A stretch of DNA of 64,000 nucleotides from Nevskiaceae bacterium (GTDB taxonomy: Bacteria; Pseudomonadota; Gammaproteobacteria; Nevskiales; Nevskiaceae), in assembly GCA_008012115.1 (NCBI GenBank), contig SSEB01000010.1:111407-175406 (forward strand), written 5' to 3'. Below, one piece after another: positions 1 through 64,000 of this stretch. Each line of letters opens with the position of its first letter. The stretch's first letter is position 1. The notes under the pieces are model-generated. The model was not told the origin of the DNA. It was given only the letters and a program-made list of their open reading frames with translations, and ran no database searches. A program made the translations under genes and the position numbers.

Positions 1-2
1 CG

Positions 3-992
3 CGCGACACCATTGCCCGCTGGTTCAACGCCCAGCGCGAGGAGATCGTGTTCACGCGCGGCACCACCGAGGCGATCAATCTCGTTGCGCGCAGCTACCT
101 GCAGCCGCGCCTGCAGCCCGGCGACGAGGTGCTGCTCACCGGCATGGAGCACCACTCCAACATCGTGCCCTGGCAGCTCGCGGGCGCGACAACCGTCGCC
201 GCGCCGGTCAACGACGCCGGCGAGCTGATCGTCGAGGAATGGCGGAAGCTCTTCTCGCCGCGCACGAAGCTGGTCAGCGTCGTGCATTGCTCCAATTCGC
301 TGGGCACGATCAACCCGGTCGCCGACATGATCCGCGAGGCGCATGCACGCGGCGTCCCGGTGCTGGTGGACGGCGCCCAGGCCATTGCGCACCTGCCGGT
401 GGATGTGAAGGCGCTGGATGTCGATTTCTACGTCTGCTCCGCGCACAAGGTCTACGGCCCGACCGGCTTCGGCGCGCTCTATGCCAGGCGCGAGCACCTG
501 GAGGCGATGCCGCCGTGGCAGGGCGGCGGCGACATGATCCGCACCGTCGCCTTCGAGGGCAGCACCTGGAACGAGGTGCCCTACAAGTTCGAGGCCGGCA
601 CGCCGGACATGTCCGGCGCAGTCGGGTTCGCAGCGGCGCTGGACTACCTGCGCGGCATCGGTCTCGAGCGCATCCACGCCCACGAGCAGGCGCTGCTCGA
701 CTACGCCACGCCGTGTGTCGCCGCGGTGCCCGGCCTGCGCCTGATCGGCACCGCCAAGAACAAGGGCGGCGTCCTGTCGTTCACCATGGACGGCGCACAC
801 CCGCATGACATCGGCGCGATCCTCGACCAGGAAGGCGTCGCCATCCGCACCGGTCACCATTGCACCATGCCTCTGATGCAGCGCTACGGCGTTCCCGCCA
901 CTGCGCGCGCGTCGCTGGCGCTGTACAACAGCACCGACGACATCGACCAGCTGGTCGCGGCCCTGCACAAGGTGCACCGGCTGTTCGCATGA
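3..992 (+). CDS. sufS: Cysteine desulfurase, SufS/CsdA type (5' end outside window)
   Basis: PLP enzyme that removes sulfur from cysteine and passes it on as persulfide for Fe-S cluster assembly in the cytosol. The reading frame is open from base 3, so the N-terminus is missing. Visible family motifs are FTRGTTEAINLVA near the left edge, HHSNIVPWQ, the cofactor region DGAQAIAHLPVDV, the PLP lysine in SAHKVYGPTG (Lys codon 447-449), and the catalytic cysteine in TGHHCTMPLM (codon 861-863), which is SufS-like rather than IscS-like. The gene ends 7 bases before the next start. A suf operon would be expected to the left, but that is inference because it lies outside the window. Confidence 0.93.
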   Translation, partial: RDTIARWFNAQREEIVFTRGTTEAINLVARSYLQPRLQPGDEVLLTGMEHHSNIVPWQLAGATTVAAPVNDAGELIVEEWRKLFSPRTKLVSVVHCSNSLGTINPVADMIREAHARGVPVLVDGAQAIAHLPVDVKALDVDFYVCSAHKVYGPTGFGALYARREHLEAMPPWQGGGDMIRTVAFEGSTWNEVPYKFEAGTPDMSGAVGFAAALDYLRGIGLERIHAHEQALLDYATPCVAAVPGLRLIGTAKNKGGVLSFTMDGAHPHDIGAILDQEGVAIRTGHHCTMPLMQRYGVPATARASLALYNSTDDIDQLVAALHKVHRLFA

Positions 993-999
993 AGGCGCC

Positions 1000-1794
1000 G
1001 TGAGCGACGCCGTCTGGGCGGTCAAGCTGCTGGCAGCACCGGCGCTGATCGGCCTGGCCAGCATCGCCGGCCGGCGCTGGGGGCCCGGCGCCGCCGGCAT
1101 GCTCGGCGGCCTGCCGCTGGTCGGTGGTCCGGTGGTGCTGACGCTGTGGCTGACCGAAGGCGTCGACTACGCCGCGCAGGTGGCGCAGTCGGCGCCCGCC
1201 GGCGTCTGGGCCAACATCGTCTACATGCTCACGCTGGCGGCGCTGAGCGCGCGCTGGCGCTGGTTCATCGCCATTCCCCTGGCATGGGCGTGTTATCTGG
1301 CCGCGGCATTGCTGCTGCACGCCGCGGGACTGGCGCAATCGCTGCCGCTGGGCATCGCGGTGGTGCCAGCGCTGTGGCTGGCGGCGCACCGCGGCCTGCC
1401 CCGCGTCGCGATGCCGTCGTCGCCGGTGCGGCTTCCCCACGTCGAACTGCTGGCGCGCGTCGCGGCCGCGGCGGCGCTGGTGCTCACCCTCACCGGGCTG
1501 TCGGCGCACCTGGGCGCGCAACTCACCGGCGTGCTGTCCGGCGCGCCGGTCGCGGCGGTCGTGATCCCGGCGTTCACGCTCGCCAACGCCGGACGCGGCG
1601 CCCTGCTGGCGACCCTGAGAGGTTTCCTGCTGGGGCTGATGGGCTTCAGCGTGTTCTTCCTGATCCTCGGCCGAGGCCTGCAGCACCACGCCGCGCTGGC
1701 GCTGGTGGCGGCGCTGGCCGGCGGTGCCGGCACCGGGCTGCTCGCCGCGCGCCAGTCACGGCCGGCTTTCGCCGCACCGGCCACCGCCGACTGA
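1000..1794 (+). CDS. Polytopic membrane protein of unknown function
   Basis: A 264-residue protein starting at GTG 1000, a few bases after the sufS stop, so it is probably co-transcribed. The sequence is almost entirely hydrophobic segments separated by short Arg/Gly/Pro turns; I see about eight candidate membrane helices. The N-terminal part carries a GRRWGPGAAGMLGGLPL stretch that resembles a family of uncharacterised inner-membrane proteins in proteobacteria. There is no signal peptide, ATPase or catalytic motif. I cannot assign a substrate. Element copy 1 begins 16 bases after its stop codon. Confidence 0.7.
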   Translation: MSDAVWAVKLLAAPALIGLASIAGRRWGPGAAGMLGGLPLVGGPVVLTLWLTEGVDYAAQVAQSAPAGVWANIVYMLTLAALSARWRWFIAIPLAWACYLAAALLLHAAGLAQSLPLGIAVVPALWLAAHRGLPRVAMPSSPVRLPHVELLARVAAAAALVLTLTGLSAHLGAQLTGVLSGAPVAAVVIPAFTLANAGRGALLATLRGFLLGLMGFSVFFLILGRGLQHHAALALVAALAGGAGTGLLAARQSRPAFAAPATAD

Positions 1795-1810
1795 AAAGCC
1801 CGCTTTGGGG

Positions 1811-1924
1811 GCCACCCGCTGACCGTTCCAACGCCGGGTCGAACGTTATGAATGATATTACGATTTATATTTCGTATTATTTTTAATAACATTTTCCCCA
1901 GGGCGTCGGCACATAGCGGGTGGC
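1811..1924. repeat. 114-bp AT-core palindromic element, copy 1
   Basis: Perfect 10-bp terminal inverted repeat: GCCACCCGCT at 1811-1820 and AGCGGGTGGC at 1915-1924. Between them lie 24 bp, a 46-bp AT-rich core (1845-1890, about 8 G/C in 46) starting GTTAT and ending ATAAC, and another 24 bp. The right arm contains TTTTCCCCAGGG. It starts 16 bp after the stop of the membrane-protein gene and lies upstream of the GGDEF/EAL gene. The family is described in the findings. Confidence 0.9.
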
Positions 1925-2048
1925 ATCGCCAGCCTCGTGTCGACGCATGGGTCGCGGGCAGTCCTCGCGCCGAGGCTCACATTCGCTTGGGCTCGTATGC
2001 AATCATTCGCTAGTCCCGTCTTCTAACCTGCGAGTAAGCACCGGAACG

Positions 2049-5000
2049 ATGCCCGTGGAGCAGCGCGTCAACGCCCATGCCAGCGATGCCCTGGCCGCAC
2101 TGCGCCCCCACGAAGGATTGCAGTTCAAGCTCGCCGCCCTGCTCGTCGTGCTGGTGCTGCTGCTCGGCGGCGCGGCGCTGGTGGTCGGCAAGTTGCTGGT
2201 GCGCGACGGTCTGGTGACGCAAACCTTCCGCTACGAAAGCGAGAGCGGTCGCCGCATCGCCCAGCAGTTCGATGACCTCGCCCTGCGCGCGGAAACGCTC
2301 GGCAACACCCTGGCGAAGCTGGCGGCGTCCAGCCCCGGCGGCCCCGCCGCGCTGCGCAGCAGCGTTGCGCCCCTCACCGCCCTGCTGCCCGACAACGGCG
2401 TGATCGTCGGCGTCGGCCTGTGGCCGGAGACCGGCGGCGGCGAACGCAGCAGCCTCTACTGGCTGCGCGATGCCAGCGGCACGCTGCAGCCGCGCAGCGA
2501 CTACAACGATCCGCGCACCGTGCCCTACGACCACGAGAAGTGGTACACGCCAGCCCGCTACAGCCAGCGCGACCGCTGCTACTGGACACCGGCCTACCGC
2601 GAGCCGCTGCTGCGCCGCGACGTCGTCACCTGCACCCTGCCGCTGCACGGTGTTCAGGGCTTCGCCGGCGCCGTCACCGTCAGCCTCGGCGTGCAGGAAC
2701 TCGAAGCCCTGTTCGCCCGCGCCACCGACGGCGACATCGGCTACAGCCTGCTGCTGGATCACGGCAGCCGCCTGCTCGCCGTCTCGCCGCGCGCCGTGCA
2801 CATCGGCGACGGCAAGACGCGACCGCGCAACCTCGCCGAACTCGGCCAGATGCAGCCGGCGCTCAACCCGCTGGCGCTGGCGGTGCACCAGCTCGACGGC
2901 GATCGCGCAACGCAGGCGGCGCGCACGCCGCAGTTCGGGCCCGCGCAGGCCGCCGCCCTGCAGGCCGGCAGCCGCGAGATGTCGCGGCAGGAAGCCGAGG
3001 CCGCGCTGGCGGCGCTGTGGGCGGCGCAGAATCCACCGGCCGCGACCGCGCCGCAGCGCCTCGATATCGACAGCGACCCGGTGCTGGGCGCGGACGCTTT
3101 CGCCACGCTGTTCCCGCTGCCCGGCGCCGACTGGCATCTGGTGCGCGTCACGCCGATGAAGCAGGGCTTCGCCGGTGCCGACCACATCTTCATGCAGACC
3201 CTGCTGGTCAACGCCGGCGCCATCGCCCTGACCCTGCTGGCGCTGTACTTCGGCCTGCGTTATCTCGTGGTGGGACCGCTGCGGCGCATGACCGCCGCGC
3301 TGGCCAACTCCGGCAGCGTCGAGGACTCCCTGCACGTCGCGCTGGACGAACGCCCGCGCAACGAGCTGGGCCTGCTCGCCTACTGGCACAACGAGCGCAT
3401 CCGCCAGATGCGCGAACTGATGGAGCGCGCCATCACCACCAACGCCCAGCTGGTGATGGAGTCGGAAGAGCGCCGCAATGCGCAGGAGGCGCTGGCGCGC
3501 ATGCAGGAGCGCGCGGCGCTGGCGCTGCAGTCGGTGGCCGACGGCGTGATCATCGCCGACGTCAACGGCCGCGTCGACGACATGAATCCGGTTGCCGAGC
3601 AGCTCACCGGCGTGCCGCTGCGCGGCGGCCGCGGCAAGGCCTTCAACGAAGTGTTCAGCGCGCGCACCGGCAACAGCGCAGTGATGCCCAACCTCGCCGA
3701 GCTGTCGGTGCAACGCGGCGCGCGTCTCGATTACCCCAACGGCCTGATCCTGCAGAGCCGCGACGGCGAGCAGCACGAGGTGCACCTGACGGTGACCCCG
3801 ATCCGCACCCGGCAGAACCGCCTGGTCGGCAGCGTGGTCGTGTTCCGCAAGAAATCCGCGCCGGTGGAGATGGCGCCGGCGCCGGTGGCCGAACCCGACC
3901 TGACCACCGGCCTGCCGCGCCGCGCCGACTGCGACCGCCGCGTCAGCGCGCTGATCGACGCGGCACGCCTGGACCGCAGCAGCCACGCGCTGCTGGTAGC
4001 CGACCTCGACCAACTCAAGCGCATCAACGACACCGCCGGCCTGCAGGCCGGTGACGAGGCCATCGTCCATGCCGGCGTGGCGTTGGCGGCGGCAGTCGGC
4101 GCCGCCGGCGAGGTGTTCCGTCTCGGCGGCGACCAGTTTGCCGTGGTGCTGCGCAACCTCGATGCCGAGCGCGCCGGCGGCTTCGCCGAGACGCTGCGCA
4201 AGGCGCTGGCGGCGTCACCGCTGGAATGGGAGTCGCGCCGCTATCCGATGACGGTCAGCATCGGCTTCGCGCCGTTCGGCGGCGACGCCAGCAGCGCCGC
4301 CGACGTGATGCAGCGCGCCGAACTCGCCTGCCGTGCCGCCAAGCGCAACGGCCGCAACCGCGTCCAGGCCTGGCAGGACGACCTCAACCCGCAGCACCAG
4401 CAGGTCGACGATGCCGTCTGGGTGCGCCGCCTGCGCGCCGGTCTCGACGGCAACCTGCTGCACCTGACCACGCAGTTCATCCAGTCCGGCAACGCGCACG
4501 CCGGCGAGGGCAACGCCTTCGAGGTGCTGCTGGCGCTGGAGGACGAGGAAGGCTTCTGGTCCACCTCCACCGCCTTCATGCCGGCGGCGCAGCGCCACAA
4601 CCTGACGACGGAGCTGGACCGCTGGGTGGTGAGCCGCACGCTCACCCATCTCGCGCGCAACCCGGCGATGCTGCCGAACCTGGCCTTCGTCAACATCAAC
4701 CTGTCGGCGCAATCGCTGGCCGAGCCCAGCATGATCGAATACATCGTGCGCGCCTTCGAGAATCTGCCGGCGGTGCCGGCCAACCGTATCTGCTTCGAGT
4801 TCGCCGAGGAGGCGCTGACTGGCCATCCGCAGCAGGCGCAGCTGTTCTGCGAGTCGCTGCACGGCATCGGCTGCCGCCTGTCGGTGGATCACTTCAGTGG
4901 CCGTCGCATCTCGGATGTCGGCCTGCTGCGGCGCCTGCCGCTGGATTTCGTCAAGGTGGACTCGGCGCAGTTCCGCAACATCGCCAACGATCCGGTCGAG

Positions 5001-5180
5001 CAGATGATGGCGGAGTCGCTGATGCGCCTAGCGCACACGCTGCGCAAGCGCGTGATTACGGCGCAGCTCGAGGACGGCGCGCGTCTCGACACCTGGCGGC
5101 GCCTGGGCGCCGACTATTTCCAGGGCCACATTGTGTCGAAGCCGACGCCGGTGATCTTCACGCCGCCGCGCGCGGCGTAA
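2049..5180 (+). CDS. Membrane sensor with Cache-like, PAS, degenerate GGDEF and degenerate EAL domains
   Basis: A 1043-residue cyclic-di-GMP-type signalling protein. The start is put at ATG 2049 because the in-frame GTG at 1920 lies inside the repeat element. Order seen: membrane helix at about residues 26-48, a large periplasmic region of Cache type to about 375, a second helix at about 378-407, a HAMP-like linker, PAS at about 484-600, GGDEF at about 617-774 and EAL at about 784-1040. The GGDEF signature reads GGDQF (residues 693-697). The EAL signature reads EVLLAL (from residue 825) and the usual DDFG reads DHFSG (from 947), so both active sites lack canonical residues. It is more likely a c-di-GMP receptor or signal relay than an active cyclase or phosphodiesterase; that is inference. 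Confidence 0.85.
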   Translation: MPVEQRVNAHASDALAALRPHEGLQFKLAALLVVLVLLLGGAALVVGKLLVRDGLVTQTFRYESESGRRIAQQFDDLALRAETLGNTLAKLAASSPGGPAALRSSVAPLTALLPDNGVIVGVGLWPETGGGERSSLYWLRDASGTLQPRSDYNDPRTVPYDHEKWYTPARYSQRDRCYWTPAYREPLLRRDVVTCTLPLHGVQGFAGAVTVSLGVQELEALFARATDGDIGYSLLLDHGSRLLAVSPRAVHIGDGKTRPRNLAELGQMQPALNPLALAVHQLDGDRATQAARTPQFGPAQAAALQAGSREMSRQEAEAALAALWAAQNPPAATAPQRLDIDSDPVLGADAFATLFPLPGADWHLVRVTPMKQGFAGADHIFMQTLLVNAGAIALTLLALYFGLRYLVVGPLRRMTAALANSGSVEDSLHVALDERPRNELGLLAYWHNERIRQMRELMERAITTNAQLVMESEERRNAQEALARMQERAALALQSVADGVIIADVNGRVDDMNPVAEQLTGVPLRGGRGKAFNEVFSARTGNSAVMPNLAELSVQRGARLDYPNGLILQSRDGEQHEVHLTVTPIRTRQNRLVGSVVVFRKKSAPVEMAPAPVAEPDLTTGLPRRADCDRRVSALIDAARLDRSSHALLVADLDQLKRINDTAGLQAGDEAIVHAGVALAAAVGAAGEVFRLGGDQFAVVLRNLDAERAGGFAETLRKALAASPLEWESRRYPMTVSIGFAPFGGDASSAADVMQRAELACRAAKRNGRNRVQAWQDDLNPQHQQVDDAVWVRRLRAGLDGNLLHLTTQFIQSGNAHAGEGNAFEVLLALEDEEGFWSTSTAFMPAAQRHNLTTELDRWVVSRTLTHLARNPAMLPNLAFVNINLSAQSLAEPSMIEYIVRAFENLPAVPANRICFEFAEEALTGHPQQAQLFCESLHGIGCRLSVDHFSGRRISDVGLLRRLPLDFVKVDSAQFRNIANDPVEQMMAESLMRLAHTLRKRVITAQLEDGARLDTWRRLGADYFQGHIVSKPTPVIFTPPRAA

Positions 5181-5192
5181 GGCCGCCGCCGG

Positions 5193-6893
5193 CTACGCCA
5201 GCCGCAGGTCCTGGATCAACAGATCCAGCTTGTCCTCGCCATTCCAGCGGTTGACGCCCAGGCGATAGGCGAGCTGCACGCGGCCACGCGTGACCAAGCG
5301 CTCGTGCCCGCCGAAATCCATCGCCTCGTAGCGCTGCCCGTCGCGGCGCAGGCGGTACTTGGCATGGGTCTGGGTGCTGCCGACCAGGCGCGCGCTCTCG
5401 ACCTCGAACACGCCTTCGAACAACGGTTCGGCGAAGCCCTGGCCCCAGGGGCCGGCGCCCGCCAGCAGCTGCGCGGTGTCGAGGCTCAGCTCGGCGGCAT
5501 CGAGTTCGCCATCGGTCTCGATCACCTGTTCCAGTTGCGTGGCGTCCAGCCACTCGGCGCAGACCGCGTCGAAGGCGGCGCTGAAGCGCTCGTAGTGCGC
5601 CTCCGCCAGGGTCAGGCCGGCGGCCATGGCATGGCCGCCGAAGCGTTCGATCATGCCCGGGTGGCGCGCGTCGACCGCAGCGAGGGCATCGCGGATGTGC
5701 AGGCCCGGAATCGAGCGTCCGGAGCCCTTCAGCAGGCCGCCCTCGCTGGCGCGCGCAAAGGCGATGGCCGGACGGTGCAGCTTCTCCTTGATGCGCGAGG
5801 CGACGAGGCCGACCACGCCCTCGTGCCAGCTCGCATCGAACAGGCAGACACCGGTGCCGGCGCCGTCCTCGGCCACGATCTGCAGGGCCGCCTCGCGCAT
5901 TTCGGACTCGATCTCGCGGCGTTCGCGGTTGAGCCGGTCCAGCGTGTGCGCCAGGGTGTCGGCGGCGGCACCGTCGTTGCCGAGCAGGCACTCGATGCCG
6001 ATGCGCATGTCGTCGAGACGGCCGGCGGCATTGATGCGCGGACCGAGCACGAAGCCCAGGTCGATGGCGCCGAGATCCTCGGCGCGGCGGCCGGCCGCGC
6101 GCAGCAGCGCCAGCAGCCCGGGGCGCGCGCGGCCGCTGCGGATGCGCGCCACGCCCTGCTGCACGAGGATGCGGTTGTTGTGGTCCAGCTTCACCACGTC
6201 GGCCACCGTGCCGAGCGCGACCAGATCGAGATACTCGGCGAGCTGCGGCTCCAGCCGCGCCGCGAACCAGCCGGTTTCGCGCAGCCGCGCGCGAAGCGCC
6301 AGCAGTAAGTAGAACATCACGCCGACGCCGGCGAGATGCTTGCTGGCGAAGCCGCAGCCCGGCTGGTTGGGATTGACGATGGCATCGGCCGCCGGCAATT
6401 CGGGACCGGGCAGATGATGGTCGGTGATCAGCACCGTCATGCCCAGCGCTTTCGCGCGTGCCACGCCGGCATTGCTGGCAATGCCGTTGTCCACCGTGAT
6501 CAGCAGGCCGGTGCCGCCCTGCGCGGCCAGCTCCGCCAGCGCCGACGACAGGCCATAGCCCATGCGGAAGCGGTCCGGCACCACATAGTCCACGCGCGCC
6601 GCGCCCATCGCGCGCAGGGCCAGCACCGCCAGCGCGGTGCTGGTGGCGCCGTCGGCGTCGTAGTCGCCGGCGATGACGATGCGCTGCCCTTCGCGCAGGG
6701 CGCGCTCCAGCAGCAGGGCGGCGTCGGCGATGCCCTTGAGCCCGGACGGCGGCAGCAGTTGCTTGAGATCGAGCGAGAGCTCCTCGGCGCGCACGCCGCG
6801 CGCGCCGTAAATCCGGCGCAGCACCGGCGGCAGGCTGGCGGGCAAGGCATGGGCCGACACGGCCTCGCGGCGACGGATCCGGGGCGCGTTCAT
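5193..6893 (-). CDS. recJ: Single-stranded-DNA-specific exonuclease RecJ
   Basis: 5'-3' ssDNA exonuclease for recombination and mismatch/base-excision repair. The product is 566 residues, close to the E. coli enzyme (577). It has the DHH-family motifs DYDADG in the N-terminal third, TVDNGIAS and ITDHHLPG for metal binding, and the DHHA1 motif RFGGHAMAAGLTL in the C-terminal half. ATG 6893 is chosen because a GGGG ribosome-binding stretch precedes it. The longer in-frame start at 6920 would sit inside element copy 2. The gene is convergent with the GGDEF/EAL gene, separated by 12 bases. Confidence 0.96.
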   Translation of the reverse strand: MNAPRIRRREAVSAHALPASLPPVLRRIYGARGVRAEELSLDLKQLLPPSGLKGIADAALLLERALREGQRIVIAGDYDADGATSTALAVLALRAMGAARVDYVVPDRFRMGYGLSSALAELAAQGGTGLLITVDNGIASNAGVARAKALGMTVLITDHHLPGPELPAADAIVNPNQPGCGFASKHLAGVGVMFYLLLALRARLRETGWFAARLEPQLAEYLDLVALGTVADVVKLDHNNRILVQQGVARIRSGRARPGLLALLRAAGRRAEDLGAIDLGFVLGPRINAAGRLDDMRIGIECLLGNDGAAADTLAHTLDRLNRERREIESEMREAALQIVAEDGAGTGVCLFDASWHEGVVGLVASRIKEKLHRPAIAFARASEGGLLKGSGRSIPGLHIRDALAAVDARHPGMIERFGGHAMAAGLTLAEAHYERFSAAFDAVCAEWLDATQLEQVIETDGELDAAELSLDTAQLLAGAGPWGQGFAEPLFEGVFEVESARLVGSTQTHAKYRLRRDGQRYEAMDFGGHERLVTRGRVQLAYRLGVNRWNGEDKLDLLIQDLRLA

Positions 6894-6915
6894 GCCCCGC
6901 ACCGGCTGCCGGCAT

Positions 6916-7029
6916 GCCACCCGCTGTCAACGCCTGGCCTTTTCATGATGTTATTAAATATCAATAGAATAATTAATTGATTAATATTATATAACAAATT
7001 CCCTGGGGAAAAGCGGCAGAGCGAGTGGC
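6916..7029. repeat. 114-bp AT-core palindromic element, copy 2
   Basis: Termini GCCACCCGCT (6916-6925) and AGCGAGTGGC (7020-7029, one mismatch to the consensus). The core is 6950-6995 (46 bp, 5 G/C), bounded by GTTAT and ATAAC. Both arms are exactly 24 bp. The right arm has TTCCCTGGGGAAAA, a near-palindrome. It lies between the TSUP stop (23 bp to its right) and the recJ start (22 bp to its left). Confidence 0.9.
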
Positions 7030-7052
7030 GCCGCAAGTGTGCCGCAAAACGC

Positions 7053-7820
7053 TCAAGCCCAGGTTTCGATGCCCTGCAGCAGCAGCCAGGCGCCCATCAG
7101 CAGCGTCACGGTCTCGAAGGCCCGCTTGATGAAGCGGTTGCCCTTGAGCAGGGCCAGCGAGCTGCCGAGATAGCCGCCGAGCACACCGCCGACCGCCAGC
7201 GCCGGCACCCAGTCCCAGCGCACCGGCGTCGCCAGCGCCACGGTGACGCCAGCGATGCTGTTCCAGAACAGGCCGACCATCAGCATGGTGCCGGCGACCG
7301 CGCCGGTGTAGTCGAAGCCGAACCAGCGCAAAAACACCAGCGTGGCGAACAGGCCGGGACCGGAGGGAAACAGGCCGCAGAGCAGGCCCACGCCGGCCAT
7401 CAGGACCATGCCGGTCCAGAGACCGCGGCCCTGGCGATGGCGAGGCTGCGCATCGACCCCGAAGCCCGGCCGCAGGATCGAGTACAGCGCCATGCCGATG
7501 TTGCTCAGGCCGAACAGCACCTTGCCCGGTCCGGCGGGAATCTGCAGCGCCCAGAGATTGCCGACGATCAGTCCCGGCAGACCGGCGGCCAGCATCAGGC
7601 CGATGAAGGTCCAGTCGAAACGATAGCTGCGCAGCAGCTTGGCGGTGGAGCCCAGGCCCAGCGCCACCACCGCCACCTTGTGCGTGGCGATGGCGAGCGT
7701 GAACGGCAGGCCGAGCGCAATCAGCGCCGGAAACTGCACGAGGCCCGCGCCGCCGCCGGCCAGCGCCGAGAAAAAGCTGGCGGTAAAGCCGGTGAGCGCC
7801 AGCAGCAGAAGTTGCAGCAC
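7053..7820 (-). CDS. Sulfite exporter TauE/SafE (TSUP) family permease
   Basis: A 255-residue integral membrane protein with about seven to eight hydrophobic segments. The N-terminal signature ALTGFTASFFSALAGGGAG followed by PALIALGLPF and ATHKVAV is typical of TSUP permeases, which move sulfite, sulfoacetate or other small organosulfur anions. The C-terminal half repeats the pattern (GFDYTGAVAGTMLMVGLFWN). It starts 15 bases after the thrC stop, so it probably ends the threonine operon. The substrate cannot be read from the sequence. Confidence 0.85.
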   Translation of the reverse strand: MLQLLLLALTGFTASFFSALAGGGAGLVQFPALIALGLPFTLAIATHKVAVVALGLGSTAKLLRSYRFDWTFIGLMLAAGLPGLIVGNLWALQIPAGPGKVLFGLSNIGMALYSILRPGFGVDAQPRHRQGRGLWTGMVLMAGVGLLCGLFPSGPGLFATLVFLRWFGFDYTGAVAGTMLMVGLFWNSIAGVTVALATPVRWDWVPALAVGGVLGGYLGSSLALLKGNRFIKRAFETVTLLMGAWLLLQGIETWA

Positions 7821-7835
7821 GCGCCGCGTGCCGCG

Positions 7836-8957
7836 CTAGGCGATGTGCGAGCGGATGGCCTTCTCGACGGCGGCGCGTTCGGCCGGCACCTGGATCAGAC
7901 CCTGCAGACCGCCCTTCATCACGATGTCGGGGTCCTTCAGGCCGTTGCCGGTAAGCGTGCACACCACGGTGCTGCCCGGCGCGATCCTGCCGGCCTTGAT
8001 GTCGGCCAGCGCACCGCACAGCGAGGCGGCGGAGGCCGGCTCGCAGAACACGCCCTCGCTCACCGCCAGCAGCTTCTGCGTGACGAGGATGGCCTCGTCG
8101 CTGCACTCGTCGAACCAGCCGCCGGACTCCTGCTGCACCTTCCAGGCCTGGCTCCAGGACTGCGGATCGCCGATGCGGATGGCGGTAGCGACGGTTTCGG
8201 GATTCTTCACCACGCCGCCGCGCATGAACGGCGCGCTGCCGGCCGCCTGATAGCCGACCATCTTCGGACGCTGCGTCGGCTGTCCCGACTGCAGGTGTGC
8301 GCAGCGGCCGTTGCAGTAGGCGCAGGCCTGCGTCTGCACGCCGGCGGATTCGGAATAGCCGATCCAGTGCGCGGTGATGTTGCCGGCGTTGCCCACCGGC
8401 AGGCAGTGATAGTCCGGCGCGCGGCCCAGTGCCTCGACGATCTCGAACGCCGCCGTCTTCTGACCCTGCAGGCGATACGGGTTGATCGAGTTGACGATGC
8501 TCACCGGCGAGGTCTGCGCGACCTCCTTCACCAGCCGCATGCCGTCGTCGAAGTTGCCCTGGATCTGCACGACCACCGCGCCGTGCACCACGGCCTGCGC
8601 CAGCTTGCCGAGCGCGATCTTGCCATCGGGAATCAGCACGAAGGCGGTGATGCCGGCGCGCGCGGCATAAGCCGCGGCGGCGGCCGAAGTGTTGCCGGTG
8701 GAGGCGCAGATGATCGCCCTGCTGCCTTCGTGGACGGCCTGCGTGACGGCGACCGTCATGCCGCGATCCTTGAACGAGCCGGTCGGATTGAGGCCCTCGA
8801 ACTTGACGTAGATCTCGCCCTCGAAGCCGACCTTGCGTGTCAGGTTGTCGAGCTTGATCAGCGGCGTGCGGCCCTCGCCGAGGCTGATGGCGCGCGCCTC
8901 CTTGGGCAGCGGCAGGCGATCGCGGTAGGCGTCAATCAGTCCGGTGTAGCGGGTCAT
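7836..8957 (-). CDS. thrC: Threonine synthase
   Basis: PLP enzyme converting O-phosphohomoserine to threonine, the last step of the pathway. The product is 373 residues from ATG 8957; the frame remains open further upstream, but that part overlaps the GNAT gene and has no homology-like content. The motifs LGEGRTPLIKLDNL and GLNPTGSFKDRGM (PLP lysine) are clear, and ICASTGNTSAAAAAYAARAG and LPVGNAGNITAHWIGY are family hallmarks. A cysteine cluster ACAYCNGRCAH follows the last motif and is unusual to my eye. Hom, a GNAT and thrC are read in that order, consistent with a threonine operon. Confidence 0.95.
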   Translation of the reverse strand: MTRYTGLIDAYRDRLPLPKEARAISLGEGRTPLIKLDNLTRKVGFEGEIYVKFEGLNPTGSFKDRGMTVAVTQAVHEGSRAIICASTGNTSAAAAAYAARAGITAFVLIPDGKIALGKLAQAVVHGAVVVQIQGNFDDGMRLVKEVAQTSPVSIVNSINPYRLQGQKTAAFEIVEALGRAPDYHCLPVGNAGNITAHWIGYSESAGVQTQACAYCNGRCAHLQSGQPTQRPKMVGYQAAGSAPFMRGGVVKNPETVATAIRIGDPQSWSQAWKVQQESGGWFDECSDEAILVTQKLLAVSEGVFCEPASAASLCGALADIKAGRIAPGSTVVCTLTGNGLKDPDIVMKGGLQGLIQVPAERAAVEKAIRSHIA

Positions 8958-8991
8958 GGCGTGTTCCTGAAAACTCGGGTTGCGATATCGA

Positions 8992-9609
8992 TCAGACAGC
9001 GTGCGGTCGTGCCAGCAGGCGTTCGAGTTGCGCCCGCGTCTGCGGCCACGCCTCCCGAACGATGCTGAAGTAGACGGAGTGCCGCAGGCGACCACCCTGC
9101 ACCACCATGTGATTGCGGAAGATGCCTTCCTGCACCGCACCGATCCGCGCCAGCGCCGCGCGCGAGGCCTGGTTGAGCGAATCGGTCTTGAACTCGACGC
9201 GGTTGAGCGCCAGCACTTCAAAGCCGTGACGCAGCAGCAGCAGCTTGCACTCGGTGTTGACCGGCGTGCGCTGCGCCTCCGGCGCGTACCAGGTCCAGCC
9301 GATCTCGGCGCGTCGGTGCGTCGTCTCGATGGCGCAGAATCGCGTGCTGCCGACGACGCGTCCGTCGTGATGCCGGCGCACTGCGAACGGCAGCGCGCGG
9401 GCGTGCCGCTGATCGTCCAGGGCCTGCATGACAAATCCGCGCATCGCCGCCGGGCCGGCGTAGTCCTGCGGAAACCAGCGGAAGATGGCCGGGTCGGCGC
9501 CCGCCCGGCACAGCTCGTCGAGATGCGCTTCCGCCAGGGGCTCCAGCGTGACGTGATGACCCCGCAGGACGGTGGGCAGAAACGCCGGAATGCTGTGTTC
9601 GCCCGCCAT
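8992..9609 (-). CDS. GNAT-family N-acetyltransferase (RimJ/RimL-like)
   Basis: A 205-residue cytosolic acetyltransferase. The pattern GHHVTLEPLAEAHLDEL at the N-terminus, then VVGSTRFCAIETTHRRAEIG, a central ...RTPVNTECKLLLLRHGFE and NRVEFKTDSLNQASRAALARIG match proteins that acetylate N-termini or small amines. It lies between hom (29 bases) and thrC (34 bases), so it is carried in the threonine operon, but the target is unknown. The position may be coincidental co-transcription. Confidence 0.85.
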   Translation of the reverse strand: MAGEHSIPAFLPTVLRGHHVTLEPLAEAHLDELCRAGADPAIFRWFPQDYAGPAAMRGFVMQALDDQRHARALPFAVRRHHDGRVVGSTRFCAIETTHRRAEIGWTWYAPEAQRTPVNTECKLLLLRHGFEVLALNRVEFKTDSLNQASRAALARIGAVQEGIFRNHMVVQGGRLRHSVYFSIVREAWPQTRAQLERLLARPHAV

Positions 9610-9638
9610 GTCGATGCCGTCCGAATCCGCGCGCGGAC

Positions 9639-10946
9639 TCAGTCGTTGAAATGCTCCACACGGAAACGCGACGCGCCCGCGCGCACAAACGGCAGCTTCT
9701 GCATCTCCGCCAGCGCGGCATTGAAGCGCTGCTCCGCGACGACCGAGGTGATGATCGCCAGCGTCGCGTCCTCTTCTTCACGCGGTTCGCGCTGCAGGAT
9801 CGCCTCGACGCTGATGTCGTGCGCCGCCAGGATGGCCGTGATGCGCGACAGCACGCCAGGCTCGTCGGCGACGCGCAGGCGCAGGTAGTGCGCGCTCTGC
9901 ACGTCGGCGATGGGCAGCAGCGGCAGTTCCTGCACCGCCTCCGGCTGGAACGCCAGCGCCGGCACGAAATGCCGCGCCGGCGCGCTGAGCAGTCGCGCGG
10001 TATCGACCAGGTCCGCGACCACCGCCGAGGCGGTGGCATCGCCGCCGGCGCCGCGGCCGTAGAACCCGACCTGCCCGACCGCGTTGCCCTTGAGCAGCAC
10101 GGAGTTCAGCACGCCGTCAACCTTGGCCAGCAGGCGATTTTCCGGAATGAAGGTGGGCTGCACCCGCAGTTCCACGCCTTGTTCGCCGCGCTTGGCGATG
10201 CCCAGATGCTTGATGCGATAGCCCAGCGCCTGTGCGATGGCGATGTCTTGCGGCGTGACCTTGGTGATGCCCTGGATGTTGACGCCGGCAAAAGACAGCG
10301 GCATGCCGAAGGCGATCGCCGCCAGAATCGTCAGCTTGTGTGCGGCATCGATGCCCTCGACATCGAAGGTCGGATCGGCCTCGGCGTAGCCGAGCTTCTG
10401 CGCCTGCTTCAGCGCCTGGGCGAAACTTTCGCCCTTCTCGGTCATCTGCGTCAGGATGTAGTTGCTGGTGCCGTTGATGATGCCGGCAAGACTTTCGATG
10501 CGGTTGCCGGCCAGACCTTCGCGGATCGCCTTGATCACCGGGATACCGCCAGCCACTGCCGCCTCGAAAGCCACCATCACACCCTTGTCGCGCGCAGCGG
10601 CAAAGATCGTGTTGCCGTCTTCGGCCAGCAACGACTTGTTGGCGGTGACGACATGCTTGCCACGGGCGACGGCCGCAAGGATCACGTCGCGCGCAACATC
10701 CTTGCCGCCGATCAGTTCCACCACCACGTCGACATCGACGTCCCGCGCGATGGTCATGGGATCGCTGACCACCGTGACACCGTCGAGATTGCAGTCGCGC
10801 TTGCGCGTCAAATCACGTGCCGAGGCGTGAGTCACCGCCACCGGCTGGCCGACGCGACGCGCGATCTCTGCGGCGTTGTTCTTCAGCAGGCGGACAACGC
10901 CCTGCCCGACCGTGCCCAGGCCGATCAGCCCCACCCGGATGGTCAT
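9639..10946 (-). CDS. hom: Homoserine dehydrogenase with C-terminal ACT domain
   Basis: Reduces aspartate semialdehyde to homoserine, the branch point for threonine and methionine. The 435-residue protein has the NAD(P)-binding start [17 protein letters not shown], the catalytic-domain signatures [31 protein letters not shown] and [13 protein letters not shown], and a C-terminal ACT-type regulatory domain ([20 protein letters not shown]), suggesting threonine feedback. It is a monofunctional enzyme without the aspartokinase fusion of E. coli ThrA. ATG overlaps the alaC stop as ATGA, indicating translational coupling. Confidence 0.96.
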
Positions 10947-12133
10947 ACCTTCGGATCCTTCAAAAGCTTCTTGATGCCGCGCATGGCCTGGCGCGTGCGG
11001 TGTTCGTTCTCGATCAGCGCGAAGCGCACATGGTCATCGCCGTACTCGCCGAAGCCAATACCCGGCGACACCGCCACCTTGGCCTCGTTCATCATCAGCT
11101 TGGAAAACTCGAGGCTGCCCATCTGCGCGTACGGCTCGGGAATCTTGGCCCAGACGAACATGCTGGCCTTGGGCTTCTCGACCATCCAGCCGGCGGCGTG
11201 CAGACCTTCGACCATGACGTCGCGGCGATCCTGGTACATCTGCGCGATTTCGCGCACGCAGTCCTGCGGGCCCTCCAGCGCCGCGATCGACGCCACCTGT
11301 ACCGGCGTGAAGGTGCCGTAGTCGAGGTAGCTCTTCATGCGCGACAGCGCGTAGCAAAGCTCCTTGTTGCCGACCATGAAACCGGTGCGCCAGCCCGGCA
11401 TGTTGTAGGACTTGGACAGCGTGAAGAATTCGACGCCGATATCCTTGGCGCCCGGCACCTGCAGGAACGACGGCGCCTTCCAGCCGTCGAACACGATGTC
11501 GGCGTAGGCGATGTCGTGAATCACCCAGAAGTCGTATTCCTTGGCCATCGCCACCACGCGCTCGAAGAAATCGAGCTCGACGCACTGCGCGGTCGGGTTG
11601 CCGGGGAAGTTCAGGATCAGGAACTTCGGACGCGGCCAGCATTCCTTGACCGCCTTCTCCAGCTCGGCGAAGAAATCGGTGCCCGGCGTCAGGCGCACGT
11701 GGCGCACGTCGGCGCCGGCGATCACCGCGCCGTACGGATGGATCGGATAGGCCGGATTGGGCACCATCACCACGTCGCCCTTGTCGAGCGTGGCCAGCAT
11801 CAGGTGCGCGAGGCCTTCCTTGGAGCCGATGGTGGCAATGGCTTCGGTCTCGGGATCGAGATCCACATCGAAGCGCGTCTTGTACCAGCGCGTGATGGCG
11901 CGGCGCAGGCGCGGAATGCCCTTGGACACCGAGTAACGGAACACTGCCGGATCGTCGCGCTGTACGACTTCGACCAGCTTGTCGACGATATGCCGTGGCG
12001 TCGCCTGATCGGGATTGCCCATCGAGAAATCGATCACATCCTCGCCGCGAGCTCGTGCTGCCTTCTTCAATTCGCCGATGACGTTGAAGACATAAGGAGG
12101 CAGGCGCTGGATGCGCGGGAAGACAGCTTTCAC
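10943..12133 (-). CDS. alaC: Pyridoxal-dependent aminotransferase, AlaC type (glutamate-pyruvate)
   Basis: Class I/II aminotransferase expected to interconvert pyruvate/glutamate and alanine/2-oxoglutarate. The product is 396 residues from GTG 12133, chosen because a GAGAG ribosome-binding sequence lies just upstream and the N-terminus [20 protein letters not shown] then aligns with Ala[26 protein letters not shown] and the PLP lysine in [14 protein letters not shown] are visible. It is the first gene of the alaC-hom-GNAT-thrC set, with a recognisable promoter 35 bases upstream. In related bacteria the same enzyme type is often annotated near hom/thrC. Confidence 0.92.
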
Positions 12134-12167
12134 GGGACTCTCGATTTTGGGTGGAAAAAGGGGCGGT

Positions 12168-12196
12168 ATTATCAATTCCACCCTGCGAGATTGCAA
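12168..12196 (-). promoter_or_regulatory. Sigma-70-type promoter for the alaC-hom-thrC operon
   Basis: On the - strand TTGCAA (12191-12196) and GATAAT (12168-12173) are separated by exactly 17 bp. The predicted start of transcription lies near 12161, about 28 bases before the alaC GTG. The -35 box directly adjoins the nlpD terminator. Confidence 0.6.
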
Positions 12197-12224
12197 AAAA
12201 CCCCGAGCGCTGCCAGGGGTTTAT
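12195..12224 (-). terminator. Rho-independent terminator after nlpD
   Basis: The - strand reads AACCCC, an 11-12-nt loop with a small AGCGCT palindrome, then GGGGTTTTTT. The stem overlaps the nlpD stop codon. This separates nlpD from the alaC promoter immediately downstream. Confidence 0.65.
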
Positions 12225-13054
12225 TTGGCGCCCGGCGTGGTCTCGCGTTTGGGCAGGAAGCGCATTGGGTCCACCGGTTGTCCGCGCTCGCGGATTTCGA
12301 AGTGCAGGAACGGCTTGTTCTCCGGCCCCAGTCCCAGCTCTGCGATCGGTTGTCCGGCAGTCACGACATCGCCTTCCTTGACGTTGCGCCGCCGGTTGTA
12401 ACCATAAGCGGACAAGTAGGCATCGTTATGCTTGATGATGATCAGTTCGCCATAACCTTTGAGCGCATTGCCGCTGTACACCACGCGGCCCGGCGCCGCT
12501 GCGAACACCGGTTGCCCGAGGTTGCCGCCGAAATCCAGCCCTTTGAAACCATCCTTGGGTGCGTAGGTGCGCAGAATGGTACCGGTGGTTGGCCACAGCC
12601 ACTCGAAGCCCTGGGGCGCGTCGCCGGGCCCCGCCTGGGCGGTCGGCGCCTCGTCGGCGGACACGGGTACGGGCGCCGGCTCCTCCCGCTTGACCACCGT
12701 GGTCACCGCCTCGGCCGGCGGCTTGATCGCGCCACCCGCCGTCGGTGGACGCAGACGCAGCATCTGTCCCGGATTGATGCGGTAATCGCGGCCGATGTCG
12801 TTCCAGCGGGCCAGTTCTCGGTAGTCCACTTGGTTGCGGAAGGCGATGGAATACAGGGTGTCGCCTGCGCGGACGCGGTACTCGTCGCCCTCCGGCAAGG
12901 GAGTGCGCGCGGGCTCGCTGGCCGCTGGCTTGACCTTGTGGCTATGCGTCGCGGGTCGCGATGCCGCCGGGGCATCCCAGTGCAGCAGGCCGGAGCAGCC
13001 GCTCAGCATCGGAATCATCGCCGCAATGATCAGCCCTGCGGTGCGGCGGCGCAT
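12221..13054 (-). CDS. nlpD: Murein hydrolase activator lipoprotein NlpD
   Basis: Outer-membrane lipoprotein that activates amidases for septal peptidoglycan splitting. The 277-residue product starts at ATG 13054, giving a signal peptide with lipobox LSGC. LysM follows (EYRVRAGDTLYSIAF...INPGQMLRLRPP), then a Pro/Ala linker and a C-terminal LytM/M23 domain. The M23 metal ligands are degenerate (GLDFGG where active enzymes have H...D; HFEIR instead of HxH), as in other NlpD proteins, so it should be an activator and not a hydrolase. It follows pcm by 4 bases. The rpoS gene that normally follows nlpD is absent here. Confidence 0.93.
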   Translation of the reverse strand: MRRRTAGLIIAAMIPMLSGCSGLLHWDAPAASRPATHSHKVKPAASEPARTPLPEGDEYRVRAGDTLYSIAFRNQVDYRELARWNDIGRDYRINPGQMLRLRPPTAGGAIKPPAEAVTTVVKREEPAPVPVSADEAPTAQAGPGDAPQGFEWLWPTTGTILRTYAPKDGFKGLDFGGNLGQPVFAAAPGRVVYSGNALKGYGELIIIKHNDAYLSAYGYNRRRNVKEGDVVTAGQPIAELGLGPENKPFLHFEIRERGQPVDPMRFLPKRETTPGAK

Positions 13055-13058
13055 GAGG

Positions 13059-13739
13059 TCAGGCCTTGCCCGCCAGCAGCGGCACAAAACTTACGGCAGC
13101 GAGATCCCTCTGGCTAAACCCGCGGCTGTTGCGCTCGATGACGCGCAGCGCTTGGCGCCCCTGCGGGCCCACAGGGATCACCAGCCGGCCGCCGACGGCG
13201 AGTTGTTCGGTCAGCGCCGGCGGCACCCCCTCGGCACCGGCGGTGACGATGATGCCGTCGTAGGGCGCGTAGGGCAGCCAGCCATTCATGCCATCGGCAT
13301 AGCCGAAGTGAATGTTGCGGTAACCCAGATGGGCCAGCCGCTTGCGGGCGAGCTCGGTCAGCGGCTTGATCCGCTCCACCGTGAACACGGTCCCGACCAA
13401 CTCGGCCAGCACGGCCGTCTGATAGCCGCTGCCGGTGCCCACCTCCAGCACGCGCGGCAACTTGCCGCGATGGCCATCGATGAGCGCCTGGGTCATCAGC
13501 GCGACCACTGCGGGCTGCGAAATGGTCTGGGCGTGCCCGATCGGCAGGGCCGAATTCTCGTAGGCCCGCTCTTTCAACGCCTCGTCGACGAACTCGTGTC
13601 GCGGCAGTTTCTCGATGGTGGCCAGCACACGCTCGTCGCGTATGCCTTCGGCACGCAGGCGGTCGATCAGGCCGGCACGACGATTGTTGGCAAGATAGGC
13701 GTGGCCGCGCGGATGCTGAGGCTTGGTCATGACGCTCAT
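13059..13739 (-). CDS. pcm: Protein-L-isoaspartate O-methyltransferase
   Basis: SAM-dependent repair enzyme methylating isoaspartyl residues in damaged proteins. The product is 226 residues from ATG 13739, whose first bases form an ATGA overlap with the surE stop. The family core is plain: [19 protein letters not shown] for SAM binding, [10 protein letters not shown], and [18 protein letters not shown] near the C-terminus. Surrounding genes surE and nlpD support the call and imply one mRNA. Confidence 0.96.
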
Positions 13740-14482
13740 AGACCGCGTGCCCAGCCCTGAAGCCGGTCCATGGCGGCATAACGGGTCAGGTCCACCAATA
13801 GCGGCGTCAAGGCCACGCGCCGGTTGGCGACGGCGTGGAAATCCGTCCCCTCGCCGCAATCCGCCTCGCCACCGGCGGCGCCGATCCAGTAAATCGGGCG
13901 ACCGCGTGGATCGCGCGAGGGGATCACTTCTTCCGCGCGATGGCGGTTGCCCAGGCGGGTCACCTCAAAGCCCTGCAGATCATCCCAGGGCACGTCGGGC
14001 ACATTGACGTTGAGAATGGTATCGCCCGGCAACGGGTCCCGTTCCAGTTGCTGGATCAGCCGCACGACGACGCGCGCTGCGGTTTCATAGTGCCTGGGCG
14101 CCGCGGCGACACTGGAGACGGCGATCGCCGGGAAACCCAAATGGCGCCCCTCCATGGCCGCCGCCACCGTTCCCGAGTACAGCGTGTCATCGCCCAGGTT
14201 CGCGCCGGCGTTGATGCCGGAGACCACCATCTCCGGCGGTTGATCGAGCAGCGCATTGAGCGCCAGATGCACGCAATCAGTCGGCGTGCCGTCGACGCTG
14301 GTGACACCATCGCCATGCTGCTGTGCCCGCAGGGGATGCAGCAGGGTCAGCGAATTGCTGGCACCGCTGCGATTGCGGTCCGGCGCCACAACCGTCACCT
14401 CGTGGTGGGCGCGCAGGTGATCGCGCAGGCAGCACAGGCCAGGGGCCATGTAGCCGTCGTCATTGGAAAGCAGGATGCGCAT
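13736..14482 (-). CDS. surE: 5'/3'-nucleotidase SurE
   Basis: Metal-dependent nucleoside-monophosphate phosphatase, survival protein E. The 248-residue sequence begins [16 protein letters not shown], carrying the DD metal-binding pair, followed by [28 protein letters not shown] and [25 protein letters not shown], all diagnostic. First gene of the surE-pcm-nlpD operon. It is divergent from the smr gene, with a 248-base gap holding a degraded repeat element (copy 3). Confidence 0.97.
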
Positions 14483-14596
14483 AGCAGGCGATGGAGAAAA
14501 AGCGCGTCAGTTTAAGGGGGCCGGCATCCAAATGTCTTGGCTCTCGTACCGCTTGGCGCCATCATGCGCGTGGCTCGCTTCTCGGCATCTGAGGCG

Positions 14597-14709
14597 ACCA
14601 CCCGCTCCGCGGCCCGAGCCAGGATGGGAGTTATGAATTGTCTGCTTGTGAAATTATATTGGAATATTTACTAACATCAATTGCGAGAGCGATCGCTGTC
14701 GTTTCCGCG
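14597..14709. repeat. AT-core palindromic element, copy 3 (one terminus lost)
   Basis: Left terminus ACCACCCGCT (14597-14606), a 23-bp arm, and a 46-bp AT-rich core 14630-14675 beginning GTTAT and ending CTAAC. At the expected right terminus (about 14700-14709) there is no AGCGGGTGGC. This is the only copy between two gene starts (surE and the smr gene), and the only one with a missing end. Confidence 0.7.
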
Positions 14710-14730
14710 CGTTGACGCAGGGCCCCGACG

Positions 14731-15273
14731 ATGAGTGCCGATCCAGATGCGGATGAAGAGGCGCGGCTATTTCGCGAGGCGATGAGGGACGTCGCCCGGA
14801 AAAGCACTTCGAACCGTCGCACGGAAACCAAGCGCCCGCCCGCCCCCATACCCTTACAGAGAGAAGCGGACGAGCGCGCGGTATTGCGTGAAATGCTGGC
14901 CGGCTCGGAGATTGAGACGCTGGAGAGCGGCGATACGCTCAGCTACCGGGCGCCCGGCGTCCAGGATGGCGTGCTCCGCAAGCTTCGCCGCGGACAGTTT
15001 CATGTTCAGAAGGAACTCGATCTGCACGGTCTCAGCCGGAGCAAGGCGCAGGAAGCCGTGATGCGATTTCTCGCCTATTGCCAAGATCAGCAGCTACGCT
15101 GCGTCCGGATCATTCACGGTAAAGGCCACGGCTCGCCGAACAGCGGCCCTGTGCTGAAAGCCGCTCTGGACAGCTGGCTGCGACGGCGCAAGGACGTTGC
15201 CGCATATTGCTCTGCGCGCGCCGTCGACGGCGGTACCGGCGCGGTCTACGTGCTGCTGCGACAACCGCGATAG
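14731..15273 (+). CDS. Smr-domain endonuclease-like protein
   Basis: A 180-residue protein whose C-terminal half is an Smr (small MutS-related) domain: ELDLHGLSRSKAQEAVMRFL, the IIHGKGHGSPNSGPVLKAAL core and a final GGTGAVYVLLR strand. The N-terminal 80 residues are charged and probably flexible (SADPDADEEARLFREAMRD). Smr domains nick DNA or cleave RNA at stalled ribosomes (SmrA/SmrB); which class this belongs to cannot be decided here. The start ATG 14731 lies about 55 bases beyond the AT core of element copy 3, so its promoter may derive from the element flank. Confidence 0.88.
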   Translation: MSADPDADEEARLFREAMRDVARKSTSNRRTETKRPPAPIPLQREADERAVLREMLAGSEIETLESGDTLSYRAPGVQDGVLRKLRRGQFHVQKELDLHGLSRSKAQEAVMRFLAYCQDQQLRCVRIIHGKGHGSPNSGPVLKAALDSWLRRRKDVAAYCSARAVDGGTGAVYVLLRQPR

Positions 15274-15306
15274 ACCTCTTCGAGACCGCTAGAAACCAAC
15301 GGGCGG

Positions 15307-15453
15307 TCAGCCATAGCGACGCAAACGCAGCAGCCAGTTGCGCAGCTTCTGCTGCCAGCTGCCGCGCCGGAACGCGTCATCGATCTTCTTCAAGACCTCG
15401 GGCAGTTCCAGCGCCTCAAACTCCGGACCCAAATCCTGCTGCAGGGGTGCCAT
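15307..15453 (-). CDS. Small basic protein of 48 residues, unknown function
   Basis: A 48-codon reading frame that begins with ATG 15453, four bases after a strong GGAGG ribosome-binding site. The product starts MAPLQQDLGPEFEALELPEV and continues into a Lys/Arg/Trp-rich amphipathic C-terminal half (QQKLRNWLLRLRRYG). There is no signal peptide and no family I recognise. Upstream on the same strand are a TACAAT -10 box and a 20-bp TetR-like palindrome. Gene-like because of the perfect Shine-Dalgarno sequence and the separate regulatory region; its expression is not proven. Confidence 0.55.
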   Translation of the reverse strand: MAPLQQDLGPEFEALELPEVLKKIDDAFRRGSWQQKLRNWLLRLRRYG

Positions 15454-15485
15454 AACGCCTCCACACCACCGTCAAACGTGTCAGG

Positions 15486-15509
15486 ATTGTACTTACCATT
15501 TAGTAAGTA
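15486..15509 (-). promoter_or_regulatory. Putative TetR-type operator over the promoter of the small gene
   Basis: TACTTACCATTTAGTAAGTA at 15490-15509 is a perfect inverted repeat with 7-bp arms and a 6-bp spacer. It abuts the -10-like hexamer TACAAT (- strand, 15486-15491). No good -35 box is present at 16-18 bp. A TetR-family gene lies directly upstream on the same strand, so it is the natural candidate repressor. Confidence 0.55.
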
Positions 15510-15560
15510 TTGATGAGAGAAAATCCCCCACAGTTTCTTATTTATTTGAATTTAATGAAT

Positions 15561-16193
15561 TTATGGTAGAGAGTCCGCACCGGAATGGCATAGCTCAAGT
15601 GCCAACTGCTGCAATACTTGATGGAATCTTTCGGGCCCCGCCATCCTCGCGATTTGTAGGCCGCCCTGCAAAGCGGCGCCAATTTCAACCGCCTTGTGGC
15701 GGGAATCTCCCAGGAACGTCAGGCTGCCCTGCGCACGGCCCAGTTCCAGCGTCTCTACCAGCCACTCGAAGATTTCCCTCATCAACAGCCGGGCCTCGTG
15801 GCGCATTTCCTCCGGGATCGCCTCGAACTCGCTACCTAGCACTCCCCCGGGGCAAATTTTGCATTGGGCTTCAGCGTATTCGACATAGGTCTGAAAATAC
15901 GCGTTGAGCCTGCCCCAGGCGTTTGCCTTGGCTGCGATCTCGTCCGTCCAATCACGGAAGCGCTGACGGTATCGCTGTACCAATGCGACGCCGAGGTCTT
16001 CCTTTGACGGAAAGTGGTAATGAATCGCGGCATTGCGAATGTCGAGCTGGACCGCGATGTGCTGATAGCTGAATGCGTTATAGCCACGCCGCTGCAACAA
16101 GTCTTCGGCAGCGTTGAGGATTTCCTCGCGCGTATCGCGCCCCTGGCGCAAGGCACGCTTGCGTACTACCGTGGGTTTCAGAAGGTCCAGCAT
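15561..16193 (-). CDS. TetR-family transcriptional regulator
   Basis: A 210-residue regulator from ATG 16193. The N-terminal helix-turn-helix is canonical (TREEILNAAEDLLQRRGY, FSYQHIAVQLDIRNAAIHYHF then PSKEDLGVALVQRY). The C-terminal ligand domain contains two cysteines (AQCKICPGG) and is typical of TetR_C family proteins. A TATACT box ends only 6 bases before the ATG, so the mRNA may be leaderless; an in-frame TTG at 16226 overlaps the ispF end and has no ribosome-binding site. It probably controls the 48-residue gene through the adjacent palindrome. AT-rich sequence follows its stop codon. Confidence 0.88.
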   Translation of the reverse strand: MLDLLKPTVVRKRALRQGRDTREEILNAAEDLLQRRGYNAFSYQHIAVQLDIRNAAIHYHFPSKEDLGVALVQRYRQRFRDWTDEIAAKANAWGRLNAYFQTYVEYAEAQCKICPGGVLGSEFEAIPEEMRHEARLLMREIFEWLVETLELGRAQGSLTFLGDSRHKAVEIGAALQGGLQIARMAGPERFHQVLQQLALELCHSGADSLP

Positions 16194-16222
16194 CGCTGGA
16201 GTATAACCAACCCGGCGCGCCT

Positions 16223-16705
16223 TCAACCGCGTGTCAGCAAGACCACCGCATGAGCGGCAATTCCTTCCTTGCGGCCGATATGCCCCATTCCTTCATTGGT
16301 GGTGGCCTTGACGTTGACGCTGGCGGCGTCGACCGCCAGATCCTCGGCCAGCACACTGCGCATGGTCACAACGTGAGGCGCCACCCTGGGCACCTGGGCA
16401 ATCAGGGTAAGGTCGACGTTGCCGACGCGCCATTGCCGCTCGTGTACGCGCCTCACCACCTCGCGCAACAGCTGGCGGCTGTCGATACCCTTGAAGCGCG
16501 GATCGGTATCGGGAAAAAGGTGACCGATATCGCCCTCCCCGAGCGCGCCAAGCAAGGCATCACAAAGCGCATGAATCAGGACGTCACCATCGGAGTGGGC
16601 AATAACCCGGTAGGCGCAGTCGATTCGCACCCCGCCCAGAGCAACCCCATCGCCAGGTTCAATGCGATGGGCATCGAATCCGTGCCCTATCCGGAGATGG
16701 CTCAT
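16223..16705 (-). CDS. ispF: 2-C-methyl-D-erythritol 2,4-cyclodiphosphate synthase
   Basis: MEP-pathway enzyme that cyclises CDP-methylerythritol phosphate, releasing CMP, for isoprenoid precursors. The 160-residue protein carries RIGHGFDAHR (zinc ligands), the signature IAHSDGDVLIHALCDALLGA, and the substrate loop HLFPDTDPRFKG, and ends IGRKEGIAAHAVVLL. The ATG overlaps the ispD stop by 4 bases; it closes the eno-ftsB-ispD-ispF operon. Confidence 0.98.
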   Translation of the reverse strand: MSHLRIGHGFDAHRIEPGDGVALGGVRIDCAYRVIAHSDGDVLIHALCDALLGALGEGDIGHLFPDTDPRFKGIDSRQLLREVVRRVHERQWRVGNVDLTLIAQVPRVAPHVVTMRSVLAEDLAVDAASVNVKATTNEGMGHIGRKEGIAAHAVVLLTRG

Positions 16706-17433
16706 GGCTGTTGCGCCTGCCGCGCCAGCCAGAAATCAGCGACATGCAGATCTTCGGCGTAAGTCACCTTGATATTGCTGTCGCGCCCTCGCACCAGGCG
16801 CGGTTTGTAGCCAGCGCGTTCCATCGCGCTGGCCTCGTCCGTAATTTCCAGTCCGCGCTCAGCGCATTCCTGCAGCGCACCCATCAACAAATCCAGCCTG
16901 AACATCTGTGGAGTCTGCGCTCGCCAAATAAAGGCGCGATCAACGGTGGCAGCGACCTTACCCTGCTTGGATTTTTTCAAGGTATCGGTGACTGGCATGG
17001 CCAGCAAACCGCCATGCTCGTCGTCCGCCTCGTCGCGCAACCGTTCGATGTCGGCCCATTCGACGCAGGGCCTGGCTGCGTCGTGCACCAGAACATACGT
17101 CTCCGGGAATGGGCGGCTCCTTTCGACGACGGCCTGCAGTCCGGCGCGGACAGAGTCAGCGCGGGCCGTACCGCCCGTCGCCGGGATGATCTTGGGATGC
17201 CGCGCCACCGGCAGCCTAGAGAACTCCTGATCATTTTTGGCCAGAACCAACACCACGCCATCGACCCAGTCGCAATCCAGAAACGGCGCAAGGCTCCACT
17301 CCAGGATCGTACGGCCCCTGAGCGGCAAGTACTGTTTGGGCCTGGCCAACCCCATCCTGGAGCCGCCGCCGGCCGCCGGTATGACCGCCCAATATCGGGG
17401 CAATGTCGCGCTCAACGGCAACTCAGGGCTCAA
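16702..17433 (-). CDS. ispD: 2-C-methyl-D-erythritol 4-phosphate cytidylyltransferase
   Basis: MEP-pathway enzyme that transfers CMP from CTP to methylerythritol phosphate. The 243-residue sequence has the nucleotide-binding loop AVIPAAGGGSRMGLARPKQYLPL, the catalytic VLVHDAARPCVEWADI and DRAFIWRAQTPQMFRLDLL region, and the C-terminal NIKVTYAEDL. It overlaps the ftsB stop by 11 bases and the ispF start by 4, so translation is likely coupled. Confidence 0.98.
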   Translation of the reverse strand: MSPELPLSATLPRYWAVIPAAGGGSRMGLARPKQYLPLRGRTILEWSLAPFLDCDWVDGVVLVLAKNDQEFSRLPVARHPKIIPATGGTARADSVRAGLQAVVERSRPFPETYVLVHDAARPCVEWADIERLRDEADDEHGGLLAMPVTDTLKKSKQGKVAATVDRAFIWRAQTPQMFRLDLLMGALQECAERGLEITDEASAMERAGYKPRLVRGRDSNIKVTYAEDLHVADFWLARQAQQP

Positions 17434-17698
17434 CGACCAGGTAAAAGGTCTCGCCTTGGCGGATCATGCCCAGCGATGTCCTGGCCCTTGCCTCGATCGC
17501 CTGCACACCGGAATTCAGATCAGCGACTTCGGCATCCAGCGCGGCATTGCGTACTCTGAGCTTTTCATTCTCCGCGCGCTGGGCATCGACCTGACCGATC
17601 AGCCGATGCGTATCGGCAATACCACCATCGGCGACCCACAGGCGCCATTGCAGCCCCGCGAGCAGCAGCAGCAGCGCCAAGGTCGCCAAGCGTGGCAT
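17423..17698 (-). CDS. ftsB: Cell division protein FtsB
   Basis: A small bitopic divisome protein of 91 residues: a cytosolic stub, one membrane helix (LATLALLLLLAGLQWRLWV), then a heptad coiled coil rich in Glu/Leu/Arg (QVDAQRAENEKLRVRNAALDAEVADL) and a short globular tail GMIRQGETFYLVV. Its site between eno and ispD is the conserved position. It forms the FtsQLB complex at the septum. Confidence 0.95.
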   Translation of the reverse strand: MPRLATLALLLLLAGLQWRLWVADGGIADTHRLIGQVDAQRAENEKLRVRNAALDAEVADLNSGVQAIEARARTSLGMIRQGETFYLVVEP

Positions 17699-17709
17699 GG
17701 GCGCGGATC

Positions 17710-19011
<1,302 letters not shown>

Positions 19012-19035
19012 TCACGCAAAAAAAGCCCGCTCGCC

Positions 19036-19980
19036 TTAACTTCTGTTGCTTGCGCCATTCACCCAGCTATGGTGGGCCAGAACCCCAACGATGGCAAAGA
19101 AGAGCCCAGCCATAAAACCCAAAACCAGAATCAAGGCTCGCTTTGGCCAGATTTTCTTTTCGGGCACTACAGCGGGGTCAATGACTTTGAAAGCATACTG
19201 ATCATTGCCCTTGGCCACCATCGCAGTTTTCAACTCGTTCTCGAGCAGCGAGTAGATGGACTGACGCATATCGACTAGACTGGTTTGCTGAATTTGATTC
19301 TCAAGGTACGCAATGTGCCGATCCGAATCGTCAACCGCTTTTTTCTGTAGTTCAGCATTTGCGCGACGCACCATTTCGTTGGCCCAGTGGGCCGCGAGTT
19401 GCGGGTCCGTCCACTCAATCTCCAAGGTGACGAGTCCAGTCTTTTTATCCTCGCTGACCTTGAGGATTCTCTTTTGGAATAAGACGTATCCATCCAAAAG
19501 CGTGGGCACATCCCTTGGATCGCTGACGTCCCAGGCCTTCTTGCTCTCGTTCCATTGATCGGCAAAGAGGATGGGCAACAAATTCTCATCTTTGATCAAG
19601 CTCAGGACGAGATCGCGAGACTGCAAGGTCGCGATGGATACATCCTTGTCGCCGCCACCCGACAGACTCACCCCAGCCAAACTCGCCAAGCCGCCGAGCG
19701 AACCGGCAATTTGAGACAGGCCGCCGCCGTTCCCCTGATTGCTATCGTACGGTGCCACCAGCGTATCAGCCCTGAACCGCTTCGGCGTCGAAAATGCATA
19801 CACACCTGCCAAAATCACGAACAGCACCGTGATAGCAACAATCACCTTGCGATGCGCGTAAAGGGTCGAAAGCAACTCTCTCAGATCGATCTCGTCGTCG
19901 ACCGCGGAAGGTGCCATCGGCATGAGATACGCGACGGTTGGCTGAACGACGTTTTCTGTCGAGTCTGGATGTAAGGCCAT
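19036..19980 (-). CDS. Wzz/chain-length-determinant family inner-membrane protein
   Basis: A 314-residue polysaccharide co-polymerase. A cytosolic N-terminus with DEIDLRELLSTLYAHRKVI precedes helix 1 (VIVAITVLFVILAGVYAF). A long periplasmic coiled-coil domain follows, with the Wzz-type KRFRADTLVAPYD start, a Gly-rich loop and a helical NEMVRRANAELQKKAVDDSD section. Helix 2 (RALILVLGFMAGLFFAIVGVLA) carries the preceding Pro-containing VVPEKKIWPKR motif. There is no C-terminal tyrosine kinase domain. The start overlaps the export-channel stop by one base, so the pair works together in capsule/EPS/O-antigen export. Confidence 0.9.
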   Translation of the reverse strand: MALHPDSTENVVQPTVAYLMPMAPSAVDDEIDLRELLSTLYAHRKVIVAITVLFVILAGVYAFSTPKRFRADTLVAPYDSNQGNGGGLSQIAGSLGGLASLAGVSLSGGGDKDVSIATLQSRDLVLSLIKDENLLPILFADQWNESKKAWDVSDPRDVPTLLDGYVLFQKRILKVSEDKKTGLVTLEIEWTDPQLAAHWANEMVRRANAELQKKAVDDSDRHIAYLENQIQQTSLVDMRQSIYSLLENELKTAMVAKGNDQYAFKVIDPAVVPEKKIWPKRALILVLGFMAGLFFAIVGVLAHHSWVNGASNRS

Positions 19981-22900
19981 CAGAATGCTCCGATAACCTT
20001 CAGGCTCGCAGCCGTGATAGCCAATTGACCGGCGATTTGCGCAATGCTGGTAAAGAGCGGCAACGGCCGCACGGGATCGAGATCGAGTGGGACAACGATG
20101 GTGTCGCCAGGCCGAATGTTGCGGCTGGTGAACCAGCCCACGGCGTTCGCGGTGACCTCGCCGTTGGCCCGAATGATGTAAACCCTGCCACCGTCCGCTG
20201 CCTGTGTGAAGCCTCCGCTGCGGTTGATGTAGTCCCTGGCCGAATCCCCTGGACGCACACGATGCGACGTTGGGTAGTTGACCTCGCCCAGGACCAGAAC
20301 CTCCTGGCGCTTCGCGGGCACTACGAGGACGTCACCGTCATGCACTTCAACGTCCGCGTCAGGATCCGCTTTCATAACACGTGGCAGATCGATCACCAGA
20401 CGGCCCACGCCGTGGAGTTTCGCCAACTTGTCCGACAGGCTGGCCAGCAGTGCCTGCTGCGCCGTTGAGTTGCTCCCGCTGTCATTGCTATTGCCATTGC
20501 CGTTGGCCTTGGCGACGGCCATGCGGGCAATTTCGCGCTCCATATCTGCCTGAATTTCCTGCAGCCGCTGATCCTCCGCTTCTTTCAAGTCCTGCCTCGT
20601 GAAAATTGCGGCGCTAGGATCCGCAAATCGTGTCAGGCCACCCGCACGCTTGATGATCTCGGATAAAGTCTCACCTCGGCGGGCGCGATAAAGGCCGGGA
20701 AAACGCACCTCACCCCGCAGTTCGATCGATTCGGCTTCCTGATAGCCGGGCTGGCGGCGGACAACCACGGTGTCACGGGACTGCAGCGCGAAATCATTCG
20801 CACTTTGTTGCTCACCCGGGGACAACCCCTTGCCGCCATCAATGGCCTGATTGCCCAGATCGATGGTGCGAATGGAGAAACGCCCCTGATCATCGATCGT
20901 CTGTCGAGTCACCTCGTAGCTATAGGGATAGGCCGGTTCGGTGTAACCACCGGCGAGCGCCACCAGCTTGCCGACGTCGGCATCCTCCGTCAGCGGATAG
21001 TCCCCAGGGAATTTCACTTCGCCGGTAATCTTGACCAGTCGCGCCGGCTCATTCGGGCGCGCCTGCTGCTGGATGCGGTTGATGACATCGGCAAGCAGCG
21101 CTTGGCGATCGTCCGCCACGGCGAAGACAAGGAGGTTATCGCCGGGCGCCATCTTGAACTGTGACAGGTCCGCGCTTTCCGGCCGTAGTGACACTTCGAA
21201 AACCTTGACTGTGTTAGCCCGCAAATCGCGGCGAACGACCAGACCGGCATCGAGCCAGGCCGTTTTGTTGACGCTGATCGCCGAGCGGACGGCGTCGGAG
21301 AGTGTCATTCCCTCTGTCAGAGGATACTCGCCGGGCTCCTGCACGGCACCACTGATCGTAACGATCGGATTCGCCAACTCATCCGCGCGTCCACTCAACC
21401 GCAGCAACGCGATGAGGTCGGACAACTGACCCGCACGGTTGCCATCAAAGCCAAAGAATCGCAACTCGTCCTTCGGCGCCAGCACCCAGTCCTGCGGTCC
21501 ATGGGGATGCTGGAAGACGTCCTGGGGCTTGAATTGATACACCACAAGATGCTGATCTCGGCCCACCGCACGAACCAGCAGCGCGAAATTTAGGTCGGCC
21601 AGCGGCTTCAGCGCGTCGGCGGAAGCGACGACATCGCTGATATGCAAGCCCGATCGCCACTGGACCGGTTGTTCACGATTGACGTAACCCCGCACAGTCA
21701 CCATGCGGTCCAGCCGCTCCAGCGAGGTATTGACCGTGACGACGTCGCCGTCCTGCAGGCTGAGGTTGCCGATGCCGCTGGTAGGATTGGCGTCGAGCAC
21801 CACATGGCGGTCATCAGCGGCGATGCGCTCGATCTTGGTCAAGCTCAGGAAGGCATTGGGCGCGGGGCCTCCGGCATAGTCGAGGACGTCACTCACCTTC
21901 TCTCCGCCCTTTAGCTCATAGATCGCCGGACGCAGCACACCACCGGCGACGGTGACCGACTTACCAACCGGCGGCACGAAGATCACATCTCCCGGACGCA
22001 GCTGAGCGTCCCTGGAGCTATCGCCCTTCAGCAGTAGGTCATACAGATCCAGCACCGCAGCAGGCTGGCCATTACGCTTGAGTTGGATACGGCGATAGGA
22101 GCCGGTATCGGCGATACCGCCACTGACGAATAGAGCATTCAGCATCTTGCTCAGGGAGCTGACGGTGTAAGCGCCCGGATGACGCACATCACCCACCACG
22201 AAAATCTGAATCGAACGCAAAGCCCCCAGCGTGATGCTCGCCTCCGTGCCGATCATCTGCTTCGAGATGCGACTCAACAACTGCTGGCGCATGACGTCAA
22301 AGGTCAAACCCGCCACTTGGATAGGCCCCAAGCTGGGAAACTGGATAAAGCCATCACGCTGGACGATCAGATCGAACTGATTGTTCTGGTTGCCGAACAA
22401 TTGCACGGCCACCGTATCTCCGGGGCCCACAATGTAGTTCACGGGAACCGGAATGTCCGCCACCGGCGCGAAGGTCGAGGGCGGATTGGAGAAGAGCTCA
22501 GAGCCGAATCGGCGCGATCCCGAACTCTGCTGATCGCCCTTGTTCTGACAGGCCTCGCCCGGCGGGCAGGCCTGTGACGCACCCTGCTTGCCCTGGTTCT
22601 GCTGATCCTGCTGCTGATTCTGCTGCGGCTGCTGATTCTGTTGAGTACCGCCGCCCAGCACAGAGCGAACCATCGCCTGCTGCGCAGGGCTCAACTTGGC
22701 CAGATTGTCGGGCGTTGCGTACTGTCGGAGCACGTCGGTAGGAATTTTGCGGATATCGTCCGGCGGAATCGCCTGCACCTGATCAGGCGTCATCGCCTGG
22801 AACTGTGCAACGGCGGAGGAGATGGCCGCAGAGTTTGTACCCGCGTTCACGCCCGAAATGGAAGTTATGGGCGTGGAATGCGTGGAAGCTCCCATCGCCC

Positions 22901-23036
22901 CCGGCGCTGACGATGCAGCGGCACTGCCGCCGCTGATGGGCGTCGACGCATCCTGCGCCCTCGTAGACGGTGCGGCGACTAGCCCCACCATAAGCCCGGC
23001 CATCAGCGCAATACTTATCCCAGTCCGCTTCATCAT
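19980..23036 (-). CDS. Wza-like polysaccharide export protein with multiple SLBB repeats
   Basis: A 1018-residue secreted or outer-membrane export component. Start ATG 23036 gives a signal peptide ending near PSTRAQDA. A region rich in Ala/Ser and then strongly Gln/Asn-rich (about residues 125-160, QNQQPQQNQQQDQQNQ) precedes the poly-export sequence NYIVGPGDTVAVQLFGN and a long series of SLBB-type modules recognised by recurring YPLTEGMTLSDAVRSA-like, GEVKFPGDYPLTEDADV and RPGDTIVVP patterns. It is far longer than E. coli Wza (379), as in the multi-SLBB class. It sits between kdsA and the Wzz-like gene. Confidence 0.88.
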   Translation of the reverse strand: MMKRTGISIALMAGLMVGLVAAPSTRAQDASTPISGGSAAASSAPGAMGASTHSTPITSISGVNAGTNSAAISSAVAQFQAMTPDQVQAIPPDDIRKIPTDVLRQYATPDNLAKLSPAQQAMVRSVLGGGTQQNQQPQQNQQQDQQNQGKQGASQACPPGEACQNKGDQQSSGSRRFGSELFSNPPSTFAPVADIPVPVNYIVGPGDTVAVQLFGNQNNQFDLIVQRDGFIQFPSLGPIQVAGLTFDVMRQQLLSRISKQMIGTEASITLGALRSIQIFVVGDVRHPGAYTVSSLSKMLNALFVSGGIADTGSYRRIQLKRNGQPAAVLDLYDLLLKGDSSRDAQLRPGDVIFVPPVGKSVTVAGGVLRPAIYELKGGEKVSDVLDYAGGPAPNAFLSLTKIERIAADDRHVVLDANPTSGIGNLSLQDGDVVTVNTSLERLDRMVTVRGYVNREQPVQWRSGLHISDVVASADALKPLADLNFALLVRAVGRDQHLVVYQFKPQDVFQHPHGPQDWVLAPKDELRFFGFDGNRAGQLSDLIALLRLSGRADELANPIVTISGAVQEPGEYPLTEGMTLSDAVRSAISVNKTAWLDAGLVVRRDLRANTVKVFEVSLRPESADLSQFKMAPGDNLLVFAVADDRQALLADVINRIQQQARPNEPARLVKITGEVKFPGDYPLTEDADVGKLVALAGGYTEPAYPYSYEVTRQTIDDQGRFSIRTIDLGNQAIDGGKGLSPGEQQSANDFALQSRDTVVVRRQPGYQEAESIELRGEVRFPGLYRARRGETLSEIIKRAGGLTRFADPSAAIFTRQDLKEAEDQRLQEIQADMEREIARMAVAKANGNGNSNDSGSNSTAQQALLASLSDKLAKLHGVGRLVIDLPRVMKADPDADVEVHDGDVLVVPAKRQEVLVLGEVNYPTSHRVRPGDSARDYINRSGGFTQAADGGRVYIIRANGEVTANAVGWFTSRNIRPGDTIVVPLDLDPVRPLPLFTSIAQIAGQLAITAASLKVIGAF

Positions 23037-23085
23037 GAATTTCCCGATTATTGGCCGCGTATAGCGATGGGGGAGCCCAACGCTA

Positions 23086-25619
<2,534 letters not shown>

Positions 25620-25652
25620 CTAGCCCTCCCGTTGTCTGCACCCGAGGGTCGC

Positions 25653-25693
25653 AAAAACGCCGGCGCCAGCGTGCGCCACGGCACGCCGGCGCC
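25653..25693 (-). terminator. Rho-independent terminator after the acyl-CoA ligase gene
   Basis: On the - strand a 12-bp stem (one G-T wobble) GCGCCGGCGTGC / GCACGCTGGCGC with a six-base loop is followed, after a few G/C bases, by TTTTT. It lies just beyond the ligase stop codon and ahead of pyrG. Confidence 0.55.
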
Positions 25694-25697
25694 GCGC

Positions 25698-27326
25698 CTA
25701 TGCAGCCGTCCCCGGCAATTGGTAGCCCTTGAAATCCTCGCGCAGACGGGTTTTCAGCAGCTTCCCCGTCGCGGTGTGGGGCAGCTGGTCGACGAAGGCC
25801 ACATCGTCCGGCATCCACCACTTGGCGATCTTGCCCTCGTAGAATTTCAGGATTTCCGCCCGTGACACGTCCTGGCCAGGCTTTCGGACCACGATCAGCA
25901 GGGGACGTTCATCCCATTTGGGGTGATACACCCCGATCACCGCCGCCTCCGCCACCGCCGGATGCCCGACCGCGATGTTCTCCAGGTCGATGGAGCTGAT
26001 CCATTCGCCCCCCGACTTGATCACGTCCTTGGAACGGTCGGTGATCTGGATGTAGCCGTCGGCGTCCAGCGTGGCGACGTCGCCGGTGGGAAACCAGCCG
26101 TCCAGCAGGGGACTGCCCTCCACCTTGTAGTAGTGGTCGACGATCCACGGCCCCCTGACCAGCAGATCGCCGAAGGCCTTGCCGTCGCGCGGCAGTTCCT
26201 GGCCCTCGGCATCGACGATCTTCAGGTCGACGCCGTAGATCACCCGGCCGGCCTTGATCCGCACCGCAAACTGCTCCTCCGGGCTCAGGGCCAGATGCTT
26301 GTTCTTGAGCGTGTTGTAGGTGCCCAGGGGCGACATCTCGGTCATGCCCCAGCCATGATGCAGCTTGACGCCGAATTCCTGCTCGAACGCCTTCATCAGC
26401 GCCGGCGGGCAGGCCGAGCCGCCCACGGTCGAACGCCAGGGCTTGGTGAACTTGAGCCCGTTCTTCTGCAGGTGCTGCAGCAGGCCCAGCCAGACCGTCG
26501 GCACGCCGGCCGAGAAGGTCACCCCCTCGCTCTCGAACAGCTCATAAAGACTCGCGCCGTCGAGGCCGGCACCGGGGAACACCAGCTTGGCGCCCACCAG
26601 CGGACAGGAATACGGCGTGCCCCAGGCGTTGACGTGGAACATCGGCACCACCGGCAGCACCACGTCGCGCGACGACAGGCTCATCACGTCCGGCATCACC
26701 GTGGCATAGGCATGGAGGATGGTGGAGCGGTGACTGTAGAGCACCCCCTTGGGGTTGCCGGTGGTACCGGAGGTGTAGCACAGGCACGCCGCCGTCTTCT
26801 CGTCGAAGACCGGCCACTGGTAGACGTCGGACTCGGCAGCCAGCAGGTCCTCGTAGCACAGCAAGTTCACGCCCTTGATCTGCGGCAGATGGGCACGATC
26901 GGTCATCGCCACCCAGCCCTTCACCGTCGGGCATTTCGGCGCCAGAGCCTCGACCAGGGACGCGAAGGTCAGGTCGAAGAACACGAACTGGTCCTCGGCG
27001 TGGTTGATGATCCAGCCGATCTGTTCCGGGAACAAGCGTGGATTGACGGTGTGCATCACCGCGCCCATGCCGGAGATGGCGTAGTACAGCTCGAAATGCC
27101 GGTAGCCGTTCCAGGCCAGGGTGGCGACGCGCTCGGAGGGCTTCACGCCCAGGCGCTGCAGGGCGTTGGCCAGCCGGCGCGCGCGGATGTGGGCGTCATG
27201 GTAGGTGTAACGATGGATGCCGCCTTCGACGGTCCTCGACACGATCTCGATATCGCCGTGATAGCGGTCCGCGTGCTGCAGCAGCGAAGAAATCATCAAC
27301 GGCATGTCCATCATCTGACCCAGCAT
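25698..27326 (-). CDS. Medium/long-chain fatty-acid-CoA ligase (AlkK-like)
   Basis: Adenylate-forming enzyme activating fatty acids to acyl-CoA for beta-oxidation. The product is 542 residues from ATG 27326, preceded by AGAGGAG at good spacing. It resembles Pseudomonas AlkK over its whole length: N-terminal [17 protein letters not shown]-binding [66 protein letters not shown] and the catalytic lysine region [14 protein letters not shown] role in alkane or fatty-acid growth is inference. It lies downstream of tilS by 38 bases. Confidence 0.9.
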
Positions 27327-27364
27327 CGTGTTCGCTCCTCTTGTCTTCGTTGTCATGGCAACCG

Positions 27365-28636
27365 TCAGGCGACGGTCCAGGTGAATCGCAGATTTTCGGT
27401 ATCCTCTCCGGCGGCGCGCCAGCGATCCGCTACCGAGACTAACGCGCCTTCGCGATAAATCAACGGGGTCCGCAGCCGCTGCCAGGGCGGCACACCGGCC
27501 TCCTGGAACAGGTTTTTCAGCGTGCGGGTCCGTGTACCGCCCTCGGGGCGCAGGGTTTCACCCCCCTGCGGAAAGCGCACCCGCAGCTCGACCGGCCGCG
27601 CGCGGCGTCCGGTGGCGCGCAGTGTGCCGCAGCCCGCCGGCAGGCGCAGCGTCGCGCGACCGTCCCAGGTCAGCTCCAGCGCACCGGGCGCCGGCGGCAG
27701 CGGCGCCATCAGGTACAGGCGGTCGCGATAGCGGCGGAATTCGCAGTCGCCGAGGCGCAGTAACGGCCGCGCGTCCTCGCGCGCATCCAGCACCTCGCGC
27801 TCCAGCCGATCCCATGCGGCCGTGGGCGGCGCCTCGTAGCCGCGCTGCGCCAGCCAGTGGCGCAGCGCATTGCGGCGGCGGGCGGGCGGCAGTGATTTCA
27901 GCGCGGCGACACCCAGGGTCTCGCCATCGCCCAGCAGGGCAAGGTCCTGCGTCGCAACCTCGGCGAGCAATTGCGCGGCCTCGGCGCAGTGCCCGGCGGC
28001 CCGCGCCAGACTCGCCTCGGCCTGCGGCCAGCGCATCTCCAGGAGTGGCCATACCGACTCGCGCAGGAACGAGCGCGCGTAGCGCGGCGCGCGATTGTGC
28101 GGATCCTCGATCCAGTACAGGCCGCGGCGCTCGGCCTCCGCGCGCAGCTGCATGCGCGAAACCTCCAGCAGCGGCCGCCACAACTGGCCCGGCGGCAGTG
28201 CCTTCAGCGGCCGCATCGCCGCCAGTCCCTCGACGCCGCTGCCGCGCAGCAGGCGCAGCAGCACCGTTTCGGCCTGGTCGCGGCGATGGTGGGCCGTGAC
28301 CAGCAGGTCGCCCGAGCGCAGCCGCTCGCGCAACGCGGCGTAACGCGCCTCGCGCGCCGCCGCTTCCGGACCGGCCGGATGACGGGCCTGGATCGCAACC
28401 CGCAGCAGGGTGAATGGCACGCCCAGCGCGCGGCACTGGGCACGGCAGTGGCGCGCCCAGGCATCGGCGTCGGCCTGCAGGCCGTGGTGCACGTGCACCG
28501 CCCGCAACCCCGGCACGCCCGCCTCGTGCAGGCGGTGCAGCAGCACGGTGGAATCGAGTCCGCCGCTGTAGGCCAGCCAGATGCGCGCGCCCTTCCTCAG
28601 CGCTGGCAGTTCGGGAATCGCGAAGGCAGCGTCCAT
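27365..28636 (-). CDS. tilS: tRNA(Ile)-lysidine synthase
   Basis: Converts cytidine-34 of the CAU anticodon to lysidine, so the tRNA reads AUA. The 423-residue protein has the N-type ATP-pyrophosphatase P-loop AYSGGLDSTVLLHRL, followed by VHVHHGLQADADAWA and TAHHRRDQAETVLLRLLRGSG. The C-terminal substrate domain ends with LRFTWTVA. It follows accA in the usual order, here separated by element copy 4. Confidence 0.95.
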   Translation of the reverse strand: MDAAFAIPELPALRKGARIWLAYSGGLDSTVLLHRLHEAGVPGLRAVHVHHGLQADADAWARHCRAQCRALGVPFTLLRVAIQARHPAGPEAAAREARYAALRERLRSGDLLVTAHHRRDQAETVLLRLLRGSGVEGLAAMRPLKALPPGQLWRPLLEVSRMQLRAEAERRGLYWIEDPHNRAPRYARSFLRESVWPLLEMRWPQAEASLARAAGHCAEAAQLLAEVATQDLALLGDGETLGVAALKSLPPARRRNALRHWLAQRGYEAPPTAAWDRLEREVLDAREDARPLLRLGDCEFRRYRDRLYLMAPLPPAPGALELTWDGRATLRLPAGCGTLRATGRRARPVELRVRFPQGGETLRPEGGTRTRTLKNLFQEAGVPPWQRLRTPLIYREGALVSVADRWRAAGEDTENLRFTWTVA

Positions 28637-28682
28637 CGCGGCAGGTTAGCAGTTCGAAGAGGCCCGGAAAGCCGCCGCAAGG

Positions 28683-28797
28683 GTCACCCGCTCGCGGGGC
28701 TTGCACCAGGGAGTTTGTTATTTTTTTATTATATTATTTTAAAAAAGATAAATACTATTTAACAACATCCACCGCTCAGGCGGCGTTAGCGGGTGCC
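28683..28797. repeat. 115-bp AT-core palindromic element, copy 4 (overlaps the accA end)
   Basis: Termini GTCACCCGCT (28683-28692) and AGCGGGTGCC (28788-28797). Left arm 24 bp, core 28717-28763 (47 bp, nearly pure A/T, GTTAT...TTAAC), right arm 24 bp. The right 22 bases extend over the accA stop codon into its coding sequence. The left arm carries ACCAGGGAG. Confidence 0.88.
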
Positions 28798-29771
28798 AGA
28801 TTCTTGGGCATTTTCACCGTCTCGTATGCGCCGTAGGACATCAGACGCTCGTAGCGCGTGGCCAGCAGCTGGGTCATGGGCACATGGCGCAGGCGCTCGA
28901 GATTGGTGACCAGCTTGTGGCGCAGCGTGGCGAACATCTGCGCCGGGTCGCGGTGCGCGCCGCCCAGCGGCTCCGGCACGATCTCGTCGATCAGCTTGAA
29001 GTCGTAGATGTCGCGGGCGGTGATCTTCATCGCCTCGGCCGCCTCGGAGGCGCGGCCGGCGTCCTTGAACAGGATGGAGGCGCAGCCCTCAGGCGAGATC
29101 ACGGAGTAGATGCTGTGCTGGAGCATCATCACGTGGTCGGCGATGCCGATCGCCAGCGCGCCGCCGGAGCCACCCTCGCCGGTCACCGTGGCCAGCACCG
29201 GCGTGCGCAGCGTCGCCAGCTCGATCAGGTTGCGGGCGATGGCCTCGGACTGGTTGCGCTCCTCGGCGTCGATGCCCGGATACGCGCCCGGCGTGTCGAT
29301 GAAGGTGATCACCGGCAGGTTGAACTTCTCCGCCAGCTTCATCACGCGCAGCGCCTTGCGGTAGCCCTCGGGCTTGGGCATGCCGAAGTTGCGGTAGACG
29401 CGCTCCTTGGCGTCACGGCCCTTCTGCTGGCCGATGACGACGACGGCGCGGCCTTCCAGCCGCGCCAGGCCGCAGACGATGGAGGGATCGTCCTTGTAGT
29501 GGCGATCGCCGTGCAGCTCCTCCCACTCGGTGAACAGGGCCTTGATGTAGTCCAGCGCATACGGCCGGTGCGGGTGACGCGCCAGCTGCGCCACCTGCCA
29601 GGGGGTGAGCTTGGCGAAGATCTGCTCGGTCAGCTCCTTGCTCTTGACCTCCAGCCGCGCGATCTCCTCGGTCAGGCTGACGCCGCTGCCGGCGGTGGCG
29701 TTGCGCAGTTCGTCGATCTTCTGCTGAAGCTCGGCGATGGGCTGTTCGAAATCCAGGTAGTTCAGATTCAT
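28776..29771 (-). CDS. accA: Acetyl-CoA carboxylase carboxyltransferase subunit alpha
   Basis: With AccD it transfers CO2 from biotin to acetyl-CoA, giving malonyl-CoA for fatty-acid synthesis. The 331-residue protein starts [21 protein letters not shown] and shows [38 protein letters not shown] and [20 protein letters not shown]. The last residues ([10 protein letters not shown]) are encoded by the arm of repeat element copy 4. It follows dnaE, the conserved arrangement. Confidence 0.97.
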
Positions 29772-29807
29772 ATCGGTCGTTCTGGTTGAGGCGTCCCCGC
29801 GCCCCGC

Positions 29808-32800
29808 TCACTCGTCGTCGCCACCGCCACCGCTGTAGGCGCGCTCGAAGCGGCGCTCCGACACCGGCGGCACGTAGCGGCGGAAATGCACTTTAACGCA
29901 ACTCGGGCCCAGCAGCTGTTGCAGGGCCGTGACACAGTCGTCCTGGGGCCGCACCCGCCAGGCCGGCGCCAGCTCCAGGGTGGCGGCGGCGCGGGTGTTG
30001 ACGACCTGCACCTGGACCGGCGCCCCCTCGGCGGCCCGGTACGGCTGCAGCAGCTTGTGCAGGCTGGCGACATCCTGCGCCGGGCGCTTCCAGTCCAGTG
30101 TGATGCGGGTGGCGTAGTCCGCCATCAGGGGGCCGGGCTCGAGGAATTCGGCGTTGTACAGCCGCACCTCGTTGTCCTGGCCCTCGCGCTGCGACCAGCC
30201 GAACTCGGCGATCACGAACACCAGCTGCTCCGTGCGCACGAAGGCCTGATATTTCAGCCACTTGTCGGCATCGACCCAGGTGGCGATGAGCGCGTCGCGG
30301 TCGGACAGCGTGACCTTGTAGCTGGCGCGGCCGCCCTTGTCGTCCTTGTCGCCCTTGAAGAAGCGCACGTCGGTGACCCAGGCGGCAAACAGCTGCTTGG
30401 GACGCGGCTGCCACTTGCGCTTGCCATCGGCCCCCACCGGCGCCGGCGACGGCAGGTTCTTCATCAGCTCCGACAGGTGACCGCTGCAGACCTGCTCGAT
30501 CACCTCGGCGTAGGCCTCGATCGGGTGGCCGGAGAGGTAGAAGCCGAGGGTCTCGCGCTCGTGGTTGAGGCGCTCGCGCGTGCCCCAGTCCTCGGCCCAG
30601 TCGGCGTCGATGCGCTGCTCACTCTTCTGCGCCGGACCGCCGCCGCCCAGGCCGAACAGGTCGTTCTGACCGCTGCTGGCGCTTTCCGCAGCTTTTTCGG
30701 CCAGGGCCAGCGCCTTGGGCAGGGTCTTGAGCAGGGTCGCGCGATTCAGGCCAAAGGCATCCAGCGCGCCGGAGAAGATCAGCGCTTCCAGCACGCGCTT
30801 GTTGGCTTTCTTGAGGTCGATGCGGCGGCAGAAATCGAACAGGTCGCGGAACGGACCGTTCTGCGTGCGCTCGGCGATGATGCCTTCCAGCGCCGCCTCG
30901 CCCGCGCCCTTGATCGCGCCCAGGCCGTACATGATCTCGCCCGGGCGCGGCACGGTGAAGCGGAAATGGCTGTGGTTGATGTCCGGCGGATGCAGCACCA
31001 GCTTCATGCGCAGGCACTCGGCGCGCATGGCGACGATGGTCTCGGTATGGTCCATATCGCAGGACATCACCGCCGCCATGAACTCGGCCGGGTAATGCGT
31101 CTTGAGCCAGGCGGTCTGGTAGCTGACCAGGGCATAGGCCGCGGCATGCGACTTGTTGAAACCGTAGTTGGCGAATTTCTCCATCAGGTCGAAGACCTGC
31201 GCGGCGATGTCCGGCAGCACGCCGCGCTGCACGGCGCCCTCGGTGAACACCGCGCGCTGCTTGGCCATTTCCGCCGCGATCTTCTTGCCCATGGCGCGGC
31301 GCAGCAGGTCGGCGCCGCCCAGCGTGTAGCCGGCCAGGCGCTGCGACATCTGCATCACCTGCTCCTGGTAGACGAAGATGCCGTAGGTCGGCTGCAGCAC
31401 CGGCTCCATGTCCGGGTGCAGGTATTCCACCTTCGAGTCGCCGCGCTTGCGTGCGCAGTACTCGGGAATCAGTTCCATCGGGCCTGGGCGGTACAGCGAC
31501 ACCAGGGCAATGATGTCCTCGAAGGTGTCGGGCTTCAAATCACGCGAAGCCTTCTGCATGCCCGGCGATTCCATCTGGAACACCGCCCCCGTGCCGCCGG
31601 AGGCGTACAGCTCGTAGGTCTTGCCGTCGTCGAGCGGAATCTGCAGCACGTCGATGTGCTCGCCGCGCCCGGCGCGGATCGTGTCCAGCGCGGTCTGGAT
31701 GATGGTCAGCGTCTTCAGGCCCAGGAAGTCGAACTTGACCAGCCCCACCGACTCCAGGTCCTTCATGTCGAACTGGGTGCGCATGCCCTCGCCGCCCGGT
31801 TCGCAGTACAGCGGCGCGTATTCCACCAGCGCCTTGGGTGCGATCACCACGCCGCCGGCGTGCACACCGACGCCGCGCGTGATGCCCTCCAGCACCAGGC
31901 CTAGGTCGAGCACGGCGCGGGTGTCCTCCTCGGTGTCGTAGCGGCGCTTGAGTTCCGGCACCTCGTCCAGCGCGTCGGCCAGCGTCGCGCCGGGCACGCC
32001 GGGAATCAGCTTGGAGATGGAATCGCCGAAGCCGTAGCCGTGGCCCATGACGCGCGCCACGTCGCGCACCACGCCGCGCGCCGCCATGGTGGCGTAGGTG
32101 ATGATCTGGCCGACGTGCGAGCGGCCGTATTTCTGCGTCACGTACTCGATCACGCGGTCGCGGTTGTCCATGCAGAAATCGACGTCGAAGTCGGGCATGG
32201 ACACGCGCTCGGGGTTGAGAAAGCGCTCGAACAGCAGGTTGTACGGCAGCGGATCGAGATCGGTGATGCCGATGCTGTAGGCCACCAGCGAGCCGGCGCC
32301 GGAGCCGCGGCCGGGCCCGACCGGGCAGCCGTGATGCTTGGCCCACTCGATGAAGTCGGCCACCACCAGGAAGTAGCCGGCAAAGCCCATCTTCTCGATG
32401 ATGCCCAGTTCGTAATCGAGCCGCTGGCGGTAGACCTCCACCGGCTGCGCGGCGACGATCTGCGCCAGCCGCGCGTCGAGGCCGGCCTCGGCGCGCTGGC
32501 GCAGGAAGCTGTCGGTGGTCTGCCCTTCCGGCACCGGGAACTGCGGCAGATGGTTGACGCCGAACTTGAGCGTCAGCGTGCAGCGGCGCGCGATCTCCAG
32601 CGTGTTCTCCACCGCCTCCGGCAGATCGGCGAACAGCGCGCGCATCTCCTCGGCGCTCTTGAGGTACTGCTCCTCGGTGTAGTCGCGCGGCCGCTTCTCG
32701 TCGTTGAGCACACGGCCCTGGGCGATGCAGACGCGCGCCTCGTGGGCGTCGAAGTCCTCGCGCGCCAGGAAACGCACATCATTGGTCGCCACCAGCGGCA

Positions 32801-33401
32801 GACCGGCGTGGCGCGCCAGCAGGGTCGCGGCGCGCACCCACTCCTCGTCGCCGGGACGCCGGCAGCGCGAGATTTCCAGATACAGGCGATCGCCGAAGGA
32901 CGCACGCAGCTCCTCGGCCGCCGCCAGCGCCGGCGGCACGTGATCGGCCAGCAGCGCGCGGCAGATCGCGCCATCGCGGCCGCTGAGCGCGATCAGCCCC
33001 TCGGCGTTGTCGCGCAGCCAGTCGCGGCGGATCAGCGGCGTGCCCTTGGCCTGGCCGTCGGTGTAGCCCAGCGAGATCAGCCGCGTGAGGTTGCGGTAGC
33101 CGGCCTCGTTCTGCACCAGCAGCGTCAGCCGTTCGGGGCCATCGCCCTTGGCGCGCTCCTCCAGCCAGACATCGGCGCCGACGATGGGCTTGATGCCTGC
33201 GCCCTCCGCCGACTTGTAGAACTTCACCATCGCGAACAGGTTGTTGCGGTCGGTGATCGCCACCGCCGGCAGCTTCAGCTCGCTGGCCCTGGCGCTGAGC
33301 GTGGCGCCGCTGCCGCCGCCCTTGCGCTTGGGCGGCTCGACGCGCACCAGGCCGTCGATCAGCGAGAACTCGGTGTGCAGGCGCAGGTGGACGAAGGACA
33401 C
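29808..33401 (-). CDS. dnaE: DNA polymerase III alpha subunit
   Basis: The replicative polymerase, 1197 residues. N-terminal PHP domain ([35 protein letters not shown]), polymerase core with the catalytic aspartates in [19 protein letters not shown] and the [18 protein letters not shown] and [22 protein letters not shown] motifs, then OB-fold and C-terminal tau-binding parts. The start is the GTG at 33401, which directly follows the rnhB TAA. This places translation of the two genes end to end. Confidence 0.98.
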   Translation of the reverse strand: [1197 protein letters not shown]

Positions 33402-34112
33402 TTATCGAACTCCTCGCGCCACTCGTTGCTCCGGGCCATCCTTAGCCTCGGCCTCGCCCTCCGTCACCACCCCCGCCCGGCCTTCCATGGCCGGGCTGCC
33501 TTCAAGGGCTCGGCGAGCAGTGCTCGCCAAGCGCGCCCTTTCGGCGCAAGGCGCAAAGCTCATGCGGTGGATCGGCGTCGGCCCCTTCTCGCGCAGTGCC
33601 CGCAGGTGCTGCGCGGTGCCGTAGCCCTTGTGCTGCGCGAGGCCATAGCCGGGGAATTCGCCATCGAGGCGCAGCATCTCACGGTCACGCGCAACCTTGG
33701 CCAGGATGCTGGCCGCCATGATCGACGGCTCCAGCGCATCGCCGTCGACGATGGTGGTGACCTTGCAGGCCAGCTGCGGCGCCTGGTTGCCATCCACCAG
33801 CGCCTCCTGCGGCGCCTGCGTCAGCGTCTCCACCGCGCGGCGCATCGCCAGCAGCGAAGCCTGCAGGATGTTGATGCGGTCGATCTCCGCGCTCTCGGCG
33901 CGGGCGATGCTCCAGGACAGCGCCCTGGCGCAGATCTCGTCGAACAGGCGCTCGCGCTTCTTCTCGCTGAGCTGCTTGGAATCATTGAGGCCGACGATGC
34001 CGTGATCGGCGCCGAGAATCACCGCGGCGGCATACACCGGCCCGGCCAGGCAGCCGCGCCCCGCCTCGTCGACGCCGGCCACCAGTCCCTGCCTCGGTTC
34101 GTTCATGCGCAT
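33402..34112 (-). CDS. rnhB: Ribonuclease HII, with an extended C-terminal tail
   Basis: Removes ribonucleotides from DNA-RNA hybrids. The 236-residue protein has the catalytic [21 protein letters not shown] start, [11 protein letters not shown], and [15 protein letters not shown] (start may also be the ATG at 34106). E. coli RNase HII is 198 residues; the extra tail from about residue 195 is Ala/Glu/Gly/Arg-rich ([19 protein letters not shown] onward) and looks disordered. Its TAA is immediately followed by the dnaE GTG. Element copy 5 lies 13 bases upstream of its start. Confidence 0.94.
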
Positions 34113-34125
34113 GGGCTGATTTTAG

Positions 34126-34239
34126 GCCACCCGCTCTGGCCGGTTTTCCCAGGGAAACTGTTTTATTTTAATTATTGAATTTATTTTCATTTAATATTTG
34201 ATAACACTATTCCGCCGCCTCAGCACCACAGCGGGTGGC
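34126..34239. repeat. 114-bp AT-core palindromic element, copy 5
   Basis: Perfect termini GCCACCCGCT (34126-34135) and AGCGGGTGGC (34230-34239). Arms of 24 bp on both sides and a 46-bp core 34160-34205 that begins GTTTT and ends ATAAC. The left arm contains TTTTCCCAGGGAAAC. It ends two bases before the lpxB stop codon and lies just upstream of rnhB. Confidence 0.92.
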
Positions 34240-34241
34240 AC

Positions 34242-35393
34242 TCACGCCAGCAGTCTGGCGATGGCGTCGGCCGCCAGCGCCGCCGAATCGCGCTTGAGCT
34301 CGGCACGCACCGCGTCGAACTGTTCGAGCTGGCGTTCGCGCAGCACCGGATTGCGCAGCAGGCAGTAAACCTCGTGGCCGAGCAGCTGCGGCGTCGCCTC
34401 TTCCTGCAGCAGTTCCGGCACCGCCGGCTGCGCCGACAGCAGGTTGGGCAGGCTGACGTACTGCGTCTTCAGCAGACCGATCCAGCGCAGGATCACCTTG
34501 GCCAGAAACGAGGCGCGGTACGACACCACCATCGGCCGACCCAGCAGCAGGCACTCCAGCGTCGCGGTGCCGGAGGCCAGCAGCACCACGTCCGCCGCGC
34601 GCATCGCCTCGCGCGACTGCCCTTCCAGCAGTGTCCAGTCCGCGTCCGGCGCGTGCTGCGCGATCGCCTGCTCCATACCGGCGCGCAGCTTGGGCTTGGC
34701 GATGGGCGTGATGAAGCGAACGCCCGGCAGTTTTGTTTGTAACCACGCCGCGGTCTGCGCGAAGGTCTCGCCGAGATATTTCAGCTCGCCGGCGCGACTG
34801 CCGGGCAGCACAGCCACCAGCGGCCCGTCCTCGCGCAAGCCGAGTGCGCGGCGCGCCTCGGCCTGGGTGGTCTGGGCGTTCAATTCGTCCGCCAGTGGAT
34901 GGCCGATGTAGTCCGCACGCACATCGTGCGCGGCATAGAACTTCGGCTCGAAGGGAAACAGGCACAGCATCAGGTCCACGGACCTGGCGATGCCTTTGAC
35001 GCGGCCCTGGCGCCAGGCCCAGACCGTCGGGCTGACCACGTGCACGGCCTTGATGCCCTGCTCGCGCAGCCGGCGCTCGACCGTCAGGTTGAAATCCGGC
35101 GCGTCGATGCCGATCACGCAATCCGGTCGATCCTTCGACAACCGTTCGATCAGGCTGGCGCGCAGCTTGAGGATGCGCGGCAAGACCTTGATCACTTCAG
35201 AGAAACCCATCACCGACAGCTCGTCGATGCTGGCGATGGCCTCGCAGCCCGCCGCGACCATGCGCGGACCGGCGACGCCGTAGAACGTCGCCTGCGGATA
35301 GCGGACCTTGAGCGCGTGGATCAGCGCGGCGCCGAGGATATCCCCCGAGAGTTCGCCGGCGATCAGCGCGAATTTCTTGGGGGCATCAGGCAT
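34242..35393 (-). CDS. lpxB: Lipid-A-disaccharide synthase
   Basis: Joins UDP-2,3-diacylglucosamine and lipid X in lipid A synthesis at the inner-membrane face. 383 residues with ALIAGELSGDILGAALIHAL, YVASPTVWAWRQGRVK-like WAWRQGRVKGIARSVDLML, FEPKFY and CLLLGRPMVVSYRAS. It starts 12 bases downstream of the lpxA stop, in the usual lpxD-fabZ-lpxA-lpxB block. Confidence 0.97.
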   Translation of the reverse strand: MPDAPKKFALIAGELSGDILGAALIHALKVRYPQATFYGVAGPRMVAAGCEAIASIDELSVMGFSEVIKVLPRILKLRASLIERLSKDRPDCVIGIDAPDFNLTVERRLREQGIKAVHVVSPTVWAWRQGRVKGIARSVDLMLCLFPFEPKFYAAHDVRADYIGHPLADELNAQTTQAEARRALGLREDGPLVAVLPGSRAGELKYLGETFAQTAAWLQTKLPGVRFITPIAKPKLRAGMEQAIAQHAPDADWTLLEGQSREAMRAADVVLLASGTATLECLLLGRPMVVSYRASFLAKVILRWIGLLKTQYVSLPNLLSAQPAVPELLQEEATPQLLGHEVYCLLRNPVLRERQLEQFDAVRAELKRDSAALAADAIARLLA

Positions 35394-35405
35394 TGCCCGG
35401 AAATC

Positions 35406-36200
35406 TCACCGCGCCAGCCGTCGCGAGGCGTTGATGAAGTCCAGCATCTGCTGGACGTGCGCAGAGCCCTTGGCCATCTCGGCGAGTTCCGCCTTCACCT
35501 CGGCCATGACCTTGTTGGAGCGGTAGATCAGCTTGAAGGCGTCCTCGATCCTGTCGATGTCGTCGGCGGTGAAGCCGCGGCGCTTGAGGCCTTCCTTGTT
35601 GACAATGCGCGGCTCCGCCGGGCTGCCGGAGACGGTGACGAAGGGCGGCACGTCGCCGGTGATCGCCGAGCAATAGGCGGTGAAGGCGTGATCGCCCAGC
35701 TTCATGAACTGGTAGACCAGCGTGAAGCCGCCCATCACCACGTGGTTGCCGATGTGCACGTGACCGGCAAGGCTGGTGTTGTTGGCGAAGATCGTGTGGT
35801 TGCCGACCCAGCAATCGTGCGCGATGTGGCAGTAGGCCATGATCAGGTTGTGATCGCCGACGCGGGTCTCGCCGCGCTTGGTCTCGTGCTCCTTCATCGT
35901 GCCGCGCTGGATGGTGACGTACTCGCGGATGATGTTGTGGTCGCCGATCACGGTGGAGGTCGGCTGGTCGGGCTTGGCGGTGAGGTCCTGCGACAGCTCG
36001 CCGACGGACGCGAACTGGTAAATCTTGTTGTGCTTGCCGATCCGCATCGGCCCGGTCAGCACCACGTGCGGGCCGATCCAGCTGCCCTCGCCGATCTCGA
36101 CGTCGGCGCCGACGATGCTGTAGGGCCCCACCTGCACGCTGGGGTGCAGGCGCGCGGCGGGATCGACGATCGCGGTCGGATGGATCAGGGGCGCCGTCAC
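35406..36200 (-). CDS. lpxA: UDP-N-acetylglucosamine O-acyltransferase
   Basis: First committed step of lipid A synthesis: moves 3-hydroxyacyl from ACP to UDP-GlcNAc. The 264-residue left-handed beta-helix starts IHPTAIVDPAARLHPSVQVGPYSIV and contains the catalytic histidine region IMAYCHIAHDCWVGNHTIFAN and the hexapeptide ladder; the C-terminal helices (RRGFTADDIDRIEDAFKLIY) are complete. It overlaps the fabZ stop by 4 bases. Confidence 0.98.
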   Translation of the reverse strand: MTAPLIHPTAIVDPAARLHPSVQVGPYSIVGADVEIGEGSWIGPHVVLTGPMRIGKHNKIYQFASVGELSQDLTAKPDQPTSTVIGDHNIIREYVTIQRGTMKEHETKRGETRVGDHNLIMAYCHIAHDCWVGNHTIFANNTSLAGHVHIGNHVVMGGFTLVYQFMKLGDHAFTAYCSAITGDVPPFVTVSGSPAEPRIVNKEGLKRRGFTADDIDRIEDAFKLIYRSNKVMAEVKAELAEMAKGSAHVQQMLDFINASRRLAR

Positions 36201-36673
36201 GAGCCGCCCTCCTCGTCGCCGCGTGCCACGTCCTTGATCACACAGGTCAGCAGGGCCTCGCAGGCCAGCTCGCCATCGACCGACGCGCTGGTCTTGAACT
36301 TGTAGACGCCGCGCTTGTTCTTCAGCACCTCGATGTGCAGCGTCAGCTGGTCGCCGGGCAGGACGATGCGCTTGAAGCGCGCCTCCTCGATCGCGGCGAA
36401 GTAGAAAATCTTGCCGGAGTCGGCACGCAGGCCGGTCTCCTGGCAGGTGAACACGCCGCAGGCCTGGGCCATGGCCTCGATCATCAGCACGCCGGGCATG
36501 GTCGGCAAGCCGGGGAAATGGCCCGGGAAGAACGGCTCGTTGAAGGTCACGTTCTTGATCGCGGTGAGGGATTTCTCCTTCTCGTAGGCGATCACCTTGT
36601 CGACCAGCAGGAACGGATACCGATGGGCCAGCATGCCCATGATGTCGCGGATGTTAAAGATCGTCTTGCTCAC
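36197..36673 (-). CDS. fabZ: 3-hydroxyacyl-ACP dehydratase FabZ
   Basis: Dehydrates 3-hydroxyacyl-ACP in the fatty-acid elongation cycle. GTG 36673 gives 158 residues beginning [20 protein letters not shown], with the catalytic histidine in [13 protein letters not shown] and the glutamate in [30 protein letters not shown] sequence. An alternative GTG three codons upstream cannot be ruled out. It overlaps the lpxD end by 20 bases, so translation is coupled. Confidence 0.95.
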
Positions 36674-37712
36674 TGCGCTCACCTTCTTGCTTGCTGTCGA
36701 TGCCCAGGCGCGCCTCGACATCCTTCAAACGCTGTTCATAGCGGCCCAGGCGGCGCACGTGCGCGGTCTGCTTGCGCCACTCGTTCGCCGGCATGGCGAT
36801 CGAGGTGGAGCCGTAGACGCCCGGCCCGGGCAGGGACTTGCTGACCATGGTGCCGGCCAGCAGGATCACGCCGTCGCCGATGCTCAGGTGACCGCCGATG
36901 CCGCAGGCCCCACCGATCATGCAACGGCTGCCGATCACTGCGCTGCCGGCGATGCCGACACAGGCGGCGATGGCGGTATGCGCACCGATACGGCAGTTGT
37001 GCGCGATCTGGATCTGGTTGTCGAGCTTGACGCCGTCACCGATGACGGTGTCGTCCATGGCGCCGCGGTCGATGGTGGTGTTGGCGCCGATCTCGACATC
37101 GTTGCCGACGACCACGCTGCCAAGCTGCGGCACCTCGACCCAGCCCTGCGCGCTGGGCGCGTTGCCGAACCCGCGCGAGCCGATCACCGCACCCGGCTGC
37201 GCCTGGCAGCGGTCGCCGATGCGGACGTCGTGACCGACAGACACCCGCGCCGTCAGGAAACTGCCGGCACCGATGCGCGCACCGCGGCCGATGGTGCAGC
37301 CCGGGCCGACGTAGGTGCCGGCGCCGATCACCGCACCCGGCTCGATCACCGCCTGCGGCCCCACGCCGCAGCCCTCGCCCAGTTGCGCATCCGGCGCCAC
37401 CACCGCGGTGGCGTGCACGCCAGGGGCGAAGTCGCGGCTGTGGTCGAACAGCGCGGCGATGCGCGCATAGGCGACGTAGGGATCGGGCGCGACCAGACCG
37501 TTGCCGGGCAACGCGCCGGCGTCACGCTTGCCCACGATCACCGCGCCGGCAGCAGTGCCCGCAAGCTGCGCGCGCAGCTTGGCGCTGGCGAGAAAGGCGA
37601 TGCGGCCGGGCTGGCCGGGGCTCAGGGCGCAGACGCCGTCGATCGGCGCCGATGCGTCGCCGCGTAGCTCCAGGCCAAAGCGCTGCGCAAGACTGCCGAG
37701 GGTATGGCTCAT
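36654..37712 (-). CDS. lpxD: UDP-3-O-(3-hydroxyacyl)glucosamine N-acyltransferase
   Basis: Third enzyme of lipid A synthesis; adds the N-linked acyl chain. 352 residues from ATG 37712 (SHTLGSLAQRFGLELRGD). N-terminal uridine-binding domain, then a long hexapeptide beta-helix (GVHATAVVAPDAQLGEGC, GPGCTIGRGARIGAGSFL) with the catalytic histidine in IQIAHNCRIGAHT and NTTIDRGAMDDTVIGDG. The C-terminal tail is long and charged ([18 protein letters not shown]). A UUCG hairpin precedes it. Confidence 0.97.
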   Translation of the reverse strand: MSHTLGSLAQRFGLELRGDASAPIDGVCALSPGQPGRIAFLASAKLRAQLAGTAAGAVIVGKRDAGALPGNGLVAPDPYVAYARIAALFDHSRDFAPGVHATAVVAPDAQLGEGCGVGPQAVIEPGAVIGAGTYVGPGCTIGRGARIGAGSFLTARVSVGHDVRIGDRCQAQPGAVIGSRGFGNAPSAQGWVEVPQLGSVVVGNDVEIGANTTIDRGAMDDTVIGDGVKLDNQIQIAHNCRIGAHTAIAACVGIAGSAVIGSRCMIGGACGIGGHLSIGDGVILLAGTMVSKSLPGPGVYGSTSIAMPANEWRKQTAHVRRLGRYEQRLKDVEARLGIDSKQEGERSEQDDL

Positions 37713-37724
37713 GACGCTGAGGAT

Positions 37725-37761
37725 AAACGAAACGCCCCTTCCCACGAATGGGAAGGGGCGT
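37725..37761 (-). terminator. Strong hairpin with TTCG loop between skp and lpxD
   Basis: A perfect 13-bp stem ACGCCCCTTCCCA / TGGGAAGGGGCGT (37732-37744 with 37749-37761) closes a TTCG tetraloop as read on the - strand, followed by TTTCGTTTA. It could terminate or attenuate transcription so that less lpxD is made than skp, or protect the skp mRNA end. Because lpxD has no separate promoter that I can see, partial termination is the more likely role. Confidence 0.65.
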
Positions 37762-37774
37762 CGGGGACGTCCGA

Positions 37775-38305
37775 TTACTTGCCGGCGGCGGGCGCGCTGG
37801 CCTGCAGGCGCTTGAGCACGTCGTCGGTGATGTCGACGGCGTCGGTGGCGTAGACCGGGTCCTGCAGCACGGCGTCGACGCCCTTCTCCTTGGCGACCTT
37901 TTCGATCACGCCGCGGATCTGGTTCATCATGTCACCGGTCAGCTGGCGGTCGCGGTTCTGGAAATCCTCCTGGAACTGGCGCTGCTTGTACTGCAGGTCC
38001 ACCTGGCGTGCGGTGAGATCCTTCTCGGTCTTGGCCTGGTCGGCCGGGCTCATCAGCTGGCCTTCCTTCTGGTACTTGGCGGCGTCGGCCTGGAACTTCT
38101 TCATGTCGGCCTCGAGCTCGTTCTTGCGGCGGTCGAACTCGGCCTTGATCTTGTCGGCACCGGCCTTGAACTGCGGCGACTGCTGCACGACATCGCCCAC
38201 GCGAATGGTGGCGATCTTGACGTCGGCGCTGGCGGCGCCGGCCATCAGCAGGGCGAACAGGCCAGCGGCGGCGGCCAGGGTCTTGCGGGAATTCAGCGTC
38301 TTCAT
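37775..38305 (-). CDS. skp: Periplasmic chaperone OmpH/Skp
   Basis: Holds unfolded outer-membrane proteins in the periplasm before BamA. 176 residues from ATG 38305 with a signal peptide (KTLNSRKTLAAAAGLFALL...ASADVKIATI), then long Lys/Gln/Glu/Asp-rich helices (KIKAEFDRRKNELEADMKKF, KDLTARQVDLQYKQRQFQED) forming the tentacles and a C-terminal strand region GVDAVLQDPVYATDAVDITD. It follows bamA in the normal order, separated by element copy 6. Confidence 0.95.
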   Translation of the reverse strand: MKTLNSRKTLAAAAGLFALLMAGAASADVKIATIRVGDVVQQSPQFKAGADKIKAEFDRRKNELEADMKKFQADAAKYQKEGQLMSPADQAKTEKDLTARQVDLQYKQRQFQEDFQNRDRQLTGDMMNQIRGVIEKVAKEKGVDAVLQDPVYATDAVDITDDVLKRLQASAPAAGK

Positions 38306-38350
38306 TGTCTCATCATCCTCTTGCGTCGAAAGCGCGGTGTGGCCTGCGGG

Positions 38351-38464
38351 GCCACCCGCTACTGCGGTCATCGTGATTGGAATTGTTAAAAAATATCTAC
38401 TACTTTCAAATTAACTCAACAAAAAATAACCATTACAAGGGCATTCCGCCCGATAGCGGGTCGT
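38351..38464. repeat. 114-bp AT-core palindromic element, copy 6
   Basis: Termini GCCACCCGCT (38351-38360) and AGCGGGTCGT (38455-38464, imperfect; the last base belongs to the bamA stop codon). Arms 24 bp; core 38385-38430 of 46 bp beginning GTTAA and ending ATAAC. The right arm has GGGCATTCCGCCC, a small palindrome. It separates bamA from skp. Confidence 0.88.
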
Positions 38465-40770
38465 CAGAATCCGGTACCAAAGCTGATCTGGAATCTTTCG
38501 GTCTGATCCCCGGGCTTCTCGTTGAGCGGGAAGGCATAGCTCAACTGCAGCAGGCCGAGGAACGGGGTGAACCAGGAGAAGCCGATGCCCACGGAGTGGC
38601 GCAGCTGGTCGATGGTGAAGTCGTTGCGCTGGGCGAAGACATTGCCGACGTCGTAGAACAGCGCCGCGCGCGTCGACTTGCCGTCGGTCTCGATCGGCAT
38701 CGGGATGATCATGTTCAGCTGACCGGTGGTGCGCAGCTTGCCACCGTACGGATAGCCAATGGAGTCGCGCGGTCCGAGCGTGCCGTCGCGCCAGCCGCGC
38801 ACCGTCTGCGGGCCGCCGGCGAAGAAGTTCTCGTAGGGCGGCACTTCGCGGTCGCTGCGGAAGGTGTTGACGTAGCCGACAAAGGCATTCGCCTCCAGCA
38901 GGAAGCGCCACGGCAGGGGTTGGTACTGCTGCCCGTGGTAGTTGATCGTGTAGTACAGCAGGCTCGTTCCCGGCAACGAAACGTCGACGTCCAGTTCGTG
39001 AATCGAGCCATACGTCGCGAAGAAGGTCCTGTTGCGCGTATCCCGGCTGATGCCAGTGCGCAACTGGTAGTTGAAGAAGTGCGAGCCGTTCTGGATGACA
39101 AAGCGCTCCACCTCGTCCGAGGTCGAATTCGGAAAGGTGTCGATCGCCGTCTCGGTGAACCCGATACCGGCGCGCAGCGCCATGTACTCGGACAGCGGAA
39201 TGCCGTAGGTCAGGTTGCCGCCCACGGTGTCGGCGTTGAAGCCCGCGGCGTAACGGATGATCGCGCTGGTCTTGCGGTAGTACATGCCGACGGTCTGGCT
39301 GACGCCGTCCGACGTGAAGTACGGGTTGGTCCACGACACGTTGACGCTCTTGGACACACTGTTGTGGTCCACCGACAGCTCGACGCGGTTGCCCGTGCCC
39401 AGGAAGTTGGTGTGCGTGAGGCTGCCGTTGATCAGGAAGCCCTGCGAACCCGAGTAGCCGACGCCGAACTGCACCGAGCCCGGCGCGCGTTCCTTGATCT
39501 TGAACACGATATCGACGAGATCGTCCGAACCCGGCACCGGCTTGGTGTCGACCTCGGCATCCTCGACGAACGGCAGGCGCGTCAGACGGATGCGCGAGCG
39601 CTCCACCGCGCTCTTGGAGAACGGCGCCGCTTCCAGCTGGCGCATTTCGCGGCGCAGCGTTTCATCGTTGGTCGTGCCGTGGCCGCTGAAGCTGATGTGA
39701 CGCACGTAGGCGCGCTTGCCCGGCTCGACGAAGTAATTGATCGTGACCTGCTTCTTGTCCTCGTCGACGTCCGGGATCGGCGTGACCTTGGCGAAGGCGT
39801 AGCCGATGTCGGACAGCGCGGTCTCGATGCGGTTGGCGCTTTCGGTGGCTTCCTTGCGCGAGAAGGTGCTGCCGCTGGGCGTGCTCAGCAGGGCGTTGAG
39901 GAAGGTCTCGTTCAGGATCGTCTCGCCGCTGAACTTGTGGTCCTTGACCTTGTACACCGTACCCTCGTCGACGTTGAGGGTGATGTAGATGGATTCCTTG
40001 TCCGGCGTCAGCGCCACCTGCACCGAGCGCACGTCGAACTTCAGGTAGCCGCGATCCTGATAGTAGGACTGCAGGGCTTCGAGATCGCCGCCCAGCTGCT
40101 GCTTGGAGTAGCGGTCGCTTTTCTGGAACGGCATCCAGTTGGTCCGCTCCAGCTTGAACTGCGCGAGCAGTTCGTCCCTGGAGAACACCTTGTTGCCGAT
40201 GATGTTGATGTCCTTGATCTTGGTGACCTTGCCTTCCGTCACCTTGATGTTCAGCGACACGCGGTTGTTCGGCTCTTCCGTGACCTTGGTGTCGATGTTC
40301 ACGTCGTAGTAGCCGTTGGCGTAGTACTGGCGGCGCAGTTCCTGCTCGACCTGATCGAGCAGTTCACGCTTGAACAGCTCGCCATCCGCCAGGCCCAGAT
40401 CTTTCAGCGATTTCTTGAGGTCGTCGCCGCCAATCTTCTCGTTGCCCTCGATCTTGAACGTGGTGATCGCCGGGCGTTCCTTGACCACGATGACCAGGGC
40501 GTTGCCGTCGCGTTCGAGCTGCACGTCCTGGAACAGGCCGGTGCCGTAAAGGCTGCGGATGGCCTGGCGCGCGGTGGCGTCGTTCAATTCGTCGCCCACC
40601 GACAGCGGCAGGTAGGTCAGCACCGTGCCGATGTCGAGACGCTCCAGACCCTGCGTCTTGATTTCACGGATGGTGAAGGCGTCGAAGGCGTAGGCCCGGC
40701 CGACCATCATCGCCGCGGCGACCGCGGTGTAGAGAGCGGTCTTGTTGAATCTGGTTTTCTTATGGCCCAT
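38464..40770 (-). CDS. bamA: Outer-membrane protein assembly factor BamA
   Basis: Core of the BAM complex inserting beta-barrel proteins in the outer membrane. The 768-residue protein has a signal peptide (TALYTAVAAAMMVGRAYAF), five POTRA domains (FTIREIKTQGLERLDIGTV, ITTFKIEGNEKIGGDDL, VTKIKDINIIGNKVFSRDELL, KDHKFSGETILNETFL, ...), and a 16-strand barrel ending in a terminal Phe (RFQISFGTGF), the expected outer-membrane signal. Follows rseP by 37 bases. Confidence 0.97.
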   Translation of the reverse strand: MGHKKTRFNKTALYTAVAAAMMVGRAYAFDAFTIREIKTQGLERLDIGTVLTYLPLSVGDELNDATARQAIRSLYGTGLFQDVQLERDGNALVIVVKERPAITTFKIEGNEKIGGDDLKKSLKDLGLADGELFKRELLDQVEQELRRQYYANGYYDVNIDTKVTEEPNNRVSLNIKVTEGKVTKIKDINIIGNKVFSRDELLAQFKLERTNWMPFQKSDRYSKQQLGGDLEALQSYYQDRGYLKFDVRSVQVALTPDKESIYITLNVDEGTVYKVKDHKFSGETILNETFLNALLSTPSGSTFSRKEATESANRIETALSDIGYAFAKVTPIPDVDEDKKQVTINYFVEPGKRAYVRHISFSGHGTTNDETLRREMRQLEAAPFSKSAVERSRIRLTRLPFVEDAEVDTKPVPGSDDLVDIVFKIKERAPGSVQFGVGYSGSQGFLINGSLTHTNFLGTGNRVELSVDHNSVSKSVNVSWTNPYFTSDGVSQTVGMYYRKTSAIIRYAAGFNADTVGGNLTYGIPLSEYMALRAGIGFTETAIDTFPNSTSDEVERFVIQNGSHFFNYQLRTGISRDTRNRTFFATYGSIHELDVDVSLPGTSLLYYTINYHGQQYQPLPWRFLLEANAFVGYVNTFRSDREVPPYENFFAGGPQTVRGWRDGTLGPRDSIGYPYGGKLRTTGQLNMIIPMPIETDGKSTRAALFYDVGNVFAQRNDFTIDQLRHSVGIGFSWFTPFLGLLQLSYAFPLNEKPGDQTERFQISFGTGF

Positions 40771-40807
40771 TCAGGGTCGATCCGCGATCAGTTCGTTATC
40801 AAGTCTT

Positions 40808-42154
40808 TCAGTTCAGCAGGCGCGCGATATCGTTGTAGAACGCCAGCCCCATCAGCGCCACCAGGAACGTCAGACCCAGCCGCTGCCCCATCTCCAGCGC
40901 ACGTTCGGACAACGGCGAACCCTTCACCGCCTCGACCGCGTAATACAGCAGATGCCCGCCATCCAGCAGCGGCACCGGCAACAGATTCAAAACCCCCAGG
41001 CTGATGCTGACGATGGCCATGAAGGCCAGGAACGGCACCAGCCCGACCTGGGCCGAGAACCCGGCCACCTGTGCGATCTGGATGGGACCGCTGACGTTCC
41101 GGATCGAGACATCCCCCAGCACCATGCGCCAGAGCATCTTCAACGTCAGCCAGGACATCTGCCCGGTATGCCGCACCGCCGCCGGCAGCGCCTCGGCGGG
41201 CGCCAACCGATCTTCGGCGCGCAAATCCTGCCACAAGTCCGGCGGGACTTCCACGCGAGCGCCGAACTTGCCGATGCCGTGCTCACCGCGGCCGAGGATC
41301 ACGTTCAGCGTCAGCGTTTGCGCACCGCGCTGCACCTGCACCTTCACCACCTCGCCGGGATGCGCGCGCAGCCAGTTGGCCCATTGCAGCCACGACGTCA
41401 GCGGCGTGCCGTTGCAGGACAGCAGCAGGTCGCCGGCCTGGAAGCCGGCATTGTCGGCCGGGTCGCCGCGCACCACCTCCGCCAGCTTGGGCGGAATGTC
41501 CGGCTGGAAGGCGTTGAGGCCGAGATCGTCGAACAGGTATTCCGGATCGACGCGCACCCCCGCCAGATCCAGGCGCAGATGGCGGGCAACGCCATCGTGA
41601 CCGCGCACGTCGAGCGCCAGCGGGCGGCCGTCGAACACGCGGTCGATCAGCTCGGTGCGCAGGGTGTTCCAGGTGGCGATGTCCTTGTCGCCGACGCGCA
41701 GGATGGTGTCGCCGGCATGCAGACCCGCCTTGGCGGCAGCCGAGGCCACGGGCGGTTCCGCCAGGATGGGCTTGACCCCCTCCACGCCCACCACGAACAC
41801 GATCCAGTAGAACGCGATCGCCAGCAGGAAATTGAACAGCGGCCCGGCGACCACGATCAGCGCGCGCTTGCCCACGGTCTGGGTGTTGAAGGCCAGGTGG
41901 CGCTCATGCGCGGGCACCTCGCCTTCACGCTCGTCCAGCATCTTGACGTAGCCGCCGAGCGGCAGCGCGGAGACGACCCACTCGACGCCATCCTTGGCGC
42001 GGTGCGTCCACACCGGCTTGCCGAAGCCCAGCGAATACCGCAGCACCTTCACGCCGCAGCGGCGCGCCACCCAGTAATGGCCGAACTCGTGGAACGCCAC
42101 CAGCACGCCGATGGCGACGAGGAACCCACCCACGCTCCAGGCCAGTTCAAGCAT
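40808..42154 (-). CDS. rseP: RIP zinc metalloprotease RseP
   Basis: Site-2 membrane protease of the envelope-stress (sigma-E) cascade. 448 residues: HEFGH zinc motif in the first helix ([19 protein letters not shown]), two PDZ modules ([20 protein letters not shown] and [20 protein letters not shown]), and the second metal ligand region [15 protein letters not shown] near the C-terminus. The gene overlaps the dxr stop by 8 bases. Confidence 0.97.
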
Positions 42155-43406
42155 GCATCACCTGCGGCTTGAGCCAGCGCCGCGACCACTGGCGCGCCCA
42201 GGTATCGACGGCGAGGATGCCGTCGAGGTCATGCGCATCGGGCAACTGCGCGGCACTGAGGCAGTTTTCGATCATTGCGGCGATTCCGGTAAAGGCCAGC
42301 TGGCCCTGCAGAAACGCTTCGACAGCGATCTCGTTCGCCGCGTTCAATATGTTGGGGGCATTGCCGCCGGCCAGCAGCGCTTCGCGCGCCAGCCGCAGGC
42401 AGGGAAAACGGCGGGTATCGGCAGGCTCGAAGCGCATGCGCCCCAGCGCGGCAAGATCGAGGCCATCGACGCCCGACTCCCAGCGTTCCGGCCAGGCCAG
42501 CGCGTGCGCGATGGGCACCCGCATGTCCGGCTGCCCCAGTTGCGCCAGCATGGAGCCGTCCACGTATTCCACCAGCGAATGGATCGCGCTTTCCGGGTGG
42601 ATCACCACGTCCAGTTGCGCCGGCGGCAGGCGATACAGCGTCGCCGCCTCGATCAGCTCCAGGCCCTTGTTCATCATGGTGGCCGAGTCCACCGAGATCT
42701 TGCGGCCCATCACCCAGTTGGGATGGCGCACCGCCTGCTGCGGTGTGACGCCGGGCAGGTCCTCGAGTGGCGTTTCGCGGAACGGGCCGCCGGAGGCCGT
42801 CAGCACCAGCCGTCGCACACCCTTGGGCGCCTCGCCGCAGCGGTAAGCCGCCGGCAGGCACTGGAAGATGGCGTTGTGCTCGGAATCGATCGGAATCAGG
42901 GTCGCGCCGTGCTGCGCCGCCTCCGACATCAGCAGGGCGCCGGCCATCACCAGCGGCTCCTTGTTGGCGATCAGCACACGCTTGCCGGCACGCACCGCCG
43001 CCAGCGTCGGCAACAGGCCGGCGGCGCCGACGATGGCCGACATGACCTGGTCGGCCTCGGCATGAGCGGCGACCGCCGCCAGCGCCTCGGCGCCTGCCGC
43101 GACTTCAATCTCCCAGCCGGCCTCGCGCACGCGCGCCGCGAGGCGCTGCGCCGCGGCCGCATCGGCCATCACCGCATGGCGCGGGCGGAATTCGCGGCAC
43201 AGGTCGTAAAGCGCGTCGACATCGCGATGCGCGGTCAGGGCCAGGACCTGCAGCCTGTCGGCATGGCGACGCGCCACGTCCAGCGTGTTGCGGCCGATGG
43301 TGCCGGTGGCCCCAAGCACGACCAGGTTCTGGACGCTGCGCGGGCTCGGCGTCGCGCCGGCTTGCCCGCCAGTACCCCGACCTGCCGTGCTGGAAACCTT
43401 GTTCAT
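42147..43406 (-). CDS. dxr: 1-deoxy-D-xylulose 5-phosphate reductoisomerase
   Basis: Second enzyme of the MEP isoprenoid pathway. 419 residues from ATG 43406, sharing an ATGA with the cdsA stop. NADPH-binding [19 protein letters not shown], the metal/substrate motif [34 protein letters not shown] and [21 protein letters not shown] are all intact. The first 23 residues are a Ser/Gly/Thr-rich lead not usually conserved. A still longer open frame upstream overlaps cdsA and is not coding. Confidence 0.97.
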
Positions 43407-44215
43407 AGCCCCAGCAGTTGCAGGCCCAGCACCATCACCGGCGCCGCGGCGAGAATGCTGTCCACGCGGTCGAGGATGCCGCCGTGTCCCGGCAGGATGT
43501 TGCCGCTGTCCTTGATGCCGGCAACGCGCTTGAACATGCTTTCGGTGAGATCGCCGACGATCGAAAACACCGCCACCAGCAGGCTCAGCGCGAGCAAGGA
43601 CAAAAGCGCACCGCCCTGCAGACCGAAGATGGCGATGCCGCCGATGACGGACCAGACGCCGCAGAGCAGCAGGCCGCCGATCGCCCCCTCCACCGTCTTG
43701 CCCGGCGAGATGTTCGGTGCCAGCTTGTGCCGGCCGAAGCGGCGGCCAGCGAAATAGGCCCCGGTGTCGGCGGCGAAGATCAGGAAGAACAGGTAGATCA
43801 GCTTGAGCGGTCCGCGCTCGTGCAGCAGCGCCAGCGCCAGCAACGTCGATGCAATGAGCAGCAGCCCCAGCAGCGCCATCACCGCCGCCGCGGGTGGATG
43901 ACGCTGGAAATTCTGCGGAAAGCCCGGCAGCAGCAGGAAGGCACAACCCCACCACAGCGACGCGACGGCCAGCAGCGCGCCGCGCAGGCCCGACGGCGCC
44001 AGCCACGCGCCCAGCAGGATCAGCGCGGTGACTGCGAGATAGGCATAGCGCTTGGGCGCCTCGCCGCGCCAGGCCGTGAGGCCCGTCCACTCCCAGGCGA
44101 TCAGCAGGCCCGCGGCGCAGAAGGCGGCATACAGCCAGGGCGTCGGCGCAAACCAGATCAGCAGCAGCAGCAGGGGGAGCAGGATCAGGGCGGTGATCAC
44201 GCGCTGCATCAGCAT
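43403..44215 (-). CDS. cdsA: Phosphatidate cytidylyltransferase
   Basis: Makes CDP-diacylglycerol for phospholipid synthesis in the inner membrane. About 270 residues and seven or eight hydrophobic helices, ending with the family signature [21 protein letters not shown] followed by [11 protein letters not shown]. Start ATG 44215 or 44209; neither has a good ribosome-binding site. Element copy 7 lies between it and uppS. Confidence 0.95.
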
Positions 44216-44268
44216 GGAGGGGTCCTGGTCGGAACGTGCGGAAATTGTGCGCGAAAGCCTGGGGAAGC

Positions 44269-44382
44269 GCGACCCGCTCGATCAGAATTCAATGCCGCGC
44301 TCGTTATTAATTGTAATATGAAAATAATTTCTATGTATTTTATATAACAAGCCGTCGCGGCGCCAACTGGAGAGCGGGTGGG
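44269..44382. repeat. 114-bp AT-core palindromic element, copy 7
   Basis: Termini GCGACCCGCT (44269-44278, one mismatch) and AGCGGGTGGG (44373-44382, one mismatch). Arms 24 bp; core 44303-44348 of 46 bp from GTTAT to ATAAC. The right end stops one base before the uppS stop codon, and cdsA starts 54 bases to the left of the left end. Confidence 0.9.
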
Positions 44383-44383
44383 C

Positions 44384-45103
44384 TCAGGTCGACTCGGGAA
44401 CGCGCCCGAAACGCCGCTCGCGGCCAGCGAACCAGGCGACGGCGGCATTGAACTCGGCTTCGCTGAAATCCGGCCACAGCGTGTCGGAGAAGAACAGTTC
44501 GGTGTACGCCAGCTGCCAGAGCAGGAAATTGCTGATGCGGCGCTCGCCACCGGTGCGGATCAAGAGGTCCGGCAGGGGCAGGCCAGCGGTGTCCAGCTGC
44601 TCCTCGATGGCCTCGGCAGTGATCGGCCGCCCCAATGCCGCCAGCCGCTGTGCCGCCTGCGCGATATCCCACTGGCCGCCGTAGCCGACCGCGATGACCA
44701 GCACCAAGCCGCTGTTGTGCAGCGTGAGCTGCTCGGCGCGCGCCATTTCCTCGCGCAGCTCCGGCGCAAAATCGCGGTGGTCGCCGATGAAGCGGATACG
44801 GACACCGTTGCGATGCAGCGCATCGATTTCGCGCGCCAGCGTCTTGATGAACAGCTGCATCAGCAGGCTGACTTCCTCCGGCGGACGGCGCCAGTTCTCC
44901 TGCGAGAACGCGAACAGCGTCAGCACCTCGACGCCGGCGCGATGCGCCGCGCGCACGATCTTGCGCGCACTGCGCACGCCCGCGCGATGCCCCAGCGCGC
45001 GCGGCTGAAAGCGCTGCTTGGCCCAGCGACCGTTGCCGTCCATGATGACGGCGACGTGGCGTGGCGCAGCGGATTTCGGCAGTTGCGGCGAGAACGCGGT
45101 CAT
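44384..45103 (-). CDS. uppS: Undecaprenyl diphosphate synthase
   Basis: cis-Prenyltransferase that builds the C55 lipid carrier for peptidoglycan and other polymers. The 239-residue protein has the phosphate-binding MDGNGRWAKQR near the N-terminus, LGHRAGVRSARKIVRAAHRAG, LFAFSQENWRRPPEEVSLLM and DLLIRTGGERRISNFLLWQLAYTE (catalytic Arg/Glu). It begins one base after the frr stop, in the frr-uppS-cdsA order. Confidence 0.97.
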   Translation of the reverse strand: MTAFSPQLPKSAAPRHVAVIMDGNGRWAKQRFQPRALGHRAGVRSARKIVRAAHRAGVEVLTLFAFSQENWRRPPEEVSLLMQLFIKTLAREIDALHRNGVRIRFIGDHRDFAPELREEMARAEQLTLHNSGLVLVIAVGYGGQWDIAQAAQRLAALGRPITAEAIEEQLDTAGLPLPDLLIRTGGERRISNFLLWQLAYTELFFSDTLWPDFSEAEFNAAVAWFAGRERRFGRVPEST

Positions 45104-45104
45104 G

Positions 45105-45662
45105 TCACATCGCCATCAGTTCTTTTTCCTTGGCGGTGGCAACTTCATCCACCTTGGCGACGAACTGGTCGGTGAGCTTCTGGATTTCCGCCTCGGCGCG
45201 CTTTTCCTCGTCGGCGCTGATGGTCTTGGCCTTGCCCAGTTCCTTGACGGCCTGGTTAGCATCGCGGCGCACGTTGCGGATCGCCACGCGCGCGGTCTCG
45301 GCCTCGGTCTTGACCACCTTGGTCAGGTCGCGGCGGCGCTCTTCGGTCAGCGGCGGCATGTTGATGCGGATGGTGGTGCCGGCGGTGTTTGGCGTCAGCC
45401 CCAGGTCGGACGCCAGGATCGCCTTCTCGATGGCGGCGGTCGTGGCCTTGTCGTAGGGGGTGATCGAGATCGTGCGGGCGTCTTCGACGGTCACCGTCGC
45501 CGCCTGCGAAATCGGCACTTCCGAACCGTAGAAATCGACGCGGACGTGATCCAGCAGCGCCGGGTTGGCGCGGCCGGTGCGCAGCTTCACCAGCTGCGAC
45601 TTGAGGGTGTCGACGCTCTTCTGCATGCGCGTCGTGGCATCGGTCTTGATCTTGGGAATCAT
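45105..45662 (-). CDS. frr: Ribosome recycling factor
   Basis: Splits the post-termination ribosome with EF-G. 185 residues, the usual length, with [19 protein letters not shown] at the N-terminus, [20 protein letters not shown], the hinge and [21 protein letters not shown] in the C-terminal helix bundle. It lies 17 bases after pyrH. Confidence 0.98.
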
Positions 45663-45679
45663 GCTTACAGTCTCCAGTG

Positions 45680-46402
45680 TCAGACAGTGACGTGGGTGCC
45701 GATGCCCTGATCACCCATCACGATCTTCATCAGCGCACCCGGGCGATCCATGTCGTAAACGCGCAGCTGCATCTTGTGATCGCGGCACAGCACCATCGCG
45801 GTCTGGTCCATCACGCCCAGTCGCTGGTCCAGGGCCTGGTCATAGGTCAGGGTCGCGTATTTTGTGGCCTTGGGGTCCTTCTTCGGGTCGGCGGTGTAGA
45901 TGCCGTCGACCTTGGTCGCCTTGAGCAGCAGGTCGGCATTGATTTCGACGGCACGCAAGGCGGCCGCGGAATCGGTGGTGAAGAACGGGTTGCCGGTACC
46001 GGCGGCGAAGATCACCACGCGCCCCTTTTCCAGGTGTCGCTGGGCCTTGCGGCGGATGTAATCCTCGCAAACCTCGTTGATGCGCAGCGCCGACTGCACG
46101 CGCGCCTGCAGGCCGATGCGCTCGACCGCATCCTGAATCGCCAGCCCGTTGATGACCGTCGCCAGCATGCCCATGTGGTCACCGGTCACTCGGTCCATGC
46201 CGCCCCGCGCCAAGCCCTCACCCCGGAAAATATTGCCGCCCCCGACCACCAGCGCCACTTCGACGCCGGCCTCGACGATGCCCTTGATCTCGAGGGCCAG
46301 GAAACTCATCACGTCCGGCGAAATGCCAAACGGCGAAGTTCCCATCAAAGCTTCACCGGAGAGCTTGAGCAGGATTCGTTTGTAGGCCGGTTTCGCGTTC
46401 AC
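45680..46402 (-). CDS. pyrH: Uridylate kinase
   Basis: Hexameric UMP kinase, 240 residues. ATP-binding start [15 protein letters not shown], the VGGGNIFRG loop, [17 protein letters not shown] and the C-terminal [23 protein letters not shown] typical of the family. Follows tsf after a terminator-like hairpin; frr begins 17 bases past its stop. Confidence 0.97.
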
Positions 46403-46424
46403 AAGTCAGGAATCCTCGTACCTA

Positions 46425-46450
46425 GAAAGAGGCCCCGTTTCCGGGGCCTC
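46425..46450 (-). terminator. Hairpin after tsf
   Basis: GAGGCCCCG (46429-46437) pairs perfectly with CGGGGCCTC (46442-46450) around a 4-base loop; on the - strand it is followed by TTTCTAGG. The short T tract suggests partial termination between tsf and pyrH. Confidence 0.7.
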
Positions 46451-46480
46451 AGATTACCGATAGTTTAACGCAAACGCGGC

Positions 46481-47404
46481 TCACACCTTGCTGGCTGCGG
46501 CGACTTCGGCGGCGAAGTCGGTCTGGGCCTTTTCGATGCCCTCGCCCACCGCGAAGCGCACGTAGCGCGCCACCGCGGCATTCTTGGACTTGAGCAGCTT
46601 CTCGACCGTCTCGTCCGGATTCTTCACGAACGGCTGGCCCAGCAGCGTGTTCTCGGCGATGAACTTGCTGATCTTGCCGTCGATCATCTTGGCAAGAATT
46701 TCGGCCGGCTTGGGCTTGAACGGCTTGCCCGCCGCCTCGGCATCGAGGCGCGCCTCTTCCTGCTCCTTGGCAACGGTGGCCTCGATGATCTTGCGCTCGG
46801 ACGCCAGCGCCTCGGGTGAGAAGCTGCCGGCATCGAGGTAACGCGGGCTGGACGCCGCCACGTGCATGGCGATGTCCCGCGCCAGCTCGGCATCGCCAGC
46901 GGCCATGGCCACGACGACGCCGATCTTGGTGCCGTGCAGGTAGTGGGCGATGGCGCCACCGGCCTTCTGCACCACCTCGAAACGGCGGATGGTCATGTTC
47001 TCGCCCAGCTTGGCGACCAGGGCGCGGCGCTTTTCTTCCAGCGTTTCGCCGCCGTCCTTGAGCGCCAGCAGCGCATTGAGGTCGGCCGGCTTGTGTGCCA
47101 GCGCCAGCTTGGCGGCCGTTGCCGCCAGTCCCTGGAACTCATCGCCCTTGGCGACGAAGTCGGTCTCGGCATTGACCTCGACCAGGGCGATGGCGTCGGC
47201 GTTGGCGGCCATCGCGATCACGCCCTCGGCAGCGGTACGGCTGCCCTTCTTGTCAGCCTTGGCCATGCCGTCCATGCGCAGCTTCTCGGCCGCCTTGTCG
47301 AGATCGCCCGCGGTGGCCTCGAGGGCCTTCTTGCAGTCGCTCATGCCGGCGCCGGTGCGGTCGCGCAGCTCTTTGACCTGGGCAGCAGTAATCGGAGTCG
47401 TCAT
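46481..47404 (-). CDS. tsf: Translation elongation factor Ts
   Basis: Nucleotide exchange factor for EF-Tu. 307 residues (E. coli 283): N-terminal UBA-like AAQVKELRDRTGAGMSDCKKALEAT, then EGVIAMAANADAIALVEVNAETDFVAKGDEF across the core (motif cut here for length: ALVEVNAETDFVAKGDEF), the second repeat GENMTIRRFEVVQ and the C-terminal NPDETVEKLLKSKNA. The internal insertion carries an Ala/Glu/Lys-rich helix (AKEQEEARLDAEAAGKPF). Co-transcribed with rpsB. Confidence 0.97.
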   Translation of the reverse strand: MTTPITAAQVKELRDRTGAGMSDCKKALEATAGDLDKAAEKLRMDGMAKADKKGSRTAAEGVIAMAANADAIALVEVNAETDFVAKGDEFQGLAATAAKLALAHKPADLNALLALKDGGETLEEKRRALVAKLGENMTIRRFEVVQKAGGAIAHYLHGTKIGVVVAMAAGDAELARDIAMHVAASSPRYLDAGSFSPEALASERKIIEATVAKEQEEARLDAEAAGKPFKPKPAEILAKMIDGKISKFIAENTLLGQPFVKNPDETVEKLLKSKNAAVARYVRFAVGEGIEKAQTDFAAEVAAASKV

Positions 47405-47467
47405 AGATATTCGGAATTTGAGGTCCCGGCCCGCAGGAGGCCGGAACGTGAAAATGAAACATCAAGC

Positions 47468-47499
47468 CGCCGGGAGACGGCGAGTGCCATCTCCCGGCG
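47468..47499 (-). other. Intercistronic hairpin between rpsB and tsf
   Basis: CGCCGGGAGA (47468-47477) and TCTCCCGGCG (47490-47499) form a perfect 10-bp stem with a 12-base loop, just after the rpsB stop (- strand). No T tract follows, so it is better read as an mRNA stabiliser or processing element than as a terminator. Confidence 0.55.
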
Positions 47500-47509
47500 T
47501 TGACGCGTG

Positions 47510-48340
47510 TTACGCCTCGGCGCGGTCGCCGCGGCGGCCGCGGGACGGACGGTCGCCACGACCGTCACGATCGCCGCCCGGCTTGCGCGGACGCGGCTTG
47601 CGCGGTTCGGCCTTGACCTCGGGTTCCGGCACGTATTCGTCCGGCTTGAGGTTGGGGTTGGAGCCGCGGCCTTCGACGATGGCGTCGGCCAGGCATTGGG
47701 CGTAGACCTTGATCGCGCGGGTGGCGTCGTCGTTGCCGGGGATCACGCAGTCGATGCCGGCGGGATCGTTGTTGGTATCGACCACGGCGATGACCGGGAT
47801 GCCGAGCTTCTTGGCTTCAGCGATCGCGTTCTTCTCATAGCCGGTGTCGATCACGAACAGGCAGTCCGGCAGGCTCGGCATGTTCTTGATGCCGCCCAGC
47901 GACTTGCGCAGCTTCTCCAGCTCGCGGGTGTGGTTGAGCTGCTCTTTCTTGGTGAGGCGGTTGATGGTGCCGTCCTCGACCGCCTTCTCCATCTCGTGCA
48001 GGCGCTTGATCGAGGCCTTGATGGTCTTGAAGTTGGTCAGCGTGCCACCCAGCCAGCGCTGGGAGACGTACGGCATGCTGGCACGCTGGGCTTCGGCCTC
48101 GACGGCCTCACGCGCGGCTCGCTTGGTGCCGACGAACAGGATGCGGCCGCCGTTGGCGGCGAGCTTGCCGGCGAAGGAGCAGGCGTCCTTCAGCATCGGC
48201 AGGGTCTGCTCGAGGTTGATAATGTGAATGCGGTTACGTTCGCCGAAAATGAATTCGTCCATTTTCGGGTTCCAGTAGCGGGTGCGGTGTCCGAAGTGGA
48301 CGCCCGCTTCCAGCAACTGGCGCATCGTGATGTTCGCCAT
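47510..48340 (-). CDS. rpsB: 30S ribosomal protein S2
   Basis: 276 residues (E. coli 241) starting [20 protein letters not shown] at ATG 48340, chosen because AAGGAG lies 8 bases upstream. S2 signatures include [23 protein letters not shown] [14 protein letters not shown] and [21 protein letters not shown]. The C-terminal tail of about 40 residues is Arg/Lys/Pro/Gly/Asp-rich ([20 protein letters not shown]) and resembles the low-complexity tails of some GC-rich gammaproteobacteria. A structured leader and promoter lie upstream. Confidence 0.96.
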
Positions 48341-48412
48341 TGCAAAACTCCTTGGGTTGATAGCAAACCGCGCCGAAGTGACAGGCACCCAAGACCGGCG
48401 CGGATGGATTCA

Positions 48413-48450
48413 TCAAAGGATTGCCCGGCAAAATGCCGGATTGCCTTTGA
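48413..48450 (-). ncRNA. Structured leader hairpin upstream of rpsB
   Basis: TCAAAGG...CCTTTGA (48413-48419 with 48444-48450) encloses CCGGCA...TGCCGG with a TTT loop and matching GCAAT flanks, giving a near-symmetrical hairpin in the 5' untranslated region of the rpsB-tsf mRNA. Gammaproteobacterial rpsB leaders are known to bind S2 for autoregulation; this hairpin sits in the right place but I cannot confirm the conserved motif. Confidence 0.5.
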
Positions 48451-48459
48451 AGGGCGCGC

Positions 48460-48488
48460 TTTATACCATAGCGCCCCTTTGAAAACAA
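48460..48488 (-). promoter_or_regulatory. Sigma-70-type promoter of rpsB-tsf
   Basis: On the - strand TTGTTT (48483-48488), a 17-bp spacer, and TATAAA (48460-48465). The predicted transcript starts near 48453 and runs through the leader hairpin to the rpsB start at 48340. It is divergent from map, whose start is 24 bases beyond the -35 box. Confidence 0.7.
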
Positions 48489-48511
48489 TATGTTCCGCCA
48501 CCGCGCCGGCC

Positions 48512-49297
48512 ATGGCCATTACGATCAAAACCGCTGAAGAGCAACAGAAAATGCGCGCCGCCGGCGCTGCCGCCGGCCAGGTCCTGAGCATGATCGCGGA
48601 GCATGTGCGCCCCGGCGTCAGCACCGAGGAACTGGATCGGCTCTGCCACCGTTACATCGTCGAGACGCTGGGCTGCGTCCCGGCGCCGCTGAATTACGGT
48701 GGCGGCGGCGGCCGCATCCCCTTTCCCAAATCGATCTGCACCTCGGTCAACCATGTGGTCTGCCACGGCATTCCAGGCCCCAAGGTGCTCAAGCGCGGTG
48801 ATTCCATCAACATCGACGTCACCGTCATCAAGGACGGCTGGCACGGCGACACCAGCCAGATGTTTCACGTCGGCGAGGCCACGGTGCTGTCGCGCCGCCT
48901 GGTCGACACCACCCGCGAAGCCATGATCGAGGGCATCCGCCTGGTGCGCCCGGGCGTACATCTGGGCGATATTGGCAACGCCATTCAGCGCTACGCGGAG
49001 AGCCGTGGTTTCTCCGTGGTGCGCGAATACTGCGGACACGGCATCGGTCGGATCTTCCACGAAGATCCCCAGGTCCTGCACTACGGCAAGCCTGGCACAG
49101 GGATTGAATTGAAAACCGGCATGACTTTCACCATCGAACCGATGATCAACGCCGGCAAGGCCGACGTGAAACTCCTGCCGGACGGCTGGACCGTGGTCAC
49201 CAAGGACCATTCCCTTTCGGCGCAGTGGGAGCACACCGTGCTGGTGACCGACACCGGCTATGAAGTGCTGACGCTGCGCGCCGGGGAAACCCTCTGA
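48512..49297 (+). CDS. map: Methionine aminopeptidase, type I
   Basis: Removes N-terminal Met from nascent chains. 261 residues from ATG 48512 (AITIKTAEEQQKMRAAG). The metal ligands are in NIDVTVIKDGWHGDTSQMF, CGHGIGRIFHEDPQVLHYG, FTIEPM and SAQWEHTVLVTD. No Shine-Dalgarno sequence precedes the ATG, so the message may be leaderless or nearly so. It stops one base into the glnD start (TGATG). The much longer upstream open frame runs antisense to rpsB and is not real. Confidence 0.96.
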   Translation: MAITIKTAEEQQKMRAAGAAAGQVLSMIAEHVRPGVSTEELDRLCHRYIVETLGCVPAPLNYGGGGGRIPFPKSICTSVNHVVCHGIPGPKVLKRGDSINIDVTVIKDGWHGDTSQMFHVGEATVLSRRLVDTTREAMIEGIRLVRPGVHLGDIGNAIQRYAESRGFSVVREYCGHGIGRIFHEDPQVLHYGKPGTGIELKTGMTFTIEPMINAGKADVKLLPDGWTVVTKDHSLSAQWEHTVLVTDTGYEVLTLRAGETL

Positions 49298-51978
49298 TGG
49301 GCGCTGAAATCGAGCTGGCGGAAGAGGAAGCCGCCTCCATTTTCAGCGCCAACAAGATCCGCGCCCGCCTGGCGCAGGATGGTCGCTCCATCGCCGCGTT
49401 CCGCGACACGCTGAAGTGGGGTCGCGAGCGCCTCGCCGGCCTGTTCCACGACGGCATGCCGGCGGACTCGCTGGTGCATGCCCGCGCGCACCTGGTCGAC
49501 GAGGTGCTGCGCGAGGCCTGGCTGAAGTTCCTGCCCGAGAACCCGCAGGGCCTGGCGATGATCGCGGTCGGCGGCTACGGCCGTGGCGAGCTGCTGCCCC
49601 ACTCGGACATCGACATCCTGCTGCTGCACGAGGCCGACGCACTGGAAACGCATCGCCGCGGACTGGAGCAACTCACCGCGTTTGGCTGGGACATCGGACT
49701 CGAGGTCGGCCAGAGCGTGAGAACGGTGCAGGACTGCCAGGATCAGGCCCGCGACGACATCACCGTCATGACCAACATGATGGAAGCACGCCCGCTGATC
49801 GGCGATGCGCGCCTGTTCACGGCCATGCAGGCGGCCATCGCACCCGACCAGATCTGGCCCGCCGACGCCTTCTACCGCGCCAAGCGCGAGGAGCAGGCGG
49901 CGCGCTACAAGAAGTACGACGACACCGGCTACAAGCTGGAGCCCAACGTCAAGGAAAGCCCCGGCGGCCTGCGCGACATCCACACCATCGGCTGGGTGGC
50001 CAAGCGCCATTTCGGCGTGCGCAACCTCATCGAGCTGCGCGACCGCGGTTTCCTCACCAAGCAGGAATGCGACGAATTGTTCGCGGGGCAGGATTTCCTG
50101 TGGCGCGTTCGCTTCGCGCTGCACATGATCACCGGGCGCCGCGAGGACCGCCTGCTGTTCGATCACCAGATCAAGGTCGCGGCGCTGTTCGGCTATGTCG
50201 ACTCCGACCACAACCGCGCGGTCGAGCAGTTCATGCAGCTCTACTACCGCACCATCAAGTCGCTGTCCTGCCTCAACGACGTCCTGCTGCAGCTGTTCGA
50301 TGAAGCCATCCTCCATCCCAAGGACGACGACGAGGTCAAGCCGATCAACTCGCGCTTCGGCGTTCGCAGCAATTACATCGAAGTGCGCGGCGAGGACGTC
50401 TTCCGCCAGCACCCGCACGCCCTGCTCGAAATCTTCCTGCTGATGCAGCAGAACCCGAAGATCGAGGGCATCCGCGCCAGCACCCTGCGCCTGATCCTGC
50501 GCGACAACCGCTACATCACCGATGCGGTGCGCGAGGACGTACGGGCGCGCAGCATCTTCATCGAGATGTTCCGCGAGGGCCGCGGCCTGACGCGCAACCT
50601 GCGCCGCATGAACCGCTACGGCGTACTGGGTCGTTACCTGCCCGCCTTCGGCAAGATCGTCGGCCTGATGCAGTACGACCTGTTCCACACCCTGACCGTG
50701 GACGAGCACACGCTGTACGTGCTGCGCAACGCGCGCCGCTATGCCATGAAGCGCTTCCGCGACGAGTTCCCGTTCTGCAGCGAGGTGATGGACCGCCTGG
50801 CCAAGCCGGAACTGCTGTATCTCGCCGCCTTCTTCCACGACATGGCCAAGGGGCGCGGCGGCGATCACTCGAAGCTGGGCGCCGACGAGGCGCGGCATTT
50901 CTGCCTCGATCACGGCCTCTCGCACAGCGACGCGGCGCTGGTGGCGTGGCTGGTGCAGAACCACCTGCTGATGTCGCTCACCGCGCAGAAGCAGGACCTG
51001 GCCGACCCGAACATCGTCAGCGAATTCGCCCACAAGGTGGCGGACCGCGCCCGCCTCGACTACCTGTTCCTGCTGACCTGCGCCGACATCCGCGGCACCA
51101 ACCCGGCCCTGTGGAATTCCTGGCGCGAAAGCCTGCTGACCAATCTCTACAACTCGGCCGCGCGCGCGCTCGAACGGGGTCTCAGCAACCCGTTGAACGA
51201 ATCCGAGATGGTGGCCGAGCGGCGCAGCCGGGCGCTGGCGCTGCTGGCGGAAAAGGGCATCAATCCGCAGCAGGCCAAGGACGTCTGGAGCCGCTTCGAG
51301 AACGATTATTTCCTGCGCCATACGCCGGAGGAGATCGCCTGGCACCTGCCCGAAATCCTGGCCTGCACCGAGGACCAGCTGCCGCTGGTGCTGGTGAAGT
51401 CGCTCGCCGACCTCGGCACCACGGTATTCATCTACACCCGCGACCGCGATCACCTCTTTGGCCTGACCACCGCGGTGCTGGCACGGCTGGGTCTCAACAT
51501 TCTCGACGCGCGACTCAACACCACGGCTGACAGCTTCACGCTGGACTCCTACGTGGTGATGGAAGGCGACGGCTCGCCGATCAGCAGCGATCATCGCTTC
51601 ATGGAGATCGCCGCGGCGCTGCGCAAAGTGCTCAGCGATCCCGACATCTCGATGGTCGACGTCAACCGCCGCGGTTCGCAGAAGCTCAAGCACTTCAACA
51701 CGCCGACCACGGTCTACTTCAGCCAGGACGAGGCGCGTCGCCGCACCATCCTCGAGTTGGTGACCGCCGACCAGCCCGGCCTGCTGTCGATGATCGGCCG
51801 CATCTTCCAGAAGCGCGGCATCCTGCTGGACGCCGCCAAGATCGGCACCATCGGCGAACGCGCCGAAGACGTCTTTTTCATCACCGACCGGATGCATCGG
51901 CCGATCGTCGATGAGAGAATTCTCGAGGACCTCCGCGAGGTCATCACCCGCACCCTCAACCGCAGCGAAACCAACTGA
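49297..51978 (+). CDS. glnD: Bifunctional uridylyltransferase/uridylyl-removing enzyme
   Basis: Nitrogen sensor: adds UMP to PII proteins when glutamine is low and removes it when high. 893 residues: nucleotidyltransferase domain with [19 protein letters not shown], a PII-interaction region, HD domain ([19 protein letters not shown]), and two C-terminal ACT domains ([40 protein letters not shown]). It follows map with a one-base overlap and precedes dapD by five bases, a common gammaproteobacterial order. Confidence 0.97.
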
Positions 51979-51983
51979 CCGCC

Positions 51984-52805
51984 ATGAACCTCGACGAACT
52001 GAAGAAAGCCATCGAAGCCGCCTGGGAGGCGCGCGACAACCTCAACAAGTGCGATGGCGTGCTGCGCAGCGCCGTGGAAAAAGTCATCGGTCTGCTCGAC
52101 AAGGGTGAGGCGCGCGTCGCCGAGCCGACGGCCTCCGGCTGGGTGGTCAACGAGTGGCTGAAGAAGGCGGTGCTGCTGTATTTCCGCCTGCACCCCAACG
52201 TGCCGGTGGAGATGGGCCGCCTGCAGGGTTACGACAAGGTGCCGCTGAAGTTCGCGGACTGGAGCGAAACTGATTTCGCCGCGCAGGGCGCGCGCGTGGT
52301 GCCGCCGGCGGCGGTGCGCAAGGGCGCCTTTATCGCGCCGGGCGCGATCCTGATGCCGTCCTACGTCAACATCGGCGGCTATGTCGGCGCAGGCACCATG
52401 GTGGATACCTGGGCCACGGTCGGCTCCTGTGCGCAGATCGGCGCCAATGTCCATCTCTCGGGCGGCGTCGGCATTGGCGGCGTGCTCGAACCGCTGCAGG
52501 CCAGCCCCACCATCATCGAGGACGATTGCTTCATTGGCGCGCGCTCCGAGATCGTCGAGGGTGTGATCGTCGAGAAGGGCGCGGTGATTTCGATGGGCGT
52601 GTTCATCGGCCAGTCGACGCCGATCTACGATCGCGAAACCGGCGAAGTGAGTTACGGTCGCGTACCCGCTGGCGCCGTCGTGGTGGCGGGTTCGCTGCCC
52701 AAGGACGGCGGCCGCTACAACCTCAACTGCGCGGTGATCGTGAAGAAGGTCGATGCGAAGACCCGTGCCAAGGTCGGCATCAACGCCCTGCTGCGCGACC
52801 TTTGA
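51984..52805 (+). CDS. dapD: Tetrahydrodipicolinate N-succinyltransferase
   Basis: Lysine/diaminopimelate pathway enzyme using succinyl-CoA. 273 residues starting [20 protein letters not shown], with a left-handed beta-helix ([60 protein letters not shown]) and the typical end [16 protein letters not shown]. Supports meso-DAP peptidoglycan. Five bases after glnD. Confidence 0.98.
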
Positions 52806-52844
52806 CACGATGCCGATGATCGTATCGTTGCTGCGGCCGCTGCC

Positions 52845-53975
52845 GTGAACGCGCCCTCGCCTGTGCTGGACCTGACGCGCGACCTGATCGCGCGCCGCTC
52901 GCTGACGCCGGACGATGCCGGCTGCTGTGCACTCATCGGCGAGCGTCTGGCGCGCCTCGGTTTTCGGTTGGAATGGCTCAACGCCAACGGCGTCACCAAC
53001 CTCTGGGCGACGCTGGGCAGCGGCGCCCCGCTGATGATTTTCGCCGGCCACACCGATGTGGTGCCGACCGGCCCGCTGGAGCAGTGGCACAGCGATCCCT
53101 TCGCACCGGCCATCCGAGACGGTGTGCTGTACGGCCGTGGCGCGGCCGACATGAAGTCCGGGCTTGCGGCGATGGTCTGCGCGGCAGAGCGATTCGTGGC
53201 GCGCGGCCCCATCAAGGGCACCCTGGCCTTCCTCATCACTAGCGACGAAGAGGGTCCCTGCCGCTTCGGCACCAAGCACGTGGTCGAGCAGTTGCAGGCG
53301 CGCGGCGTGAAGCCGGACTACGCCATCGTCGGCGAAGCGTCCAGCAACCTGCAGCTCGGTGACCGCATCATGATCGGCCGCCGCGGCTCGCTGGGCTGCG
53401 ATCTCAAGGTGCTCGGCAAGCAGGGCCACGTCGCCTACCCGCACAAGGCCGACAACCCGATCCACCGCCTGATGCCGGCGCTGGCGGAACTGGTGGCAAC
53501 GCGCTGGGACGAGGGCAATGCGCACTTCCCGCCGACGTCGTTCCAGATCTCCAATCTCCGCGCCGGCACCGGCGCCAACAACGTCATCCCTGGCGAAGCC
53601 GAGGTCGTCTTCAACTTCCGCTACTGCACCGAGCTGACCGCCGACGCGATCAAGGCGCGCGTCACCGCCGTGCTCGATCGCCACTGTCCGCGCTACGAGG
53701 CACAGTGGTGGCACACCGGCGAACCCTTCCTGACGCGACCGGGCCGGCTGATCGATGCGGCGCAAACCGCCATCGGCAGCGTCACCGGCCTGAAGCCGGA
53801 ACTGTTCACCGGCGGCGGCACCTCCGACGCCCGCTTCATCGCGCCCTGGGGCGCGGAGGTGGTCGAGATCGGACCGATCAACGACAGCATCCACAAGCTC
53901 AACGAGCACGTGAAGGTGGAGGATCTCGACCGCCTCTCGGCGATCTACGAAGGTGTGCTGGAGCGTCTGCTGTGA
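52845..53975 (+). CDS. dapE: Succinyl-diaminopimelate desuccinylase
   Basis: M20 zinc metallopeptidase; next lysine-pathway step after DapD/DapC. 376 residues from GTG 52845 (NAPSPVLDLTRDLIARRSLT). Metal motifs AGHTDVVPTGP, YGRGAADMKSGLAAMV and ITSDEEGP are present, and GGTSDARFIAPWGAEVVEIG near the end. It begins 39 bases after dapD and its stop overlaps the next gene start. Confidence 0.96.
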   Translation: MNAPSPVLDLTRDLIARRSLTPDDAGCCALIGERLARLGFRLEWLNANGVTNLWATLGSGAPLMIFAGHTDVVPTGPLEQWHSDPFAPAIRDGVLYGRGAADMKSGLAAMVCAAERFVARGPIKGTLAFLITSDEEGPCRFGTKHVVEQLQARGVKPDYAIVGEASSNLQLGDRIMIGRRGSLGCDLKVLGKQGHVAYPHKADNPIHRLMPALAELVATRWDEGNAHFPPTSFQISNLRAGTGANNVIPGEAEVVFNFRYCTELTADAIKARVTAVLDRHCPRYEAQWWHTGEPFLTRPGRLIDAAQTAIGSVTGLKPELFTGGGTSDARFIAPWGAEVVEIGPINDSIHKLNEHVKVEDLDRLSAIYEGVLERLL

Positions 53976-54976
53976 AAAAAGACGGCGCGCCGGAGCCCGG
54001 CGACGGCTTCGCGCCGTCCTGGCTGATCCGCCACGCGCAGATCCAGTCGATCCTCGCCACCAAGAGTCCACGCCGCCGGCTCTGGCTCAAGCGCGGCAGC
54101 CGCATGGAGGCTGTCCAGCAGGCCCACGTGCTCGACTGCGGCGACGGCGTGCGGCTCACCGGCCTGCACTCGCGCCAGCCCGAAGGCACCGCGCCGCGCG
54201 GGCTGGCCGTATTGATCCACGGCTGGGAAGGCTCGCACGAATCCGTCTACCTGTACTCGATGGCCTGCGTGCTCTACCAGGCCGGCTACAACATCTTCCG
54301 TCTCAACCTGCGCGATCACGGCGGCACCCACGCGCTCAACCGAGAGATGTTCCACTCTGCGCGCTTCGATGAAGTGCTGGGTGCCATGCGGGCCATCCAG
54401 GCGCTGGACACGACGCAGCCGCTCTACGTCATCGGCTTCTCACTTGGCGGCAACTTCGCCCTGCGCGTGGCGCTGCGCGGACCGGCGCAGGGCGTCACAC
54501 CACGGCTGACCATCGGCATCTCGCCGGCGATCAATCCCGCCGCCACCATCCGCGCCATCGATCACGGCCCAGGGCTGTTCCGCGCCTACTTCCTCGACAA
54601 GTGGCGCAAGACCCTGCGGGCGAAGAAGGCGGCGTGGCCGGACTACGACTTCAGCGTCTTCGAGCGCACCGACAGCCTGTGGGAAACCACGCGCCACTTT
54701 GCCGAGCGCTTCACCGAGTACGGCGACATGGACCGCTACTTCGCCGCCTACACGCTGACGCCGCAGATGCTGATGGCATCGCCCGCGCCGGTGGCGGTGA
54801 TCACCGCACAGGACGATTCGGTGATTCCCTTCGCGGATTTCGCGGGCCTGGAAGCGCGCGGCGCGGTGCGCGCCTACCTGGCCACGGCGCGCGGCGGCCA
54901 CTGCGGCTTCATCGAAAACCTGCGCATGAGCAGCTGGGCGGAAAAGCGCGTGCTGGAGCTGCTGGCGGCCCATTGA
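53972..54976 (+). CDS. Alpha/beta-hydrolase, YheT/EMB8 type
   Basis: A 334-residue hydrolase starting at GTG 53972, which overlaps the dapE stop (GTGA). Oxyanion region LIHGWEGSHESVYLYSM, RLNLRDHGGTHALN, nucleophile serine in YVIGFSLGGNFALR, acid region ITAQDDSVIPF, and the catalytic histidine in ARGGHCGFIE. Homologues act on esters or lipids and often follow dap or argininosuccinate genes; the substrate is unknown. Element copy 8 follows its stop by 15 bases. Confidence 0.85.
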   Translation: MKKDGAPEPGDGFAPSWLIRHAQIQSILATKSPRRRLWLKRGSRMEAVQQAHVLDCGDGVRLTGLHSRQPEGTAPRGLAVLIHGWEGSHESVYLYSMACVLYQAGYNIFRLNLRDHGGTHALNREMFHSARFDEVLGAMRAIQALDTTQPLYVIGFSLGGNFALRVALRGPAQGVTPRLTIGISPAINPAATIRAIDHGPGLFRAYFLDKWRKTLRAKKAAWPDYDFSVFERTDSLWETTRHFAERFTEYGDMDRYFAAYTLTPQMLMASPAPVAVITAQDDSVIPFADFAGLEARGAVRAYLATARGGHCGFIENLRMSSWAEKRVLELLAAH

Positions 54977-54991
54977 ACGAGGCCCTGGGAC

Positions 54992-55105
54992 GCCACCCGC
55001 TGTCGACCGTTTACCCAGGTAAAATGTTATATTTTATTTATACAATTTAAAATCAGTAAATAAAATATCACGATTTCTTCAAAGAAATCCCTGATAGCGG
55101 GTGGC
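54992..55105. repeat. 114-bp AT-core palindromic element, copy 8
   Basis: Perfect termini GCCACCCGCT (54992-55001) and AGCGGGTGGC (55096-55105). Arms 24 bp; core 55026-55071 of 46 bp, GTTAT...ATCAC. Both arms carry perfect inner palindromes: TTTACCCAGGTAAA on the left and GATTTCTTCAAAGAAATC on the right. It lies between two convergent genes, 15 bp and 13 bp from their stop codons. Confidence 0.92.
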
Positions 55106-55118
55106 GGATTTTCCAGCC

Positions 55119-55907
55119 TCAGGTGACCTTGGCGCGCTTGATGACCTGCGAGAACAGGCTCGGCGCGAAGCGCTTGAGGTGCACGAGCTGCGCCTCCAGT
55201 CCGATCAGCACTTCCTCGCGGTCCGACGCCACCGCGCTCCAGATTTTCTCGGCGCACAGCCGCGGGTCCATGCCCTTGGCCTGGGCCTCATCCATCTTGC
55301 CGTGGGCGCCGCCATCGCCGGACAGCGCATTGACCGAAATCTGCGTGCGCACAAATCCTGGGCAGACCGTGGTGAACCGCACGCCGTCGCGCCACAACTC
55401 CGCCCGTGCCGCCTCGGTGTAGCCGTTGAGCGCGTGCTTGGCGGCGCAGTAGCCGGTGCGCAGCGGCGCACCGAACTTGCCGGCGACGCTGCTGACCATC
55501 ACCACGTGGCCGGACTTGCGCGCCGCCATGCCCGGCAACACGGCACCGGTCAGCGCCACCGGCGCGAAGTAATCCAGCTCCATCAAGCGACGGTAGACCG
55601 CCATGTCGGTATCCACCGCCAGGCTGCGCTGGCTGGCGCCGGCGTTGTTGACCAGCACGTCGACCAGCCCGAAGAATTTTTCCGCCTGCGACGCAATCCT
55701 GCCGGCATCAAAGTTCAGCAGATCGAACGGCAGCACCGCGACCTTGGCGGGATCGGCGCAGCGCAGGCGCACGCGCTCCAGCTCGTCCGCACGCCGCGCG
55801 CTCAGGATCAGCCGCGCACCCTGCTCGGACGCGGTCAGCGCCAGCGCCTCGCCGATGCCGCCGGACGCGCCGGTGATCCAGACGACTTTGCCTGCCAGTT
55901 CGGTCAT
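55119..55907 (-). CDS. Short-chain dehydrogenase/reductase
   Basis: A 262-residue NAD(P)-dependent SDR from ATG 55907, with a GGAGAA ribosome-binding site. N-terminal [32 protein letters not shown], the serine in [14 protein letters not shown] and the Tyr-x3-Lys pair in [17 protein letters not shown] are complete. The C-terminal part ([20 protein letters not shown]) is of the DltE/sorbitol-type SDR group; the substrate cannot be told. Followed (on its own strand) by element copy 8. Confidence 0.88.
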
Positions 55908-55981
55908 GTTGGTCTTCTCCTCGCATTCGCAATGGCGCCTATCTTGCCACGCGCAACCGCGAGGCCATCGGCGACGCCCAT

Positions 55982-56021
55982 AAAAAAAACCGCTCGCGGC
56001 ACGGGGCACGCGAGCGGTTTT
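55982..56021. terminator. Bidirectional terminator after fba
   Basis: AACCGCTCGCG (55988-55998) and CGCGAGCGGTT (56009-56019) form an 11-bp stem. On the - strand the stem ends in a run of eight T, and on the + strand TTTT follows. It terminates fba transcription and insulates the SDR gene. Confidence 0.85.
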
Positions 56022-56036
56022 ACCAGCAATGTGGAA

Positions 56037-57053
56037 TCAGGCGGCCTTTTCCAGACCCGCGTTCCACTGGCCCAGCGCCGCCAGGCCGTTCATCTTGGCG
56101 CGGTGCAGGTGCGCCTTCTTGCCGGCGTCGACATTCTTGCCGGCCCAGGCCTTGAGCGCAGCGGCCTGCAAGGCGCGGCCGTAGGAGAAGGTGAGCTTCC
56201 AAGGCAGGTTGCCGGCCTTGTTCATCTCGTCGAGATGCGCAGTGGCGTCGACGTCCGACTGGCCGCCCGAGAGGAAGGCGATGCCCGGCACCGCGGCCGG
56301 CACGTGGCGCTTGAGCACGCGCAGCGTCGCCGCGGCCACGGTCTTGTGATCCGCCTGCGTCGGGCACTTCTTGCCCGGCACGATCATGTTGGGCTTGAGC
56401 ACGATGCCCTCCAGCAGCACCTTCTGGAAGTACAGCTGGCTGAAGGTTTCCTGCAGCATCCAGCTGGTGACCTGCTCGCAGGTCTCGAGGGTGTTGTCGC
56501 CGTCCATCAGCACTTCCGGCTCGACGATGGGCACGATGCCGGCTTCCTGGCACAGCGCCGCGTAACGGGCCAGCGCATGGGCGTTGGTCTGGATCGCGTT
56601 GTAGGTCGGCGCGCCGTCGCCGATGGCAATGACCGCGCGCCACTTGGCAAAGCGGGCACCGGCCTCGCGGTACTTCACCAGGCGCTCGCGCAGGCCGTCG
56701 AGGCCCTCGGTGATGGTTTCATCCTTGGCGCCGCCGACCAGGGGCTTGGCACCCTTGTCGACCTTGATGCCCGGGATCACGCCCTTGGACTCCAGCAGCT
56801 TGGGGAACGGCGTGCCGTCCAGGCCCTTCTGGAACAGCGTTTCCTCGAACAGGATCACACCGCTGGTGTGCTGCTCGAAACCCGGCGTGGTGAACAGCAT
56901 GTCGCGGTAGGCCTGGCGGTTGGCCTCGGTGTTCTCGACATTGATGCTCTTGAAGCGCTTTTCGATGGTGCCGGTGCTCTCGTCGGCGGCCAGCAGGCCC
57001 TTGCCCGCAGCCACCATGGCACGCGCGGTCTCGTTGAGTACTTTCTCGTTCAT
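56037..57053 (-). CDS. Fructose-bisphosphate aldolase, class I
   Basis: Cleaves fructose 1,6-bisphosphate to triose phosphates. 338 residues of the eukaryote-type, metal-free class: [36 protein letters not shown], the Schiff-base lysine in [13 protein letters not shown] and [20 protein letters not shown], with the C-terminal [20 protein letters not shown] class I enzyme is less usual than class II in gammaproteobacteria but widely found. It is monocistronic and followed by a strong terminator. Confidence 0.95.
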
Positions 57054-57153
57054 GACAAAAAAACTCCGCAGGTCGTCGGTCAGGGCCGGATAGTTGGAAA
57101 AACTGCCAAGGCGCGGATTTTAGGCGATGAAACACGCGCTTGCAGCAGAAAAT

Positions 57154-57241
57154 TGGCGGAGAGGGAGGGATTCGAACCCCCGGAACCTTTCGATTCAGCG
57201 GTTTTCAAGACCGCCGCAATAGACCACTCTGCCACCTCTCC
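57154..57241 (-). tRNA. tRNA-Ser(TGA)
   Basis: 88 bases, CCA-encoded 3' end (+ strand TGG at 57154). Reads GGAGAGGTGGCAGAGTGGTC, the anticodon loop CTTGAAA between GCGGT and ACCGC (anticodon TGA), a long serine-type variable arm, TTCGAATCC in the T arm, and ends CCTCTCCGCCA. A TATAAT box lies 11 bases upstream. Confidence 0.97.
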
Positions 57242-57252
57242 GTGCGGCGCGG

Positions 57253-57258
57253 ATTATA
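57253..57258 (-). promoter_or_regulatory. -10 box of tRNA-Ser
   Basis: TATAAT on the - strand (ATTATA on +), 11 bases before the tRNA 5' end at 57241. The -35 region is unclear and would overlap the promoter of the divergent tRNA-Thr. Confidence 0.55.
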
Positions 57259-57276
57259 CCTGCGCAGGTGAAAACA

Positions 57277-57306
57277 TTGTCCCTGAGACAGGCGAGCCTC
57301 TATAAT
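57277..57306 (+). promoter_or_regulatory. Promoter of tRNA-Thr
   Basis: TTGTCC (57277-57282), 18-bp spacer, TATAAT (57301-57306). The tRNA 5' end is ten bases after the -10 box. The two tRNA genes diverge from this 75-bp region. Confidence 0.7.
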
Positions 57307-57316
57307 CCGCGCCCGC

Positions 57317-57392
<76 letters not shown>

Positions 57393-57401
57393 GCAACAAG
57401 C

Positions 57402-57428
57402 AAGGCTTGCCCCGGCGCAAGCCTTTTT
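57402..57428 (+). terminator. Terminator of tRNA-Thr
   Basis: AAGGCTTGC (57402-57410), a 6-base loop, GCAAGCCTT and TTTTT. A perfect 9-bp stem with a T tract. Confidence 0.88.
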
Positions 57429-57509
57429 TGTATCCGCGCCTCGCCAGCGCATGGAGCCTCGCGCTGACGCCTTGACGGACGCCGTGCAGACAGCCCCAGC
57501 ACCCTCGAC

Positions 57510-59609
57510 TCAGGCCGCCGCGCGCTCCACCGTCACCGGCACGCCGTTGAGCGCCGCGTTGCCGGAGACATCGAGATCGGTTTCGTCGGTCAGGTCATTG
57601 TTGCTGGCACCGGGGTGCGCCGCGGCGATGCCGAGACGGATGCCGGCGCGATCATGCCCCCAGCCATGCGGCAGGCTCACCACGCCCGGCATCATCTCGT
57701 CGCTGGCCTTGACCTCGACCAGCACTTCGCCAACGCGGGAACTGACGCGCACCCGCTCGCCATCGGCGAGGCCGCGACGGCTCAGATCGCCGGGATTCAT
57801 CAGCAGCTGGTGGCGCGGCTCGCCTTTCACTAGGCGGCGGGAGTTGTGCATCCAGGAGTTGTTGCTGCGGACATGGCGACGCCCGATCAGGCGCAGCTCA
57901 GCCGTCACCGGCACCGGGGTTTGCAGGCTCTGGGCGAACGCGGCGAGTTCCGCCAGCATCTCCGGCGGTGCCGCCTGGATGCGGCGAATGGCATGAAACA
58001 GGCGCTGCGGCAATGACGGCCGCAGGGCGCCGAGATCGACGCCATGCGGCTGCTCGCGCAACTGCTGCAACGTCAGCTTGTGCGGACCGATGCGCAGACC
58101 CATGTCGAGAATCTGGTCCGGACGCGGCGCTGGCCGCGAAGGCTGCCCCAGACCAGTGGCGATGCGCTGCCCCAGGGCGGCAAAGATTTGCCAGTCGTGG
58201 CGCGCATCGTCCGGCCGCTCGAACAGCGGCGTGTTGTAGCGGGTGGTGTTGCGCACGGCGAAATGATGAAAGATCAGGTCATAGTGATCGTGCTCCAGCG
58301 CGCAGGTCGGCGGCAGGATGACGTGCGCATGGCGCGTGGTTTCGTTGAGATAAAGATCGACGCTGACCATGAAGTCCAGCGACGCCAGCGCACGGTCGAG
58401 GCGGCGCCCGTTGGGCGTCGACAGCACCGGGTTGCCGGCGATGGTGACCAGCGCCCGGACCTGCCCCTCGCCAGGCGTCTCGATTTCTTCGGCCAGGGCC
58501 GCCACCGGCAGTTCGCCGCCGAACTCGGGCAGGCCGCGCACGCGACTGCGCCACTGCGCGAAATGTCCCGGCTTGCTGGCCGGGTTCTGCACCAGGTCCA
58601 GCGCCGGCTGCGGGAACAGCAGACCGCCCTCGCGATCGAGGTTGCCGGTGCTCAGGTTGATCAACTGGATCACCCACTGGCACAGGGTGCCACGCCGTTG
58701 CGTGGACACGCCCATGCGGCCGTAGCAGGCGGCGCCCTCGGCCTGCGCGAATTCGCGCGCGATGCGACGGATGGTCGGCGGATCGATCCCGCAGTCAGCG
58801 GACAGCGCCGCGAAATCGAGTGCCTGCACCGCCTGGGTTGCGGCGACGAGGCCGTCGGTGAACTCGGCCAGGCGTCCCGGGCGGGCCAGCCCCTCGTCGA
58901 GCAGGGTCTTGAGCAGGGCCAGCAGGAAGGCCGCGTCGCCGCCTGGCCGGATGAACAGATGCTCGTCGGCGACCTGCGCCGTCTCGCTGCGACGCGGGTC
59001 CAGCACCACCATCTTTCCGCCCCGAGCCTGCAGAGCCTTCAGCCGGTCGCGGAAATCAGGCACGGTCATCAGGCTGCCGTTGGAGGCCATCGGATTGGCG
59101 CCCAGCACCAGGAAATAACGGGTGCGGTCGATGTCCGTGATCGGCACCAGCAGCTGGTGCCCGTACATCCACATCGCCACCAGCTGGTGCGGCAACTGGT
59201 CCACCGAGGTCGCCGAGTAGCGGCTGCGCGTTTTCAACGGCCCCAGGAACGAGGAAGCCGAGGTCATCACCCCGTAGTTGTGCACGCTGGGATTGCCGAG
59301 ATACGCCGCGATGCTGTTGGCACCGTGGGCGCGGTGAATCCTCAACAGGTTTTCCGCGACGTAGTCATACGCCGCATCCCAGCCCATCTCCTCCCAGTGC
59401 TGGCCGACACGGCGCAGCGGCCGGCGAAGGCGGTCCGGGTCCTCGTAAATGTCCTTGAGTGCGACCGCCTTGGGGCAGATGTGACCGCGTGAAAGCGGAT
59501 CGGCATCATCGCCACGGATGGAGAGGATCTGCGTGTCGCGGACACGGAATTCAAGTCCGCAAATCGCCTCGCAGAGATTGCAGGCGCCGTAGTGGGTGCG
59601 TTCGCTCAA
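57510..59609 (-). CDS. Molybdopterin oxidoreductase of the MopB superfamily
   Basis: A 699-residue oxidoreductase with an N-terminal 4Fe-4S motif (ACNLCEAICGLEF followed by GHICPKA), the Mo-bisMGD domains (YLGNPSVHNYGVMTSAS, LVLGANPMASNGSLMTVPD, VVLDPRRSETAQVADEHLFI, NPVLSTPNGRRLDRAL) and a C-terminal dinucleotide-binding end with RLVKGEPRHQLLMNPGDLSRR. No Tat-type signal peptide is seen at the start, so it should be cytoplasmic. Substrate unknown: assimilatory nitrate reductase, formate-type dehydrogenase or acetylene-hydratase-like functions are all possible. No partner electron-transfer subunit is adjacent. Confidence 0.85.
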   Translation of the reverse strand: MSERTHYGACNLCEAICGLEFRVRDTQILSIRGDDADPLSRGHICPKAVALKDIYEDPDRLRRPLRRVGQHWEEMGWDAAYDYVAENLLRIHRAHGANSIAAYLGNPSVHNYGVMTSASSFLGPLKTRSRYSATSVDQLPHQLVAMWMYGHQLLVPITDIDRTRYFLVLGANPMASNGSLMTVPDFRDRLKALQARGGKMVVLDPRRSETAQVADEHLFIRPGGDAAFLLALLKTLLDEGLARPGRLAEFTDGLVAATQAVQALDFAALSADCGIDPPTIRRIAREFAQAEGAACYGRMGVSTQRRGTLCQWVIQLINLSTGNLDREGGLLFPQPALDLVQNPASKPGHFAQWRSRVRGLPEFGGELPVAALAEEIETPGEGQVRALVTIAGNPVLSTPNGRRLDRALASLDFMVSVDLYLNETTRHAHVILPPTCALEHDHYDLIFHHFAVRNTTRYNTPLFERPDDARHDWQIFAALGQRIATGLGQPSRPAPRPDQILDMGLRIGPHKLTLQQLREQPHGVDLGALRPSLPQRLFHAIRRIQAAPPEMLAELAAFAQSLQTPVPVTAELRLIGRRHVRSNNSWMHNSRRLVKGEPRHQLLMNPGDLSRRGLADGERVRVSSRVGEVLVEVKASDEMMPGVVSLPHGWGHDRAGIRLGIAAAHPGASNNDLTDETDLDVSGNAALNGVPVTVERAAA

Positions 59610-59633
59610 GGGTCGCTCCGCGGTCAGCAGGCC

Positions 59634-60110
59634 TTATTTCCAGCAGTCGGTGATGGCGACGCCCGCGGCTTGCCCCGTGATGTTCTTGGTGCCATCCGAG
59701 GCCAGGGTGAAAGTGCCGCATTTGTCGTTGGCCATCGAGCCGCCGGCCACCGGTGCGGCGCTGATCGTATAGCTCGCCCCGCCCGCCGGGATATTCACGG
59801 TCAGCGTGTAGAACGCGGTGCCGGTTGACGGCACGCTGGGCGGATAAATCGTCGGCGCATTGCTTGCATTGATCGAGGCGCCGAGCACGCAAGTGCTGCT
59901 GTTATAGCTGTTGCAATTCGAGAAATATCGCTCGAACGATTGCGCCAATCCCGTCACCGCCACCTGCGCCTGTGCGCGTTTGCCGCGATTGACGCTCTCC
60001 ATGTAGGCCGGAATGGCGATGCGGGCCAGAAGGGCGATGATCGCCATCGCAATGATCAATTCGACCAGGGTGAACCCCTGCTGGAACTGACGCTGATTCG
60101 AGAGGTGCAT
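59634..60110 (-). CDS. Type IV pilin-like protein (PilE/PilA family)
   Basis: A 158-residue pseudopilin/pilin with a prepilin peptidase site QQGFTLVELIIAMAII (cleavage G/F) and a long N-terminal hydrophobic helix (LIIAMAIIALLARIAIPAYM). The C-terminal part has two cysteines near the start of the globular domain (NCNSYNSSTCVLG) and two near the end (NDKCG, ITDCWK), so the disulfide arrangement resembles minor pilins such as PilE. Start ATG 60110. It stands alone without pilin-processing neighbours. Confidence 0.85.
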   Translation of the reverse strand: MHLSNQRQFQQGFTLVELIIAMAIIALLARIAIPAYMESVNRGKRAQAQVAVTGLAQSFERYFSNCNSYNSSTCVLGASINASNAPTIYPPSVPSTGTAFYTLTVNIPAGGASYTISAAPVAGGSMANDKCGTFTLASDGTKNITGQAAGVAITDCWK

Positions 60111-60230
60111 TGCTGATCTCCTGACGCATGACCTTTACGCTAGAAACACGCGCGATGTTTTACATTACATTGGCTGCATTGTAGCCACCAAGTCCGGTGG
60201 GCGTTCAGCCCCCGGCATCTGGATCACGGT

Positions 60231-61568
60231 ATGTCTGCCCTCGAAGCCAATTTCGACGGCCTCGTCGGGCCGACCCACAACTACGCTGGCCTCGCCGCCG
60301 GCAATCTCGCCTCTGCGCGCAACGCCGCGCGTGTCTCCAACCCGCGCGCGGCGGCCCTGCAGGGGCTTGCGAAGATGCGCCTGCTGGCCAAGATGGGCCT
60401 GCCACAGGGCGTGTTGCCGCCGCAGGAGCGGCCGCATCTGCCGACGTTGCGGCGTCTGGGGTACTCAGGCCGCGATGCCGACATCCTGCGCAAGGCGCAC
60501 CGCGAGGCACCGGACTGGCTGGCCAACGTCAGTTCCGCGTCCAGCATGTGGACTGCCAATGCCGCGACGGTGTCGCCGAGTGCCGATACCGCCGACGGCC
60601 GTGTCCATTTCACGCCAGCGAATCTCTGCAGCCACCGGCACCGCTCACTGGAGGCAACGGGCACGGCACGGTCGCTGCAGGCGGTGTTCGCCGACCCCGG
60701 ATACTTTGCCCATCACGCACCCCTGCCTGCGGAGACCGGCACCGCGGACGAGGGCGCCGCCAACCATACGCGGCTGTGCAGCGACTACGGAGCACCCGGC
60801 CTGGAACTGTTTGTGTACGGCAGCGAGGGGGGCGCTGCACCGCAGTCCCTGCGTTATCCCGCGCGTCAGCACCGCGCTGCCGGTGAAACCATCGCGCGCC
60901 AGCATGGGCTGGACGCCCGCCGCGTGCAGCATTTCCAGCAGAATCCGGCGGCGATCAACGCCGGCGCATTCCACAACGACGTGGTCGCCGTCGGCAATCG
61001 CGAGGTGCTGCTGTACCACGAGCAGGCATTTCTTGATGCCGCCGCCATGCGCGCATGGATCTGCACCCACTTCGACGGGACACGGCGCCCCGTATTCATC
61101 GAGATCGCGGCAGGCCGGCTCAGTCTCGAGGAGGCCGTGACCACCTACCTGTTCAACAGCCAGCTGGTCTGCCCGCCGGGTGGCGGCATGCGCCTGATCG
61201 TGGCGCAGGAGTGCCGCGAACATGCAGGGGCCTGGGCCACGATGCAGGAGCTGCTGGCCGACCCCGCCAATCCCATCACCGCCGTCGACGTGGTCGACCT
61301 GCGCCAGTCGATGGACAATGGCGGTGGCCCCGCCTGCCTGCGCCTGCGCGTGGTGCTCACCGAGGTCGAGCGCGCCGCGGTCCATCCACGCATCTGGATC
61401 GATGAGGCGCGCTACGCCGAACTCGAAGCCTGGATCAAACGCCACTACCGCGACCGGCTGTGCTTCGACGACCTGGCCGATCCGCTGCTGCTCGACGAAT
61501 CGCGCACTGCGCTTGATCGCCTCACCGGCATCCTCAACCTGGGCAGCCTCTATGACTTCCAACGCTGA
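60231..61568 (+). CDS. astB: N-succinylarginine dihydrolase
   Basis: Second enzyme of the arginine succinyltransferase pathway; makes N-succinylornithine, CO2 and ammonia. 445 residues with EANFDGLVGPTHNYAGLAAG, SSASSMWTANAATVSPSAD, the catalytic His-Cys type region (GGGMRLIVAQECREHAG) and DLRQSMDNGGGPACLRLRV. Usually encoded in the astCADBE cluster; here only astB is present with an unrelated GNAT after it, so other ast genes must be elsewhere or absent. Confidence 0.95.
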   Translation: MSALEANFDGLVGPTHNYAGLAAGNLASARNAARVSNPRAAALQGLAKMRLLAKMGLPQGVLPPQERPHLPTLRRLGYSGRDADILRKAHREAPDWLANVSSASSMWTANAATVSPSADTADGRVHFTPANLCSHRHRSLEATGTARSLQAVFADPGYFAHHAPLPAETGTADEGAANHTRLCSDYGAPGLELFVYGSEGGAAPQSLRYPARQHRAAGETIARQHGLDARRVQHFQQNPAAINAGAFHNDVVAVGNREVLLYHEQAFLDAAAMRAWICTHFDGTRRPVFIEIAAGRLSLEEAVTTYLFNSQLVCPPGGGMRLIVAQECREHAGAWATMQELLADPANPITAVDVVDLRQSMDNGGGPACLRLRVVLTEVERAAVHPRIWIDEARYAELEAWIKRHYRDRLCFDDLADPLLLDESRTALDRLTGILNLGSLYDFQR

Positions 61569-62019
61569 AGCGACGATCTGGACGTGGCATGCCTGGTCCA
61601 CGCTGACGCCGGACACGCTGTACGGATTCCTGCGCCTGCGCAGCGACATCTTCGTGGTCGAGCAAAACTGCGTGTTCCCGGACATGGACGGCGTCGATCC
61701 GCAATGCGAGCACCTTTGCGGCTGCGATGCCGACGGTCGCCTGCTGGCCTACCTGCGCCTGGTGCCGCCGGCCGTGAAGGCGCCGCAGCCCGCGCTGGGA
61801 CGGCTGGTGGTCGCCGCGGAGGCGCGACGCCACGGGCTGGCGCGCACGGCGATCCGGCTGGGATTGCAGCGATGCACAGAACGATTCCCCGGGCAGGCGG
61901 TCTTCCTGTCGGGCCAGCAGCATCTCGAAGCGTTTTACGCCGGCCTGGGCTTCGAAACCATCAGCGCGCCGTACCTCGAGGACGGCATCTGGCACGTCGA
62001 CATGCTGCGACCCTGGTGA
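61552..62019 (+). CDS. GNAT-family acetyltransferase, ElaA type
   Basis: A 155-residue acetyltransferase starting at ATG 61552, 17 bases inside the astB 3' end. The pattern LYGFLRLRSDIFVVEQNC and PQCEHLCGCDADGRLLAYLR followed by LGRLVVAAEARRHGLARTAI is that of ElaA-like proteins. C-terminal FYAGLGFETISAPYLEDGIW is the CoA-pocket end. Substrate unknown; the overlap with astB suggests co-translation. Confidence 0.88.
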   Translation: MTSNAEATIWTWHAWSTLTPDTLYGFLRLRSDIFVVEQNCVFPDMDGVDPQCEHLCGCDADGRLLAYLRLVPPAVKAPQPALGRLVVAAEARRHGLARTAIRLGLQRCTERFPGQAVFLSGQQHLEAFYAGLGFETISAPYLEDGIWHVDMLRPW

Positions 62020-62062
62020 AAGCGCCGCTATACTCCCAGGCCTCTGCTTTCCACCGATCACC

Positions 62063-63679
62063 GTGTACGCCCAATACTTCCAGCTCCGGGAGATGCCCTT
62101 CACCATCAGCCCGGACCCGGCCTACCTCTACATGTCGACGCGCCACCAGGAGGCGCTGGGACACCTGCTGTACGGCACCGGGCAGTACGGCGGGTTCGTG
62201 CAGCTCACCGGCGAGGTCGGCACCGGCAAGACCACGGTAGTCCGCACGCTGCTAGAGCAGAAGCTGGCGGATGTCGATGTCGCCATGATCCACAACCCTC
62301 GCCAGGGCGAACAGGAATTCGTACAGACGGTCTGCGACGAACTCGGCGTCAAGTATCCCAAGCGCGGGCTGACGTTGAAGATGCTGGTCGATGCGCTCAA
62401 CGAGCATCTGCTGAAAGCGCACGCCTCCGGACGCCGCACCGTGCTGATCATCGATGAGGCGCAGAACCTGCAGCCTGCGGTCTTGGAACAGGTGCGCCTG
62501 CTGACCAATCTCGAAACGCACAAGGAAAAACTGCTGCGCATCATGCTGGTCGGCCAACCCGAGTTGAACGACCTGCTGGCGCGACCCGATTTGCGCCAGC
62601 TCGCGCAGCGGGTCACTGCGCGCTACCACCTCACGCCGCTGAGCGCGGCGGAGACCGCCGAATACGTCCGTCATCGCCTGCGCGTCGCGGGCGGGTCGAC
62701 CGGACTGTTCGACGACGGGGCGCTGCGCGAAATCCACCGCCAATCCGGCGGCGTGCCCCGCCTCATCAACATCATCTGCGACCGTGCCCTGCTGGGCGCC
62801 TACGGCAGCGGCCATCACGGCATCACCGCGGAAATGGTCGCCACCGCGGCACGGGAATCGACGAGCATGGCAGCGGCAAAGCCGCGCGCCCTGCGCTTCG
62901 TCGATGCGCTGAGCAGGCTGGAACTCGTTTTCGCGCCGCTCGCAGTGGTGCTGGCCGGCACCCTCATCTACCAGGTCGTCATGGACCACCTGCCGCCGGC
63001 ACCGGCGGCGGCCGAGGTCCCCGCGGTGGTCAAGCCCCTGCTGGCCCCACCCACGCCACCCGCCAGCCCCGACACGCCGCAACTGCTCCACCTAACCCAG
63101 CCGCTGCCGGTGGTGATGTCGCGACTCGTCAAGCTGTGGGCTCCGGATTTCCGCATGGCGCCCAGCGACAACGTCTGCGCCGTGCTCAAGCGCAAGCGTC
63201 TGGAGTGCTTCAAGGACAGCGGCAAGTGGACGGATCTCGGAACCTACAATCGCCCGGCGATCCTGACGCTGCAGTCCACCGACTCGGCAATGCACCACGT
63301 GCTGCTGCGCTCGCTGGATACCAACTACGCGACGCTCGACACCGCCATGGGGCCGCAGCGCTATCCGCTCGAGGAGCTCGACCGCCTCTGGACCGGCGAA
63401 TACCTGTTGCTCTGGCAGCGCGACGTCGACGACAACGCCATCGGCCCAGACAGCCGCGGCGCGTCCGTGCTGTGGCTGCGCCGACGCCTCGCCCAGCTTG
63501 ACGGACAGCCGCCGCCCCAACCGCTGTACGGCTTCTACGACGCGGGACTGCGTGACCAGGTGCTGCGCTTCCAGAAGCAGCACGGCCTCGAGGCCTCCGG
63601 CGTGGTGCGCACGCACACCCTGATCGCCCTGGGCAACGAGCGCGCCGGCACGCCCACGCTTTCCGGAGCGTCGCCGTGA
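62063..63679 (+). CDS. ExeA/GspA-type AAA ATPase with peptidoglycan-binding domain
   Basis: 538 residues from GTG 62063. N-terminal AAA domain: YFQLREMPFTISPDPAYLYM, Walker A GEVGTGKTT, Walker B TVLIIDEAQNL, sensor region RIMLVGQPELNDLLARPDLR. A single membrane helix follows (LVFAPLAVVLAGTLIYQVV), and the periplasmic C-terminal half ends in a peptidoglycan-binding repeat (FYDAGLRDQVLRFQKQHGLE). ExeA uses ATP to open the cell wall for type II secretion assembly. The type II secretion genes themselves are not in the window. Its TGA overlaps the next start. Confidence 0.9.
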   Translation: MYAQYFQLREMPFTISPDPAYLYMSTRHQEALGHLLYGTGQYGGFVQLTGEVGTGKTTVVRTLLEQKLADVDVAMIHNPRQGEQEFVQTVCDELGVKYPKRGLTLKMLVDALNEHLLKAHASGRRTVLIIDEAQNLQPAVLEQVRLLTNLETHKEKLLRIMLVGQPELNDLLARPDLRQLAQRVTARYHLTPLSAAETAEYVRHRLRVAGGSTGLFDDGALREIHRQSGGVPRLINIICDRALLGAYGSGHHGITAEMVATAARESTSMAAAKPRALRFVDALSRLELVFAPLAVVLAGTLIYQVVMDHLPPAPAAAEVPAVVKPLLAPPTPPASPDTPQLLHLTQPLPVVMSRLVKLWAPDFRMAPSDNVCAVLKRKRLECFKDSGKWTDLGTYNRPAILTLQSTDSAMHHVLLRSLDTNYATLDTAMGPQRYPLEELDRLWTGEYLLLWQRDVDDNAIGPDSRGASVLWLRRRLAQLDGQPPPQPLYGFYDAGLRDQVLRFQKQHGLEASGVVRTHTLIALGNERAGTPTLSGASP

Positions 63680-64000
63680 GCTACATCCTCGATGCGCTGC
63701 GCAAGGCCGAGCGTGAGCGGACGCGCGGTGACACGCCACCCGCCGCATGGCCCACGGCACCAGCCCCGGTGGAGCAGCTGGTCCGCTACCGGCCGCTGCT
63801 GCTGGGACTGCTCTGCCTGCTGCTGGCCGCCGCCGTGCTCATCACCTCGGCACGCGACCGTCGCGATGCGGCGGCGCGGGCCGCCGCACCAGCTCCAGCG
63901 ACCACCCTCGCCGCGCCGCCCGCAGCAGCGGCCGCCAATGACGCCGCGGACGACACCGCGATGACCCTGCAGCAGCAGAATCCCGCCACGCTCGATGAGG
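63676..64000 (+). CDS. GspB/ExeB-type type II secretion assembly protein (3' end outside window)
   Basis: Starts at GTG 63676, sharing GTGA with the ExeA-like stop. The N-terminus SYILDALRKAERERTRGD and a following membrane helix (LLLGLLCLLLAAAVLITSA) match ExeB/GspB proteins that pair with GspA to place the secretin. The visible part then becomes Ala/Pro-rich. The gene runs off the window end. Confidence 0.85.
   Translation, partial: MSYILDALRKAERERTRGDTPPAAWPTAPAPVEQLVRYRPLLLGLLCLLLAAAVLITSARDRRDAAARAAAPAPATTLAAPPAAAAANDAADDTAMTLQQQNPATLDE

Follow-up and report, generated by a model that had tools for sequence, protein, structure and literature searches.

The 64,000-nucleotide stretch of the Nevskiaceae genome analysed here (the window) carries eight copies of a compact symmetric element, which raises the question of what kind of sequence would hold its length and its ends at many loci while leaving part of its letters free. 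The original prediction, made from the sequence of the window, had named eight places, and all eight were confirmed (Table 1), together with the lengths (six copies of 114 bp, one of 115 bp and an incomplete one of 113 bp), the ends, the GTTAT and ATAAC core edges, and the AT-richness of the cores (9–24% G+C vs 65.7% G+C for the window). It had also implied one copy without both termini, and the copy at 14597 was indeed found to have no right end. Exact ACCCGCT...AGCGGGT pairs occurred six times in the window, vs not once in 100 shuffles.

Table 1. Element copies in the window and the parts of one example copy (coordinates are window positions; G001 is the sister species)
Feature	Position	Strand	Remarks
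Element copy, 114 bp	1811..1924	.	Both ends perfect
Element copy, 114 bp	6916..7029	.	Right end with one mismatch; profile score 125; corresponding junction in G001 tandem, about -4 bp
Decayed copy, 113 bp	14597..14709	.	Left end and core edges retained, right end gone
Element copy, 115 bp	28683..28797	.	Right arm overlaps end of called gene 28776-29771
Element copy, 114 bp	34126..34239	.	Optional TTTCCCAGGGAAA site within left arm; corresponding junction in G001 tandem, about 26 bp
Element copy, 114 bp	38351..38464	.	G001 has AT-rich stretch (39/46) at same junction
Element copy, 114 bp	44269..44382	.	Junction in G001 shorter by about 101 bp
Element copy, 114 bp	54992..55105	.	Sits in convergent junction
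End motif GCCACCCGCT (example)	34126..34135	+	Centre 52 bp from dyad
End motif, inverted orientation (example)	34230..34239	-	
AT-rich dyad-symmetric core, 46 bp (example)	34160..34205	.	

A search of the whole genome revealed both end motifs at 349 places, vs 3 for a reversed control pattern. The elements number about 350; they are 114 bp long, two-fold symmetric and intergenic, and occur about once per 8–9 kb. In each, two inverted 10-bp ends enclose arms of 24 bp, constant in length but free in sequence, and the arms flank a 46-bp core that is AT-rich and symmetric. Within 1.234 Mb, exact-ended copies measured 113 bp (2 copies), 114 bp (130 copies) or 115 bp (2 copies), with two further pairs being longer (143 and 164 bp), so that the predicted invariance of length held for 130 of the 134 copies of normal size. 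Profile hits scoring 15 or less were dropped throughout, and for counts of ends and edges this limit was raised to 60 (137 of 143 kept). Among these 137 copies, picked by profile score, the end 7-mers showed 10 mismatches over 1918 positions, and the GT and AC core edges were exactly placed in 133. Moreover, of 146 AT-rich islands, which were identified independently of the ends, 139 lay within elements, and 1.23 Mb (38% of the genome) held only one lone half-element, a weak one. Outside elements the end 10-mer GCCACCCGCT was present at chance (8 seen vs 10.2 expected) and therefore matters only within the composite; on this ground we rejected the idea that the 10-mer acts in the manner of Chi or as an uptake signal.

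The arms were compared in 96 of 99 copies (hits scoring 70 or less dropped). Their mean identity was 0.387, vs 0.388 for column-resampled sets, indicating that the arms have diverged almost to saturation while the ends, edges and length have been retained. No arm pair among the 96 copies exceeded 0.71 identity; 21 pairs exceeded 0.6 where 2.35 were expected, an excess to which the optional arm motif probably contributes. Contig C3 also carries two almost identical copies at a distance of 1.4 kb. Because the arms are on average no more alike than chance yet the ends, core edges and spacing are fixed, the geometry of the element appears to be under selection. This idea had already been put forward from the window, and it is borne out by arms at chance mean similarity beside a near-invariant length and near-invariant end 7-mers, as well as by the concentration of AT-rich islands in elements.

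The cores, in turn, had been said to differ completely from copy to copy, and this proved wrong. Their alignment over 90 or 132 copies yielded a degenerate consensus with dyad symmetry, approximately GTTATTAATTATTTATCGAATTT together with its mirror, which holds about 15 bits per half beyond AT-richness (132 copies), about half of them in the G of GTT and a CG near the dyad. For core information, as for core symmetry, arm stems and the arm motif, hits scoring 80 or less were dropped (132 of 143 kept). Left and right halves covaried at core positions 47–52 (z up to 3.7 per position) and when pooled over positions 47–54 (z 6.2), and mismatches between the halves were fewer than between permuted halves (7.88 vs 8.51 of 23). 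Copies with at most four core mismatches were commoner than expected (13 vs 5.4), as were those with a central palindrome of at least 20 bp (2 vs 0.3); on average, central perfect palindromes were no longer than with permuted halves (2.39 vs 2.47 bp). The covariation and the mismatch deficit hint at pairing or conversion, neither of which a plain protein site would need. A hairpin of the whole element was rejected, since the ends never compensate and left-right matching is about that of independent halves except at core positions 47–54, and so was a hairpin in each arm, which would apply to a minority of arms only.

Relative to genes, none of 143 elements lay inside a called gene, and their median distance was 24.5 bp downstream of a stop codon and 67.5 bp to starts. 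Element-bearing junctions were tandem in 90 of 140 cases, and 26 of 123 convergent junctions carried an element. Mean spacing ranged from 6.6 to 11.8 kb on four contigs (C1, C12, C5 and C10), and it was compared with random choice among junctions >110 bp (5000 draws on C1), these spacing and junction nulls resting on our own simple gene caller. The coefficient of variation (CV) was 0.37 vs 0.84 random on C1 (none of 5000 as low), 0.53 vs 0.77 on C10 (P 0.013), and 0.66 vs 0.85 on C12 (P 0.066; 0.018–0.039 in an earlier test with a smaller gene set). On C5 spacing was not even overall (CV 1.15, P 0.90) because of a single 67-kb element-free stretch, apparently an acquired island. No pair of elements lay less than 3 kb apart on C1 (9.8 expected, P 0.0000), C12 (4.9 expected, P 0.002) or C5 (3.7 expected, P 0.015), and four pairs did on C10 (6.5 expected, P 0.14); two more such pairs were found on C3. 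Evenness thus went beyond random intergenic choice on two of the four contigs and close pairs were rare on three, a non-random distribution along the chromosome of the kind looked for in chromosome-organising sites.

The sister species G001 was compared over 800 kb (327 of 1030 genes with an orthologue), after pairs without both orthologues, inverted pairs and gaps >1500/3000 bp had been dropped. AT-rich islands (at least 37/46) were present in G001 at 11 of 39 orthologous junctions that carry an element here, vs 2 of 71 element-free junctions of at least 100 bp (Fisher p 1.7e-4) and 2 of 243 element-free junctions of any length. At corresponding gene junctions G001 carries AT-rich remnants, as well as one copy that is almost complete, and the core pattern matched 14 times in its genome (13 of them AT-rich), vs 0–6 times in each of 59 other relatives. 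At 20 of the 39 junctions G001 was shorter by 41–247 bp (median 116.5), so that units of roughly element size have either appeared in this lineage or disappeared from the other. No exact half-element was found in the whole G001 genome, and this loss of nearly all ends means that the genus can do without the system.

As to which lineages carry it, none of the genomes examined outside the genus contained the geometry. The strict pattern matched 275 times in this genome and never in 368 others of the class, and the half-element pattern 459 times here vs 0 in 57 other family genomes including G001; viral contigs yielded no match to the element pattern. Pairs of ACCCGCT ends without the core numbered 0–4 in 60 relatives and were above control in 5 of them, and looser CACCCGC pairs numbered 0–10, clearly above control in several (10 vs 1 in G010, 5 vs 0 in G004 and 6 vs 2 in G021); outside the genus, the CACCCGC matches listed were without an AT-rich core. 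Six named relatives (L120–L125) had no AT-rich island of 34/46 in about 108 kb of syntenic DNA. Their lpxB-rnhB-like junction was tight or overlapping in L120, L123 and L125, with estimated gaps of 80–95 bp in the other three. The available text of the literature matches listed contained no description of this element.

As the best explanation, with a probability of roughly 45%, we propose that the elements would be bound by a single chromosome-organising nucleoprotein complex, which would partition the chromosome into regular domains. Measured on the consensus, the distance from the dyad to the centre of each motif is 52 bp for the end motif, 32 bp for the optional arm motif and 20.5 bp for the GTTAT core edge. 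These distances correspond to 4.95, 3.05 and 1.95 turns of 10.5 bp, and with such near-integral turns the three would share one helix face. A symmetric protein assembly could read these phased sites and wrap or bridge the DNA, which would account for arms of fixed spacing and free letters, and the AT-rich core could serve as a readily bent or melted centre. Each bound element might serve as a barrier to supercoiling or as an anchor, and together they would form a built-in grid of some 350–400 domains. It is possible, and we suggest it only tentatively, that this amounts to a sequence-encoded domain grid in which 350–400 putative 114-bp insulators, about 8–9 kb apart, block supercoil diffusion, and that the sister species has largely abandoned it. 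Domain boundaries in E. coli are thought to be stochastic, and no fixed sequence element is known to define supercoil boundaries in E. coli and Salmonella. The matS/MatP and parS/ParB systems likewise use dispersed symmetric sites read by one protein, but these are about 13–16 bp long and regional, whereas the elements are 114-bp composites on the sampled contigs. Supercoil domains of E. coli and Salmonella have been described as 10 kb in size and 400–500 in number (PMC3420936), which resembles the spacing and count of the elements. Evidence against the proposal comes from the uneven spacing on C5, the close pairs on C10 and C3, the left-right covariation within the cores, and the near-complete loss of ends in G001.

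Rather unlikely, in our judgement, is a family of miniature transposable elements (MITEs) that proliferated in the ancestor of the genus as well as in this lineage and is now immobile, its even spacing stemming from target immunity and its ends being kept by continued transposase recognition. Several features speak for such a family, and past dispersal may have been the origin of the elements: they have short (10-bp) terminal inverted repeats and hundreds of intergenic copies, the shorter junctions of G001 point to whole units gained or lost, the lpxB-rnhB-like junction is also tight or overlapping in three relatives, and similar arm pairs are in excess. However, the 96 copies compared include no clearly young one, and the ends and length of immobile copies should decay and largely do not. 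The 38% of the genome read yielded no autonomous parent beside the one weak half-element, and visual inspection of the 20 bp flanking each of the eight window copies revealed no target duplication. The original view that these are not recent copies of a mobile repeat thus largely stands on the lack of arm pairs above 0.71; its premise of unrelated cores fell, and the pairs above 0.6, the near-identical C3 copies and the shorter G001 junctions tell against it. Likeness of the body through copying is missing from the arms, while the cores share their consensus. ERIC, Correia/NEMIS and other MITE-like families have a similar size, inverted ends and intergenic positions, as in part do RU elements, which are inverted-ended and intergenic, but copies within these families share body sequence, unlike arms at chance mean similarity with their length held. 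RU elements, which are MITE-like, measure 103, 127 and 168 bp (PMC2759123), again a similar size. REP and BIME sequences are high-copy, species-specific palindromic repeats, and functions in chromosome organisation and in termination have been suggested for them (PMC2817692). The elements share these properties except that they are single, 114 bp long, free in their arms and fixed in length. A REP unit is a 20–40 bp palindrome tagged with GTAG/CGTC (PMC3733652), and the elements have 114 bp, separate ends and core, and a consensus without that tag. RAYT genes have been described as always flanked by two inverted REPs; the genome's one Y1_Tnp match (G000:C20:52763-53086) was accompanied, within the surrounding 10 kb, by one ordinary element at a distance of about 1.2 kb, and a RAYT link was rejected.

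A role as a bidirectional transcription terminator or as a structure at RNA 3' ends would suit the position just downstream of stop codons, the occupied convergent junctions and the perfect stems of at least 5 bp in 19% of 264 arms (vs 8% in column shuffles), but is improbable. Most element-bearing junctions are tandem, and so are seven of the eight compared junctions of 58 bp or less in G001, indicating that elements sit inside apparent operons. Moreover, the ends are near-invariant and do not compensate, 59% of arms have no 4-bp stem, perfect stems in 19% of arms fall short of the GC-rich hairpin and U-run expected in most copies of an intrinsic terminator, and at the window elements no Rfam family reached the cut-off (only two tRNAs matched).

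We give little credence to a DNA-uptake signal, with competent cells preferring element-bearing DNA and biased uptake maintaining the sites. Uptake sequences are also abundant, and the pairing seen here of a GC-rich 10-mer with AT-rich DNA at a fixed distance resembles the Pasteurellaceae motif. In DUS/USS, however, a single short motif carries uptake, whereas GCCACCCGCT alone is not over-represented; the elements are absent from called genes, and we know of no uptake motif with a 114-bp two-sided requirement. The even spacing of the elements is shared with uptake sequences, for which it has been called significant and attributed to Karlin et al. (PMC1939737). Operators of a regulon, or another set of transcription-factor sites, would explain the dyad symmetry and fixed half-site spacing, but are very unlikely given that the copies are very many, non-randomly spaced and nearer to stops than to starts.

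If the elements are the anchors of chromosomal domains, the long-standing question of how the size and position of bacterial supercoil domains are determined would become testable, and the sister species, in which nearly all of them have been lost, could be used as a natural control. Should they instead be fossils of a mobile family, they would still represent apparent selection on spacing, and not on the sequence of the spacers, at hundreds of loci and across about 11 helical turns.

Direct reading of the sequence upheld the original prediction of eight copies of an intergenic element in the window, with ends, core edges and lengths all as claimed, and revealed six exact inverted end pairs versus none in 100 shuffles. 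The nearest named relatives of the genome containing the window (G000; 3.25 Mb, 24 contigs) were, by one protein, Sinimarinibacterium, Hydrocarboniphaga, Solimonas and Nevskia (among the best 80 of 586 matches), placing the genome in or near Nevskiaceae. Genome-wide, the pattern ACCCGCT-N79..109-AGCGGGT occurred at 349 places and its reversed control at 3. Detailed analysis covered 1.234 Mb (38% of the genome), in which exact-ended copies measured 113 bp (n = 2), 114 bp (n = 130) or 115 bp (n = 2); single outliers reached 143 bp and 164 bp. A profile derived from the 130 copies of 114 bp matched 143 places above 15 bits, 137 of them above 70, while a similar profile scored at most –64 on shuffled DNA (18 pieces, earlier 838-kb set). 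One decayed window copy fell below the profile cut-off. By extrapolation, the whole genome would hold about 380 recognisable copies.

Positions, by contig (C), of features in G000, the window and the sister-species genome G001
Feature	Source	Position	Observation
Window	G000	C12:111407-175406
Decayed copy	window	14597
Right-arm overlap	window	28776-28797	overlaps 3′ end of adjoining called gene
Arm holding the arm motif, example	window	34136-34159
Near-identical copies	G000	C3:65965-66077 and C3:67352-67465	separated by 1.4 kb; lengths differ by one base
End-motif hairpins	G000	C1:64487, C1:81874, C5:43982, C10:142861
End-motif hairpin	G001	C15:208744	adjoins AT-rich island; corresponding G000 junction without element
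Element-free stretch	G000	C5:47138-114233	67 kb (47-114 kb)
Y1_Tnp gene	G000	C20:52763-53086

Each half-element starts with the end motif GCCACCCGCT (positions 1–10), of which positions 4–10 are near-invariant, partly owing to how matches were selected. After a weak preference at 11–14 the arm is free until about 29, positions 30–34 lean towards A/T, and the core half carries GTTAT at 35–39, AT at 45–46 and YR at 51–52 beside A53, up to the dyad at 57.5. Relative to genome composition, the arms held 0.29 bits per position, the ends (4–10) 1.85 and the core edge 1.87. A palindromic arm motif, TTTCCCNGGGAAA (also written TTTCCC[T/A]GGGAAA), matched at 9 or more of 12 letters in 45/264 arms, invariably at the fixed offset of position 19 or 20. 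Because the match distribution is bimodal, this motif is an optional further part of the element, possibly a site for a second protein. It was found in both arms of 2/132 copies and in one arm of 41/132, roughly as independence predicts (3.8 and 37). Measured between centres and at 10.5 bp per turn, arithmetic puts the core edge 1.95 helical turns away from the dyad, the arm motif 3.05 and the end motif 4.95. A few arms contain the end motif a further time, inverted, and thereby form a short hairpin (see table).

Among 96 copies, mean arm similarity was 0.387 versus 0.388 in column-resampled sets, with 21 arm pairs above 0.6 identity versus 2.35 expected. In the 137 copies, whose choice by score favours agreement, the GT and AC core edges were exactly placed in 133 and the end 7-mers showed 10 mismatches in 1918 positions. 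AT-rich islands (at least 37 A or T letters per 46 bp) were collected without reference to the ends, making their count free of this bias, and 139/146 lay inside elements, a count that overlooks decayed copies with weaker cores; at least two of the seven others retain one recognisable end by eye. Under neutrality and usual bacterial indel rates, saturated arms would imply many indels; a 1-bp length change was seen in 4/134 exact-ended copies. The only clear recent duplicate seen was the near-identical pair on C3.

None of 143 elements lay inside genes called with our own codon-bias script. Elements occupied 90/744 tandem, 26/123 convergent and 24/121 divergent junctions of up to 1500 bp, at median distances of 24.5 bp from a stop and 67.5 bp from a start. 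At one window site the right arm overlaps a gene's 3′ end, so that the element can supply the stop codon. Spacing was compared on four contigs with random draws among junctions over 110 bp. The coefficient of variation (CV) was 0.37 versus 0.84 under this null on C1 (as low in none of 5000 draws), 0.53 versus 0.77 on C10 (P = 0.013) and 0.66 versus 0.85 on C12 (P = 0.066). Pairs under 3 kb numbered 0, 4, 0 and 0 on C1, C10, C12 and C5, versus 9.8, 6.5, 4.9 and 3.7 expected; C3 held two further close pairs, one being the near-identical copies. Spacing on C5 was not even (CV 1.15 versus 0.92, P = 0.90) because one 67-kb stretch has no elements. This stretch (G+C 60.7 versus 66.1%) is apparently an acquired stress/metal island: the ten scanned of its 26 called proteins include IS21 (IstB)/Mu-type transposition proteins, two RND pumps, two P-type ATPases and an FtsH-like protease.

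The full geometry was absent from 368 other genomes of the class, and the half-element geometry from 57 others of the family. End pairs alone numbered 0–4 or 0–10 per relative in two pattern searches, above control in some, and among the matches listed none outside the genus had an AT-rich core. The single Y1_Tnp (RAYT-like) gene lacks a flanking element pair.

The searches returned one other genome of the genus, G001, with a G+C content of 54% in the parts read versus 65% here; this large shift within one genus accompanies loss of the element ends. In 800 kb of G001, one nearly complete copy was found (112 bp, ends GCCACCCGCA/TGCGGGTGGG). For 39 junctions that carry an element here, both orthologues lay within these 800 kb; G001 had an AT-rich island (37/46) at 11 of them, versus 2/71 junctions that lack an element and span at least 100 bp (p = 1.7e-4). 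At 39/46, G001 had 15 islands: 9 fell at compared junctions, all but one of these being element sites (8/9), and 6 were unmappable. Where G001 had an island (35/46), projected gap lengths matched within 78 bp in 13/14 junctions; where it had none, the G000 gap was longer by 41–247 bp in 20/25 (median 116.5) and shorter in 5. Several remnants retain the GTT...AAC core, with the ends gone in most. Given these islands, remnants and gap lengths, some elements are older than the split, and others were gained here or lost there. Outgroups do not decide between gain and loss, since at the junction we take from usual gene order to be lpxB-rnhB (Pfam names were assigned for ten window proteins only) three of six named relatives were tight or overlapping and three had gaps estimated at 80–95 bp.

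The main rival explanation is a family of miniature transposons, now fossil and later recruited; such a family could also have given rise to architectural sites. A role as bidirectional terminators is counted against by the eight compared junctions of at most 58 bp in G001, 7 of which are tandem. We favour putative architectural binding sites, at a confidence of 0.45, on the strength of the geometry, of a number and spacing like those of supercoil domains, and of the tandem junctions that count against terminators. PMC3420936 describes 400–500 such domains of 10 kb, which the elements resemble in their absence from called genes, their number and their spacing. Over eleven turns the length is fixed though letters are free; together with phased sub-sites and dyad symmetry, this is what would be required by a putative assembly of proteins, rigid and symmetric, on the DNA. 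At such architectural sites, a protein complex would sit on the element, and may wrap the DNA and provide insulation.
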